A DNA stretch of 64,000 bases. Source: Saururus chinensis (lineage: Eukaryota; Streptophyta; Magnoliopsida; Piperales; Saururaceae). The stretch covers positions 19,470,563 to 19,534,562 of the forward strand of contig CP141145.1 in NCBI GenBank assembly GCA_035235625.1, read 5' to 3'. Below the pieces are notes generated by a model. It was not told where the DNA came from, ran no database searches, and saw only the letters and a program-made list of their open reading frames with translations. The position numbers and the translations under genes were made by a program. This document shows, in pieces, positions 1-64,000 of the stretch (positions within the stretch are counted from its first letter, which is position 1; each line of letters opens with the position of its first letter).

Positions 1-430
1 CGAGAGGGGCTGGATACTTGTTCTTCACAATGATCTGATTCAACGCTCGATAATCTACACATAAACGTAAGGAACCATCTTGCTTCCGCTGAAAAAGGAC
101 TGGGGCTCTGAAGGGAGCCTTAGATGGTCTGATAAAGCCCACCTTCAACAGCTCGTCAAGCTGCTTCCTGAGTTCTGCTAACTCTGGTGGAGCCATGAGA
201 TAGGCGGCTCGGGCTGGAGGACGAGCCCCTGGCATCAACTCAATAGCATGATCCACAGCACGTCGTGGTGGGAGGGTTTGCGGCAACTCGGGTGGCATCA
301 CATCCGCAAACTCACTCAGCAACTTCTCCACCTTCTGTAGAACGTCCAAGGCTGTGTTCTCAGCTTCCACCATCATGACCAAGTAGGTCTTATGGCCCTG
401 TTCAAGGCCTTTCTTTAGCTGAAGCGCAGA
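1..430 (-). pseudogene. Ty3/gypsy reverse transcriptase, N-terminal part
   Basis: Read on the minus strand, this encodes a linker followed by the conserved beginning of a gypsy reverse transcriptase: a [20 protein letters not shown]-like stretch, then [16 protein letters not shown] and CVDYRALNQ. These are typical of the finger domain that binds the template. The catalytic YxDD box would lie beyond the window. It would copy element RNA into DNA in a virus-like particle. It is downstream of the protease remnant at 437-949, as expected in gypsy polyproteins. Confidence 0.8.
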
Positions 431-436
431 CACAAC

Positions 437-949
437 CTACACCTCTATCTCGCCTTTGTTCTTAGCAACAAAGCAAGGGATCCGCTCGTCGCCGATGAGG
501 ATTCCCCTAAGGTGTGGCATCACGGACACCCTAGCCAATCTCATGAAGTCTAGCCCAAGGATCAACTCGAAGTCATCCAAGGGAACAACGGTGAAGTTCA
601 CTCTGCCCGTCCAATCACCAATCCGCATAGGCAAGTCATGGACAACTCCTAGGACAGAGGTTGCCTCTGAGTTCACTGCCTTAATCCGGGCTTGAGCCTT
701 CTCCGTCTTCAAATCCCAAGCTTTCACGCACTTCTCTGCAAGGAAGTTATTGGAAGCACCTGTGTCAACCAGCGCCCGCACTGGCTGTTTGTCCAGAACG
801 GCCTCAACGTATATCAGCCCGCCATGATCTGATTTCTCCTTTCGGATAGCGCTCACAATCTGCACGGGTTCATATGGGCAGTGACCTCCTCTTCCGAAGA
901 AGAGTCGTTCTCCACAACCACAACGTTCAGCTTCTCCCTCTTCGGGCAC
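437..949 (-). pseudogene. Ty3/gypsy aspartic protease (retropepsin-like) region
   Basis: An open stretch of about 170 codons holds the retropepsin active-site motif LVDTGASNNF near residue 60, followed by an ILGLDF motif near residue 130 that matches the second conserved block of gypsy proteases. The active Asp is preserved. It would cleave the Gag-Pol polyprotein. The frame differs from the gag frame upstream (1111-2040), so at least one frameshift separates them. The zinc knuckle just upstream (about 960-1010) reads CFIYQGPHHAKECP, in which the second Cys of the usual CxxC pair is Tyr. Confidence 0.8.
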
Positions 950-1110
950 TCCTTGGCATGGTGAGGACCTTGGTAGATGAAGCAGGCTATCCCCTTGGAT
1001 TTGTTGGGTTCAGCTTGCTCACTGCCCTTCCCCTTAACGTCGTTCTTGCGTGCCTCACCATTCCCACCATTCCGTCTGCGACCACCCTTAGAGGAAGAGG
1101 CCCCTTTATC

Positions 1111-2040
1111 TCATTTCTGTGTGGCTGGTTCGGACTTGTAGTCAACCAACCTTTTAGCCGCTGTAATGGCTGAGGGGAGGTCTCGTACGTTCTGCCTTCT
1201 CAACTTGTTCTGCGCCCAATTCTGTAGACCGGTCAGGAAATTAAACAACTTGTCCTCCTCTGTCATGTGCTTGATGTCCAGGAGGAGGGACTGGAATTGT
1301 TTCACATACTCCCTGACCGTCCCTATTTGCCTCAGCTTCCTGAGAGAGTCTCGTGCAACCCACACCGTGTTCGCGGGGAGGAACTACTCCCTGAGTTCCT
1401 TCTTCATCATCACCCAGGTCTGGATAGGGGGACGCCCAGCAGTAGCGTTGTCTTCCAGCCTGGTTCGCCGTCAAAGCTTAGCATCTCCTGAGAGATACAA
1501 GCTCATCACCATAACCTTCTCCTTGTCCAAGGTATGGCTGATCGCGAAGAACTGCTCCATATCCCAGACGAAGTTTTCAATATCCTTCGCACTCCATGAG
1601 CCAGAGTAGGATTTTGGTTCAGGCACCTTCGCTTTCTTCATGGACTGCCCCGTCTTAGATCTAGGTTCTGCCACTGTCCCTGAAGGTGCTGAGTTCAAAA
1701 CAGCCCGCTCAAGGAGAGCTATTTTGTCCATCAGCTCTTACACCTTCTCCTCAGTTTTGGTCCTCAGATCCCTCAATTTCTCCTTCAAGTAGTCCTTAGT
1801 AGCAATCATGTCCGCAGCCAGTGTACTGGCTCGGGCAGCACCTCCTGCGGAAGTGCCTTCTCTGGCCTGGTCTGCATAGGCACCTATCTCAACCAGGGAG
1901 AGACGCTGGTCGAAGGCCCCAACACGATCCTGGACAGATCGCAAGTCAGCCTGGACTTCGGTCAGCATCCTTGGAGCCAACTTCAGTGCCTCATACTTCG
2001 CCTCCATGTCTGTCAAACTCTGGAGCATAAAGCCTATCAT
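1111..2040 (-). pseudogene. Ty3/gypsy gag, three in-frame stops
   Basis: One reading frame from 2040 down to 1111 carries a coiled-coil-like N-terminus, then a retrotransposon gag domain (KVPEPKSYSG, ENFVWDMEQFF, LRQIGTVREYVKQFQSLLLD). The frame is interrupted by TAA at 1738-1740, TGA at 1471-1473 and TAG at 1384-1386, with recognisable gag sequence on both sides of each stop. Gag forms the particle that packages element RNA. The three nonsense codons without loss of frame suggest moderate age and decay mainly by point mutation. Confidence 0.8.
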
Positions 2041-2125
2041 GGCGGGTCTTTGTCTCTCTGAATCAGCAAGGAAACCTGGGTTCTAGGCTCGCCAAATCCC
2101 CTACAAGTGTACCTGGTTCGTTGGG

Positions 2126-2145
2126 ATCCCGACAATGGAACCAAC
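2126..2145 (-). other. Putative primer-binding site of gypsy element
   Basis: Directly inside the LTR end (minus strand) is TTGGTTCCATTGTCGGGAT. It resembles the tRNA-complementary sites with a GTTG(C/T)CGGGG core found in many plant gypsy elements, but it is degenerate. Its placement between LTR and gag supports the reading. Confidence 0.4.
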
Positions 2146-2976
2146 TGTCATGGGCGCAAAGCTTTGCCTAGCATCCACACCCGCGATGGCTTGACTACAA
2201 CGCGCAGCCAGCAGCCTACTCTCGCGACCTTCCCTCTCGTATGCGCAAGAGGAGCAAGCAATCAGCCAACACAGCCGCCTCTGGGGCAAAGGGGCTCCGC
2301 CCAATGCTTATATAACGCAGTCCATCGGTTACAATGGCAAGGAGAGGGGCGGGGCTGACAAGCCAAGTCGCAGTGTAGAGATCTCACACTCTCTCTGGTT
2401 TGTCCTCTACAAAGTTTTTGTCTGCCATGGCCGCCCCCATCCTCTCCCTATATACAGACATAGCCCTACTGGTCTGTATCGCACTAGGAGTACAATCCCA
2501 GCCCAAGTGTACAGAATCCCTCCCTGTCCCAACTCTTCCCAGCTCAATGGGGTGTCCGAACACAATATAGGAAACCTATGAGGATTCCGAGTTTGGCTAG
2601 GAGTCCAGCGCCCTGCTGCCTCTAGAGTTCTTCCATGCGGGGAAACCTGTGCATTGTCTCCTATCCGTACTAGGAGTCGGGCTGTGCTACCTCCCTGTGT
2701 CCTAGCGCCCCTAGGAGTCCGTCCCTAAGGGGTTGTGGTGCCCAACACGCCACTTAGAGTCCTGCCCACGCAGGGACTCTGCCTCAGCCTGCTCCGCAAG
2801 GCGAGTGCGCATCCGGAACCGCTCCCACGCTGCTCCAAGTATCCATCCGAGCCCAAGGGGCTGCTTAGGCTGTCTGTCGCCTAAGCTAACTTGGTTGTCC
2901 GCTGCCAAGTATGGGGGGTAGCAGCCCCCCTTGTCTAAGCAAAAAGTGGAGGGGCTAATAGTAGCCCACTTCATCA
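2146..2976 (-). repeat. 5' LTR of gypsy element
   Basis: The inner edge is set by TGTCATGGGCGC at 2146 next to the putative primer-binding site. The outer edge is near 2976. The sequence is more GC-rich than its surroundings and has no ORF of note. The other LTR is outside the window, so the boundary cannot be confirmed by comparison. Confidence 0.5.
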
Positions 2977-3539
2977 TTTTCACTGGAACTATTTATAATA
3001 ATATTTACATGAAGTGTTCAAAATAAAATATAAATATATCAAATTTCATCCGGCACATAAAAAAATCAAAATTGCTCAACTACCTTATACTGCCTCATAG
3101 CTTCAAAGTCAAGAAGTAAATTAACTATATTATGTATTTAACCAGATAGATGATTTCAAATTCCCATAGTGAGTACTAAGTCTTTCAATAAATCAACAAT
3201 GCAGAAAATATTTTTATAAATCTTCAAACTTTACTCATTGATATTCAACTCGTCATCATGACTTTAGATTGTATCCATCACTTATCACATGTGTGTCCCA
3301 CTATTGTACAATACCTTCACAATTCAAGCGTGTTCAATATTATATAACAACTATATGTTTGAAAACACATAAACTCAATTTTTTTGTTTTTTAGAACTTT
3401 TTTCTTAAATCAAATCAACTTAACACTAACCAAACTAAAGCAAACTTTAAAAAACTTAGAAACTAAAAATAATTTTTTTGTTTCAAATGTCCTAGTAGAT
3501 TTTCCATCAAAACAAGGACAAAAATCTTATGAAATTACT
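2977..3539. other. AT-rich non-coding stretch, probably copia-1 3' LTR/UTR
   Basis: No coding sequence seen. Because copia-1 runs on the minus strand and its RNase H ends near 3540, its 3' untranslated region and LTR should lie here, but I cannot define an LTR. Confidence 0.3.
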
Positions 3540-3985
3540 TTAGGCAAGCAAGTCCAATAGCTTTTTGAAGGCTAATGAACATGTTGAAATCCAATGATTT
3601 TGTGAAAATATTAGCCAATTGAAACTCTGTTGAAATATATTCTATTAACAATTTGATCATCAACAAAATCTCGAATAAAATATTTTCTAATATCAATATG
3701 TTTAGTACGAGAATGTTGGATAGGATTTTGAGAATTTTAATCGAACTTACATTATCACAATATAGTCATTTTGTCCTTATGTATTCCATAATCAAATAAA
3801 ATTTTGTTCCATATCAATTGTGTATAGCCACTACCAACAACTATACATTTAGCTTCAAAAGTTAATATGGAAACATCGTTTTTTTTTTACTATGCCAAAA
3901 AACTAAACAATTTTCTACATAAAAACATCTTCATGAGGTACTTTTTGTATCATCCATATTCCTTAGACAATCTGCATATGAATAC
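3540..3985 (-). pseudogene. copia-1 RNase H fragment
   Basis: The minus strand reads a TFEAKCIVVGSGYTQLIW-like block followed by NPIQHSRTKHIDIRKYFIRD, which matches the C-terminal RNase H of copia elements (usual forms TEAEY..A and QHSRTKHIDIRHHFIRD). Interrupted by stops. RNase H would remove RNA from the hybrid during reverse transcription. Confidence 0.8.
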
Positions 3986-4604
3986 CACTACAACAAAAAT
4001 GACTATTAGCAACACTTTTAACCATTGCTAATAGTATTGTAAGCATTGCTGATAGTTATTAGCAATGCATAAAAAGCGTCGTTACATTCGTCGATAAAAC
4101 TGCAATTGCTATTACACATTAGCGACACTTAACACAAATCATCGCAATAGTTTGCAATTAGCGACTCATATTTATGCATCGCTATTTATTTTGCTTTAGC
4201 GATGCATAGAAAAGTGTTGCTAATAGTTAATTATTAGCAATGTATAATTATGAGCATTGATAATGATTGATTATTTATGTGTCGCTAATATAAAAAATAT
4301 TCAAAAAAATAAAAAATAGCTTATTAGCAATGCATAATTATATAAGTCGCTAATAAGTAATTATTAGAAACAATATTTTAAGCATGTTAATATAAAAAAT
4401 ATTTAAAAAAAAATTAAAACTACTTAGTAGAGATGATTATTTAGGCATCGTTAAAAAATTTAAAAATATTTTTTTAAAAAAAATTAGTGTATTAGAGATG
4501 CTTTAGCAAGCGTTGCTAATAAGTAAGGAAATAAAAAAAATAAAAAAAGGCATCAGTGACGCTTGTATAAGCATCGCTCAAAGACTTAAATGTTTTATTT
4601 TTAA

Positions 4605-5370
4605 AAACCCGCCATGACGGGCTCGGAGAAGGGAGAGGGGCCGGATTCCTGCTCCCCACTGGAATCCAGTGGTCCTGTCTCTCCCAATTGGGAGGGAGGG
4701 GGGGACCGGGGGGGGACTAGGGAGGGGAGGGGAAGGGGGATGAGAGGTGCCGGATTCTGGCCCTCTCTCTCCCGAGTCCTTCCCCTCCTTAGAAAATGGA
4801 GGGGAATGAGGGACCTGGGGAGAGGGAGGGAGAAGGGGGCCATCTGAGGCCGGATTCCCTCATGCTTGCCCCTCTCTCCCCGGTCCCCCTCCACTCCTTC
4901 CTCTCCTCTGAAAAATAGAGGGGAAGGAGGGGGGACCGGGGAGGAGGAGGGAGGAGGGGTGCTGTCTGAGGTAGGATTCTGGTGGGGATCTAGAATCGGG
5001 CCCCCGTTCTTCCTCCCGCTCCCCATCCTCCCCCCTCCTTCCTGTCCTCTGAAAAACATAGGGGAAGGAAGGGAGGGGACCAAGGAGATAGGGCAGAGCT
5101 GGAGGGAGGAGGGTGGCATTTTGAGACCGGTTTTTGGTGGGGAGCTTGAATGAGGCCTTAGAAGCCATCGGCCGGGGAGAGCGGGAGGGAGGAGAGCAAG
5201 GAGCTGGGAGGGGGGAACCAGGGAGAGGTGGGGAGGAGTAGAAGGTATGTTGGGGCTGGTCGCTGGGGCAGAGAAGTCTCCGGGAAGCTGTTGGCCGAGG
5301 TGGTTACCGGGGGCAATCGTTGAGGGGTGATCGTGTGGGGACTAGGTCAGCGATGTAGGTTAGTGGGCGG
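4605..5370. repeat. GC-rich, G-run-rich core block of CACTA-1
   Basis: About 750 bp of degenerate tandem repeats with many G runs (GGGGAGGGGAGG-type) sit in an AT-rich element. Overlapping ORFs on both strands are low-complexity Pro/Ser/Gly strings and are not genes. Equivalent blocks are in the two related elements at about 30045-30860 and 42395-43240. Confidence 0.8.
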
Positions 5371-5484
5371 GGGGTTAAAATAAAGTACAGTGGCGGGAAA
5401 AATTAGCCCGCACGTAAAAATTTCCTCGCGTGGGCCAAATTTCGCCTGCGGAAGCTTCTTCCTATGCTTCCAATGAAAGTGTTG

Positions 5485-5925
5485 CAAAAAGCAGGAAAGA
5501 GAGAGGGGAGAGAGAGAGAGAGGAGAGAGAGAGGGAGATATAGAGAGAGTGTAAAGAGAAATGGAGGATAGAGAGAGAGGGTAGAGAGAGTGAGTGAGGA
5601 GATAAGAGGAGAGAGAGAGAGTGAAGAGAGAGATAAGAGTAGAGAGAGGAGGAGAGAGAGTGAAGAGAGAGGATAGATGGTGAGGGGGAGGAGAGAGAGT
5701 GAAGAGAGAGAGAGAGGAGAGAGTGTCAAGAGAGAGGAGAGAGAGGAGATAGGGTGAAGAGAGAGAGAGGGTAGAGAGAGGAAAGAGAGAGGGAAGAGAG
5801 AGTGTGTAAAAGAGATGAAGGGTAGAGAGAAAGGGGAGGATGAGAGAGAGGGTAGAGAGTGAGGGTAAAAACAGAGGGTAGAGTGAGAGGAGAGGATGAG
5901 AAAGAGAATGTAGAGAGAGATAATT
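5485..5925. repeat. GA-rich (polypurine) tract of CACTA-1
   Basis: About 440 bp is almost all A and G, mostly GAGAGA with scattered T. Leu/Ser/Pro ORFs on the other strand are by-products. It is complementary in composition to the CT tracts at 6330-7105. Confidence 0.9.
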
Positions 5926-6329
5926 TTTTTTTAAAATTATACCTATTAGAGACATTCTATAATGAACATTGGTATTAGTTATTATAGTAAGTACGCTTAG
6001 AAACTAGCGTTGCTACTGCTATAACTAATAGAAACACTCTTTGTAGAGCGTCGCTACTAGTTGATATTTTTTTAATATAAGTCATTTAGCGATCCTCAAT
6101 AATGAGCGTCGCTAGTAGAGTAACTAGTAGTGATGCTAAAAAAATTAGCATTGCTACTACTATAACTAATTGCAACGTTCTTAGTAGAGCATCACTAATA
6201 GTTGATTTTTTTTTAATATTACAGTCCTTTACCGACACTCATTAATGAGAGTCACTAATAGTAAGTAGTAGCGATGCTAAAAAATTAGCATCGCTACTAC
6301 TATCATTTATAGCGATGCTCTCTCTAATA

Positions 6330-7105
6330 GTTGAAATTTCTCTCTCCCTCTTCACCCTCCCTCCCCTCTCTCTCTATCTTCTCTCTCTCCCTCTCTCTAT
6401 TCTTCTCTCCCTTCTTTCTCTCTCTCGTTGCCCTCTTTCTCTCTCTCCTCACCCCCTCTCTTCTCTCTCTTCACCCTCTCTCTTCCCTCTCTCCTCACCC
6501 TGTCTCTCCACCCACTGTCTTCTCACTCTCTCCTCACCCTCTCTCTTCTCTCTCCTCATCCTCTCTCTATCCTTTCTCATTTTTCTCTCTTTTATTTAAA
6601 AATTTTTTAAAATAAAAAATTATAGTAGCGACGCATAACCGTATGCATCACTAATATATATATTTTTTCTTTTTTAAAAATAATTTCTATTTAAAATTTT
6701 CTTTCCTCTCCCCTCTTTCTCTCTTCTCTCTCTCCTCACCTTGTCTCTCTCCCCTTTTCTCTCTCTTCTCTTTCTCCTCACCCTCTCTCTTACCTCTCTC
6801 TTCTTTCTCTCCTCACCCTCTCTCCTCTTTCTCTACTCACCTGCTCTCTCTACCCTCTCTCTTCTCTCTCTCCTCACCCTCTCTCTTTTTTCTCTCCTCA
6901 CCCTCTCTCTCCTCATCCTCTCTCTCTTCCCTCTCTCCCCTCTTTCTCTTTCTCTATTTCCTCACCCCCTCTCTTCTCTGTCACTCCTCACCCTTACTCT
7001 TCACTCCCTCCTCTTTTCTCTCTCCTCATCCTCTCTTTCTACCCTCTCTCCTCCTCTCTTCTTTCTCGCTCCTCTCTCTTGCTCTCTTCACTCTCTCTCT
7101 TTTAT
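6330..7105. repeat. CT-rich (polypyrimidine) tracts of CACTA-1
   Basis: Two CT-dominated tracts (about 6330-6600 and 6690-7105) are separated by a short AT-rich stretch with a GCGACGC motif. The strand asymmetry is opposite to that at 5485-5925, so the two halves could pair or form triplex. Confidence 0.9.
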
Positions 7106-7662
7106 TATAAATTATACTTTAAAATTAATAAGAAAATTTAAAAAATAAAATATATTATATGTAAATAGTGAAAGTCTAATCTATTATTGACACTAACTTT
7201 TATTGAAATTTTAATATTTATTTATTATATATCAAAATAGTAAATATTGAATAAAATATACTATATTTAAGAAGTTTATTTTAAATTTTTGAATATTTAT
7301 TTATTATAGAATTATTTATCAAGCAACGCTATTATCAAAGCTACTTGTGATGCTTATTTAAAAGTGTCCCCAATAGTTCTAAATTTTTAATTTTAAATTC
7401 ATTACTATTAGTGATGTTTTTATTAAGCGTTGTTAATAGTATACTTATTAGTGACGCTTTCTAAGAAGTGTCGCTGTTGTTAAAACTATTAGCTACACTT
7501 TAGAGAAAGTGTCGCTAATAGTAATGATTTTTTTTAAAATAAATATATTTTAGCGACGCTTTTTATTAAGCACTGCTAATAGTCATATATTCGTGACACT
7601 TATTATAAAGTGTTGCCAATAATTCTAGTATTAGCGACACTTTATAATAAGATTCGCTAAGA

Positions 7663-7782
7663 TATGACTATTGGCGATGCCTAATAGAAAACGTCGCTAA
7701 TATATGACTATTAGCGATGCTTAATGGAAAGCGTCGCTAATATATGACTATTAGCGATGCTTAATTGAAAGCGTTGCTAATA
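7663..7782. repeat. 40-bp subterminal tandem repeat of CACTA-1
   Basis: Three consecutive 40-bp units, each containing ATGACTATT(A/G)GCGATGC followed by GCGTCGCTAAT. Each unit is an imperfect hairpin. Such arrays near CACTA ends normally bind the transposase. Confidence 0.85.
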
Positions 7783-7979
7783 TGTAATTTTTTTGCGACA
7801 CTTATTTATGCATAGCGAGTAGTAGTTTTTAGCGACGCTTTTATTTGTGTTGCTAATGATATATTTTGTTGTAGTGTACCCTACAAGTTTAAAAGTAGCA
7901 TCAAATGGAAATCATATATTATTGACATAATCACATATTTTATTATTTTCTTAACAACAATCATATGATTATTGACATA

Positions 7980-8560
7980 ATCATTTCAAATTCATTATCT
8001 CATTTGCAAAAGCTTTGGCAAGTCTATCATTTATAGAGCCAAAGATTATGTCATCCACATAGATTTTTGCCATCACAACATACTTTCCATACTTCTTCAC
8101 ATACAATTCATTGTCAACACCTCATCTTGTGCAACTCTAATTTTTCAGATATTGTATCAATCTATCATATCATGCTTTTGGAGCTTGTTTCAATCCATAC
8201 AAAGTTTTATTCAATTTATACACAATTAGGATGATGAGGGTCATGGAAACCTTTAAGTTATTTGAAATAGACTTCTTTCAAGTTTCCAATCAAAAAAGCA
8301 ATCTTTACTTCCATCTAATATACTTTGAATTTTAAATCACAAGCCATTGAAAGAAACAAACTAATAGATTCATGTTTAGTAACAAGAGCAAAAGTTTCAT
8401 CAAAACTAATGCCTTCTACCTGTATATAGCCTTGAGCAACCAATCTTGTTTTGTTTCTTACCACATTACCTTGCTTATTTGTCTTGTTCTTTTAAATCCA
8501 CTTTATACCTATGACATTATATTGCTTCTAGGGACAAAAAACCATACATCATTTCTTGTA
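7980..8560 (-). pseudogene. copia-1 reverse transcriptase fragment
   Basis: The minus strand encodes the catalytic block IYVDDIIFGSINDRLAKAF, the YVDD box of copia reverse transcriptases. Upstream parts of RT follow to about 8560 with stops and shifts. The left end is where the CACTA element interrupts the gene. Confidence 0.85.
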
Positions 8561-8999
8561 AACTGTCCTAGTTCCTCTTAGCTTGTATTTATCCAAGTCT
8601 CATCCTAAAGAGCTTTATCAATCTTCTTTTGTTTAGTCAGAGATATGCAATAAAAAATATTTATCTGTTCTTCTAACTAATGTCTTGTTCTCACTTCTTC
8701 ATTGATGCCATCAATCATATTGGTTTCATGATGAATTTTTTAACCAAGCCAGGTACTTGACTAGTTTGGACTCAAGGTTTTTGCTATTCTTCTTGAACGT
8801 CACTTTCATGTATAATCATCATGAACTTCTACTTGTTCTTGTTCTTTATCATCTGCATTACTAAACACATTAGCTTAACCATCAAAATCATAGTAATCGT
8901 CAATTTTTTGTTTTTTTTTCTCATGTTGACTATTTTTATTCTAAAAAAATTGTACATCATTCATAACTAGATTAAAAGAAACCATAACAATTTGAGTTC

Positions 9000-9900
9000 T
9001 TTTGTTAAACACCTTGCATACCTTACTTGTTAGAGAATATCAAAGGAAAATTTCAACATCACTTTTACTATCAAATTTTCCTAAAGCTCATCTATCTCTT
9101 AAGATATGATAAGGACTTCTAAAGCCTAAGTGTTTGATAGTAGGTTTTTTACTTTTCCACAACTCTTAAGGGGTGTAGACTGTGTTAGGTCTTAAATAGA
9201 CTCTATTGAGGATGTAAGTTGCAATGCTTATAGTTTCTGCCAAAAAATATTTAGCCAAATTCTTCTCATTCTATATAACCTTAGTCACTTCTTAAATAGT
9301 CCTATTTTTCCATTTAACTATTCCATTTTGTTGAGGAGTTTTAAGGGTTGAGAACTCACGATGAATTTTATTTTTATCACAAAATTCTTTAAACCTAAAG
9401 TCAATGAATTCACCACCTCTATCACTTCTAATGTTTTAGTTTTTTAGACCACTTGTGTTTTTATATGGTAAGGGCAATTATTTTGAATGCTCCAAAAGCA
9501 TTAGAATTTGTCTAAGCAAAACTACCCAAGTTCATCTTGATAGGTCATCCCTTATAACTAAGATCTACTTTTGACCACCCAAACTAGTTGTTTGCATTGG
9601 TCCCATATGGTTCATGTGTAGCAACTCTAATGGTCTTCTTATTTTCACTTGTTTTGACATTTTATAATGGGACTTTGATTGTTTACGCTTTTGACAAGCA
9701 TCACATATAAATTTTGTAGGAGTTTTCAAAATAGGAGCACCTCTAATGATCCCTTAATTTATTATTTTTGTCTAATCTCTGAAATTCACATGTCTTAGTC
9801 TTTGATATCATAAGTAAGTGTTATCAAATAAGGACAAGTTTGCAAAATAAACATGAACAAGTAAATAAAAATTATTATATGCTCTTAAGCCTTTCACATA
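9000..9900 (-). pseudogene. copia-1 integrase fragment
   Basis: The minus strand shows KIHREFSTLKTPQQNGIV near 9340-9390, the block around the third catalytic residue of copia integrases (usual EFSTPRTPQQNGVVERKN). The expected Glu region is degraded. It inserts element DNA into the chromosome. No intact frame remains. Confidence 0.8.
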
Positions 9901-10060
9901 AGTCATTTCAGATTTATCAAAAATGTAGTAAGCTTCCTTTGTAAATTTGACAGCAAAACCAAAATCCCAAATTTGACTAATGCTTAAAAGATTATTTCAA
10001 AATACTCATATACAAAACATTATCAAAATCAGGCAATCCAAAAATTTATAAAGTGCCTAT

Positions 10061-10252
10061 TCAATCTATTTTTATAATACTTGCATCTCCAAAGCTAACT
10101 TTTTCATCATGTCTCTCTACCAAATTAGTAAACCTAGTTTTGTCATTGGTTTTGTACATTGAACATCCACTATAGAGGTACCACATGTTAGAGTGTTGAG
10201 TTTTCATAGCGGTATGCACTACAAGACTTTCATATCCTCTTTCTTTACCCAA
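10061..10252 (-). pseudogene. copia-1 protease fragment with altered active site
   Basis: Sixty-three codons include NMWYLYSGCSMYKT, corresponding to the WYLDSGCSRHMT motif of SIRE/Tork-like copia proteases. The catalytic Asp of DSG is replaced by Tyr, which would abolish activity. FTNLVERHDEKVSFGD follows, as in active relatives. Confidence 0.75.
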
Positions 10253-10660
10253 ATTATCTTGGTTTTCATAAATTCTTGAATCTCACTCAAATTTTTATCA
10301 TGTTTTGCATTCTCAAGAATTTTGACATTCACCATTTATCTTTTCTTGTAATAACCATTATGAACAAACTTATGAGGAAAACTTTGTGAATCATGTGTGT
10401 GAGCCTTATATCTAATAACTTTTGCACTAAGTTCTCTTAAGCTTCTTCCCTTCCATGTGTTTTGTCTAAACAACTTAATCGAAACATTATCTCTCACAAA
10501 TTGTGGACATATTTGATTTTGTTTAGATCAATTTTAATTACTAGATCTTTCTTAATCAATTGTTTTTCAACTAAAAGTTTAGAATTCGAAGTACTAGCGC
10601 CATTGTCATTCAGATTTTTAGCCTTGATAAATTTAGTGCCTAATTTTGATGTGTGCTAAC

Positions 10661-11770
10661 AATAATTTTGTAATCAAATCAGCAAACAAAAATACACAAG
10701 AATTTTTTTACGTCGAAACCCATCCGAGGGAAACCCACGGGACCCTCTATTTAGATTAACTATGTACTATGTAAACATTAGATTAAAGAAGTACCAATTA
10801 CAAAGACAAAAGACTCTTTTTTCTTCAAAGAGTTGGTTTTTTCACACCATTGTTGAATTCTAAATCAACTCACTCCTTAGTTTTTTTATTGGCCATAGCT
10901 TGATCTTCTCCTCCTTTGTGCTCTTTTGATCAATGTAGATCTTTAATCTCCTCATTGGAATGAATCTTCTATTCACTTGATCCTATTAGCAACAAACTTC
11001 AGCATACACTGTCTTACATGTGTTTTGTGCTCTAATCTCATTTATAGTCACTCTTTTCGGTTTATGGTTGAGCTTTTCTCAATCTAGAAGACAACTCTCT
11101 TAAAACTCTATTCGAGCAACAACACACAAGCTTTCTAGGTTTTCTAGTACTTTTCTCTACTTTCATCATGTTCTAATATTTTTTTTATAAACTCTCAAGC
11201 CCTAAAAGGAAAAAGACTCCAATTAGGAATTCAACTCAAATCGAAAAAAATTTAATCTGGCTAGCAATCAATCTTTTCCATAGGGCAATAGATCGCTCCC
11301 TCTATTTTTCTTCACAACTCTTTAGTTGATTGATCATTCCACCTAGTCGATCAATCACTAGCTCTCGGCTTCATTTTATTCAAAGTGTTTTCAAGTGCCG
11401 ATCAATCATTTTATAGAAGCGATCGATCACTCATTCAATTTTTAGAGTTTCTACTATAGTTCATCACTGATCGATCATTCTAACCTAGCAATCAATCATT
11501 CTGGCTAATATTTTGATATTTTAATATTCAAATATCCAATTCTTACCATTCTTTCAACTAAAGTCTCTTTTACCATAAAGTGTGTGAATGTGATGTGTGT
11601 GCATATTTTTACCTAATAAAAACGTAGATTTGAGTCTTCCTTTCATTCAACCTTTAAAAATCAATCTCCATACTCTAAACTAAGTCAAAATACATATTAA
11701 TCACACTTTTTTTATCTACACAATAAGTCAATACATGACATAAATATACTTAATGTTCTTATAATAGTGT
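10661..11770. repeat. Probable copia-1 leader/5' LTR, non-coding
   Basis: AT-rich sequence follows directly upstream (minus sense) of the copia-1 gag/protease. It contains several copies of GATCGATCA between about 11320 and 11510. The same motif clusters in the LTR at 28550-28680, so both probably are copia LTRs. No terminal repeat partner could be defined. Confidence 0.35.
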
Positions 11771-12249
11771 CTAAAGGAGGAGGCAGTGACAACATACAAA
11801 GAAGGAAGGAATGAAGTGAATAGGAGCAAGTGGCCAAGATACATAGAGCAGGAGGCATCAACATCTCTTTACTCCTTATTCAAGATAGACACCCTACATG
11901 CCCCATATTCTAGAAAGCCCCATAACTATCCTTCATCTATTTTCTTTGCCTCTACTTCATGGGGTCATATCTTGCTCTCTCAAATTTGTATTGGCACATT
12001 CTTAGTGGTAAGGTGGGGCAATTATCTTGTGGTTTTACCTGACTATCGAAATTGATCATCACATTTTATAACCCATTTCAAGTTCAACCCCATTGAAATT
12101 TTGACAACATATATTATTATAATTTCTATGAATCATAATATCTACCCATCACAATTTAAACCCCATCACAATTTAGAAACCTATATCATAGCAATATAAA
12201 TACCATATACCATTGCAATTTCGATACCATACATTATCTCAATTTCTAC
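11771..12249. other. Non-coding gap with short CAATTT repeats
   Basis: An open frame of 89 codons here has no recognisable motif and I do not call it a gene. From about 12110 there are repeats around ATCTACCCATCACAATTT that recur near 13960-14005. Confidence 0.4.
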
Positions 12250-13900
12250 ATATCATACTATCTAGAATGATTTACCTAAATAGCCAATGAATACATTGTA
12301 GTACACAAAATGTCACACATTTCTGTGTAATACAAAAATTACCCTGTGTGCATGTAAACCTCCATGCATGTGATAGGAATTGTCTAAAATACCCCTTTCC
12401 TTTTTTTTTCATCTATTTAACTTCACCAACCCAATGCTACCCTTTGGCCATAGCTTCGGCTTTGACTCTACCACCTTTACCACCGAGTCTACCACCTCTT
12501 CCATTGACTCTACTACCTCCACCACTGACTTCATCATCTCTGTTTCATCTACCTTATTCTTCACCTTCTCCTCCACCGTTGCCTTCTCTCCTCCCCTCCT
12601 ATGCCACCTCCTCCTCCTCTTCCTCCTCTCCTCCTCTCCTCCTCTTGCTCCTCTCCTCCTTCCTTCCTCTCTATCCTCCTTGGTTTTGCCTCGAAATTTG
12701 AGAAAAATAATCATATACTAGTCATCGAAGTTATTTGGCAAAAATCTCTACAAACTCAAATTTAAAAAGTTGAACCCATAAGAATGTTGAAATACTAAAA
12801 AAAAAGAGTGAGTGTTTTTTTATTCTAATCTTTTTAATGCTAACCCAAACCTCATATTGGTAGTCAATTGACAGTCAACAAACAAATTTATTGTAGTAAA
12901 GGGGATGTAAAACAATATTTTGATTAACAGTATCTCCCTTAGTATTTACATTGAATTATCTCAACAAACTGAATAGATAAATAAAAAAATAAAGTAGATT
13001 TTAAACACACAATTGTCTACTATCGATTGTCCTAACTATTAACTATCAATTATCATATGTCCTACACTAGAGACCACATTCTTCTCTGTCACCAACAAAC
13101 TTTTACTAATGTGTGACAACCAATAGTCGAGATAGTTGACCATTACATCTACTTTAATTCTTTTGTTTATCTATTTGGTTTGTTGAGATAATTTATTGTG
13201 AATCCTGAGGGAGATACACTCACTCATTATGTTGTCTTACATACTCTTTAGTACAATAAATCTATTTGTTGGTTGCCAAATGTCAATTGTTGATTGTCAA
13301 CTGCAAGTATGAGGTTAAGGTTAGCATTAGAAAAGGCTCCCAATCAAGTAAAAATAAAACCTACCCTTCATTTTGAGTAGTTTAACATGTTTATGGGTTT
13401 TCACATTTGAGCTTGCATAAAATTTTAATAGCTTCATCAGCTAGTTTCTGGCCAATCTTGTCAAATCGGGGAAGGACGTAGAGAAAGCAATCGATGATGA
13501 AAAGAGGAGGATATAGGTGGAGAGAGAGAGAGAGGAAGCGAGTAGGAAGAGGAGGAGGGGAAGTAGGTGGTGGTGGCAGAGGAGGGAAGAGGTGAAGGCA
13601 ACAGTGGAGGAGGTAGTGAAGATGAAGGCTGATGAAGTGAAGCCAATGGTGGAGATAACGAAGTCAGTGGCTAAGGCAGGGGAGTTTATAGCAGAGGTGG
13701 TGGAGCCGGTGGAAAAGGTTATAGTCGAAGCCAAAGTAACCGGCAAAGGGAAGCAATAGGTGGGTTATGTTATAAGGAAAAAAATTGGAAAGAAGTATTT
13801 TAGATAATTTCTATGTGGAGGTTCACATGTGCATAGAACTATTTTTTGTGTTATAGTGTATTCTAGCATCATTTTGATACATCACTCTAATATCTACTGA
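12250..13900. repeat. Foldback structure: large imperfect inverted repeat
   Basis: The left arm (about 12250-13040) reappears reverse-complemented in the right arm (about 13110-13900), leaving a small centre. Matching landmarks: TTACCCTGTGTGCATG near 12340 against CACATGTGCATAGAA near 13825; GGCTTTGACTCTACCACC near 12450 against the complement of 13700-13735; TCTCAACAAACTGAATAGAT near 12960 against its complement near 13170. Arm identity is roughly three quarters by eye. I saw no transposase or clear target duplication. Confidence 0.75.
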
Positions 13901-13989
13901 TTGCAACAATGTCCCATCAAAATTAAAACACCTATATCAACACAACTTAGGCAGCATAGTCTATAGCAATTTCTATCAATTGTAATATC

Positions 13990-14260
13990 TACCCATTGCA
14001 ATTTAGACGGCTCTGTGAGAGAGAAGGGAGAGCAGTGCACGTAGGAGGAGGCGAAAAGGGTGGACAAGAAGATAGAGGGGGCGATGGCTAAAGGAGAGAG
14101 AAGAGGGAGGAGGTGGTAGTGATTGCGCACAATGGAGGAGGTAGCAGCAATAACTACATGCAGAGGAAGAGGTTATGATGGAGTAGAAAGGGTGGGGCAG
14201 TGGCGCTGCACAAAGGGAGGGGAAGCAATTTCTAGAGGAGAATACAAGTAAGGGTAAGTG
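13990..14260. repeat. Purine-rich degenerate minisatellite, left part
   Basis: GA-rich sequence with repeated GGAGGAGG(T/C)GG(A/C)AGTG-like words. It continues at 19077-19330 once the solo LTR inserted between is removed. ORFs inside are low complexity. Confidence 0.6.
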
Positions 14261-14680
14261 TGTAAGGATTCTCATCTCTAAACCGGTTTTTGTTTCTTTT
14301 AATTATCGGTTATCGTGAGGTTAACACGTTTTTTGATTTATTCGGTGGTTTGAAAGATAGATGGTGTTTATGATGGTTTTAATCAAAATCAACTTTAAGA
14401 TTGGTGGTTTTAAGTGATTTTGAATCACATGTGAATTTTTGGGATTTTTTGGAATTTTCACTATTTTTCCAAAAATTAGGGTTTTGGAGGGACCCCTGTG
14501 GGCCCCACCGTCAAAATTTTAGTTTTTGTGTCAAATAAACCCAGATATCAACTTAAGGTTATACAAAAAATTTTAAAATTTTCTCAGATTTAATTAGTGC
14601 TCAAATTTGTAAAATGCCCATTTTTAGCCTATTTTTCTATTTACACCCCACAACTTACCCATACACACCCCAAAGCTTAC

Positions 14681-14688
14681 TATAAAAG
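14681..14688 (+). promoter_or_regulatory. TATA box candidate of LTR-A1
   Basis: TATAAAAG sits about 420 bp into LTR-A1. The equivalent TATAAAAG is kept in the inverted relative at 56904-56911, which supports a retained LTR promoter. Confidence 0.5.
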
Positions 14689-17341
14689 GCCAAACCTGAG
14701 CCATTCCCATTTTGGGAATAGGTTGAGGAGGAGAGGTCAGGCCTAATCCCCAATTAGGCCCAGATTAGAAGGTGTTTAAACTAAGCCCATTCTAATTAAG
14801 CACTAAATCCTAGCTTTCTTATTAATCCCTTCTAAATCTACCATTTCCCCTTTGTTTCAATTTGTTTTTAAACATTAAAACTACTGATTTGTATTTTTAC
14901 TACAAACCTTAGCTGTCAAAATCTGATTTTTATGTTCAACAAGCCCTAGATCTAAGTTTTTAATTAGGGTTTTCTTTGTTAAATCGGTTTTAATGGAGTT
15001 TAATTCAAACTCTATGTCTTTGTAAGGTTTTCAAGAAGGGTGACCATCAAATCCAAGCCTAATCAAGGGATAAGGTAATGGACTTTGGAAATTTCAGTCT
15101 TTCTATGGTAAAACTCTTGATTTTGTGGTTTATTTTGAATGGAGTTACTTGATTTAGTATTCTATTGACATGATTAGAAAATAGTAATCTTTAATCTCGA
15201 TTTCATAGGGTTTTATCTTGTTATGATGTGGTTTAGCATTCTGGAAGTCATGGTGGACTTTTGATGGTATTTAGGTTCTTAGATGATGATTTGGAGTGTT
15301 ATTAATGGAGTTTCGGTTTGAAAATTCGAAAGGAAGAAGAAGGTCATTTCTGCCTTGATGGCGTTCGAACGGCCCTTTTGGTGTTTGAATGGCAACACTG
15401 TCAGATCGATAGATTTCTAGTTTAGCTGATCGAACGGGCCTCCTGGGTGTTCGAACGTCGAAACTGTAAATTCAAAATTTTCCTGTTTAACCGATCGAAC
15501 GGCCTTCTGGGCGTTCAAACGGCTACACAACAGAATCTTGTTCAATTTGTATGATGTTTATTTCGGTGATTCTACTTTAACTTGCCAATTTTATATGAAT
15601 GTGGAGTATTTTGAGCAATAATATGCTACTGGAAAGACATGCCATTGAGGTTAGGAAGTTGAGGTATACATTTAAGAGATTTGTGGAATGACTTGTGGTT
15701 TGTGGTATATTGTTGGAATTGTCATCTTGAAGTTATGAATGACGGATTCTCTATGGTTAAGCATGTTTTCAGTAGGACTACAACCTATTAATGGACTGAT
15801 TTGTCATGATAAAATGTGGTTAGTTGATGTATGAATGTTGGTGAATGTCATGGCGTAAAGATGAAGTGAGTGATCTTATATGTGTTTAGCCTTTGTGGTT
15901 GAGCTTTGATTTGAGTTAGGATTTCAATGATTCTTCGTCTATGATTTTTGCTGGAATTCATGATTAGATGTTAATTCACATGTGTAGTGTGGTAGTGAGT
16001 TAATTTCAAGCATGTTGAAATGCATTGAGTGAAGTGCTTCTACTAGGAACACACACACATGTGGGAATTTATGATGATGATGAAGCTTGATATTATGATT
16101 ATGAATAATGCATTAAGGGCAGTTGAGAGCACTTATCATGAATTAGGATTCATGTATGCCTTGCCCACGTATGTACCATGCTGCATCATGAAAATAGATT
16201 TCCAATTGAGGCTTTATCGAGGTTAATCGAATTTGACCGATTGGATGCAATGTGGGAAATTGTGTGCCGGATTGATCGGTCGTGGCTTAATCGAAACTTG
16301 ATTGGTCCGAAAGGACATGTTTTGATTTGAGTTCTTGTGCGGAACGAGTGCACTCCCTGGGTTGAGTCTAGAGAAATAGAATTATGTGGGGATGAGTTGT
16401 GTACTTGTCATGCGGATGTGATTGTTATTATGAGTGTCATCTGGACCCTAAGAATCCAGTGTGGTATGCCGTGTGCACCCGCTACCACGTGTTCTAGGGT
16501 TTCCTGTGTGGGAACTCGGGCTCTCCCCTCCGCAGGAGATGTCCCTGGGTGAACACCCATGCTCTAGATTCTCTGTATGAGAATGAGACATCCTTTGCCA
16601 GGATTGTCCAGGGCGAGCAGTTTTTAGCGATTGACAACCCGAATTTTCTTTAATTCTTGTGTAGAATTTTGGACTATGACATGCCTTCGTGGCCTTGTCT
16701 GTGTTCCCGTCTGTGTGACGCTAAATTGTGATTACTCCTTGATGGGGGCTGATATTGTAACGACCCATTTTCCGGTTACGCTTAACCCGGGTGGGTTAAG
16801 GGTAATTTAGTAATTTGAGGTTAGTGTTAGGGGGTTTTATTAGGTGAAATCCCCGTATCCTGGTAGAGCTCGGAGTAACGAGCGTGGCGAATCAAAGAAC
16901 ACACGAAACGGAGGTCGGGAACGAAAGTTATGACCTCGGGAAGTGTGCCACATGAGCGGGGCCTGCTCAAAAAGTGCGGGATAACCTACCCATGTGTGGT
17001 CTAGTTTCAAATGGCTCGTCGATATGAGTCTATCGGTACTAAGAACGCACGATTCCGACCTCGGGAAAAAATGTCATATGGGCGGGACCCACTTTGAAAG
17101 TGCGGGATGACCTACCCATATTTTCGTCTTATTTTGAAGGGCTCGTTGACACGAGTCCATCGGTATCAAGAGCGTGCGATTCCAACATCAAGGTTGGAAG
17201 TTATCGTGTTTTGAGGTTAAAATATTATTTAAATAAAATAATATCATTCTGGATAGGATCGACGATGCAGTGGATAGGTCTGACGACAAAGCAGATAGGA
17301 TTGATAGTGGATAGGATTGCTGACAAAGCGGATAGGGTTGA

Positions 17342-17381
17342 CACGTGTCAACCTCACATCTATCCAATTTTTCTATAAATA
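17342..17381 (+). promoter_or_regulatory. G-box plus TATA box in LTR-B
   Basis: CACGTG (17342-17347, within ACACGTGT) lies about 30 bp ahead of TATAAATA (17374-17381). This is a plausible U3 promoter; G-boxes bind bZIP or bHLH factors in plants. The spacing is seen; activity is inferred. Confidence 0.5.
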
Positions 17382-17820
17382 GCATCCTTGACATCCAGAA
17401 GAAAAAAAGGGAAAAAGAGAATTCTCTCAACGTTTTCCTATTTCTCTCCCACGTTCAGAAACTTCTATTCTTCGTTTCTCACTCATTTTAAGTCCGATTC
17501 GAGTCATTCTTGAGGCGTTCCTAGCTAATTCGAGGGTGATCTACGCAATGGCATAGTCCATCTCTCAAGTTGGCGCTCCTAGAAGAGAGGAACGAACCGG
17601 GGCAAGAGGAGGCTATGTCCGCTGTCTCTGGAAGGGGAGGATGCCCAGAAATGAGCAGCCCAAATACTGCTACCTCGTGAGACATCAGGGGAGTAAGAGT
17701 TTCTTACCTCCTATTTTAATTTTTTAACGACATGTGCTAGTTATGACGTGTTATGATATGATCTATATGTTTGCTATGCTTATATGATATGATGTGTGCT
17801 TTTATGTCATGATGTGTGTT

Positions 17821-17975
17821 GTCTCGCTCTACGGGAGAGCGAGACGTGTGGTGTGTGTTCGTTCTCGGCTCAGTGATGGAGCGAGACGTGTGAATGTGAT
17901 GCATCCGCTCTGGAATAGAGCGAGGCATGTTGTGGTGGTCGTGTGGTGCTCGTCTCTATGATAGAGCGAGATGTG
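17821..17975. repeat. Array of short GCTCT/AGAGC hairpins in LTR-B
   Basis: About four units, each with an inverted pair such as TCGCTCTACGGGAGAGCGA, followed by GA(C/T)GTGTG. Unit spacing is about 40-55 bp. Confidence 0.7.
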
Positions 17976-19076
17976 TGTTGCCGGTGTTTTATCGGGTTTT
18001 TGTATAACTCCGATTAAATATTCAGAGATACGTATTTTATACGTATGTGTTTTTGGTATGCCGGTTGTATGTAGTAGCCAATAGGCAGAACTACGTCCGG
18101 ATCCGATCGTATCGGAGTAACATCGTGGATGTTATCCGATATGTACGTAGGCAACCAACGGCAATGCAACATTGGCCCGGTCCGAATTAGTTATATAATT
18201 AGGCCAGTTCTTGCCTATGCGCAATAGAGCGCTAAAGTTCTTTAGCGCGTAGAGGAACGAAAAGACTCTCGCACTTAGAGTGTGCCGCTCTTGGTTCTGG
18301 GTTTGGTTTTTATCGTTTTCGGACCCCCGGCCCAGATTGGTTCTCGGGTTGGGGCGTCACAGATATGATGTGATGCATGGTTGGATATGTATGTTAGAGA
18401 TGCATTTTATGTAGGTTGATACGATGTGAATGGCACTATGTGGATTATACACTACGATGCAGGTTTAGGTGATGTGTTTGTGTGATCAAAATATGATACA
18501 TCTCGTCAATCTTAGATCTAAATGAGTTTATTGCTATGCTACCATATTTTTGATGATGATAGTTATATTAAAAACCATTGCTGAGTTTGTTAAACTCACC
18601 CATCTTTCTTGTGTTTTTGCTTTGGGGCTACGTGGTGCGACACGCAGACGGACAGGATTTCCTCTTTGAGGAAAGGTCGGAGATGACTTGGATGTGATCG
18701 TGGAGATTCTTATGTGATTTATTTTCCTTGGTTATGCTTTATGATTAGAACCTTTGTGTAGGGTTCTCTATTGGATTTTTATGCTACTTTATACAGTTGT
18801 GATGCTTAAGACCTATTTTGAGCCGGTGTGGGCTATGGTTGACTAAGCATGTGGGTTTGAGACTAGTTGTTTACTTTGTGTTAAACAACTATCTTTCTTT
18901 TCTTCTTATCTAATCTTGCTCAAAGGAATGTGCGTACTTCGTATTTCTGTTAAGTCGCCCGTGGTTAGGGTTAAGTCTTCCGCTAAACCGTTTCTCAATC
19001 TCTCTTGTCGCCCCTGTGCACTTGACCGGCCCCTGGACCGGGTTCGGCTTAGGTCGGGCAACACCGGGGCGTGGCA

Positions 19077-19330
19077 AAGTGGGAGGGGGAGAAGGGAGAA
19101 CAACACATGGTGGATGTAATAATGCACAAAGGAGGAAGCAATAGTAGGTGGAGGTGAAGGCAGCAATGCAGAGAGAAGGAAGCTGTAGCAGGTGGAGGTG
19201 GCAATGCACAGAGCAAGATGCAGTAGCAGATGAGGGTAGAGGAAGGGAGGAGAAGGCAGAAAGGGAGGTAGAGGTGGCAGCATTGAGAGGAAGAGGTGAC
19301 AACAACCAGAGGACATGGGGGAAGAAGGAT
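19077..19330. repeat. Purine-rich degenerate minisatellite, right part
   Basis: Continues the tract at 13990-14260. Repeated words of the kind GGTGGAGGTGGCAATGCA occur roughly every 35-40 bp. No gene. Confidence 0.6.
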
Positions 19331-19605
19331 AATGGGAGGTTATTTTGGCAAAATTCAATCATTCTTACCATCTTTGTCTTTACCTTAAACTAATAAGAAA
19401 GTAATAGCCTGATTTGGATAACTTATCTATTGTAAAGCCCATCTTATAAAGCATTCTACATTTTAATATTTTGTAGTAATAGTTTGAACTACTTCCACTG
19501 CCAAATATCCTGCACACATCTCCTCGAAACAAGTTTCATTATTCCTATAAAGTTGTATATTATTGGCATCCAACAGAAAAACAACCTAAGTTACATGTAA
19601 ATGAA

Positions 19606-19829
19606 TTTCTCTCTTTAATTTTCTATTTGTTTTACAACTCTTTAAATAGAGAAATATGAATACAATCAGTGAGATACATATTGAGGAAGTTTAGAGAGAG
19701 TGAGATATATAAGGAGGTTTGAATTGTGATAAGTCTTTGACAGAGTCCAGCCTTTTGGATGCTTGTGAACAGTCATTGACAGAGTCTAAGGCTGTTGGAT
19801 GATTGGTTAAGCCATAGTGGTCTATTACT
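19606..19829 (-). repeat. copia-2 3' LTR
   Basis: Shares CAACTCTTTAAATAGAG, ATGCTTGTGAACAGTC and AAGCCATAGTGGTCTAT with the partner LTR at 33696-33948. The inner edge follows a polypurine-like CAGGGGAG on the minus strand. The left edge is approximate. Confidence 0.75.
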
Positions 19830-21600
19830 CCCCTGCAAGATGAAGGTGGTAGCAACATTCAGCTTGGAACACAGAAACACGAGGCCAGCACGACGGACAC
19901 CTTTTTGTAAAAAAATCTGAAACTTATTTAGCAGAGGAAACACAGGGAGACAATGAGAGCTTTGCGTGAAACTTTTTCACGAATAAAATGGTAGTCGACC
20001 TCAATTTGCTTAGCTTGTGCATGAAAAACAGTGTTAGCACTAAGATAGATGGTAGAAACATTATCCCGGAGGATGCATGGAGCATGAGGTAGGCAAATGT
20101 GAAGGTCTCTAAGAAGAAATTGAAGCCATATTATCTCCGCACAATTGTTGGCAAGACCCTTGTATTCTGCCTTAGCACTAGAGCTTGCGACAAAGGGCTG
20201 ATTCTTAGCGCTCCAAGATATTAGATTGGGGCCAAGATAGATAAAAAATCACTAGTGGAGTGGCGGTCAGTAGGGCAACTGGCCGAATCAGAGTCAGTGT
20301 AATTGAAGAATATTGAGAGAGCAATGCATGATAGTGAACTTCAGATAGAACAGAATGCTTTTAGCAGCAACTAGATGAGATGTGCGAGGAGCAGGGAGGA
20401 ACTTACAAACCTGTTGAATAGCGTAGGAGATGTTGGGTCTCGTCACGTTAAGCAATGTAATGGACCAACTAAACTTTTGTAAGCAGTGGGATCAGCCAAG
20501 GGTTCACCAGCAATGAGAGATAGCTTGCTTCCAGTAGCGACAAGAGTAGAGATGGGCTTGATCCCATCAATCGAGGTAAAGAAGATCATTGATGTATTTC
20601 TTCTGAGAAAGGTGCAGCCCTCTCTAATGGTCCGATGCGCATCAATGCCTAAGAAAAAATGCAACGAGCCTAGGTCTTTCATAGAAAATGTCCGCCCAAG
20701 GTGAATAATGAGTTGATTAATAAGGGAAGTGGCCAAGTTAAGATAATGCCATCCACATAAATCAACATAAATAGTGTACCTTGTGATGAGTGATGGTTGA
20801 AAAGGGAAGAGTCTTCTAGTGAATGATGGAAGCCATAATCTAAAAGAAATAAGCTTGGGCTTTGATACCATGTCCTCTGTGTACGTTTAAGGCCATAAAG
20901 GGATTTGTGTAGATGACATAATGAGGCCGGTAAGGATCAACAAAGCCTTGGGGTTGATACATTAAACCTCTTCACGAAGATTACCATGTAGAAAAGCATT
21001 TTTCACATTTATTTATCGAATTGGCCAAATAAGGGGATAGAGCAAGAGAGAGGACCACAAGAATGGTGTCTTGTTTGATGATGGGACTGAAGGTGTCATC
21101 ATAATCTCACCCGGGCTGTTGTGTGAACCCTTTTGCTACAAGCCACGCCTTGTACCTATCAATGGTTTCATCTGGTTGAAGTTTGATGTGATGTACTCAC
21201 TTATTCCCAACAATATTCTTGTATGAGGGGGGCAGAACAAGGGTCCATGTTCCATTGTTGAGCAAAGCATTGAACTCAAAATCCATAGCTGCACGCAAAG
21301 CCAGGTTTTTGATAGCATAAAAGTAATAGGAAGGAGTGGTTGAGGATTCAATATTGAAGAGTATGTGTGAAATAGAATAATGGGTTGCATGGTATGCTTT
21401 ATGTTTGTAGGTCCCAACCATACTATCAGTTACCATGAGGTGAACCCGAGTGGGAGTTACATTGGCTAGGTGAGGGGTGGGAGGAGAGGACTGAAGTGGA
21501 GGTTGGGAAGAGGATGAGATAGGAGGGGAGGCCATAGTGGATGGCAGAGGTGCGTGACTGGTGTCAGATGATTGGAGAAATGGGAATGGTGGGCAAGGCA
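19830..21600 (-). pseudogene. copia-2 reverse transcriptase and RNase H
   Basis: The minus strand shows the RT start FNALLNNGTWTLVLPPS (near 21240), the later RT block MKDLGSLHFFLGID (near 20650) and an RNase H end with IEVDYHFIREKV (near 19990). These are diagnostic of copia elements. The frame changes several times. A catalytic YVDD-equivalent region near 20750 reads YVDLCGWHYL, so the active site is damaged. Confidence 0.85.
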
Positions 21601-22647
21601 AGGATTGGTTTCATGACTGAGGGTGATGATATGCGGGGGGGGGGGGGGGGGGAGGCTGAGTAGCAACAAATGGATAAAGATGCTCATAAAAAATAACATG
21701 GCATGAGGTATAGAGGCATCAAATGGGTAGATGAAGAAATAAATAACCTTTGTGGTTAGAGGAGAATTCCATGAATACACATTGTTGAGTCCAAATTTGT
21801 AACTTGTTATTGTTATAAGGGCACAAATAAGGGTAGCAAGCACAATCATATGCTTTGAAAAGGTGATAAGTGGGAAACTGTCTAGTAAGCTTCTCATATG
21901 GGAAAATAAAATGGAGCATATGGGTAGGCAATTTCTTGATTAGATAGACAACATCCAAAAAGAAAAATCCCAATAAGCATAGGGCACTTTACTATGCCTT
22001 ATGAGAGAAAGAGCTAATTCAACAATATGATGATGATAGCACTTAGCATAACCATTTTGTTCTAGTGTATATGGACATGCAATTTGATGAGTAATACCTT
22101 GATCCATGAAAATTTTCATGAAAGAATGATAAATATATTTGCCTTTGCCATCGATTGGTAAAATTTTATACGACGATCAAATAGATTTTCCACCATCTTT
22201 TTAAATGTTTGAAACACAGTAAATGCATCTAAGTTCTTAAATAGAGAGAGAGAGTCAAATAAACTTGCTATAGGCATCAACAAATATAAAATAAAATTTG
22301 AATCCATTGATAGAGCAGATAGGAGAAATCCCCTTATGTCCAAATAATTAATTTCCAATGGCTGTGCGGCATAGAAAGAATTAGAAATAAATGGAAATGT
22401 ACAACTTTTGCCCTCGTTATAGGAGGAGCATATTGTATTGTTGCTTGTAAAAGAATGAATTGGAATATAAAATTTATGAATAACTCTCCCAACAGTAGAA
22501 TGGGAAGCGTGTTTAAGTCGATGATGCCATAGGTCCATGGATGTGCTCTCACCTAGTAAGCAGAAGTCATGATTTTTGTTGAATTTGTTGAGTACCAAAT
22601 GATAAAGTCCATCCTTAGTCAGCTCTTTAAGAAGTACATGCCTTGTT
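21600..22647 (-). pseudogene. copia-2 integrase with pre-integrase zinc region
   Basis: The minus strand reads GLYHLVLNKFNKNHDFCLLG, then MDLWHHRLKHASHSTVGRV, the HHCC-type pre-integrase domain of copia polyproteins. The integrase core continues leftward with stops. An 18-G run at 21635-21652 interrupts it. Its right edge at 22647 is the insertion point of the LTR element at 22648-29068. Confidence 0.8.
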
Positions 22648-23910
22648 GTCTTTGAGTTTATATCTATCTAGTTACCTAGAAGATTACTAAATTGCCCCTA
22701 ATCAGAATATCAATAAGGATAAAAACAATGAGTTCTAGCATCTTTGCGCAAATTTTTTTTACGTAGAAATTAAACTAATATTTTGTCCAAGCTCATTCAC
22801 AATTTATCAATCATCATCATTTAATTGCCATCATTCATTCCACACACGAACAAAATAATTTATATGGAAAACCCTAACACTTGTTAAAAACTATGATAGT
22901 TCCAAAGGAACCAAATCAATGTAGTTGAAACTAAAACTTTACAATGACATGTAAACCACCAAGTTTTTTTAGACTCTAATACAAGCTCCTTTTGTTTAAA
23001 TCATTATTGATGGCTTTTAAGTCCTATCTTTGAAGCACTTGAAACGTTTTCCTCTTTACCTTGTCTTTGTCTCCTAGATTTCAACAAGAACCCTTGTTCT
23101 ATTGACTTTGACCTTGTGGAATCCTCAATTTCTCATTGAAGATATACTACAACTCACTTAAAAACTCTGTGTTTTAACTCATTTAGTTGTGGATTGTCTT
23201 CTTTAATTCACCATTATTCTTCAAATCAAAGCTTCATGTAAATTCTCCTTTTGAAAATAATAAGTAAATGTATAAACTTTTTTTTCTCTACTCTCCTCTA
23301 AGTTTTCCACCCTAAAATTACATGATTTTATAACCCTCATCTAGCTCCTTAAGTCAATTTAGAATTTGTAATTGAATAAAGAATGAAATTGATATCAAAA
23401 TGTCTTAATTAGGGTAACCTGTACTTGGATTGATATGTTGTTCCAAATAGTAATTGGTGTTCACTATTTGTTTTGTGAACCATCTTTATGTAATCGATGA
23501 ATTCACATGAGCTATTGATTGATACCTCTTGACTTCATATTCCATAGGACTAAATCAAAGGGTGATCAATTGTTTACTTCTTTGCTATATGAAATTAATC
23601 ATTTTGCCTAACAAATTATTATTTTACCTTTCTTATCCTAATTCCATTTGAAGCCTCTAAAATCACTTCTAAAACTTCATAAAGTAATTTTTATATGCAA
23701 ATATAATCTGAATAAGCTTCAAACACCTTCAACATTGTTCAATCTTTTGTCTTGATCAATAAGAATACTTTTGCTTAAGTATGTTAATTCAAAATCTAAC
23801 TTGACCACAACAACCTCAAATTAGATTCTAAGACTTTATATATACACAAGGTTTCTTAGTATAATATTGACAAAGAAATCAGGCAATAAACTTGACATAT
23901 ATGTTTTTAC
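22648..23910 (-). repeat. Element C, 3' LTR
   Basis: Aligns with 27777-29068 through shared words such as GAACCAAATCAATGTA, AAGCTTCATGTAAATTCTC and GTCTTGATCAATAAGAA. Many small differences show age. Confidence 0.8.
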
Positions 23911-26900
23911 GATCTCTACTTTTGGCTGTTTCTTGTCAAAATACTACATATTTGAAAATTAAAATAAATTACAACTCTTGACATAATGCATTGACTTTCA
24001 AATTCTTCAAAATAACTTGACACTACAAAGACTCATCATAAGTTTAATAAACTTAAACGCATTTATTTCGAATTGATCTAGAAAAGTCTTGTATAACCCT
24101 GTACGTATACTACACACTTAAAATCAAATTAATTTGCATAACATTGTTCAATTAATTACAAAGATAAGCACTTTGATTTTTATTAATGACTTCTCCTCCT
24201 TTTTGACATAAATAGACAAAAAGTTAATGCAATAATTATTAAATACTCATTAAACCAAAATCAAGTTATAATCATTACTTAAAGACATGAAAATAAATAA
24301 AACCATCACATGTCCATCACATATCCTGCAATAAAATTAGTTTCAAGTGTACATCCCATCATTAAATGAAACATAAATGAACATAAAAAGTTTTTTAACA
24401 AAGGAATACTTGAAAGGTGATACAAAATAAATAAAAACATCAACCAATCGCTACATCATCATCACCACTCTGCTCCCCCTCACTATCTGCTCATGGAAAG
24501 TAAGATCTGATCAAACAATCAAGGTTTGTAAACGTATTGAACATAACATCCTAAAATGAACTAAACTCTCCCATAGTCACTAATTGATCTAAATCATCTG
24601 TAGGTGTTGGTGGCTTAAATGTTGCATCTACTACCCCTACAACATCCTACTGCTCATGATCATCACCCCGATGGTGAGACGACATCATACAAACCACTCC
24701 AAGATCAATAAGATGCATCCCATTGCATTGCTATGAAAATCCAACACAAGATGAAAATCCATTATCTTCACCCCAATGGTCAGACATCAATCGATCCTAC
24801 TGCAGTCTCTAAAGGAATATAAACTAGACACCCCTCAGGTCTAATCAGTCTAACCGTGTCTAACCCACTCCTAGATGATATAGGGTCATCAGTGCCTAAC
24901 TTGACTATCTTTTGCTTCTTTGTTCTTCCCATCTAGATTAATTGACACATAAAGGAACCTAGGGCTAAGCATGAACTAGGAATAAAGATATAACAATAAT
25001 AAGTGCCTAGAAGTTAAAACTGCATTAAAATGCATGCCAAAAATTCAAATTTTGAATTAAAAAAATTAAAAAATTTTCATGTCCAATTGACTCCAAATTT
25101 GAACCTAAGGTGGATCTTAATGAGTAAATCAAACATTTTCTACTTAACCAACAACCAATTTTGACACTAAATATTCAATATTGAAAATTTCCCAATTCAG
25201 TGAACAAACTTGAAACTGCCATGAATTTTTCAAAAAATCTTGAGTTTTAATGGAATGGAATGCAAGAAAGTTTAACCAAAGCTAGATTATCCTATTTCTA
25301 ACATTCCTATAGGTTCATATCAAACTAAAATCATTGAAACAACTAAAAACTTAAAATTTTGGTTTTCGAGCATACCTTGGTCACCAAAAAATTTTGGATT
25401 ATGATGACGAAAATCAGTTGTTTTTTTTCCCAAAATGTACTCAAATCACCTCTATTCTCTCCAACGAACACTTAGAGAGGATTTCAAGAGAAATAGGGTG
25501 AATCAAGTAAGTGTTCGCTGAAAACCCACAACTGGTGTTCGATTGCTTTGATTGATTGTTCTTGCAATAATTTGGTTTTTTCATTTCTAAAAATAATAAA
25601 AAGTTGACAAATTCCAAAACAATTCCGATAAAGAAAATATTTCACGGCATTTCCCATTAAAACAAAAATTTTCTGACACTCAAAACTCAAATTAAAAATT
25701 AAACACTAAAAAATAGCAAAATTGAGCTATTTTTGACGATGTTGTAATCAATTTTCTTTTAATCTAAGTACATCCATAGATTATGTTCATTAGTACCTTA
25801 CCTTAGATCATTAACACCATTAGTATATGATTGTCAATTTTATTATCTTCTTTTTATCACATTAATCTCTTTTATTAGTTTTGAATAAAAAATGCTAATG
25901 TAGTACTCATCTCTTGTCTCTTTTAATCATGAATCTCATAAGATCACTCTCAACCAAATTGAGACAAATTTGTTCAGACCCTATTAATGACTAAATTTCA
26001 TTTTTTAACTATCTTTAGCTTGAATCTATAAACATGATTTTTCTAAAAAATAAAAATAATCAAAAAACTTATAATCAACTTGCCCCTCCCTTTTTCTGAG
26101 TTATGATATTTTTTCTCAATTCTTTTTTTAGGGCTTGGTTGTTTTAAATCCTCTCTACTTACATCATTATTTTTATTTATTTTTTATTTCTTTTTCATTC
26201 ATTTTTCTTAATGTCAAGTGGATAGGAGCTTCACACTAGCCTAGGCTAGCCAAAGTAGGTAGCCCTTCCCCATCATCTTTATAAGGACAATTTTATTATC
26301 TAAAGAGATGTTAAAGTACATAAGGCTCATAAGCTTTGAAGTACATGCATGAAATTTTCATTTCTTTGAATCTAAATAGAAATCTAACTAAAGTTCCTCT
26401 AATTTGATCACCTAGATTCCACTAAAGTCCAAATGCTAAGTCAACTTATGTTTAAAAATTATCTCCTGGTGTTCATAATTAAAAGTGACTTGAGTCTAAA
26501 TAGGATGTGTGCAAGTTTTAAAAATCAGAGAATTGCAACATAAAGCAAAAGAAAATAAAAGTAATTTTCACTCTCCTTGGTGTATCCTTATATTAGTTAA
26601 GGTATATTTGACCAATAATCGTGATACTTTTTATTATTAAAAGAAAATTAATCTCTAAATATCTCAAGAGCTTAACTTTATAAAAAAGACAAAGCCAATT
26701 GCAAAACTAAGCAAAAGCTACACTAATTTTTTTATTTATTTATCATATTCTAATTTTTTTGTTTCTTTTTCAATTCAAAACTTTTGAATTAAAAAACCGT
26801 GTAGAAATAGAGAAACTGCAATGAAACTAAAAAACATGAATGTTCCAATGATAAAAAGAATTGAACCATGTACACAATTCAAAATCTCTTACTTAGAGAT

Positions 26901-27776
26901 ATAAGACTCCTTAACCTTGCCTAGCCATCCAATCCTAAGGCAACTTAAGATAAACTTTCTTACTTTTTTTAATTGATCATACATGTTAACTATGTTTGGA
27001 ATTTTAGTGTAATATTAAAAACATGTCTCTTCTCCGCTCATTATAATATTTTTAAACTCTAGATTCAACATTTGTAGCCTACACACCTTCACAACCTTAG
27101 TTGTCTCACTATATTTTACTAATTTTTTCCAAGCAACTTTAGCAGACACACAATTAAAGATCAACCTATATTGTAATTTTTCTACTACATTGAATAATTC
27201 AATTAGGGCTTTATTATTTTGATTAGCAAGTCTATTCTCACACTCATCCCATTCAGTTTCATATTTTAAATTGAGTTCCCATCCTTATCTTTTGTCATTA
27301 GAGGACTCTAGCCTTTAACAACTACTTTCTAGACATTTCCTTTCACACACTTGTATAATATAAATTCTCTAATTATATTTTTCTAATATGAGAAATTTTG
27401 TCCATCAAACAAGGGAAGTCTATTCATTGGATCTCCTAGGTCCCCATGTTCATTCATTGAGTTATTTAACCCAACCATTGAATTTAATCAACAAAAACAA
27501 CCCATGCACCACAAATTAAGCACTTAAATCAAGGAAACTTATGAGAGAAGCAACTAGCTATCTAGGCACACAAATCAGCAAGTCTAATCAAGTATTTATA
27601 AAAGAATAACGATTAAACTTAAGTAAAATTCATATTTCAAACCTCAATAAAAGAAATCTAGCGCAAGAAATCAAATTATGGAAATTTAGGCAAGGTTATG
27701 GAGCAATATCATGGCAAATTTGATTGATACCATGTCAAAAAATCAAATTTTAAATAAATAAACCTTAGCTACCACT
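23911..27776 (-). other. Element C internal region, no clear gene
   Basis: AT-rich. The minus strand near 24180-24215 has AAAAAGGAGGAGAAGTC, a polypurine motif. A short start with MGRTKKQKIVKLG lies near 24930. The segment from 26525 rightward is part of the tandem duplication and recurs from 39118. No recognisable enzyme domain seen. Confidence 0.45.
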
Positions 27777-29068
27777 TGTGAGTTTAATATCTGTCTAATT
27801 ACCTAGCATATCACTAGTTGCCCCTAGTCTAATTATCAAAGATAAATACTATGAGTTCTAAGCTCTTTGACCATAATTTCTACACCTAGTAGAATTAAAC
27901 TAATATTCTCTCCAATCTCATTCATAATATATTATTAATCATCATTCAATCACCATCATTAAGTCCACAAATGAACACAATAATTTAAGTGAAAAACCCT
28001 AACATGGGTAAAGAACTTCAGTAATTTTAAAGGAACTAAATCAATGTACTACAAACTAAAACTTTATATTAACAGAAACAAACCACTAACCTTATTTATA
28101 CTCTAACACAAGCTCCTTTTGTTTAGATCAATATTTTTTATCTTCAAGTCTTCTCCCTTAAGCACTTAAAAATTTATCCTCCTTACTTTGTCTTCATCTC
28201 TTCTAGTCTTCAACAAGCACCTCTTGTTGTATTGGCTTTGGCCTTGTAAAATAATCAATATCTACTTGAAGATATGCTGCAACTCCTTTAAAAACTCTGT
28301 GTTTTAATTCTTTTAGTTGTGGATTGTCTTCAATTCACCATGGATCTTCAATTGAAAGCTTCATGTGAATTCTCATTTGGAAAAAAATATGCAAAGATAT
28401 AAACTTTTTTTCTCTAATCTCCTCTAGGTTTTTTCCCCCTAAAATTTCATGATTTTGGAACCCTTATATAGTTCCTTAAGTTAGTTTAGAACTTATATAT
28501 AAAGAGGGAATGAAATTGAAATTGAAATATCGTAATTAGGATAACTGTACTTGAAGTGATCGATCCTTCCTAATAGAAATCGATCATTCACTATTTATTT
28601 TGTGCTCGATACTTTAAGCGATCGATCGATTTATGAGAGTGATCGATCAATTTACGAGAGCGATTGATCAATAAATCAGCTTCAATTGCATAAGGCTGAA
28701 CTAAGGTGAGGTTGATCATTTAGTTCTTTATTAGATGCAGAGATTGATTGTTCTACCTGATAATTTACTATTTTGTCCTTTTTACCCTAAATCTTTTTGA
28801 AACCATAGAAATTACATTTGAAACTTCATGAAGTGATTTTTTTATGCAAATATGATCTAAATAAGCTTAAAATATCTCTAACATTCTTCAGTCTTTTGTC
28901 TTGATCAATAAGAAGAAGTGTGCTCCTATTTTTTAAGTCTGTCATTTCTAAATACCAAAATAACCTCAAATTATATTCTAAGACTCAATACATGCACAAG
29001 TTTTCTTGACATAATTTTGACAAAGAAATCTACCAATAAACGTAACATATGACTCATACGTTCTTACA
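27777..29068 (-). repeat. Element C, 5' LTR
   Basis: Partner of 22648-23910; a duplicate lies at 40289-41408. Contains GATCGATC clusters at about 28555-28680 that are missing from the 40289-41408 copy. Confidence 0.8.
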
Positions 29069-29073
29069 TTGTT

Positions 29074-29537
29074 TGATCTTTAACAAAGAAATGAGGGGGA
29101 TGAAACTCAAAGTAATAGCTATTATCTATAGTAAACTAAGATACATAGAGCTAGTTCTTTTGAATATTAGGCGCATGTAGGACTTGAGGAAGACAAAAAT
29201 CAGAATTCTCATGAGACTAATTAAGAGAACCAATGTGATGAATACTCAGAACCACACCATTACCAACACGAATATGATCAGGTCTAAAGTAGTTGACCAG
29301 ATTGTTGAGAGATTATATATCACTAGTGTCATGATGTGTAGCACCTAGATTGGGTTACTAGTCCAAATTGGACTGGAGGGCAACAGCGGTTGTGGTATTA
29401 GCCTAAGGAGAAGATGGGTTTGATTGAAAATTGTGGTCAAAACAAAAATGCACTTTCAGAGTGTTATGACCATATTTATTGCAAATTTGGCATTGAGGTC
29501 TAGGGCAAGACTAAGCACCAAAATGCTGACAAGAAGC
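29074..29537 (-). pseudogene. copia-2 zinc knuckle and protease segment
   Basis: The minus strand gives CQICNKYGHNTLK (CxxCxxxGHxxxxC-type knuckle with the last Cys changed here), a GATHHDTSDIQSLNN protease region and VGNGVVLSIHHIGS, the usual order after copia gag. It is isolated between element C and CACTA-2. Stops are present. Confidence 0.85.
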
Positions 29538-32500
29538 CAAAATGACTACTAGCATCGCTAGTAGTCATAGAAGTGTTGCTAATGACTATTAAGGATGCTT
29601 AAAAGGTATCGCTAAATGCATCGCAAAAAGTACCGTCAATACTACTCATTAGCAATGCATAAAAAAGCGTCCTAACAGCAATACGATTAGCAACATTTTG
29701 TTATGTGTTGATAAATGCATATTTTTTGCAACACTTTATATTTACATTGCTAATAGTAAATTGTGCTAATAATATATTATTAGCCACACTTATACAACAT
29801 CAATAATATAAAATAATATTTCAAAAAATAAAAAACCTTATTAGTGACATTTGTTTGTGTGCTGCTAATAAGAAAAAAATAATAATGTTATTAGCGACAC
29901 TTTTGAAAGTGTCACTAATAAGAAAAATAATAATCCTTATTAGCAAGGCTTTTAAAGCATTGTTAATAAGAAAAATAATAAAAATTATAAGTGTCACTAA
30001 TAATAAATTAATTATAAAAATGAAAAGAAATCCTGCCAGTGGCAGGATGAGGGGAGGACACTAGAGTTCAGCACTCCTCCTTCAGCAACAATGGAAGGGG
30101 AAAGGGACTCTGGCTGGAGGAGCTGCAGCCCCTCCTTCGACTAGAGGAAGATGAGGAGGGGGAGAGAGGGGAGAGCGGTGAAGGAGCGTAGAGGGCAGAG
30201 CACTGAAATACGGTGGTGGAGCTGGATCCGGTGCAAGCTGGGGGGTGGGGGGCAGGGGTTGGGGAGAGGGAGGAGAACGTGAAAGCAAATGAGGGGAGCA
30301 GGGGGGACCGGGTGGTGAGTCAGAATCTAGCAGGGGAGCCAGACTCCAGCATCTAGAGGCCCCTCCTCCGACAGCAATGGCGGAGAGGGGGGAGCAAGGG
30401 AAAATAGAGGAGGGGAAGGGGAATAAGGGTGATCGTGGGGGAGAGAGGAGGGGCGGGGAGACAAATTCTGGTGGGGGAGATAGACTCTTGCACCTAGAGC
30501 CCCCTCCTCTAGTGGCTACAAAGGGTGTGGGTGGGAGGAGGGAGGGAAATAGAGGAGAGGACAGAGGGAGGGGGGACTGAGGAGATAGGGGAGTGAGGAG
30601 GGGGAGCCATACTTTAGAACCCGGAGCCCCTCCTCTGGCATTTGCAGTGGAGAAGGGGGGGGAAGGGGAAAATATAGGGTGGGAGCAAGGGAAAGTGGGG
30701 CAGGGAGAATGGGGCATTAGAATTTGGCACCCCTCCTCCCGCTGGGAGGAGAGGCGAGGGGGAAGGAGGGGACATGGCATACATGCAGTAAGGCGGCTAC
30801 AGATGAGCTGCTGGGGGTAGAGACACAATGGAGGGAAGAGTAGGGGAGTAGAAGGAAGGGTAATTCTAAGCACAGTGCTAGCAAAATTTCACCCAGCCAT
30901 TCTGCAAAATTTTGTGTGCATTGAAAGCTATTTGTGACATTTATCAAGCATCACAAATGTCATTTTTTGTAACATTTAGATGTAAACATCGCAATTAGTG
31001 ACCTTATTAGCTATATTTACTTCTAAATGTCACAAATAATTAAAGAGAGACAGAAGAGGGAGAGAGAGAAAGAGAGAGGAGAGAGAAGAGAGAGGAGAGA
31101 GAAGAAAGTGGCAGAGAAGATAGAGAGAATATAGACACTGATAGAGAAGAGAGAGTTAAGAGAGAGAAGAGAGAATGTGAGAAGAGTATTTGTGACACTT
31201 TTATTTAAGAGTCACAATTACTAGTTATTTAAAAAAGACTACTTGTGACATTCTTTGAGAAGCGTCACTAAATGCATGTTCATGTAAAAAAATAACGCAA
31301 CTATTTTTGACATTTCTTAATGTTTTGCAAATAGTTGTCTAGTTGTGATACTTTTTAAAAAACATCGCAAATAGTTGTCCATTCGCAATGTTTCTCATGA
31401 AGCATCTCTAATAATATGTTTTAAAAATTTAAATTAAAACCTTCTATCTCCTCTCCCTTGTCTTCTCTCTCCTCTCTCCTTTCTCTCATCTCTCTCCTCT
31501 CTCCCCTCTCTCCTCTCTTTGTCTCTCCTTTTCTTTACTCTTTCTCTTTTTCTCTCTCTCCTCTCTCCCGCGCTCCTCTATCTCTAATCTCTCTAAACAA
31601 ACTCTCTCTCTTCTCTGCCATTGTTTGCATTCTCTCTCTACCTTCAATCTCTCTCCACTCTCTCTCTTCTCTTATCTCTCTCCTCTCTCTCCGTCTTCTC
31701 TCTCTCATCTCTCTCTTCTCTCTCTCAATTTTTTCATATGTATTTATTAAATATTATTTTAAAATAAAATTTTGATGTATTTGCTATGCATGCACTTATG
31801 AGTAGTAAATACGTTATATATTTGGGACACATTAGTGCATGTCTCACAAATATTTCATATTTTTATTTTTTAAAATTAACTTAATTCTCTCTCTTCTCCC
31901 TCTTCTCTATCTTCTATCTCTCTTCTCTCTTTTCTATGTGAAAAAATATCTCTCTATCTTCTTTGTCATTGTTTGTATTCTCTCTCTATCTTCTCTCATG
32001 CCTCTATCTCTCTTGTCTTGCTCTCTTCTCTATCTCTTCTTTGCCTCTCTTCTTTGTCTACTCTCTTTTTCTCCTCTCTCTCCCTTTCTCTTCTCTTTTT
32101 CTCTTTCTCTCCTCTCGCTCCCTCTCTCTTCTCTTTTTCTCCTCTCTCCCTTTCTCTTCTCTTTTTCTCTTTCTCTCCTCTCACTCCCTCTCTCTTCTCT
32201 TTTTCTCTTTCTCTCCCTCCCTCCCTCTCTATCCCTATCTTTCTTTCATGTGGATCAGCATGAGCCTCGGCTCTGAGGAAGATATGGGAGAAATTAGGGG
32301 AATTTAATTAATTAATTAATTAGTATATTTTACATATTAAAATAATAAATATATAATAAAATTAAATGTATTTGCAATGCTTTTTTGAAAGCATCGAAAA
32401 GAGTGGTACCATTTGTAATGCTTTAAAAAAATCGTTGCAAATAGTACTAAATTGTTTAAAAAAATTATTTTATTTGTAACATTTTCAAAAAATTATCGTA

Positions 32501-32821
32501 AATAGTTTTAAAATTTTTATTTTATTTGTGATGCTTTTTATCAAGTGTCATTAATAGTTGTTCTATTTGCAATGATTTAAAAAAGGATAAATAGTAATTT
32601 TTTTTAAAAAAATCTATTTTGTTTGCGACATTTCCGAAAAGCATTAAGAATACTATAAACTTTTTTAAAAAAAATTATTTTATTTGTATCATTTTTTAAA
32701 GTGTCACAAATAGTTTTTTTTGCGACACTTACAAAAGCATCACAAAAAGTAATTTTTAGCCATGATTTTTTTTATTGTGACATTAATAAGAGCATCGCAA
32801 ATAGTTTTCTTTATTGTAGTG
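29538..32821. mobile_element. CACTA-2: related CACTA element in copia-2, one end eroded, AGC target duplication
   Basis: The right end reads TTATTGTAGTG (32821), a CACTA terminus. At the left end, CA is followed directly by AAATGACTACTAGC, so about nine terminal bases are lost. AGC at 29535-29537 and 32822-32824 remain as target duplication. Interior order matches CACTA-1: subterminal AGTGTCACTAAT motifs, GC-rich block (30045-30860), GA tract (31043-31190), CT tracts (31440-31745 and 31880-32250). No transposase. Confidence 0.88.
30045..30860. repeat. GC-rich core block of CACTA-2
   Basis: Three to four degenerate units of about 130-150 bp, each containing CCCCTCCTC followed by a GGAGAGGGGGGA-type run. 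The long Pro/Leu/Ser ORF on the minus strand is compositional. Confidence 0.75.
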
Positions 32822-33695
32822 AGCATTGTTGTTAGAGGAGGCATTGTTAGTTGAGTCAAACGGGAAGCAGCCACCCCTATTACCTCTGCAGCCTCGAAAG
32901 TTGTTGCCATGACCATTGTCGCATGTAGCTGTGAGTGCTGAGATTCGCCATTGGGGTTAATTAACAAATCTGTGGCAGCCAAAGATGCAATGACTTCATA
33001 ATGCATATCATGAGCAAAAAGAAGGTTGTGCAGGCCATCCAAATCGAATGCAGCCAGTATCAGTCTCAATAGATGTAACAGAGGTGTCATACCCACTACC
33101 AAGTACATTGAGGATGAATAGGAGAAAATTTTCATTGGTGATTGGCTGGCCTATGGTTGCAAGGGCATCGGCAAATGACATGCTTCATCAATGTAGTCAT
33201 TGACTGAAAGTGTACCCTTGTTGAGTGCGTGCAGCTTAGCACGGAGACAAAGGACTCCTGCTCTAGAAGAGGAAGCATAAAGCTTATCCAGGTGCAGCCA
33301 GACATCGCTTGAGGTGGTGAGGCCATAAACATGACTCAACTTGCTGGTGAGAGAGACGACATCAACCAACTAAGGAGGACTTGATCACGAGTCTCCCATG
33401 TGGCATATTTGTGATTGTCAATGAGACGAGATGGGTTTTGTGGATCCGGTATAAAGGTAGGCGGCGGTGGAATGGAACCATCAATATGGCCAAGCAGCCG
33501 ATGGCTGCGAATAATCAAAGGAACTAAGATTGGCAGATTGCCATATATGGTAAGTAGTTGGAGCATATAAGTTTGAGAGAAACAAAGTGGTTGATATTGT
33601 TGATGGGATGTGGGGTTGGGAGAGCACACTAGGGGCGTCAGATTGGTGGAAGAGGAAGCTGCCATTGTTTCCTCTAAAAGGGCTCCCATGCCATA
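32822..33695 (-). pseudogene. copia-2 gag (first part)
   Basis: The frame starts at MAASSSTNLTPLV near 33663, next to a primer-site-like TGGCATGGGAGCCC. It includes a copia gag domain (LDKLYASSSRAGVL-like) and a Gly/Asn/Arg-rich end near 32870 (NFRGRG-type). Split into several frames. The rest of gag continues beyond CACTA-2 at 29537. Confidence 0.8.
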
Positions 33696-33948
33696 TGTCT
33701 CGTTAATTTTTTATTCATTTTACAACTCTTTAAATAGAGTAATGTGATTACAACCAATTTCTTACGTAGACTGGCTAGAAATGTGTACAATCATTAATAT
33801 ACACAATGAGGAAGTTCAGAGAGAGTGAGGCATTTAAGGAGACTTGTGTGAGGAGTTTTTTACATAGTCCAGTCTGTTGGACGCTTGTGAACAGTCTTTG
33901 ACAGGGTCAAGACTGTTGGTTAATTGGGTAAGCCGTAGTGGTCTATAT
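33696..33948 (-). repeat. copia-2 5' LTR, beside protease gene 1
   Basis: Begins TGTCTCGTTAATTTT and ends near GTAGTGGTCTATA. Matches 19606-19829 and, through the duplication, 46521-46767. It ends 160 bp ahead of the TATA box of protease gene 1 and points away from that gene. Confidence 0.8.
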
Positions 33949-34107
33949 CAGTTTGGGTTAAAATTGACAGCAAGTGCGACGAACCCGACATTCTGAACTG
34001 AAATTATGTACTAATTTGCATGAAACCCATACCTTGGCACATCTTAATCAGCATCTTTGTCACAGAAAGTTGGACGTTACTTTCGGGTCCTTCCCATCTC
34101 TGAGGGC

Positions 34108-34115
34108 TATATAAA
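34108..34115 (+). promoter_or_regulatory. TATA box of protease gene 1
   Basis: TATATAAA, 77 bp ahead of the start codon, in a stretch (GGCTATATAAACCTG) conserved in gene 2. Upstream GGACGTTAC near 34073 corresponds to GGACGTCAC in gene 2, a possible bZIP (ACGT-core) site that differs by one base. Confidence 0.8.
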
Positions 34116-34184
34116 CCTGTATCAGATTGTGCATTTATCACTGCCAATTTGATTCAAATTTCCCAAATTTCGGAAAGCACCCAT

Positions 34185-35867
34185 ATGGCTTTGTTGAAGC
34201 AATTCACCTTCATGGCCTTATTCATCATGGGGTTCTGGGCCACCTGCGTCATGGCCCGGACTCTGCATAGCACAGCCATGCGGGTCAGGCATGAGCAGTG
34301 GATGTCCCAGCATGGGCGAGTGTACCCTGATGATATTGAAAAGGAGAGAAGATTTAACATATTCCGGAAGAACGTTGAGTTCATTGAATCATTCAACAAG
34401 GAAGGTGGCAAGTCCTACAAGCTGGCTGTTAATGAGTTTGCAGACCTTAACGATGAGGAATTTAAGGCCTCACGCACTGGGTTGAAGCCCTCTATGCACA
34501 AAGCAGGAAAGGCGTATCCTTTCAAGTACGAGAATGTGACTGCAGCCCCAAGCATGGATTGGAGAAACATGGGTGCTGTCACCCCCATCAAGAACCAAGG
34601 CCGCTGTGGTAAGCATTTGATTTATCTTATAAGTACTCCTTCCGTATCATATTTGGGTTTTCAAAATTAATTAAAATTACTTTATTTCAAAAAGCAGATG
34701 GAGTTATTAACGTGGGATGGATGGAGTATTAGATATTTAAAATGTGAACATATTACAATGTACTTAATAACTGCTAGCAAAAAACAAAACTCATAATGAC
34801 TGTCTAATGTATAGTTGTTGCCTGTAACCCTACCAGGGGACCCGTTGGAAAGGGTTTTTTATCTTTTAAGTTCTGTGAAAGTTCTTCCTTACGTATATGT
34901 TGGAGTCTTAGGATCCAACAGATTTTAATCCAATGGTGCACATTGCTTAGAGGAGTAAGGGTTTGAATCACCCTCCGCCACTGTTAATATGTATCATTGG
35001 ATCCCAATCAGACGGCTCCTGACTCAATCAGTACTTTAGCGTGATTTCATATGATTATACAAAAAATTACCGACTAGTTTAATTATAAAGATGTTAAACT
35101 AGCCGGTGTGCATTTCATAAGATTTGTGAAAAGTGAAAGTATTTGTCCAGTCGCTTAGTCTGTTTGTTGGTCTTATTTATTTCTGTTCTGATAGGTAAAT
35201 GTTGTTAAGTCCGCATGGATATGCGTCTATAGTTTACTATAATGATCATCATTCTTGAAGACGATTAACCATGTCACGAACAGGGTCTTGCTGGGCGTTT
35301 TCTGCCGTTGCAGCCATGGAAGGAGTGATCAAGCTGAGAACAGGGAAGTTGATATCTTTATCTGAGCAGGAGCTAGTAGACTGTGACATTCATGGAGAGG
35401 ACAAAGGCTGCCATGGTGGTTGGCTTGACAGCGCATTCGACTTTATCCGAGACAATGGGGGGCTCGCAACCGAAGCAGACTATCCGTACTTGGGAACTGA
35501 TGGCAGCTGCAAGACCCGAAAACCAGCGGCCAAGATCACAGGCCACGAAAATGTGCCGGCTAAGAGCGAGGAGGCACTGTTAAAGGCTGTTGCAAACCAA
35601 CCTGTGTCTGTTGCAATTGAAGCTACTGGCTCAGCCTTCCGATTCTACTCCAGTGGGATCTTTACTGGGACGTGTGGAACTAATCTGAACCATGGTGTCA
35701 CTGCAGTTGGCTATGGCACTGCTGATGATGGGACCAAATACTGGCTGGTGAAGAATTCATGGGGCACTAACTGGGGGGAAGGTGGGTATGTAAGGATGCA
35801 GAGGGATGTGGATGCCTCAGAAGGACTTTGTGGCATTGCCATGCTGGCTTCCTACCCCACAGCTTAG
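34185..35867 (+). CDS. Papain-family cysteine protease 1 (SAG12/SAG39-like), two exons
   Basis: Exons 34185-34608 and 35284-35867, with a 675-bp GT-AG phase-1 intron, give 335 residues, the usual size for plant C1A proteases. An upstream ATG at 34149 is in frame, but the Met at 34185 starts a signal peptide (MALLKQFTF...CVMA, about 24 residues). The propeptide holds an ERFNIN-type helix ([20 protein letters not shown]). The mature enzyme should begin near residue 121 (APSMDW). Active-site residues are Gln138, Cys144 (GSCWAF), His278 ([10 protein letters not shown]) and Asn299 (VKNSWG). It should be a secreted or vacuolar endopeptidase; relatives act in senescence and recycling of protein. An Asn precedes His278, where gene 2 and most relatives have Asp. 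The frame is intact and likely functional. Confidence 0.95.
34609..35283 (+). other. Intron of protease gene 1
   Basis: Starts GTAAGCATTTG and ends CGAACAG. It splits the Gly codon just before the catalytic Ser-Cys-Trp. About 220 bp shorter than the intron of gene 2, mainly because a stretch matching about 47895-48110 is absent. Confidence 0.93.
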
Positions 35868-38117
35868 CCACAGGAGATGGTGCCACCGTGCTCTGCTTTT
35901 GGGACATGTAGATGTTGTAGTCTTCAATGTCTGTTTGCATGTTGTTATTATCAATGGTATTGAACCGACCGACATGCTTAAATTAAGATACCTGCTGAAT
36001 GGTACAGCTTAGCTGGTTGCTATTCTCACAGGCACTGATGCAACATTTTCTTAATGTTACCGAAATCAGTTGCTACTCTACATGGGATAATGTCACATGT
36101 TTTACAGCATTTTGGATTCATAACAAAAGCTGAGATTTGTCTCTAATGCATACAAGATGGAAGTGAGATGACAAGTCCAAATGACTCCAAGAATTTTTAA
36201 GTCAAAAAACAAAAAATCTTGGTGGACGCATATTTACCTCCGCTAATTACCCTTAGCTCTGCCGCCACATTAGTTAAGATTGTTTTCTTAGAGCTTAAGC
36301 TGTTAGGAAATAAACCAGCAATATATGTACTTTATACTTCTACATAATAACAAAGACAAATCCTAGCCTTAAAGGACCTTTTTTGAGAGGAGTCACAATT
36401 TCATCAAAAGAAGAAGCAAAAATTTAGGTGCAACTTTTAACTGTTTATTATTGTCAATGGTCTCAAACCTTATTAGGTTTAATCTTTTAAACTTCCAAAA
36501 AAGGCTTATCATTATATTGAACACTTGTTTCCTTTTTTTTCTTTGGAAAGAGTGATCCTCTTCATTTAAAAAAAAATCTTGCTTGGGGAAAAGTGTGTAA
36601 ACCCATTATAAGGGAGATTGGGACATTAGAAGCATTAAGGATTGCAACAATGCAAGCCTAGCTAAACTTTGGTATGGTTCTAAATAGTACGGAGTCCCTA
36701 TGGTGTAAATAGGTATACAAAGTTTATTTTGATAATCAATGCATTTATGTTTCAAGTCCATGTTCTTATACTTATGCATGGAATACTATATTTATGTTAT
36801 GGGCATATCTCTTCTTCTACCAAGTTCTCTTTCAAATCTCTATGCACTTTGTTCAAGCCCAACTTTCCTGTGGTGGAGTATGCACAAACATTGAGTAAAC
36901 TAACAATGAGCCTAGAATAAGACACGCATGGGAGCATGCGCTAGTGCACTTTAGCATCACTAACATTGAAGCTAACGTGTGCTAGTGCATGTATTATCGA
37001 TCTCAAGGAGGAAGAGCTCCCATGATCAGCTTACTCCAAGTTCATTGTTAGTAGGGACTGTAAAAAACACTTCCCTTAAATTTGTTTGGCTCTCAATAAT
37101 AAAGATTTTACTTTGGACAATTTAACCAAAGGGCATCCAACTTGAAAAAATTATTTCAAACATGTATGTCCTTTATACTTACAATGAGAAATGCTCTTTT
37201 CTATATTGGTGTGGAAAATCATTTAAACTAAAGGCCTATTTGGATGGGAAAACAAAATAGTTTAAAGGGCCTTTAAACCGTAACCCTCATCCTTAAGAAA
37301 AGCTCCCTTTCTGATATGGTATTTTACACTAGTAATGTAACCCAAAAGCATTTGCCTTTAATACTGGAAGTGGTATTCAAAGGTGCCCTAAGTGCCATAT
37401 CACGAGAAGCATGTTTTTGAATGAGAAATTTGTTGGCTTATTCATTTTATTAAGGTTAATCACTATCTTACCATTCTCCCGGGGTCCCTCTTCAATGTAA
37501 ACATTACTTTTATTTTGAATAGGAGCAATATGCATTTTTTTAGGATAAGATGATAGAAGCTCTAATTCCTTTATTTGTTATTTTCCAAGTTTGTAAAGCC
37601 TAAATTATTATGTTACCTAGATTTGTTTGATAGAACAATGTCAGTATTAACATGTAATTTTTTTCATTTGTAGAGTTATTCTTTGGTATGCTTTAATACT
37701 AAATCCGAGAAGAATCAAAAGGTAATCACATTCTTCACCAAGTTTGAAAAATGAAAGATCATACATAACACACATTTCCAATTTAGAATAGATAAATTTA
37801 TTGAGAGTGTTGATTTAGAAAAAAAATGAAGTTTTAATTTTATTTTCGTATGAACTGATTGTTGTCATTGATCACTTATTGTTTGGTTTGAATATCAATT
37901 ACTTTGAAACTACAATGTTCACTCACTGCTTACTAAAACTAACTTTCATGTTTTATGTTAGCTCATTATTAGATAAATAATCACTTGTCACTAGGTAGTG
38001 TTGTCCAAGCATCATAGCATTTGGTTATTAATTGCTATGGTAGTGCAATCCAGAATTTGACTAATTTGAGTTCAACTCAACATCTAATTGAACACAAGTA
38101 TTGCAACATACCCTAAA
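35868..38117. other. 3' flank of protease gene 1, non-coding
   Basis: Includes the presumed 3' untranslated region to about 36020, then AT-rich sequence shared with 48950-51659. Short open frames on either strand carry no motif I can name. The second copy holds about 400 bp (49648-50050) that is missing here near 36430. Confidence 0.6.
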
Positions 38118-38578
38118 CCAATATATAGGCATAATGAGAAGATGCTTTTGTATGGTGAGGAGTTGAAGGCCATTTGGGATAGCCATCTCTTGGCCAACTC
38201 TATTGTGTAATGGCAAGAGGTTTCCGAGTTCATTATTGGTATTGAAGGGGGCATGGTAAAAATGTTTTGGGAGTATGACATACACTTCTTTCCATTATTA
38301 ATTGATGACAACCACTAGATTTTGTTGATCTTTGGTTTAAAGAGGTGTTTTATTTTCATCATTGGCCCATTATACTCTTGAAAGAAGTTGGAAGATTGCT
38401 TTTCACTGCTAAAACCTTTGAATGATTACATTTCTAGGTATACTTTCAAGCTAGGTTGGGTGAACATTTTGCTAGAAGAATTCGTGGTTGTTGAGGTTAG
38501 AGGACATCCACAACAAGCGAACAATAACGATTATGTTGTTTATGTGTTCTTGTACATGGAGCATTTGGCATAGGGGTA
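38118..38578 (+). pseudogene. Remnant of a ULP1-like (C48) SUMO peptidase ORF, copy 1
   Basis: The plus strand reads a SEELKAIWDSHLL-like segment, then DDNH followed by a TAG (38316-38318) where relatives have Trp, then LLIFGLKR, and finally HPQQANNNDYVVYVFLYMEHL. The pattern (H)W...Q-N-(D)CG(V)YV-MEYL is that of ULP1-type peptidases often carried by plant transposons. Here the catalytic Cys position appears as Tyr. Stops and shifts make it non-functional. The assignment rests on short motifs remembered from the family. Confidence 0.5.
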
Positions 38579-39117
38579 TTAGTTGACATTCACACCATTT
38601 GATTTCAGAAAGCTCAAGAAGAGGCTAACATATAGTCTACTAAAATAAGAGATTTGAACCCAAATCTTGTGTCTTATCGCTAGTAATTTTATTTTCATCA
38701 CAAATCAAAGTTTTGTTGTTCTACTGAGTAAAGGCTATTAAGTTTTTGTTAAGTTTGTCATATGAAATCCCAATTTCAAATATTTATGCATATTTACATA
38801 AGAAATATAGAGCAGAAATTTAGTTACTGATATAAATATTTTGAAATGCATAATTGTGCTTATTAGTAACATAATTTATTCATTATTTCAACCACATGAT
38901 CACAAATATTGGATGTCTATTGTAGAATGCCAAGAATGGAAGATTTCAAGTTTGTACATGGGATGTGACACTCATAATTTTATGAGGAATTTCTTCATAT
39001 TTGTTCATGATTTTTCTCAATGTTTGTTTTTTACCTTTCATGGGAAGTTCTTGTGCATCTTGAACCAACAAACCTCTATGACAAACATTGGATTTTTGAA
39101 TGATGAACTCAAGGGAA
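38579..39117. other. AT-rich non-coding end of duplication copy 1
   Basis: Matches 52141-52668. No gene seen. Similarity between copies stops at AAGGGAA, the duplication junction. Confidence 0.6.
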
Positions 39118-41408
39118 TCAGAGAATTCTAATATCAAGCAAAAGAAAATCAAATTAATCTTCACTCTCCTTGTATCCTTAACTTAGTTACGATATATTTT
39201 ACCATTAATCATATTATTTTTTAGATTAAAAATAATTAATTCTTAAATATCTCAAGTGTTGAACTTTATATTTTACCTCTATTTATTTATTTTTATCATA
39301 CACTATTTTTTGTTTCTTTTTGAATTCAAAACTATGAACTAAAATCACTCACAAACAGAGAGAATGTAATAAAACCAAAAAACATGAATGTCCCAATGAT
39401 AAAAAGAATTTAACCGTGTGCACAAATCAAAATCTCTTACTTAGATATGTAAGGCTCTTTAGCCTTACCTAGTCTTCAATCCTAAGGCAACCTAAGGTAG
39501 ACTTTTTTACTTTTCTTAATTTATTATACATGTTAACTATGTTTAAAATTTTAGCATAATATTAAAAAATTATCTCTTTTCCACATTATAATGTTATCAA
39601 ACTCCAGAGTCAACATTTGTAACCTAGACATCTTCACAACCTTAGCTGTCTCACTATGTTTTACTAATCTATAAGTAACTTTAGCTGACACACAATTAAT
39701 GATCAACCCATAATGCTCTAAGGGTTTTATTGTTTTAATTAGCATGTCTAGTCTCATGATCATCCCATTTAGTTTAATCTTTTAGAATTGAATTCTCATC
39801 ATTATCTTTTGTCATAGGAGGACTCTAGCCTTTAACAACCACTTTCTAGACATTTCCTTTCAAGCGCTTGTATAAATGCTCTCATCATATTTTTCTACTA
39901 TGAGAAAGTTTGTCCATCAAACAAAGGAAATTTATTCATTGGATTTTTCAACTCCCTATGCTCATTCATTGAGTTGTTTAACCCAGTCATTGAAATTAAT
40001 GAACAAAAACAACCCAACACCACAAATTAAGCACTTAAAGCAACAAAACTTATGAGAGAAGCAACTAGCAATCTAAGGCACAAAAATTAGCAAGTCTAAT
40101 TAAGTACTTGTAAGAGAAAAATAAGCAAACTTAAGTAAAACTCATAATTCAAACCTTAGCACAAGAAATCTAGCTCAAGAAATCAAACAAATGAAACTTA
40201 AGCAAGGTAATGGTGCAACATCATGGCAAATTTGATTGATATCATGTCGCTAAAATAAATTTTAAATAATTAAACCTCAGCTACCACCTTTGAGTTAATA
40301 TCTGTCTAATTACCTAGTATATCATCAGACTTCTCATATTTCAATTACCAAAGATAAAGACTACAAGTTCTAACTTCTTTGGCCTAAATTTTTATAACCA
40401 GTGGAATTAAACTTTTCTGTCCAATATCACTCATAATATATCAATCAACATCATTCAATCACCATCATTAAGTCTACACATGAACACAACAATTTATGTG
40501 GAAAACCCTAAGATAGGTAAAAAACTACGACAATTCCAGAGAAACCAAATCAATGTACTAAAAACTAAGACTATATTAACATAAACAAATGGCTAACCAT
40601 GTTTTGACTCTAACACAAGCTCCTCTTATTTAGATCATTGTTGTTGGCCTTCAAATTTTCTCCCTCAAGCACGTAAAACTTTATCCTCCTTGATTTGTCT
40701 TCATCTCCTTCTAATCTTCAACAAGTACCTCTTATTGTATTGACTTTGCCTTGTAGAATCATTAATCTCTCATTGAAGATATATTGTAACTCTTTTAAAA
40801 ACTCTATGTATTAACTCATTTAGTTGTGGATTGTCTTCTTCAATTCACCATGGATCTTCAACTCAAAGCTTCATGTAAACTCTCCTTTAGAAAATAATAA
40901 GCAAAGGTATAAACTTTTTTTCTTTAATCTCCTCTAGTTTTCCTCCCTGAAATTTCATAATTTCATAACTCTTATATAACTCCCTAAGTCAATTTAGTAC
41001 TTGTACTTAAATAGGGAATAAAATTGAAATCAGATGTCTTAATTAGGGTAGCCTGTGGAGTTTGATCTTTTTCTTCTTTATAATATGCAGTGATCAATCA
41101 TTTTACCTAATAATATATTATTTTCCTCTTTTTAACCTAAATCCTTTTGAAACCACCTTTAAAACTTCACGAAGTCATTTTTGTATGCAAATATGGTCTA
41201 AAAAATCTTCAAACACCTCTACATTCTTCAATCTTTTGTCTTGATCAATAAGAAGATGTCTGCTCCTATTTTTCAAGTTTGTCAATTCCAAATTTGACTC
41301 GACTACAATAACCTCAAACTATACTATAAGACTCAATATATGCACAAGGTTATATTTTGACAAAGAAATTAGTAGATAAACTTGACATATAACTCATACG
41401 TTCTTACA
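39118..41408 (-). mobile_element. Element C, truncated duplicate (internal end plus LTR)
   Basis: 39118-40288 matches the internal end of element C from 26525, and 40289-41408 matches its 5' LTR. The other LTR is absent because the duplication breakpoint fell inside element C. The LTR copy lacks the GATCGATC cluster region, making it about 170 bp shorter. Confidence 0.85.
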
Positions 41409-41875
41409 TTCTTTGCTCTTTAACAAAAAAATTAGAGGGATGAAACTCAAAGTAACAACTTTTATCTCTAGTAAACTAAGATATGGAGAGCATGTTCTTT
41501 TGAATATCAGGCACACATACGACTTGAGGAAGACGAAAAGAAGAATTTCCATGGCACGAATTAAGAGAACGAGTATGATGAATACTCAAATCCGCACCAT
41601 CACCAACCCAAATATGATCAGTTCCAGAGTAGTTGACCACATTGTTGAGAGATTGTATATCACTAGCACCATGATGTGTAGCACTTAAATCAGGTTACCA
41701 GTCCAAATCGAATTGGACAGTAGTAGAGGTTGTCACATTTTCTTGAGGAGAAGATGGGTTGATTGAAGACAATGGTCAAAATGGAAGTGCACTTCAGAGT
41801 GTTATAGCCATATTTATTGCAAATTGGGCATTGAGGTCTAGGGCAATATTGAGCACCAAAGTGCAGAGCAAAAGC
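41409..41875 (-). pseudogene. copia-2 zinc knuckle and protease segment, duplicate
   Basis: The minus strand reads CPICNKYGYNTLKCTS, with both CxxC and the final Cys preserved but His changed to Tyr, and an ATHHGASDIQSLNN protease region with a stop just before it. Counterpart of 29074-29537. Confidence 0.85.
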
Positions 41876-44800
41876 CAATACAAAAAAAGGACTACTAGCG
41901 ACATTTTTAAGTGTCACTAATAGGCATAAGACTTTTGCTAATTGCAATTAGGACACTTAAAAGGTATTGCTAAATGCATCACCAAAAGTAACGTCGATAC
42001 TGATCATTAGTGATGAATAAAAAAGTGTCCTAATAGCTATACTATTAGTGATATTTTGTTATGCATTGCAAAATGAATATTTTTTGAGATGCTTTATATT
42101 TATGTCACTAATAGTAAATTGTGTTTATAATATATTATTAGCCATGATCTATACAGCATCTAAAATATATAAAATATTTCCAAAAAATAAAAAAAACTAT
42201 TAGTGACATTTGTTTTTGTGTTGCTAATAAGAAAAACAAAAAATTGTATTAGTGACGATTTTGAAAGAGACAATAATAAAAAATAAAAATAAAATTTTTT
42301 ATTTGCAACACTATTCAAAGCATTGCAAATAAGGAGAAATAATAAAAATTATAGGCCTAGTTAATAAAAAAAATTACAAAAAAGAAAAGAAATCCTACCA
42401 GAGGTAGGATAAGGGGAGGGGCACTGTAGTTCGGGGGAAAAGGACTCTAGTCGGAGGAGCCAGAGCCCCCCCTCCGACTGGAGGAAGCTGAGGAGGGGGA
42501 GCAAGAATGGGATGTAGGGGAGTGCTAAAATCTGGTGGCGGAGCGGGAACCAACGTCGGCCTAGGGGAGGGGGTTGGGATAGGGAGGAGAAAGGCAAAAA
42601 ACTAGGGGAGCACAGGGGACCAAGTGAGGGGTGGTCAGAATCTTGCGGGGGAGCCGTACTCGAGCACCTAGAGGTCCTTCTTCTGGTGGCTATAGCGGAG
42701 AGGGGGGAGCACGAGAAAACAGAGGAGTGGAGTAGGGGGAAGAAGGGGAGGCAAGGGAATGAGGTTGAGCGGGCAAGAGGGAGGAGGGGGTGGAGAGACA
42801 AATTCTGGTAGGGGAGTCGGACTTCTACACTTGGAACCCCCTCCTCTAGAGGCTGCAATGCAGGGGGGGGGGGGTAGAAAACTGAGGAGGAGAGCATGGG
42901 GAGGGGGGACCAGGGAGATAGGGGGCGCATGGGGGAGGAGGGAGGAGCCAGAACTTGGCAGGGGAGCTGGTCTCCAGAACCTCAAGCCCCCTCCTCTGTT
43001 GTTTGCAGTGGAGAGGAGGGAGAAGGGGAAAATAGAGGATGGTAGCAACTAAAAGGGGGGCGGGCAGAGTGGGGCATCAAAATTTGGCGCCCTTCCTCCC
43101 ACCAAGAGGAGAGGAGAGGAGAGGAGAGGAGGAAGGCGGAGGCATGGTGGATAAGTGGTGAGGACTGATGTGGACGAGCGGTTAGAGGTAGAACCACAAT
43201 GGGCGGAGGGGTAGGGGTTGGAAGGAAGGGGGATTTCAAGCGCAGCATAGGAAAAATTTCACCTGGCAATGCTGCAAAATTTTGCCTACATTGAAAAATT
43301 ATTTGCGACGCTTATCAAGCATTACAAATGTCATTATTTGTGACATTTAGATGTAAACGTCGCAATTAGTGACCTTATTAGTGACATTTATTTCAAAACG
43401 TCACAAATAATTAAGAGGAGAGAGAGAAAAAAAAGAGGGAAAGAGAAGAGAAATAAAAAGAAGAGAGAGAGAAAGATAAAAGAGAGGATAGAGAAGATAA
43501 TGATGGAGAAGATAGAGAAAGAATACACATAGACAAAGGAGCGAGAGTTAGAGAGAGAAGAGCGAGAGTGAGAAGAGTATTTGCAACACTTTTACTTAAG
43601 AAAATTGCAATTACTAGTGAGTTAAAAAAACTACTTGTGACATTTTTTGAGAAGTGTCGCTAAATGTGTGTCCATTTTAAAATAATGAAAACTATTTTCG
43701 ATGTCTCTTAATGTGTCGCAAAGAGTTGTCTATTGTGATACTTTCTAAGAAGCATTGCAAATAGTTGTCCATTTGCAACGTTTTGCTTGAAGTGTCTGAT
43801 AATATTTTAAAATTAAATTAAAACCTTATCTCTCCTCTCTCTTCTCTCTTCTCTTTTCTCTCCCTCCTCTCCCTCCTCTCTTTTCTTGATCGGCACTTTC
43901 TCCCCTATCTTCTCTCTCTCTCTCCCATCTCTCTACTCTCTTTGTCTCTCTCTTCTCTCTCCTATCTCCCATCTCTTTCTCTCTCTCCTCTCTCCCACAC
44001 TCCTCTCTCTAAAAAATCTCTCTCTTTCTTCTCTGTCATTGTTTATATTATCTCTATCGTCAAACTCTCTCCACTCTCTCTCTTCTCTTCTCTCCCCTCT
44101 CTCTCCTCTCCCTAATCTATCTCCTCACTCTCTTCTCTCTCTCATTTTTTCATATTTATTTATCAAATATTATCTACATATTATTTTAAAATAAAATTTT
44201 GACGTATTTGCGATGCTTGCACCTATGTGTAGAAAATACCTTATGTATTTGCAACGCATAGGGGCATGTCTCGCAAGTACTTTAATTTTTTTATATTTTT
44301 AAAATTAACTAAAGTCTCTCTCTTCTCTTTCCTCTCTATCTTATGTCTCTCTTCTCTCTCTTTTCTATCTCAAAAAAATCTCTCTCTACTATGTCATTGT
44401 CTGTATTCTCTATCTATCATCTGTCTCCCACTTCTCCTATGCCTCTCTTTCCTCTCTCCTCTCTCCTCTCTGTCATTGCTCTCTCTTCTCTCTCTTTTGC
44501 CCGTCTCACTCATCTCTGTCTTCTCTCTCTCTCCCCTCTATCTCTTCACTTCTCTCTCCCTATCTCCCTCTCTCTTCTCTTCTCTCTCTCCCCTATCTTA
44601 CTCTCTCTTCTCTCTCTTATTTTTTCATATTGATTTATGAAATATTATTTATAAATTATTTTAAAATAAAATTTTAGCATATTTGCTATGCATGCACCTA
44701 TGCGTAGCAAATACATTGTGTATTTGTGACACATAAGTGCATATCTCGCAAATACTTTAATTTTTTATTTTTTAAAATTAACTTAACTCTTTCTCTCCCC

Positions 44801-45692
44801 TCTCTCTCCTATTTATCTTATGTCTCTCTTCTCTCTCTTTTTAATCTCTTCTCTCCCTTTTTAATGTAAAAAAATCTATCTCTTGTATGTATTCTCTCCG
44901 TGTCTTCTATGTCTCTCCTCTCTACTTTCTCTTCTTCTCTGTATTCTCTCTTTCTCTATCTTCTCTTTCTTTCTCTATCTTCTCTCTCCCTTCTCTCTCT
45001 TAGCTTCTCTGTCCCTATCTCCCTCTCTCTCTTCTATCTCTCACTCCCCATCTCCCTCTCTCCTCTAGCTCTCTCTTTCTCTCTCCCCTCCCTTCCCTCT
45101 CTCCCACCCACTCTCCCTATTTCTCTCTCTCTCTCTCTCTCACGAACATCAACATAAGCCTCAGCTCTGAGGAGAGGGGAGAAACTATTTGAATTTTATT
45201 TTATTTATTTATTTATTATATTTTATTTATAAAATACTAAATACATAATAAAATTAAAGTATTACAAATAGTACTAAATTTTTTAAAAAAACTTATTGTA
45301 TTTGTGATACTTTCAAAAAAGTGTAACAAAAAGTGCTAAATTTTGTTTTAAAAAAACTTTATTTTATTTGTGAAGCTTTTTATCATGTGTCATACTTGTT
45401 CTATTTGCAATGATTTAAAAAAATCATAAATAGTAAAAAACATTTAAAACTTATTATATTTGCAAAGCATTTTTGAAAGTGTTCCAAATAGTAATACTAT
45501 TTGCGACACTTACAAAAAAAGTTAAAAATATTACAAATATTTTAAAACAATATTTTATTTATGATATTTTTTCAAAGTGTCGCAAATTATTTTTTTGCAA
45601 CACTTACAAAAGCATCACCAAAAATAATTTTTAGTGATAATTTTTGTTGCGACATAAACATAAACTCGCTAATAATTTTTTTTGTTGTAGTG
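41876..45692. mobile_element. CACTA-3: duplicate of CACTA-2, AGC target duplication
   Basis: The left end is CAATACAAAAAAAGG (CACTA mutated to CAATA) at 41876. The right end TTTGTTGTAGTG at 45692 is a good terminus. AGC lies at 41873-41875 and 45693-45695. Inside are a GC-rich block (42395-43240), a GA tract (43412-43580) and three CT tracts (43825-44150, 44310-44635, 44785-45145), against two in CACTA-2. No transposase. Confidence 0.88.
43825..45145. repeat. CT-rich tracts of CACTA-3
   Basis: Three polypyrimidine blocks separated by AT-rich linkers that share TATTTATCAAATATTAT and a CATGTCTCGCAA(G/A)TA motif, so they look like a roughly 450-bp higher-order repeat. The Ser/Leu ORFs in them are artefacts of composition. 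Confidence 0.8.
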
Positions 45693-46520
45693 AGCATTGT
45701 CGTTAGAGGAAGCATTGTTGGTTGAGTTGGACTGGAAGTGGCCACCCCTATTATCTCCGCGTCCTCGAAAGTTGTTGTCACGACCATTGTCATGATGTAG
45801 CTGTGAGGAATGATAGTGGGTGCAAGTGCTGAGATTGGCCATTGGGGTTACCAAATCTGTGGCCGCCCAAGATGTAATGGCTTCATAATGCATATCAAGA
45901 GAAGGAAGAAGGTTGCGTAAGCCAAATCCAAATCAATACGGTCAGTATTAATCTCAATAGATGTAACAAAGGTGTCATACCCACTAGCTATCAAGTTCAT
46001 TTAGGATGACTAGGATAAAATTTTCGTTGGTAATTTGCTGGCCCGTGGCTGCAAGAGCATCGGCGAATGCCTTGGCTTCTTAATGAAGTCCTTGACGGAA
46101 AGAGTACCCTTCTTGAGGGCGTCTGGCTGAGCACGGAAACGAACGACTCATGCTCTAGAAGAGGAAGCTGGTGAAACAACTTGCTGGTGAGAGACAATAT
46201 CAACCAACTAAGGACTCACTAGTCTCCCGTGTGGCATATTTGGGATTGTCAATAAGCCGAGATAGGTTCTGTAGATCCAGTATAAAAGGTAGGCGGCGGT
46301 GGAACGGAAGCATGAACATGGCCAAGCAGCCGGTGGCAGTGAAGATCGGAAGGAACTGAGATCGCCATAGTGAATAGTTGGAGTATTCAAGTTTGAGAGA
46401 AACAAAGTGGCTGATATTGTTGATGGGTTGTGAGTTGTGGGTTGGGAGAGTAGGCATAGCCATTGTTGTGGTGGAAGAGGAAGCTGCCATTGTTTCCTCT
46501 AAAAGGGCTCACATACCATA
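45693..46520 (-). pseudogene. copia-2 gag, duplicate
   Basis: The minus strand starts MAASSSTTTMAMPTLPTH near 46490, then FVSLKLEYSNYSLWRSQFL (Retrotran_gag-type domain), ending RDNNFRGRGDNRGGHF near 45760. Frames are broken. A good primer-site-like TATGGTATGTGAGCCC lies between gag and LTR. Confidence 0.85.
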
Positions 46521-46767
46521 TGTCTCCTTAATTTTCTATTTATCAACTCTGTCAATAGAGTAATATGATTAGAACCAATTTCTTAAATGGACTGGCTAGA
46601 TATGTGTATAATCAGTATTATATAGATTGAGGATGTTCAGAGAGTGAGGTACTTAAGGAGACATGTATGAGGAGCCTTTTACGTAGTCCAATCTGTTGGA
46701 CGCTTGTGAACAGACTTTAACAGAGTCAAGATTGTTGGATGATTGGGTAAGCCGTAGTGGTCTATAA
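46521..46767 (-). repeat. copia-2 5' LTR, duplicate, beside protease gene 2
   Basis: Starts TGTCTCCTTAATTTTC and ends near GTGGTCTATAA, 190 bp ahead of the gene 2 TATA box. Just outside it, about 34 bp (AACGGTCAAAGTGC and following) is absent from copy 1. Confidence 0.8.
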
Positions 46768-46956
46768 ACGGTCAAAGTGCTTTCTCTAATGTATAAAGCG
46801 GTTCGGGTTAAAATTGACAGCAAGTGCGAAGGACCCGGCATTCTGAACTGAAACTATGTAGTATTTTGCATGAACCCATACTTTGACACATCTTAATCAG
46901 CATCTTTGTCACAGAATGTTGGACGTCACTTTCGGGTCCTTCGCATCTCTGAGAGC

Positions 46957-46964
46957 TATATAAA
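46957..46964 (+). promoter_or_regulatory. TATA box of protease gene 2
   Basis: TATATAAA, 91 bp ahead of the start codon; 14 bp of extra leader lies between TATA and ATG compared with gene 1. GGACGTCACT upstream at 46921 contains a complete GACGTCAC ACGT-core site. Confidence 0.8.
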
Positions 46965-47047
46965 CCTGGATCAGATTGTGCATTTATCACTGCTAATCTG
47001 ATTCAAATTTCCCAAAGTTCGGAAAGAAGTGTATTCGAAACACCCAC

Positions 47048-48949
47048 ATGGCTTTGTTAAAGCAATTCACCTTCGTGGCCTTACTCATCATTGGGGTCTG
47101 GGCCACCTGCGTCATGGCCGGAATTCCACATGGCACAGCCATGCGGGTCATGTTTGAGCAGTGGATGGCCCAGTATGGGCGAGTGTACCCTAATGATAAT
47201 GAAAAGGAGAGAAGATTGAAGATTTTCCAGAACAACGTTGAGTTTATTGAATCATTCAACAAGGAAGGTGGCAAGTCCTACAAGCTGGCTGTAAATGAGT
47301 TTGCAGACCTTACCCATGAGGAATTTAAGGCCTCACGCAATGGGTTTAAGCCCTCTAAGCTCAAAGCAGGAAAGGCATATCCTTTCAAGTACGAGAATGT
47401 GACTGCAGCCCCAAGCATGGATTGGAGAAACATGGGTGCTGTCACCCCGGTCAAGGACCAAGGCGAGTGTGGTAAGCAATTGATTTATCGTATAAGTTTT
47501 CCGTACCATATTTGGTTTTTCAAAATTAATTAAAATTAATTTATTTTGTGAAAGTAGATGGAGTTATTAAGGTGGGATAGAAGGAGTATTAGATATTTTA
47601 AATGTGAACATACTACAATGTACTAATAACTGCTAGGGAAAAAAATACTCATAATGACTGCCTAATGTATATTTGTTGCCTGTAACCCTACCAGGGGACC
47701 CGTTGGAAAGGGTTTCTTATCTTCTATGTTTTGTAAAAGTTCTTCTTTATAAATATGTTGAGTCTTAGGAGCCGGGGCTTCAAGTGCCAACAGATTTTAA
47801 TCCAATGGTGTACATTGCTTGGGCGAGTACGGGTTTGGATCACCCTCGGGCTTTATTAATGTGTGTCATTGGATCCCAATAAGATGGCTCAGGATGCCCT
47901 GACTTATACTAATATAAGTGAGACCAAACCCATATTAACTTTTTGTAGATATGTTAGTGTATATATTAATACGTATGCAATCAATGATACTTAATTAAGT
48001 ACTCAATAATTGAAAAATACTTAGTTTGCTGGTTTAGTCCAACTGGATTGGCATATGGGCTCCATAACAGAATGATTGGATCTTCTTATGCCCTATGTAA
48101 ATTTTAAGTTAGTACTTTAGCATGACTTCATATGATTATACGAAAAAATTATCTATCGAGTTTAATTATAAAGACGTTAAACTAGCCGGTTTGCATTTCA
48201 TAAGATTCGTGAAAAGTGAAACTATTTGTCCAGTCGTTTAGTCTGTTGTTGGTTTTATTTCTTTTCTGTTCTGATAAGTAAATGTTGTAAGTCCGCATGG
48301 ATATGCATCTATAGTTTACTATAATGAACATCATTCTTGAAGACAATTAACCATGTCACGAACAGGGAGTTGCTGGGCGTTTTCTGCCGTTGCGGCCATG
48401 GAAGGAGTGATCAAGCTGAGAACAGGAAACTTGATTTCTTTATCTGAGCAGGAGCTCGTAGACTGTGACATTCACGGAGTGAACAAAGGATGCAAGGGAG
48501 GTTTCTTTGACAGCGCATTCGACTTTATCCGAGACAATGGGGGGCTCGCAACCGAAGCAAACTATCCGTACGTGGGAACTGATGGCAGCTGTAAGACCAA
48601 AAAACCAGCGGCCAAGATCACAGGCCACGAAAATGTGCCGGCTAAGAGCGAGGAGGCACTGTTGAAGGCTGTTGCAAACCAACCTGTGTCTGTTACAATT
48701 GACTCTAGCAGCTCAGCCTTCCAATTCTACTCCAGTGGGATCTTTACTGGGACGTGTGGAACTAACCTGGACCATGCTGTCACTGCGGTGGGCTATGGCA
48801 CTGCTGATGATGGGACCAAATACTGGCTGGTGAAGAATTCATGGGGCACTAACTGGGGGGAATATGGGTATATAAGGATGCAGAGGGATGTGGATGCCTC
48901 AGAAGGACTTTGTGGCATTGCCATGCAGGCTTCCTACCCCACAGCTTAG
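47048..48949 (+). CDS. Papain-family cysteine protease 2 (SAG12/SAG39-like), two exons
   Basis: Exons 47048-47471 and 48366-48949, with an 894-bp GT-AG phase-1 intron at the same position as in gene 1, give 335 residues. It has a signal peptide ([18 protein letters not shown]...), the I29 propeptide with [20 protein letters not shown] (the Phe of the ERFNIN pattern is Leu), a mature start near residue 121, and Gln138, Cys144 (GSCWAF), His278 ([10 protein letters not shown]) and Asn299 (VKNSWG). All residues needed for catalysis are present. It is a tandem paralogue of the gene at 34185-35867, made by the segmental duplication. Differences cluster in the prodomain and around the substrate-binding loops ([26 protein letters not shown]). 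Likely functional; expression cannot be judged from sequence. Confidence 0.95.
47472..48365 (+). other. Intron of protease gene 2
   Basis: Starts GTAAGCAATTG and ends CGAACAG. Contains about 215 bp (about 47895-48110) without counterpart in gene 1; no transposon ends seen around it, so it may be ancestral sequence deleted from gene 1. Confidence 0.92.
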
Positions 48950-51659
48950 CCACAGGCTTTTGTGGCATGTAGATGTTGTAGTCTCCAAAGTTTGTTTGCA
49001 TGTTCTTATTCTCAATAATATTGAACCGGCCGGCATGCGTAAATTAAGATACCTGTTGAATGGAACAGCTTAGCTGCTTGCTGTTCTCATACATAGACAC
49101 CGATGCAACATTCTTAATGTTACCTAAATCAGTTGTTACTCTTCGTGGGATAATGTCACATGTTCTCTACAGTAATAAGTATTACAGCATTTTGGATTCT
49201 TAACCAGAGATGAGATTTGTCTCTAATGCATCCAAGATGGAAGGGAACTCACAAGTCCAAATGGCAGAAAAATTAGTGGGCCCCCTGACTTGAAGCTTCT
49301 GTTTCAATCCCTATCGGTACCACTATGTGTGGAACCCACAATTAAAGGATCCGTGAAGCTTTGCATGTGGCATCACTAGGGGAACAAATATGTGGTGTAA
49401 ATATGACTCCAAGAATTTTATTGTCAAAAAACAAAAAATCTTGGTGGAGGCGTATTTACCTCCATATGACCCTTAGCTCTGCTGCCATGTTAGTTAAGAC
49501 TGTTTTCTTAGATCTTAAGCTATTAGGAAATGGACCAGAAATATATTTATTTATACTTTTAAAAAAATAACAAAGACAAATCCTAGCCTTAAAAGGACCT
49601 TTTTTTAGAGGAGTCACAATTTCATCAGAAGAAGAAGTAAAAATTTAGGTCAGCAACTGGTAATAGTTGATTATTAAGTAGGAGGGACCAAGGTTATGGA
49701 GGAGGAATCAGGTTTACAAACCAGATTTTAAGGAATTCAAAAGAGAATCTCTCGTTGAAAGAAAATGTCATCAACATAGCTCGAATCTTCAAGTAGAAAA
49801 GATGTTGTAGCGTATACTTGTCAGGAGTCTCTTTTTCGTGCAATGCAATGTAAATTAGGAATCATAGAAAGTTCCATGAATACAATTTATTTCTTGAACC
49901 CAACCACTTGCAGTTGAGCCTTACGGACGGTTCGATAAGCAATTGGAAATTGGAACTAAGATAATACAGGGAAGTAGCTGCTATTTTCATTAAAGAAACA
50001 AAATTCTATGAAGATAAGAGTAAAAGCTAATAATAGGAAGGCAAGTTTATTGTCAATAGTCTCAAACCTTAATGGATTTAATCTTTTCACCTTCCAAAAA
50101 AGGCTTATCATTATATTAAACGCTTGTTTCCTTTTTTTCTTTGGAAAGAGTGATATCTTCTTTTAGAAAAATAATCTTGCTAGGGTAAAAGTGTGTAAAC
50201 CAATTAAAAAAGGCGGTTTGGGCATTAGAAGCAATAAGGATTGTAATGCAAGCCTAGCTAAACTTTTGGTATGGTTCTAAATAGTACGGACTCCCTATGG
50301 TGTAAATAGGTTTATGGAGTTTATTTTGACAATCAATGCATTTGTGTTTCAAATCCATGTTCTTGTACTTATGCATGGAAAACTATATTTATGTTATGGG
50401 TATATCTCTTCTTCTACCAAATGCTCTTTCAAATCTTTATGAACTTTGTTCAAACCCAACTTTCCTATGGTGGAGTACACACAAACATTGAGTAATCTAA
50501 CAATGAGCCTAGAGTAAGACATGCAAGGAAGAACGCTCCAGTGCACTTTTGCGTCAGTAACACTGAAGCTAACTTGTGCTAGTGCATGCATTGTCGATCT
50601 CATGGAGGAAGAACTCCCATGCTCAGCTTACGTTGGGCTCATTGTTAGTGAGGAGTGTAAAAAAATACTTCCCTTATACTTGTTTGGCTCTGAATAATGA
50701 AGTTTTTACTTTGGACAATTTAACTAAAGGGCATCCAACTTGCAAAAATTATTTCAAACATGTATGTCCTTTGTAGTTACAATGAGAAATGCTCTTTTCT
50801 ATATTGGTGTGGAAAATCATTTTAACTGGAGGCCTATTTGGATGGGAAAACAAAATAGTTTAAAGGGCCTTTAAACCGTAACACTCCTCCTTAAGAAAAG
50901 CTCCCTCTCTGATATGATATTTTACACTAGTAATGTAACTCAAAAGCATTTGCCTTTAAAATTAGAAGTGGTATTCAAAGGTGACCTAAATGTCATATCA
51001 AAATGTGTTGGCTTATTCATTTGTCAAGGTTAATCACTACCTTGCCATTCCCCCTGGGCCCCTCTTCAATGTAAACATTACTTTTGTTTTGAATGGTAGC
51101 AATATGCATTTTTTTAGGATAAGATGATAGAAGCTTGAATTCCTTTATTTACCATTTGCCAAGTTTGTAAAGCCTAAATTATTATGTTACCTAGTTTTGT
51201 TTGAGAAAGCAATGTCAGTATTAATGTGCATTTTTTTTTCATTGTATGTTGAAATACTAAATCCGATAAAATTCAAAACGTGACCACATTCTTTGCCAAG
51301 TTTGAAAAATAAATATCATACACAACACACACTTCCAATTTAGAATAGATAAATTTATAGAGTGTATTGATTTAGACAAAAAAGTGAAGTTTTAATTTTA
51401 TTTCATACGGACTGATTGTTGCCATCTCGCTTATTGTTTGGTTTGAATATCAATTACTTTGAAACTACAGTGTTCACTTATTGCTCACTAGAACTGACTT
51501 GCACGTATTATGTTAGCTCATCATCAGATCAATGATCACTTGTTACTTGGTAGTATTGTCCAAGCATCATAGCATTTGGTTATTAATCCCTATGGTTGTG
51601 CAATCCATAATTTGACTAATTTGAGTTCAACTCAACATCTAATTGAACACAAGTCTTGC
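48950..51659. other. 3' flank of protease gene 2, non-coding
   Basis: Matches 35868-38117 apart from several indels, the largest about 400 bp at 49648-50050 and another at about 49265-49400. No gene recognised. Confidence 0.6.
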
Positions 51660-52140
51660 AACATACCCTAAACCTATATATAGGCCTAATGAGAAGATGA
51701 TTTTGCATAGTGAGGAGTTGAAGGCCATCTGGGATAGCCATCTCTTGGCCAATTCTAATGTGTCATGGAAGGAGGTTTCCAAGTTTATTATTGATATTGA
51801 AGGGGGCATGGTTAAAATGATTTGGGAGTATGACAGACACTTCTTTACATTATTAATTGAGGACAACCACTAGATATTTTTAATCCTTGGTTTAAAGAGG
51901 TGATTTATTTTCATCATAGACCCATTATACTCTAGAAAGAAGTTGGGAGATTACCTTTCATTGTTAAAACTTTGAAAGATTACATTTCTATGTATAATTT
52001 TAAGCTAGGTTGGATGAACATTTTGCTAGAAGAATTTGTGGTTGTTGAGGTCACAAGACGTCCACAACAAACAAACGATAACGAAAATTTGTTTATGTGT
52101 GCTTGTATATGGAGAATTTGGCATAAGGGCATTAGTTGAC
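51660..52140 (+). pseudogene. Remnant of a ULP1-like (C48) SUMO peptidase ORF, copy 2
   Basis: Counterpart of 38118-38578. It reads HSEELKAIWDSHLLANSNV, then GGMVKMIWEYDRHFF, then EDNH followed by TAG (51871-51873) at the same place as in copy 1, then RRPQQTNDNEN. The shared stop means it was already dead before the duplication. Confidence 0.5.
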
Positions 52141-52668
52141 TTTCACACCATTTGATATAAGAAAGCACAAGAAGAGGCTAACATATATTCTATTGAAATA
52201 AGAGATTTTATCCCAAATTTGGTGTCTTATTGGTAGTATTTTAATTTTCTTCACAAATCAATGTTTTGTTGTTCTATTGTGTAAATAATATTAAGTTTTT
52301 GTTAAGTTTGTCATAAGAAATCCCATTTTCATATATTTATGCATAATTACATAAGAAATATTGAGATGTAATTTAGTTACTGACATGAGTATTTTGAAAT
52401 GCATAATTGTGTTTATTAGTGATATAATTTAATCATTATTTTAACCAGATGATCACAACTATCAAATGTCTATTTTAGAATGCCAAAAATGAAGGTATCA
52501 AGTTTGTTCATGAGATATGACACCCATAATTTTATGAGGAATTTCTTCATATCCATTCATGATTTTTCTCATTTTTTGTTTTTTACCTTACATGGGAGGT
52601 CTTGTGTCATTTGAACCAACAAATCTCTATAATAAACATTAGATTTTTGAGTGATGAACTTAAGGGAA

Positions 52669-53889
52669 GTATCAAGGATGCTAATTATGAAGTTTGTTTA
52701 ATCTTAGTTTTGAATAAAAAGTTCTACTGGAGAGCATCGATGCGTCGGTGAACCTACCAATGAAATAGCTTTTTACTATCTCTAAGGTTCAACATGTTAG
52801 ACAACTCACTCATGGAGTATTGAAGACACTTCCAACTACATTAAACGTATCAACGATCGTGATAAAGTTTTATCGATGGGTTTGATACAACAAAAAAGAA
52901 TGGCTCCAAGCAGTTTTGGGAACGTTTATGCACCAAATTTTAGTTATTGGATTCCCATATTAATACTTTTAAATAAGCTTGACCCTATTCACAAGAATTC
53001 TTCAACTTTGGGAAGAAAGTAGTAGACTGAGGGCGTGTTAGAGAGCAAAGGGAAGAAGAATTGGATTCATGGAGACCTTATTTGTTTGCTGAAAGAGGTT
53101 AGATTGCTAACCTCATACTGTGATTTAACATCATGTGTATGCATGATGGAATGAAATTTCAATGTCATGGTGATTGAATGCATGCAAGCATGAAATTTGT
53201 AATGCTATGTTATGGTTATGATTATGATCATGATTCTTGTGTTAAATTAGGGATTTATTCGATTTAATCATGTTATAGCTTTGATTATGGAATGGTAAAT
53301 ATGAGATATCATGCTAATTCATATTTCTAGATGAGTTTGAAATAAATTAATAGACCTATTATTCTTCCCGGCCATCGACACACCGGCGAAGTTCCCAGTG
53401 TAACATAGGAGGACAATGCAGATATTGAAAAGCATTGACATGTCGATGTGTTATCAACAGGTCACTGACTGTGAGGTTGCCACATTGGTGAGGCATATGT
53501 GTGGATGATGGTCCATGTCATCCCACTGTTGGCAAGGGTTCGACATGTCAATGATGTACCAATGAGCATCAGTGATTTAGTCAACACATCAATGAGCCCA
53601 CCAACAATAATTTGGTATGTTAACAATGAATACTATAAGTGTTGGGATATTATTATGAGATATAATAGCATAATGTTGAATGCATGAAATGCAATTGTAT
53701 GTGATGTTGTGATTAATGTTGATGTTTGGGTACATATGCCCTTAAATGTGTGAAAATCCTTATAATAGATTGCACCTTTGAGACTATGGGATAAAAACAT
53801 TTAAGGACAAGATGATTCTTGTGTCTAATTGGCTCATCAAGTGAATCTATAGCCACACACAGAAAGTGCTTGGTATGAAATAAGGCCAA
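52669..53889. other. Non-coding region left of LTR-A2
   Basis: Contains repeated phrases around GACACACCGGCGAAG, CATGTCAATG and ACCAATGA that resemble LTR sequence. It joins 57341-58330 if LTR-A2 is removed. The right part ends in GGGGCGTGCCA near 58308, an LTR-like end, but I could not find the other end. Confidence 0.3.
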
Positions 53890-54524
53890 TGTCACGCCCC
53901 GGCGATGCCCGACTCGAGCCGAACCCGGTCCAAGGGCCGGTTAAGCGCGCGGGGGTGACGAAGTGAAGATTAAGAAACGGTCTAGCGGAAGACTTAACCC
54001 TAACCACGAGCGATTAACAGACATACGGAGTATGCACATTCCACTTTGAGCAAGAGTAAATAAAAGGGAAGAAAAAGAGTTGCTTATCACAAAGTAAGCA
54101 ACAATTTGAAACCCACAAGCTTAGTTTAAGTAAGGCCCACACCGGCTCAAAATAAAACATAAGCATCACAACTGTAAAGTATGACATAAATCCAAAGCAA
54201 AGAACCATACACAAAGGTTCTAACATAAAACATAAAACCAAAGAAGGTAAGTCACACAACGATCTCCACGATCATATCCAAGCCACCTCCGACCTTTCCT
54301 CAAAGAGGATATCCTGTCCGACTGCGTGTCGCACCACGCAGCCCCAAATCAAAACACAAAAAGAGGGGTGAGTTTAACAAACTCAGCAATGGTTTTAACA
54401 TCACTATCAACATCAAAAGCAAGATAGCATAGTAATAAGATCATTCAAATCAAAGATTTACATGGTGCATCATTTTCTGATCACATATACATATCACCTA
54501 ACACAGCATCATAGTGCATAATTC

Positions 54525-54850
54525 AACCTGCATGGATGTATCTCTAACATACATATTCCCACATGCATTATATCAAAATCAACCTGCATGGATGTATCTC
54601 TAACATACATATTCCCACATGCATTCCATCAAATAAACTTACATGGATGTATCTCTAACATACATATTCCCACATGCATTATATCATAATCAACCTGCAT
54701 GGATGTATCTCTAACATACATATTCTCACATGCATTTCATCAAATAAACCTGCATAGATGTATCTCTAACATACATATTCTCACATGCATTTCATCAAAT
54801 AAACCTGCATGGATGTATCTCTAACATACATATTCCATCAAGCATAATAT
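54525..54850. repeat. Minisatellite of about 56 bp, six units, in LTR-A2
   Basis: Six consecutive units built on ACCTGCATGGATGTATCTC, AACATACATATTC and CACATGCATT. The equivalent place in LTR-A1 (about 18368-18425) has a single unit. Expansion therefore happened in this copy or its source. Confidence 0.9.
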
Positions 54851-56903
54851 CATCACAACCTCCATCAAGGAGTAATCACACATTAATGTCACACAGACGG
54901 GAGCATAGACAAGGCCACAAAGGTGTGTCATGATCCAAAATTCTACACAAGAATTAAAGAAAGATCGGGGTTGTCAATCCCTAATGTTGCTCGCCCTGGA
55001 CGATCCTGGCAAAGGATGTCCCATTCTCACACAGAGAATCTAGAGCAAGGGTGTTAGCCCAGGGACATCTCCTGCGGAGGGAAGAGCCCGAGTTCTCACA
55101 CAGAGAACCCTAGAACACATGGTAGCGGGGTGCACACGGCATTCTACACTGGATTCTCAGGGTCCAGATGACACATATAATAACATTCTCACAATCCGCA
55201 AGACAAGTACACAACTCATCCCCACATCATTCTATTTAACTAGACTCAACCCGGGGAGTGCACTCGTTCCACACAGGAACTTCAAATCAAAACATATCCT
55301 TTCGGACCAATCAACTTTCGATTAATCCATGACCGATCAATTCGGCACACAATTTCACCACATTGCATCTAATCGGTCAAATTCGATTAACCTCGATGAA
55401 GCCTCAATTGGAAATCCATTTTCATAATGTATGCAGCATGGTACATACGTGGGCAAGGCATCATGAATCCTAATCCATGATAAGTGCTCTCATCAGCCCC
55501 TAATGCATCATTGATAATCACAATATTAAGCTTCAACATCAACATTTAACCCCCACATGTGTGTGTGTAACTAGTAGAAGTACTTCACTCAATGCATTTC
55601 AACATGCTTGAAATTAACATACTACTACACTACACATGTGAATTTCCATCTAAACATGAATTCTAGCGGAAATCATAAAAGAAGAATCGTTGAAATCATA
55701 TCCCAATTCAAAACTCAACCACAAAGGCAAAACACATATAACATCACTCATTTCATCATTGAGTCATGACATTCACCAACATCCACACACAACTAACCAC
55801 AATCTATCATGACAAATCAGTCCAATAATAGGTTGTAGTCCTACTGAAAATATGCTTAACCAAAGGGAATCAACCATTCATAATCTCAAGATAACAATTC
55901 CAACATCATGCCACAAAACATAAGTCATTCCACAAATTTCTAAGCATATGTCTTAATTCCATACCCTCAATGGCATGGCTTTCCAGTAGCATGACATAGC
56001 TTAAAACACACCACATTCATATAAAATTGGCAAGCTAAAGTAGAATCATCAAAATAAACATCATGCATTAGAAAATCAATCTACTGTGTAGCCGTTCGAT
56101 CGGTTAAACGTAAAAATTTGAAATTTACAGTTCTGCCATTCGAACGCCCAGCAGGCCGTTCGATCGGCTGAACTGGAAAATTGTTCTTCCGATAGTGTTG
56201 CCGTTCGAACACCTTGCAGGGCCGTTTGAATGCCAACAAGGCAAAACAGTCCATCTTCTTCCTTTCGCATATCCAAACCGAAACACCATTGATAACACTT
56301 CAAATACACATCTAACACCCTAATCATCATCAAAAGTCCTTCTTGACTTCCAGAACATCAAACCATACCATAATAATGCAAAACCCTAAGAAATTGGGAT
56401 TAAATAATTCCATTTTCTAATATTACCATTAACACACTAAATCAAGCATCCAATTTCGAAATAAGCCAAAAATGAAGAGTTTTACCATGGATAAACAGAG
56501 ATTTTGAAGACCCATTACCTCAGCACTTGATTAAGCTCGGATTGAAGAGTCACCCTTCTTGAAATCCTTGAAAATACAATGAGTTTGAATTAAACTCTAA
56601 TAGAAATCGATTTACCTAAGAAATCTCTAATTAAATCTTAGATCTAGGGCTTGTTGGTAGTAAAAATTGAATTTTGAATATTAGGGTTTGTAGTAAAACA
56701 CAAATCAGTAACTTTTGATGCCCAAAAATGAATTGAATCAAGGGGAAAAGGGTAGATTTAGAAGAGATTAAGAAGAAAGTCATAGATTAGTGCTTAATTA
56801 GAGTAAGCTTACCTTAATCGGCTTCTAATTCGGGCCTAAGTGGGGATTAGGCCAGCCTCCTTCCTTAGCCTATTCCCAAAAATGGAAATGGCTCTGGTTT
56901 ACC

Positions 56904-56911
56904 CTTTTATA
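56904..56911 (-). promoter_or_regulatory. TATA box candidate of LTR-A2
   Basis: TATAAAAG on the minus strand, at the position equivalent to 14681-14688 in LTR-A1. Confidence 0.5.
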
Positions 56912-57340
56912 GTAAGGGTTGGAGTATGCATGGGTAAGTTTTGGGGTGTGAATAGGAATCGTAGGCTAAAAATGGGTATTTCGCAAATTTAAGCACTAAT
57001 TAAGTCTAGAAAAAAATTCTAAAATTTTTTGTATGACCTTAAGTATATATTTAAGTTTATTTGGCACAAAAATAAAATTTTCGACGGTGGGGTCCACAGG
57101 GGTCCCGCCAAAACCCTAATTTTTGGGAAAATAGTGAAAATTCCAAAAAATCCTAAAAATTCACATTTGGTTTAAAATCACTTAAAATTACTAATATTGA
57201 AGTTGATTTTAGTTAAAACCATCACAAACACTATTTATACAAGAAATCACCGAATAAGATCAGAAAACGCGTAAATCTCACGATAATCAATAATTAAAGA
57301 AAACCAAAACCGGTTTAGAGATGAGGGTCCTTACAGCCAA

Positions 57341-58330
57341 GGTCTCATGGGTCTCTAAAGATGGGAGTTATGTAGAACCACTTCTCTGGTCTGGGAGATG
57401 TGTTCAAATAAACTAGAGTATTAAAAGATGATTGGTCTCATACAACACAACATAGGCTACTCCGATAATCATGGAGGTCGGGACTTAGATCACTTGGGTC
57501 AATGAGCCATTGTGGACCTTAGGTTCATGATGTGAATGGAGTAAGTAGGTCTCAAAACACTTAAGATCTATGGTGAGTAGCACATGGTCCAGTGGGGCGA
57601 TGTTGTACTCCTAGACATGGCTACCATGTCATAGATAACCTTATGACTAATACTTATGGAGCAAGAGACTCCTATGTGAGGTTGTCATGATTGTGAAATC
57701 ATGATAAATGTATTTGTGGTTGTATGCTTATTCCATTAATGTGTTGTGCTGATAATGATGCTATGCGTATTCCACTTATGTGTACTGATGACGGTGTTTG
57801 TTATTGAATATAATAGTTGATGATTTTATGGTGTTGTTTTGTAATCATGTGTATTGTTATTACATATTTCATCTTTAGTAATCCCACAGGGTATATTCAT
57901 ATACTTAACAACCTTATGATATAGGAACACCGGAAAAGTTCCCAAGTTGGGAACAGGAGCACAGAATGGATGACAAGCTCTAAAAGAAATATAGGATTTA
58001 TTATCTTGTTTAGTAAGATTTTTAGTTTGAGATGTAATGTTAAACAGGTATGTGAGTGCTACTTACTTATGATTGTATGTATGTGGTGGATTCTTAGTAT
58101 ATATTTGGGTTAGCCCTATGAGATTTATGTGTGATTTAACCTTGTGCTAAGTGTAGATATAATGTTCCAAATATTCTTAGGTTCGAAAACAAGTCACCCA
58201 AATGATAGTTTTATCGTTGATTGACAAAAACGAGTTTTGAAAAATAAATTTTTTTTCATTGACTTTATGGTGATAAAAGAGTTTTAAAAATTCTGGGGCG
58301 TGCCATGGGATGGCCTAGAAATATCCAATG
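57341..58330. other. Non-coding region right of LTR-A2
   Basis: Continuation of 52669-53889. AT-rich, with an LTR-like GGGGCGTGCCA near 58308. No ORF with a recognisable product. Confidence 0.3.
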
Positions 58331-59430
58331 TCTCATGAAAATGTGCTTTTGGATAACAATTTCAACACTTGTCTTTCATTGTCATGATGACACATTTATA
58401 AAAAATTGCATTTTCTATCCATTTTGCATTGATATACACATAAAATATGTTTTCAATGTGAAATAAATTGAGAGAGAAAATGGAAATGTTAGTTGTGCCC
58501 TGAACACTCAAAAGACTAATCGTAGCATTAGTCATCAATTAGATTGTCAAAAGTCAATGCAGTTAATGATTTTTTACTCTTGCTTGTTGACTATCAACTA
58601 GAATCTATGAGATTGAATATTATCTTTTCATTAGCCCATACAACTTTTATTTGTGTTGGGAACATACTTCTTAAAAGTCTTCATGGCATATGATTCATCA
58701 TAAAAAGATATGTAATTCACCTCTAATGATCATTAATTTCACTAACAGGGCAATAGTCGTTATGTATTTTAGATTAGAATCCACTTATTTCAAGTTACGG
58801 CATTAGTCATTTAGGATTTTGAGAGTGCATTTCAAATTAAAACGTTAGTCGCTTAGGATTTTGATCATACATTTGAGATTACCCCGTTAGTCAATGCAAA
58901 AGTGATTTCCAAACTCGTGCATCCCAACCCCACCTTACAATGTGAAAGAGCCTTCACTTGTGTATTTTCAATTTAGAGGTCCACCTATCCAGTTTGAAAA
59001 TACACATCGGGCTAGGTTCCATGCTTTAGACCAGGGCATATCAACTCTTCGCCTATGCTCCCAGGTATGATCCCCTCTCTCTTCCGTCTTCCTCCATCAC
59101 AACCTTCTCTCCTCCTCTCTCTAGCACCAATCCACTCCTTCTGACCTTCTCTCCTGGGCAACCCACATGACCACTCCTCCTTCCTCCCATAACCCCACCA
59201 GGCCAATTTCTCAATTGTCCCGTGATTCTTTTTTCTTTGTTTCTTTTTCAATTACAAAGAGATGCATTTGATTCATAATTTTGATAACTTCTCTGTTGCA
59301 AGTTATCAACACCATTTCCTCCTATTGAAGACTTAGATTTCCATTTCTTGTGTCTTTGGATAGAGGCAATTCCTTATTTAATTTGTGTAAGTATTCTGCT
59401 TGCTTAGATATAGGTGTGCTTGTTTGTGTA
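58331..59430. other. Non-coding region with a short tandem repeat
   Basis: At 58749-58892 there are three imperfect units of about 42-50 bp sharing (G/C)NNTTAGTC(G/A)NTTAGGATTTTGA. The remainder has CT-rich patches near 59060-59130. No gene. Confidence 0.45.
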
Positions 59431-60057
59431 GAAAGGGCAGATCATAGGAGCATGGATTGTGATGCTTGTCGTTGGCTAGCTCCAATAAGAGAGAAGGAAG
59501 TTTCCAGGTTAGTGTGGAACTCTGTTTATTTATGTTGAAATTGGTAACAAATTCATGTAATCTATAGAAAACACATGTTTGGCTTGATGAGCAATCTGTA
59601 GTTTTTAAGAAGCCCAGCTGGAAGAAAGTTTCAAGGCCCTTCAGGTGGTGGATCATTTCCCCTCTATTTATGTTTGGAAAAAAAATGATTTCAACAAAGA
59701 GGCAAAAATGGGTCATCAAATAGCAATGCTCGCTCTTCTAATGGCAAGACACTGCTTTCCTACCCAACAACCACAATCCACACTAAGAAACCCCCACATG
59801 ATATCTTGAAAGTGCACAAAACAATCCCGCTTGCCATTGATGAGGAGACAATTCAAGTAACTCATCATACCTCAATATTTCTACATTTTTTTGCTAATTT
59901 CTATCTTCGTGATTGTTAGTGGAGTTGAGATATTTGATTTGCTACATTCCATTGGATGTCTTCAGGGTGTTTATCACTATGGTTACCACTCTGAGAAGTC
60001 CTATGGAGCAACGTCTTACTTGATTGTTCATCCACTGGGGAATATAATTGCAGATAG
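59431..60057 (+). pseudogene. Exons of a ferredoxin-like/metallo-beta-lactamase-fold protein, broken and truncated
   Basis: Four exon-like pieces with splice sites read in order. 59431-59507: ADHRSMDCDACRWLAP, matching a CIDCDxCRWMAP iron-sulphur segment, with its first Cys as Ser. About 59592-59643: QSVVFKKPS, then EESFKALQ after a one-base shift. 59749-59856: LLSYPTTTIHTKKPPHDIL and IPLAIDEE, ending at a GT donor. 59966-60057: GVYHYGYHSEKSYGATSYLI, from CAG to a GT donor. From memory this is the N-terminal half of the plant plastid family related to Arabidopsis At4g33540. The catalytic HxHxDH half is not found downstream. The frameshift and missing C-terminus indicate a pseudogene or captured fragment. 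Confidence 0.7.
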
Positions 60058-63000
60058 GTAATAATTGATGACAAGTGATATGTCTTTATCATAATTTGAG
60101 TCATTCAAAAATGGAATATGAATGATTGAATCCGGATTAGTCATATGGTGTGACAGATTGGATGTAGGCATGTAAATTTGATGGCTATGTGGGTGAAAAA
60201 TAGAGGACCAGAACTTCATCCTGTCTTATATAGTATATAAATATGATCATTTTTAGTGTGTAACTAATCTAGAAGTGCAGATATGGCTGCATCCTAAGTC
60301 TAAGAAGGGGCCAAGCTTAGTTTTGCAACATTTCCAACATAGTTGTATGTAACTAATTTTGAACTCATTTTAAGGTATTTATCTTAGTGTTGTAACATTT
60401 CTAGCATAGCTTGGAAGAGCTAGAACAAGAGGGATAGTGTCCTTTTCTAAGAGGAGAGGATATAAAATTGTAGCACATGAGTTAGGATACTTGTGTTTGT
60501 TGAAAAGCCTCAGAGAGGAAGAAAGATGGGCTGATGAGGCAGCCAGGAGTGAAGTTTAAGGTTAATATTTGATATGGAGTATGATTTAGGTAAACAATTT
60601 AGAACTTCCCACATGTGGGAAGACGTTATCTATGCATAACAAGTGAGAATTGAGGGCCTGAGTGCATTTCCTTCTTTTTAATTATTCTCACCCTTAATTA
60701 CACATTGGTAGGGCAATATGCCATTAGAATGTCATTATTTGCTAGTCATGTGTGAGGATAGACCAAGCATCTAATAGCTTCATTGTAGGCCCCTAATAAG
60801 TTGAAATGTCAATTAATGCTTGTCCATTTGTGTTAATTGCAGTTATATACCACTGAGGTATCCTCCTATCACATTAAATTTGCAAATTGGGGATTACTAG
60901 CACTTGCACCTGTTGATAGTTGCAATTACATAATAGTTTTGATGTTTCATAGATTGTTACTTAACCTTTCCCAATATCACATTTACTTGTGTAGTGGCAA
61001 GGAAAATAATATATTAAAAAATTAGTGAACTATTTTGCTGATATTCTTTTCTTGTTTTCATACAATGAGTAATCTAACTTTCTGAACCATTTTAACTTAA
61101 CATTTTTCAATAATATCCAAACACTTAATCAATTAAAAGTTCTTACCATTGTAAAATTACATATTTAAATACCAATTACAGATATCAAACGTTTTGTTTG
61201 GTTTTTAATGTATTAATTTTGTTGGTGGAGGAGACTGGGCTCACAATTTTGTATCAACATATGTGAAGGAAGTGGACGGAATTTTTCTCGTTGGTAAACT
61301 ATAACATTATTTTGTATGGTTTGTCTTATTGGCTGACCACTTGGCAATTACCTGATTAAATTTTGTGTGATGCGATATTTGATGGGTCAATTTTTTTTTT
61401 GAGGTTCTTAATGTTGCTTCTTGACATAATTTTGTCTTTCCATTTTGTTCTATTATGTCAAATACATTATATTAATAATGGTTTAAAACTAGAAAATGTA
61501 AAGGTTATTTATTATTTAGGTATGTTACACACAATGCCTTTAAATTTTGTTATGACTTGGTAGGTTAGGAAAACGATCATGTCTTGCTATCCTAAAAAAT
61601 TCATATAATTGTAAAGTGTTGGATTAGTCTTGTTGCATTGTAATAAATCCAGTACCAACTTAGGATATATTCATATCTCTTCATTGCCTCTTTTAACTAT
61701 AGCTTTTGGTCCATTTTTATATAGTTTTATAATTTGATCCAGATGGTGATTTGGGGACTCAAGTGGAACAAAAGGCGGATGCAAATTCACGGCGAGATGA
61801 AATGGCTAGTCAAATCTAGAATGTGTGATCCATATGACAATGGGTGTATGAGTTTGATGTTATAATTAGACTATATTTTGTGGATTGGTGTTATTATTTT
61901 TAGTTATCTAACTATGGTGTACTTTATGTTTATCTATGTACTATGTATCAAGTTTCTATTTTTATAATCTTATTATGGATTGATCATTTCTATTTTACTT
62001 ATCCAATTAATATTTGGGGGATTAATATGTTATATCTTGTGGTGAGATGAAAATTTAATTATGTCATGTGTTCTATTGTGTATTCTATCATATATTCAGA
62101 AAATCAAGAATTCCAATATGCAATCTGAAATCGAGCATTTGAAATGTAGGATTTTGGTTTGTGTTTTGAAATCAAGCATATGAAATGCACGAACCTAAAA
62201 TATAGTATGACTAACACCCTTTAAGAACAAAATTCATGTTGCATCTAGCATATACTCTATGTACAAGCATACGTGGACCCTAAAGTCAAAGGTATTTGTT
62301 TATTGTTAGTGGCCCATTACCACTATAAACGTTAACTTGCCCAATAAAGCCTTAGTCCATCCTAGCCTATAGAAAAATATAGGCTATATAGATCTTATAG
62401 GAGATAAGAATTGAATATAGTCTATCAACTTTTCAACATTGTAAATAGGAACCATGATGAAAATCATTTTCCTTGTGAGAACAAGGATACACAAAATCTA
62501 TTGATTTTCAACTATGTGCATTGGAAAATAATGTTTCACATACTCTTAGAAGCTTTGGCATGCATAATTTCCTTAACAATGATAAGTGGTACCTTTAAAA
62601 TGGAGCTAGAGACCTCAGGGAAGAAGGCATTTGGATTTTCCTTCCTAAGTGCATCCTAGATGGACCTTAAGTCATTGTTGCATATAACCTTGTAATTCTG
62701 CCATTCGAAAGATGTTAACAAAAGTTTATAGTGCCACACATAAAACATACAGAGTGAAATTTCTTTAATTCACCTTCACTGCCTTGTTTTTTATTTAACA
62801 ATTATGAGTATACATCAATTTTCTATAACACAGAGTGAACACTCATAAAGTAATCATTTCACCAAATACATGCAAATTTAAAGCACAATGTCTACACAAC
62901 TTATTCATATTGATATTCAACATATATAATACATATATTTAATGTAAGCCACTATGTTGCAATTCTTATACCACTTAAAAATGTAGGGGTCATTAACGAT

Positions 63001-64000
63001 CCCCCAATCGTTGTCACTCTATTTATCACACACATGATATCCAATGTTTACAATGACATAAAAATCTCATATGGTCTTATAAGATATAATTGGTACTCCA
63101 TGCCATTTAGATCAATCAACTTAGATCTGGTTACCTCTTAGTTATTTTTCTTCCCAATTGTTAAGATAGACTCTTAGGTTAATTTCTATCATGTATACAA
63201 ACTCAAAAAGGCCCACAATTTTATCTAGCCTGTTTTCTTTGCCTACCACCCCTTATTTTTCACCCCATTTATGCCTACAATTTCTTTCCCCATTTTAATT
63301 ATACTAAGGTCTTATGCTTTTTTTACTCACATCATTGCCATCCTCAATGTCTCCACAAGTCTTTTTTAATATTGGTTTAACATTCATAGTTTCCATTCAA
63401 ACAACCTTAATCGTTACTACCTTATCAACCTTTCATATCTTATTCTTTCTAGTGCCAATTTATAGTTATTGCATATACCTACCATTAGTAATTGGCCATA
63501 TTCTATTTGTTTTATATCAACAATTTTGAGTATGGACCTACTTACTTTTCCTTTCCCACATCCTCCTATTTGGCATCCACAACATCTTCCCTTGCCACCT
63601 CATTTACCGATTATCATTTTGGAAAAATTTACATCATCCTACTTGCCCTCTCCTCCAACAACAACATTTGCATATGCTTCATTACCCTCAGCCTTCCTAT
63701 TGTTCTCACCATCATTGTGTTCCCTTTCTTGAATACCCTCTTTGGCATGCCCTTCATGAGCACCCTCTTCAAAATCTCCTTCTTATAGAACATCCCCTTA
63801 ACTACATCTTGCAAATAATAATATGAGAATTTATTTCCATATATTTGATAAAGGGTGGGAAATTTTGATTAATTTATTCCTCAACTCAACCAAAATAGGA
63901 TCATTAGTGACACTTACATAAGTGTCATCTTCTAATACTTTTACTATCTAATACATTGCTCTACAGTGTTGGGCTACCCCACCAACCTATCAATGTAAAA
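60058..64000. other. AT-rich region without recognisable genes
   Basis: I looked for the remaining exons of the metallo-beta-lactamase-like gene and did not find them. A short charged open stretch at about 61737-61820 (DPDGDLGTQVEQKADANSRR) looks exon-like but is unassigned. Near 63905-63935, TTAGTGACACTTACATAAG and AGTGTCAT form a small inverted pair like the CACTA subterminal motif, possibly a fragment. No other feature supported. Confidence 0.5.

Follow-up and report, generated by a model that had tools for sequence, protein, structure and literature searches.

Head-to-tail duplication of a predicted cysteine protease gene with a two-base junction in Saururus chinensis

Analysis of a 64,000-nucleotide stretch of Saururus chinensis contig CP141145.1 (hereafter the window) confirmed that units A1 and A2 are a real, old head-to-tail duplication in which two neighbouring protease genes lie. 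A single tandem duplication whose non-homologous junction has a two-base overlap is supported, in preference to unequal crossing-over mediated by repeats. The structure, the junction and the continuous flanks in two paralogous blocks are directly visible in the assembly, and we give a probability of about 0.8 to the whole proposal, in which a non-homologous join duplicated a 12.6-kb stretch head to tail at a site that also underwent other tandem duplications.

Duplicated units, genes and the surrounding array

Self-BLAST of the window placed A1 and A2 head to tail, and aligned end to end the units are 84.7% identical over 11,991 columns, with indels of up to 376 bp present on both sides. They overlap by two bases, AA, common to both units, and head-to-tail copies with a single novel junction are the hallmark of a tandem direct duplication. 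The preliminary description had recognised the head-to-tail repeat, and its coordinates were correct within 2 bp (Table 1). The unit length of 12.6 kb given there holds for the first copy, whereas the second is 13.6 kb long, and the statement that the sequence repeats exactly was too strong for copies that are about 85% identical. The repeat does occur exactly once within the window, but more units lie downstream on the same contig.

Table 1. Features of the duplication, in window positions
Feature	Position	Strand	Basis or remark
Unit A1, first copy	26523..39117, 12,595 bp	+	end-to-end alignment with A2; local BLAST ends 26523/39116 and 39117/52668 (A1/A2)
Unit A2, second copy	39116..52668, 13,553 bp	+	end-to-end alignment and local BLAST, as for A1; shares the two bases AA with A1
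Protease gene A1, exon 1	34185..34608	+	gene model
Protease gene A1, exon 2	35284..35867	+	gene model
Protease gene A2, exon 1	47048..47471	+	gene model
Protease gene A2, exon 2	48366..48949	+	gene model
Duplication junction AAGGGAA/TCAGAGAATT	39111..39127	+	compared ungapped with each parent and aligned with blocks B and C
Left parental breakpoint	26522..26526		uninterrupted in blocks B and C
Right parental breakpoint	52666..52670		uninterrupted in blocks B and C
Dispersed repeat family 1, holds left breakpoint	26000..26978		right edge ~26961-26983; left edge before 26000 (query start)
Dispersed repeat family 2, holds right breakpoint	52518..53193		left edge near 52518; query ended at 53200
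Truncated family 2 fragment, end of A1	38967..39117, ~150 bp, start approximate		coordinate transfer
Truncated family 1 fragment, start of A2	39116..39525, end approximate		coordinate transfer

Both gene models have a GT-AG intron (675 bp in A1, 894 bp in A2) and a predicted protein of 335 aa, and 288/335 residues are identical between the two. The domain scan, made on the spliced A1 protein alone, found the Inhibitor_I29 prodomain (PF08246, E 4.2e-21) together with Peptidase_C1 (PF00112, E 7.7e-80), the combination by which the papain family is recognised, and the proteins of A2, B, C1 and C2 align over their length. The motifs NQG/DQG, CWAFS, NxxHxVTAVGY and NSWG, which we take to hold the catalytic Gln, Cys, His and Asn, are present in A1 and A2. 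The genes are predicted to encode papain-family cysteine proteases (presumably C1A).

The pair sits within a larger array of blocks A, B and C (about 52-78 kb each) carrying five gene copies (A1, A2, B, C1 and C2), four of them intact, with blocks B and C downstream of the window's pair on the same contig. This context was overlooked in the preliminary description: duplication has occurred repeatedly at this place on the chromosome, and the pair is one of its products. At the junction between blocks A and B, one parent gives way to the other over some tens of bases in the pairwise alignments, and either ~3 bp of overlap or short filler is present. Block C holds the inner copies C1 and C2 and a C3 remnant, C2 starting near the equivalent of 27152 and C3 near that of 28642. 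We rejected the idea that this inner duplication is the same event as A1/A2, as its boundaries differ and C1 and C2 are much closer to each other (gene K2P 0.028 versus 0.092 for A1-A2).

The junction and its parental sequences

The junction can be read against unrearranged sequence because the downstream blocks B and C keep both flanks continuous; block C has a gap of ~70 columns just before the equivalent of the right breakpoint. Right parental sequence is followed by left parental sequence, with the AA overlap at 39116-39117 and without filler. In ungapped comparison the junction shares 35/40 positions with the right parent before the switch and 8/40 after it, and 14/40 and 34/40, respectively, with the left parent, which bears out the two-base AA junction described earlier. 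A long repeat shared by both breakpoints, named in the preliminary description as the observation that would speak against its reading, was looked for and not found. Comparison of 2 kb around each breakpoint detected no homology at the breakpoints, the best match between these surroundings (29 bp, 86%, E 8e-5) lying at other positions.

An AA overlap with neither filler nor long homology places the junction among non-homologous joins, which are blunt or carry microhomology or short filler. However, the overlap does not indicate a particular pathway, because at least 2 bp of overlap occurred in 17.8% of random joins in the window (n=200,000; P 0.178). The earlier preference for end-joining or replication-based repair over unequal crossing-over thus stands as far as the non-homologous junction is concerned, but AA points to no specific pathway. 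Longer homology could once have existed at the junction and been deleted afterwards, and a slightly longer match with mismatches may have become unrecognisable now that the copies are ~15% apart.

Each breakpoint lies in a dispersed repeat. For family 1, 38/39 listed matches outside the array span the left breakpoint (40 scored of 1,424 candidates), and the right edge was taken from five matches whose query extended to 27500. For family 2 (40 scored of 308 candidates), 35/36 listed matches outside the array span the right breakpoint, 33/36 begin at query 510-523, and the match in A1 runs up to the breakpoint and no further (query 669 = 52668). Neither repeat has an end at the junction, which lies ~455 bp inside the right edge of family 1 and ~150 bp inside the left edge of family 2.

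Order of events and alternative explanations

The near-equidistance of A1, A2, B and C (p 0.122-0.133) points to an old A1/A2 duplication, not far in time from the block duplications; a rough absolute age would be a few to about fifteen million years. That the 12.6-kb duplication created the protease pair, as was first proposed, is the best reading of the trees, although not a proven one. Over all columns A1 and A2 come out as sisters (AU 0.84, against 0.17 for A2+B), and in the left half A1+A2 has AU 0.975 (A2+B 0.039, A1+B 0.008), whereas the right half slightly prefers A2+B (AU 0.85 versus 0.21 for A1+A2). The left-half support for A1+A2 comes together with a short B-C distance (0.144), and the raw A1-A2 distance there (0.169) is the largest of three (others 0.160 and 0.162). 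For the gene segment, 150 of 1,764 columns were removed for apparent misalignment of C, and the results before removal agree. No obvious stretch of A1-A2 gene conversion was seen by eye in a sliding distance view. The duplication did not by itself give rise to the local protease genes, since copies of the gene are also present in B, C1 and C2 and the A1-A2, A1-B and A2-B distances are nearly equal.

The right-half trees could also mean that the duplication is older, that blocks A and B both started with two units, and that B later lost one by crossing-over between them. The stretches i2 (142 bp) and i3 (376 bp), found in A2 and B and absent from A1, agree with this, but they are equally explicable as deletions in A1, where the BLAST pieces flanking them overlap by 3 and 5 bp, and inverted-repeat ends were looked for in i3 and not found. 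Block C is without this region, and locus D (C6:18793295, minus strand) loses similarity near the equivalent of 49025 and so does not help to polarise i2 and i3. Moreover, if B had lost a unit by such crossing-over, its left part should pair with A1; the left-half tree rejects this grouping, as it does A2+B, and we consider this history unlikely. Of the other indels, one of 209 bp in the A2 intron aligned weakly to B (66%), while a 157-bp stretch of A1 looks like a loss from A2, because it is found in B, C1 and C2 (69-71%) and not in A2.

With both breakpoints in dispersed repeats and a region rich in repeats, unequal crossing-over (non-allelic homologous recombination) between such repeats is an obvious candidate. 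It would leave direct repeats at both breakpoints and a hybrid repeat at the junction. Instead, the breakpoints lie in two different repeat families without homology there, which argues against it, and the junction is not a homologous hybrid. Direct repeats of at least 60 bp (E 1e-3) between the unit's two flanks were absent from A and B; the matches between the flanks of A (six rows) are all inverted, and none were found in B. We regard this origin as very improbable; it would need a later deletion removing the crossover repeat. A Helitron or other mobile element starting at TCAGAG, a start that we likened to a Helitron end, was rejected, as B and C show no boundary at 26523 and run on past it. 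Alternative (reversed-ends) transposition of DNA transposons makes tandem direct duplications in maize (PMC3744419), and repeats are present at both breakpoints, but a transposon terminus with a target-site duplication would be expected at the junction, and the breakpoints lie inside the repeats; it is hardly plausible here. Finally, an assembly or haplotype artefact does not fit, because the copies are ~15% apart over 12 kb, each has indels relative to the other, and both genes are intact. The clean junction also makes an artefact extremely improbable, as does the recurrence of comparable units in blocks B and C.

Proposed course and relation to known systems

In the non-homologous duplication that we favour, a 12.6-kb stretch containing old repeats and a single gene for a papain-family cysteine protease would have suffered a break or replication-fork switch inside a dispersed repeat at its right end. 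This end would have been joined to a site within another dispersed repeat, unrelated to the first, at the left end of that stretch; 0-2 bp would have matched, and the partners were probably sister chromatids or homologues. The event may have followed the split between blocks A and B or lain near it in time, and the site would have gone through additional tandem duplications, those of the larger blocks A, B and C and, at a later date, one within C. It is quite unlikely that the equidistance of A1, A2, B and C reflects formation of the nested array (12.6-kb repeats inside about 52-78 kb blocks) in one short burst, perhaps as a single replication-based rearrangement in which the template switched several times between unrelated repeats, not as separate events over time.

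The A1/A2 duplication is ordinary and of a known kind, one example that involves no new mechanism. In the common bean Co-2 resistance cluster, segmental duplications by both end joining and homologous recombination are reported, end joining being assigned where no similarity passes the boundary (PMC6102362). As there, a plant gene cluster has been enlarged by duplications with junctions read at base level; unlike the subtelomeric resistance genes of Co-2, the protease genes lie 19.5 Mb into a 45.9-Mb contig, and instead of both mechanisms we have one fully read junction without long homology. The Kochia EPSPS array (PMC6808082) is likewise a tandem gene array, there associated with mobile elements, and a microhomology-mediated join is given as the origin of its shorter repeat. 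In contrast, the model for its main amplification has copies of one mobile element crossing over unequally, whereas the two breakpoint repeats here are unrelated. Among Drosophila copy-number breakpoints (PMC4056370), microhomology of at least 2 bp (41%) and blunt joins (35%) are common classes, within which the A1/A2 junction falls, although that study concerns another kingdom and deletions and insertions, with tandem duplications in 2/50 polarised insertions. Papers on papain-family cysteine proteases of soybean, fig and grapevine, the same kind of gene, contain the term tandem duplication.

This old plant gene duplication is preserved well enough to be legible at base level, because the paralogous blocks keep both sequences from before the join. 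It indicates that non-homologous joining, and not crossing-over between the repeats of the locus, can add a gene copy where repeats are abundant.

The duplication and its junction

Within the genome, which its genes suggest is that of a plant (516.46 Mb in 11 contigs; the window is C6:19470563-19534562), self-BLAST of the window placed the region of 26.5-39.1 kb colinear with that of 39.1-52.7 kb, and the two units, each with a protease gene (A1 and A2), could be aligned globally from end to end over 11,991 columns with 84.7% identity and a largest indel of 376 bp, which confirms the head-to-tail duplication claimed in the preliminary description. At the junction, the right parent matched up to 39117 (35/40 identities before the switch, 8/40 after it), and the match to the left parent begins at 39116 (14/40 before, 34/40 after). 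AA was common to both matches and comparison with both parents showed no filler. The earlier coordinates and junction letters, including the two-base AA, were correct. Each unit contains an impure CT-rich tract (window 31440-32230 and 43800-45140), of unequal length between the copies.

Features of the array in window numbering (values above 64,000 lie outside the window on the same contig)
Feature	Coordinates	Span	Orientation	Remark
Unit A1	26523-39117
Unit A2	39116-52668
Block A	about 9,244-64,382	~55 kb
Block B	64,392-116,254	~52 kb		homologous to window 9.2-64.4 kb
Single unit of B	80998-100593
Block C	about 117,370-195,101	~78 kb		homologous to window 9.2-64.4 kb
Long repeat pair between A flanks	14261-16751 and 54856-57335 (~14.3-16.8 / 54.9-57.3 kb)		inverted	83% identical, within block A
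Long repeat pair between A flanks	18.4-19.1 kb and 53.9-54.5 kb		inverted	from flank comparison

Repeats at the breakpoints and mechanism

The left breakpoint is internal to a dispersed repeat family: of the 39 matches listed beyond the array, from 40 scored among 1,424 candidates, 38 run across this breakpoint, and five matches put the right edge of this repeat at ~26961-26983. A different family contains the right breakpoint: among the 36 matches listed outside the array (40 scored of 308 candidates), 35 span the site and 33 begin at ~52509-52522, and for the A1 copy the match ends exactly at 52668. Between the 2-kb surrounds of the two sites no homology at the breakpoints was found, the best match (29 bp, 86%, E 8e-5) being elsewhere and the others weak. 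Repeats shared by the flanks of A (six matches of at least 60 bp, E 1e-3) were all inverted, and none were found between the flanks of B at the same thresholds. A tandem repeat with a 55-bp unit (~5.6 copies, 92% matches) is located at 54525-54836. The lack of homology at the breakpoints and of direct repeats in the flanks argues against crossing-over between repeats, as judged on present-day sequence, in agreement with the preliminary description. It is possible that a deletion spanning the junction occurred at a later date. The preliminary description had also read the AA as a sign of end-joining or replication-based repair. Since 17.8% of 200,000 random joins within the window had an overlap of at least 2 bp, the AA lends no support to a microhomology pathway.

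Among copy-number breakpoints, joins of non-homologous sequence that overlap by 0 to a few bp are common, and in Drosophila 41% overlap by at least 2 bp and 35% are blunt (PMC4056370). Similar joins of low overlap have been reported in a bean gene cluster (PMC6102362), and in the Kochia EPSPS array (PMC6808082) such a join was proposed for one portion. As far as tested, the duplication is of this known kind and nothing beyond it.

The larger array and the order of duplications

A1 and A2 belong to the first of three successive blocks of identical orientation (A, B and C), in which the left-flank sequence starts at intervals of 54.9 and 55.8 kb. B and C together (64392-195101; C6:19534954-19665663) contain three more protease gene copies: B, ~55 kb downstream, has a single unit, and C has two subunits that each carry a gene (C1 and C2) as well as a remnant (C3), all with boundaries unlike those of A1/A2. 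Where block A meets block B, the alignments change parents with ~3 bp of overlap or short filler. With a gene K2P distance of 0.028 for C1-C2 versus 0.092 for A1-A2, the C1-C2 pair is the younger.

In the alignments, B and C are both uninterrupted across the left breakpoint (TTTTAAAAATTAGA) and the right one (AACTTAAGAGAAGTA in B), C being more divergent than B at the latter, with a gap of ~70 columns just before the site. Measured against these flanks, which occur in two other blocks, A has a derived junction. Under the main rival explanation, in which the 12.6-kb duplication predates the block duplication, the continuous flanks would instead be the product of the loss of one unit. Over 6,178 columns the distances form nearly a star (p-distances A1-A2 0.126, A1-B 0.126, A2-B 0.122, A1-C 0.133, A2-C 0.131, B-C 0.125), and since the outgroup C is itself nearly equidistant, the AU tests read an unrooted split. 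Over all columns they favour A1+A2 (0.837; A2+B 0.174, A1+B 0.006), as does the left half (0.975, 0.039 and 0.008, respectively), and the right half favours A2+B (0.849; A1+A2 0.211, A1+B 0.045). The left-half support for A1+A2 calls for caution, as the raw distance A1-A2 (0.169) there exceeds A2-B (0.162) and A1-B (0.160), with B-C the smallest (0.144). Stretches of 142 bp and 376 bp are present in A2 and B and absent from A1, and C is without this region. It is most likely that the blocks split first and the A1/A2 duplication followed soon after; the reverse order is less likely.

The protease genes

Intact two-exon gene models were obtained for A1, A2 and B (335 aa each) and C2 (333 aa), and exon 1 of the C1 gene (C6:19627426-19628947) has two premature stops, with its intact sister C2 12.5 kb away. 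Related sequences occur elsewhere: a relic of protease exon 1 that precedes the window (C6:19455417-19455846, 77% identical to A1 34103-34538), a relative of the C-type unit in inverted orientation 0.7 Mb upstream (C6:18793295-18793894, minus strand, ~91% identical to C2), an exon-2 match ~0.4 Mb downstream of A2 and on the same strand (C6:19915359-19915946, 81% protein identity), and a second cluster with six exon-2 matches of 79-81% protein identity (C11:14099359-14202784, 14.10-14.20 Mb). The A1 protein matches Peptidase_C1 and the I29 prodomain, and Triticain alpha is the solved chain that it matches best. The A1 and A2 proteins differ at 47 of 335 residues, and the dN/dS ratio of the pair (0.73 by NG86, with dN 0.075 and dS 0.103; 0.82 by YN00) would fit relaxed or shifting constraint.
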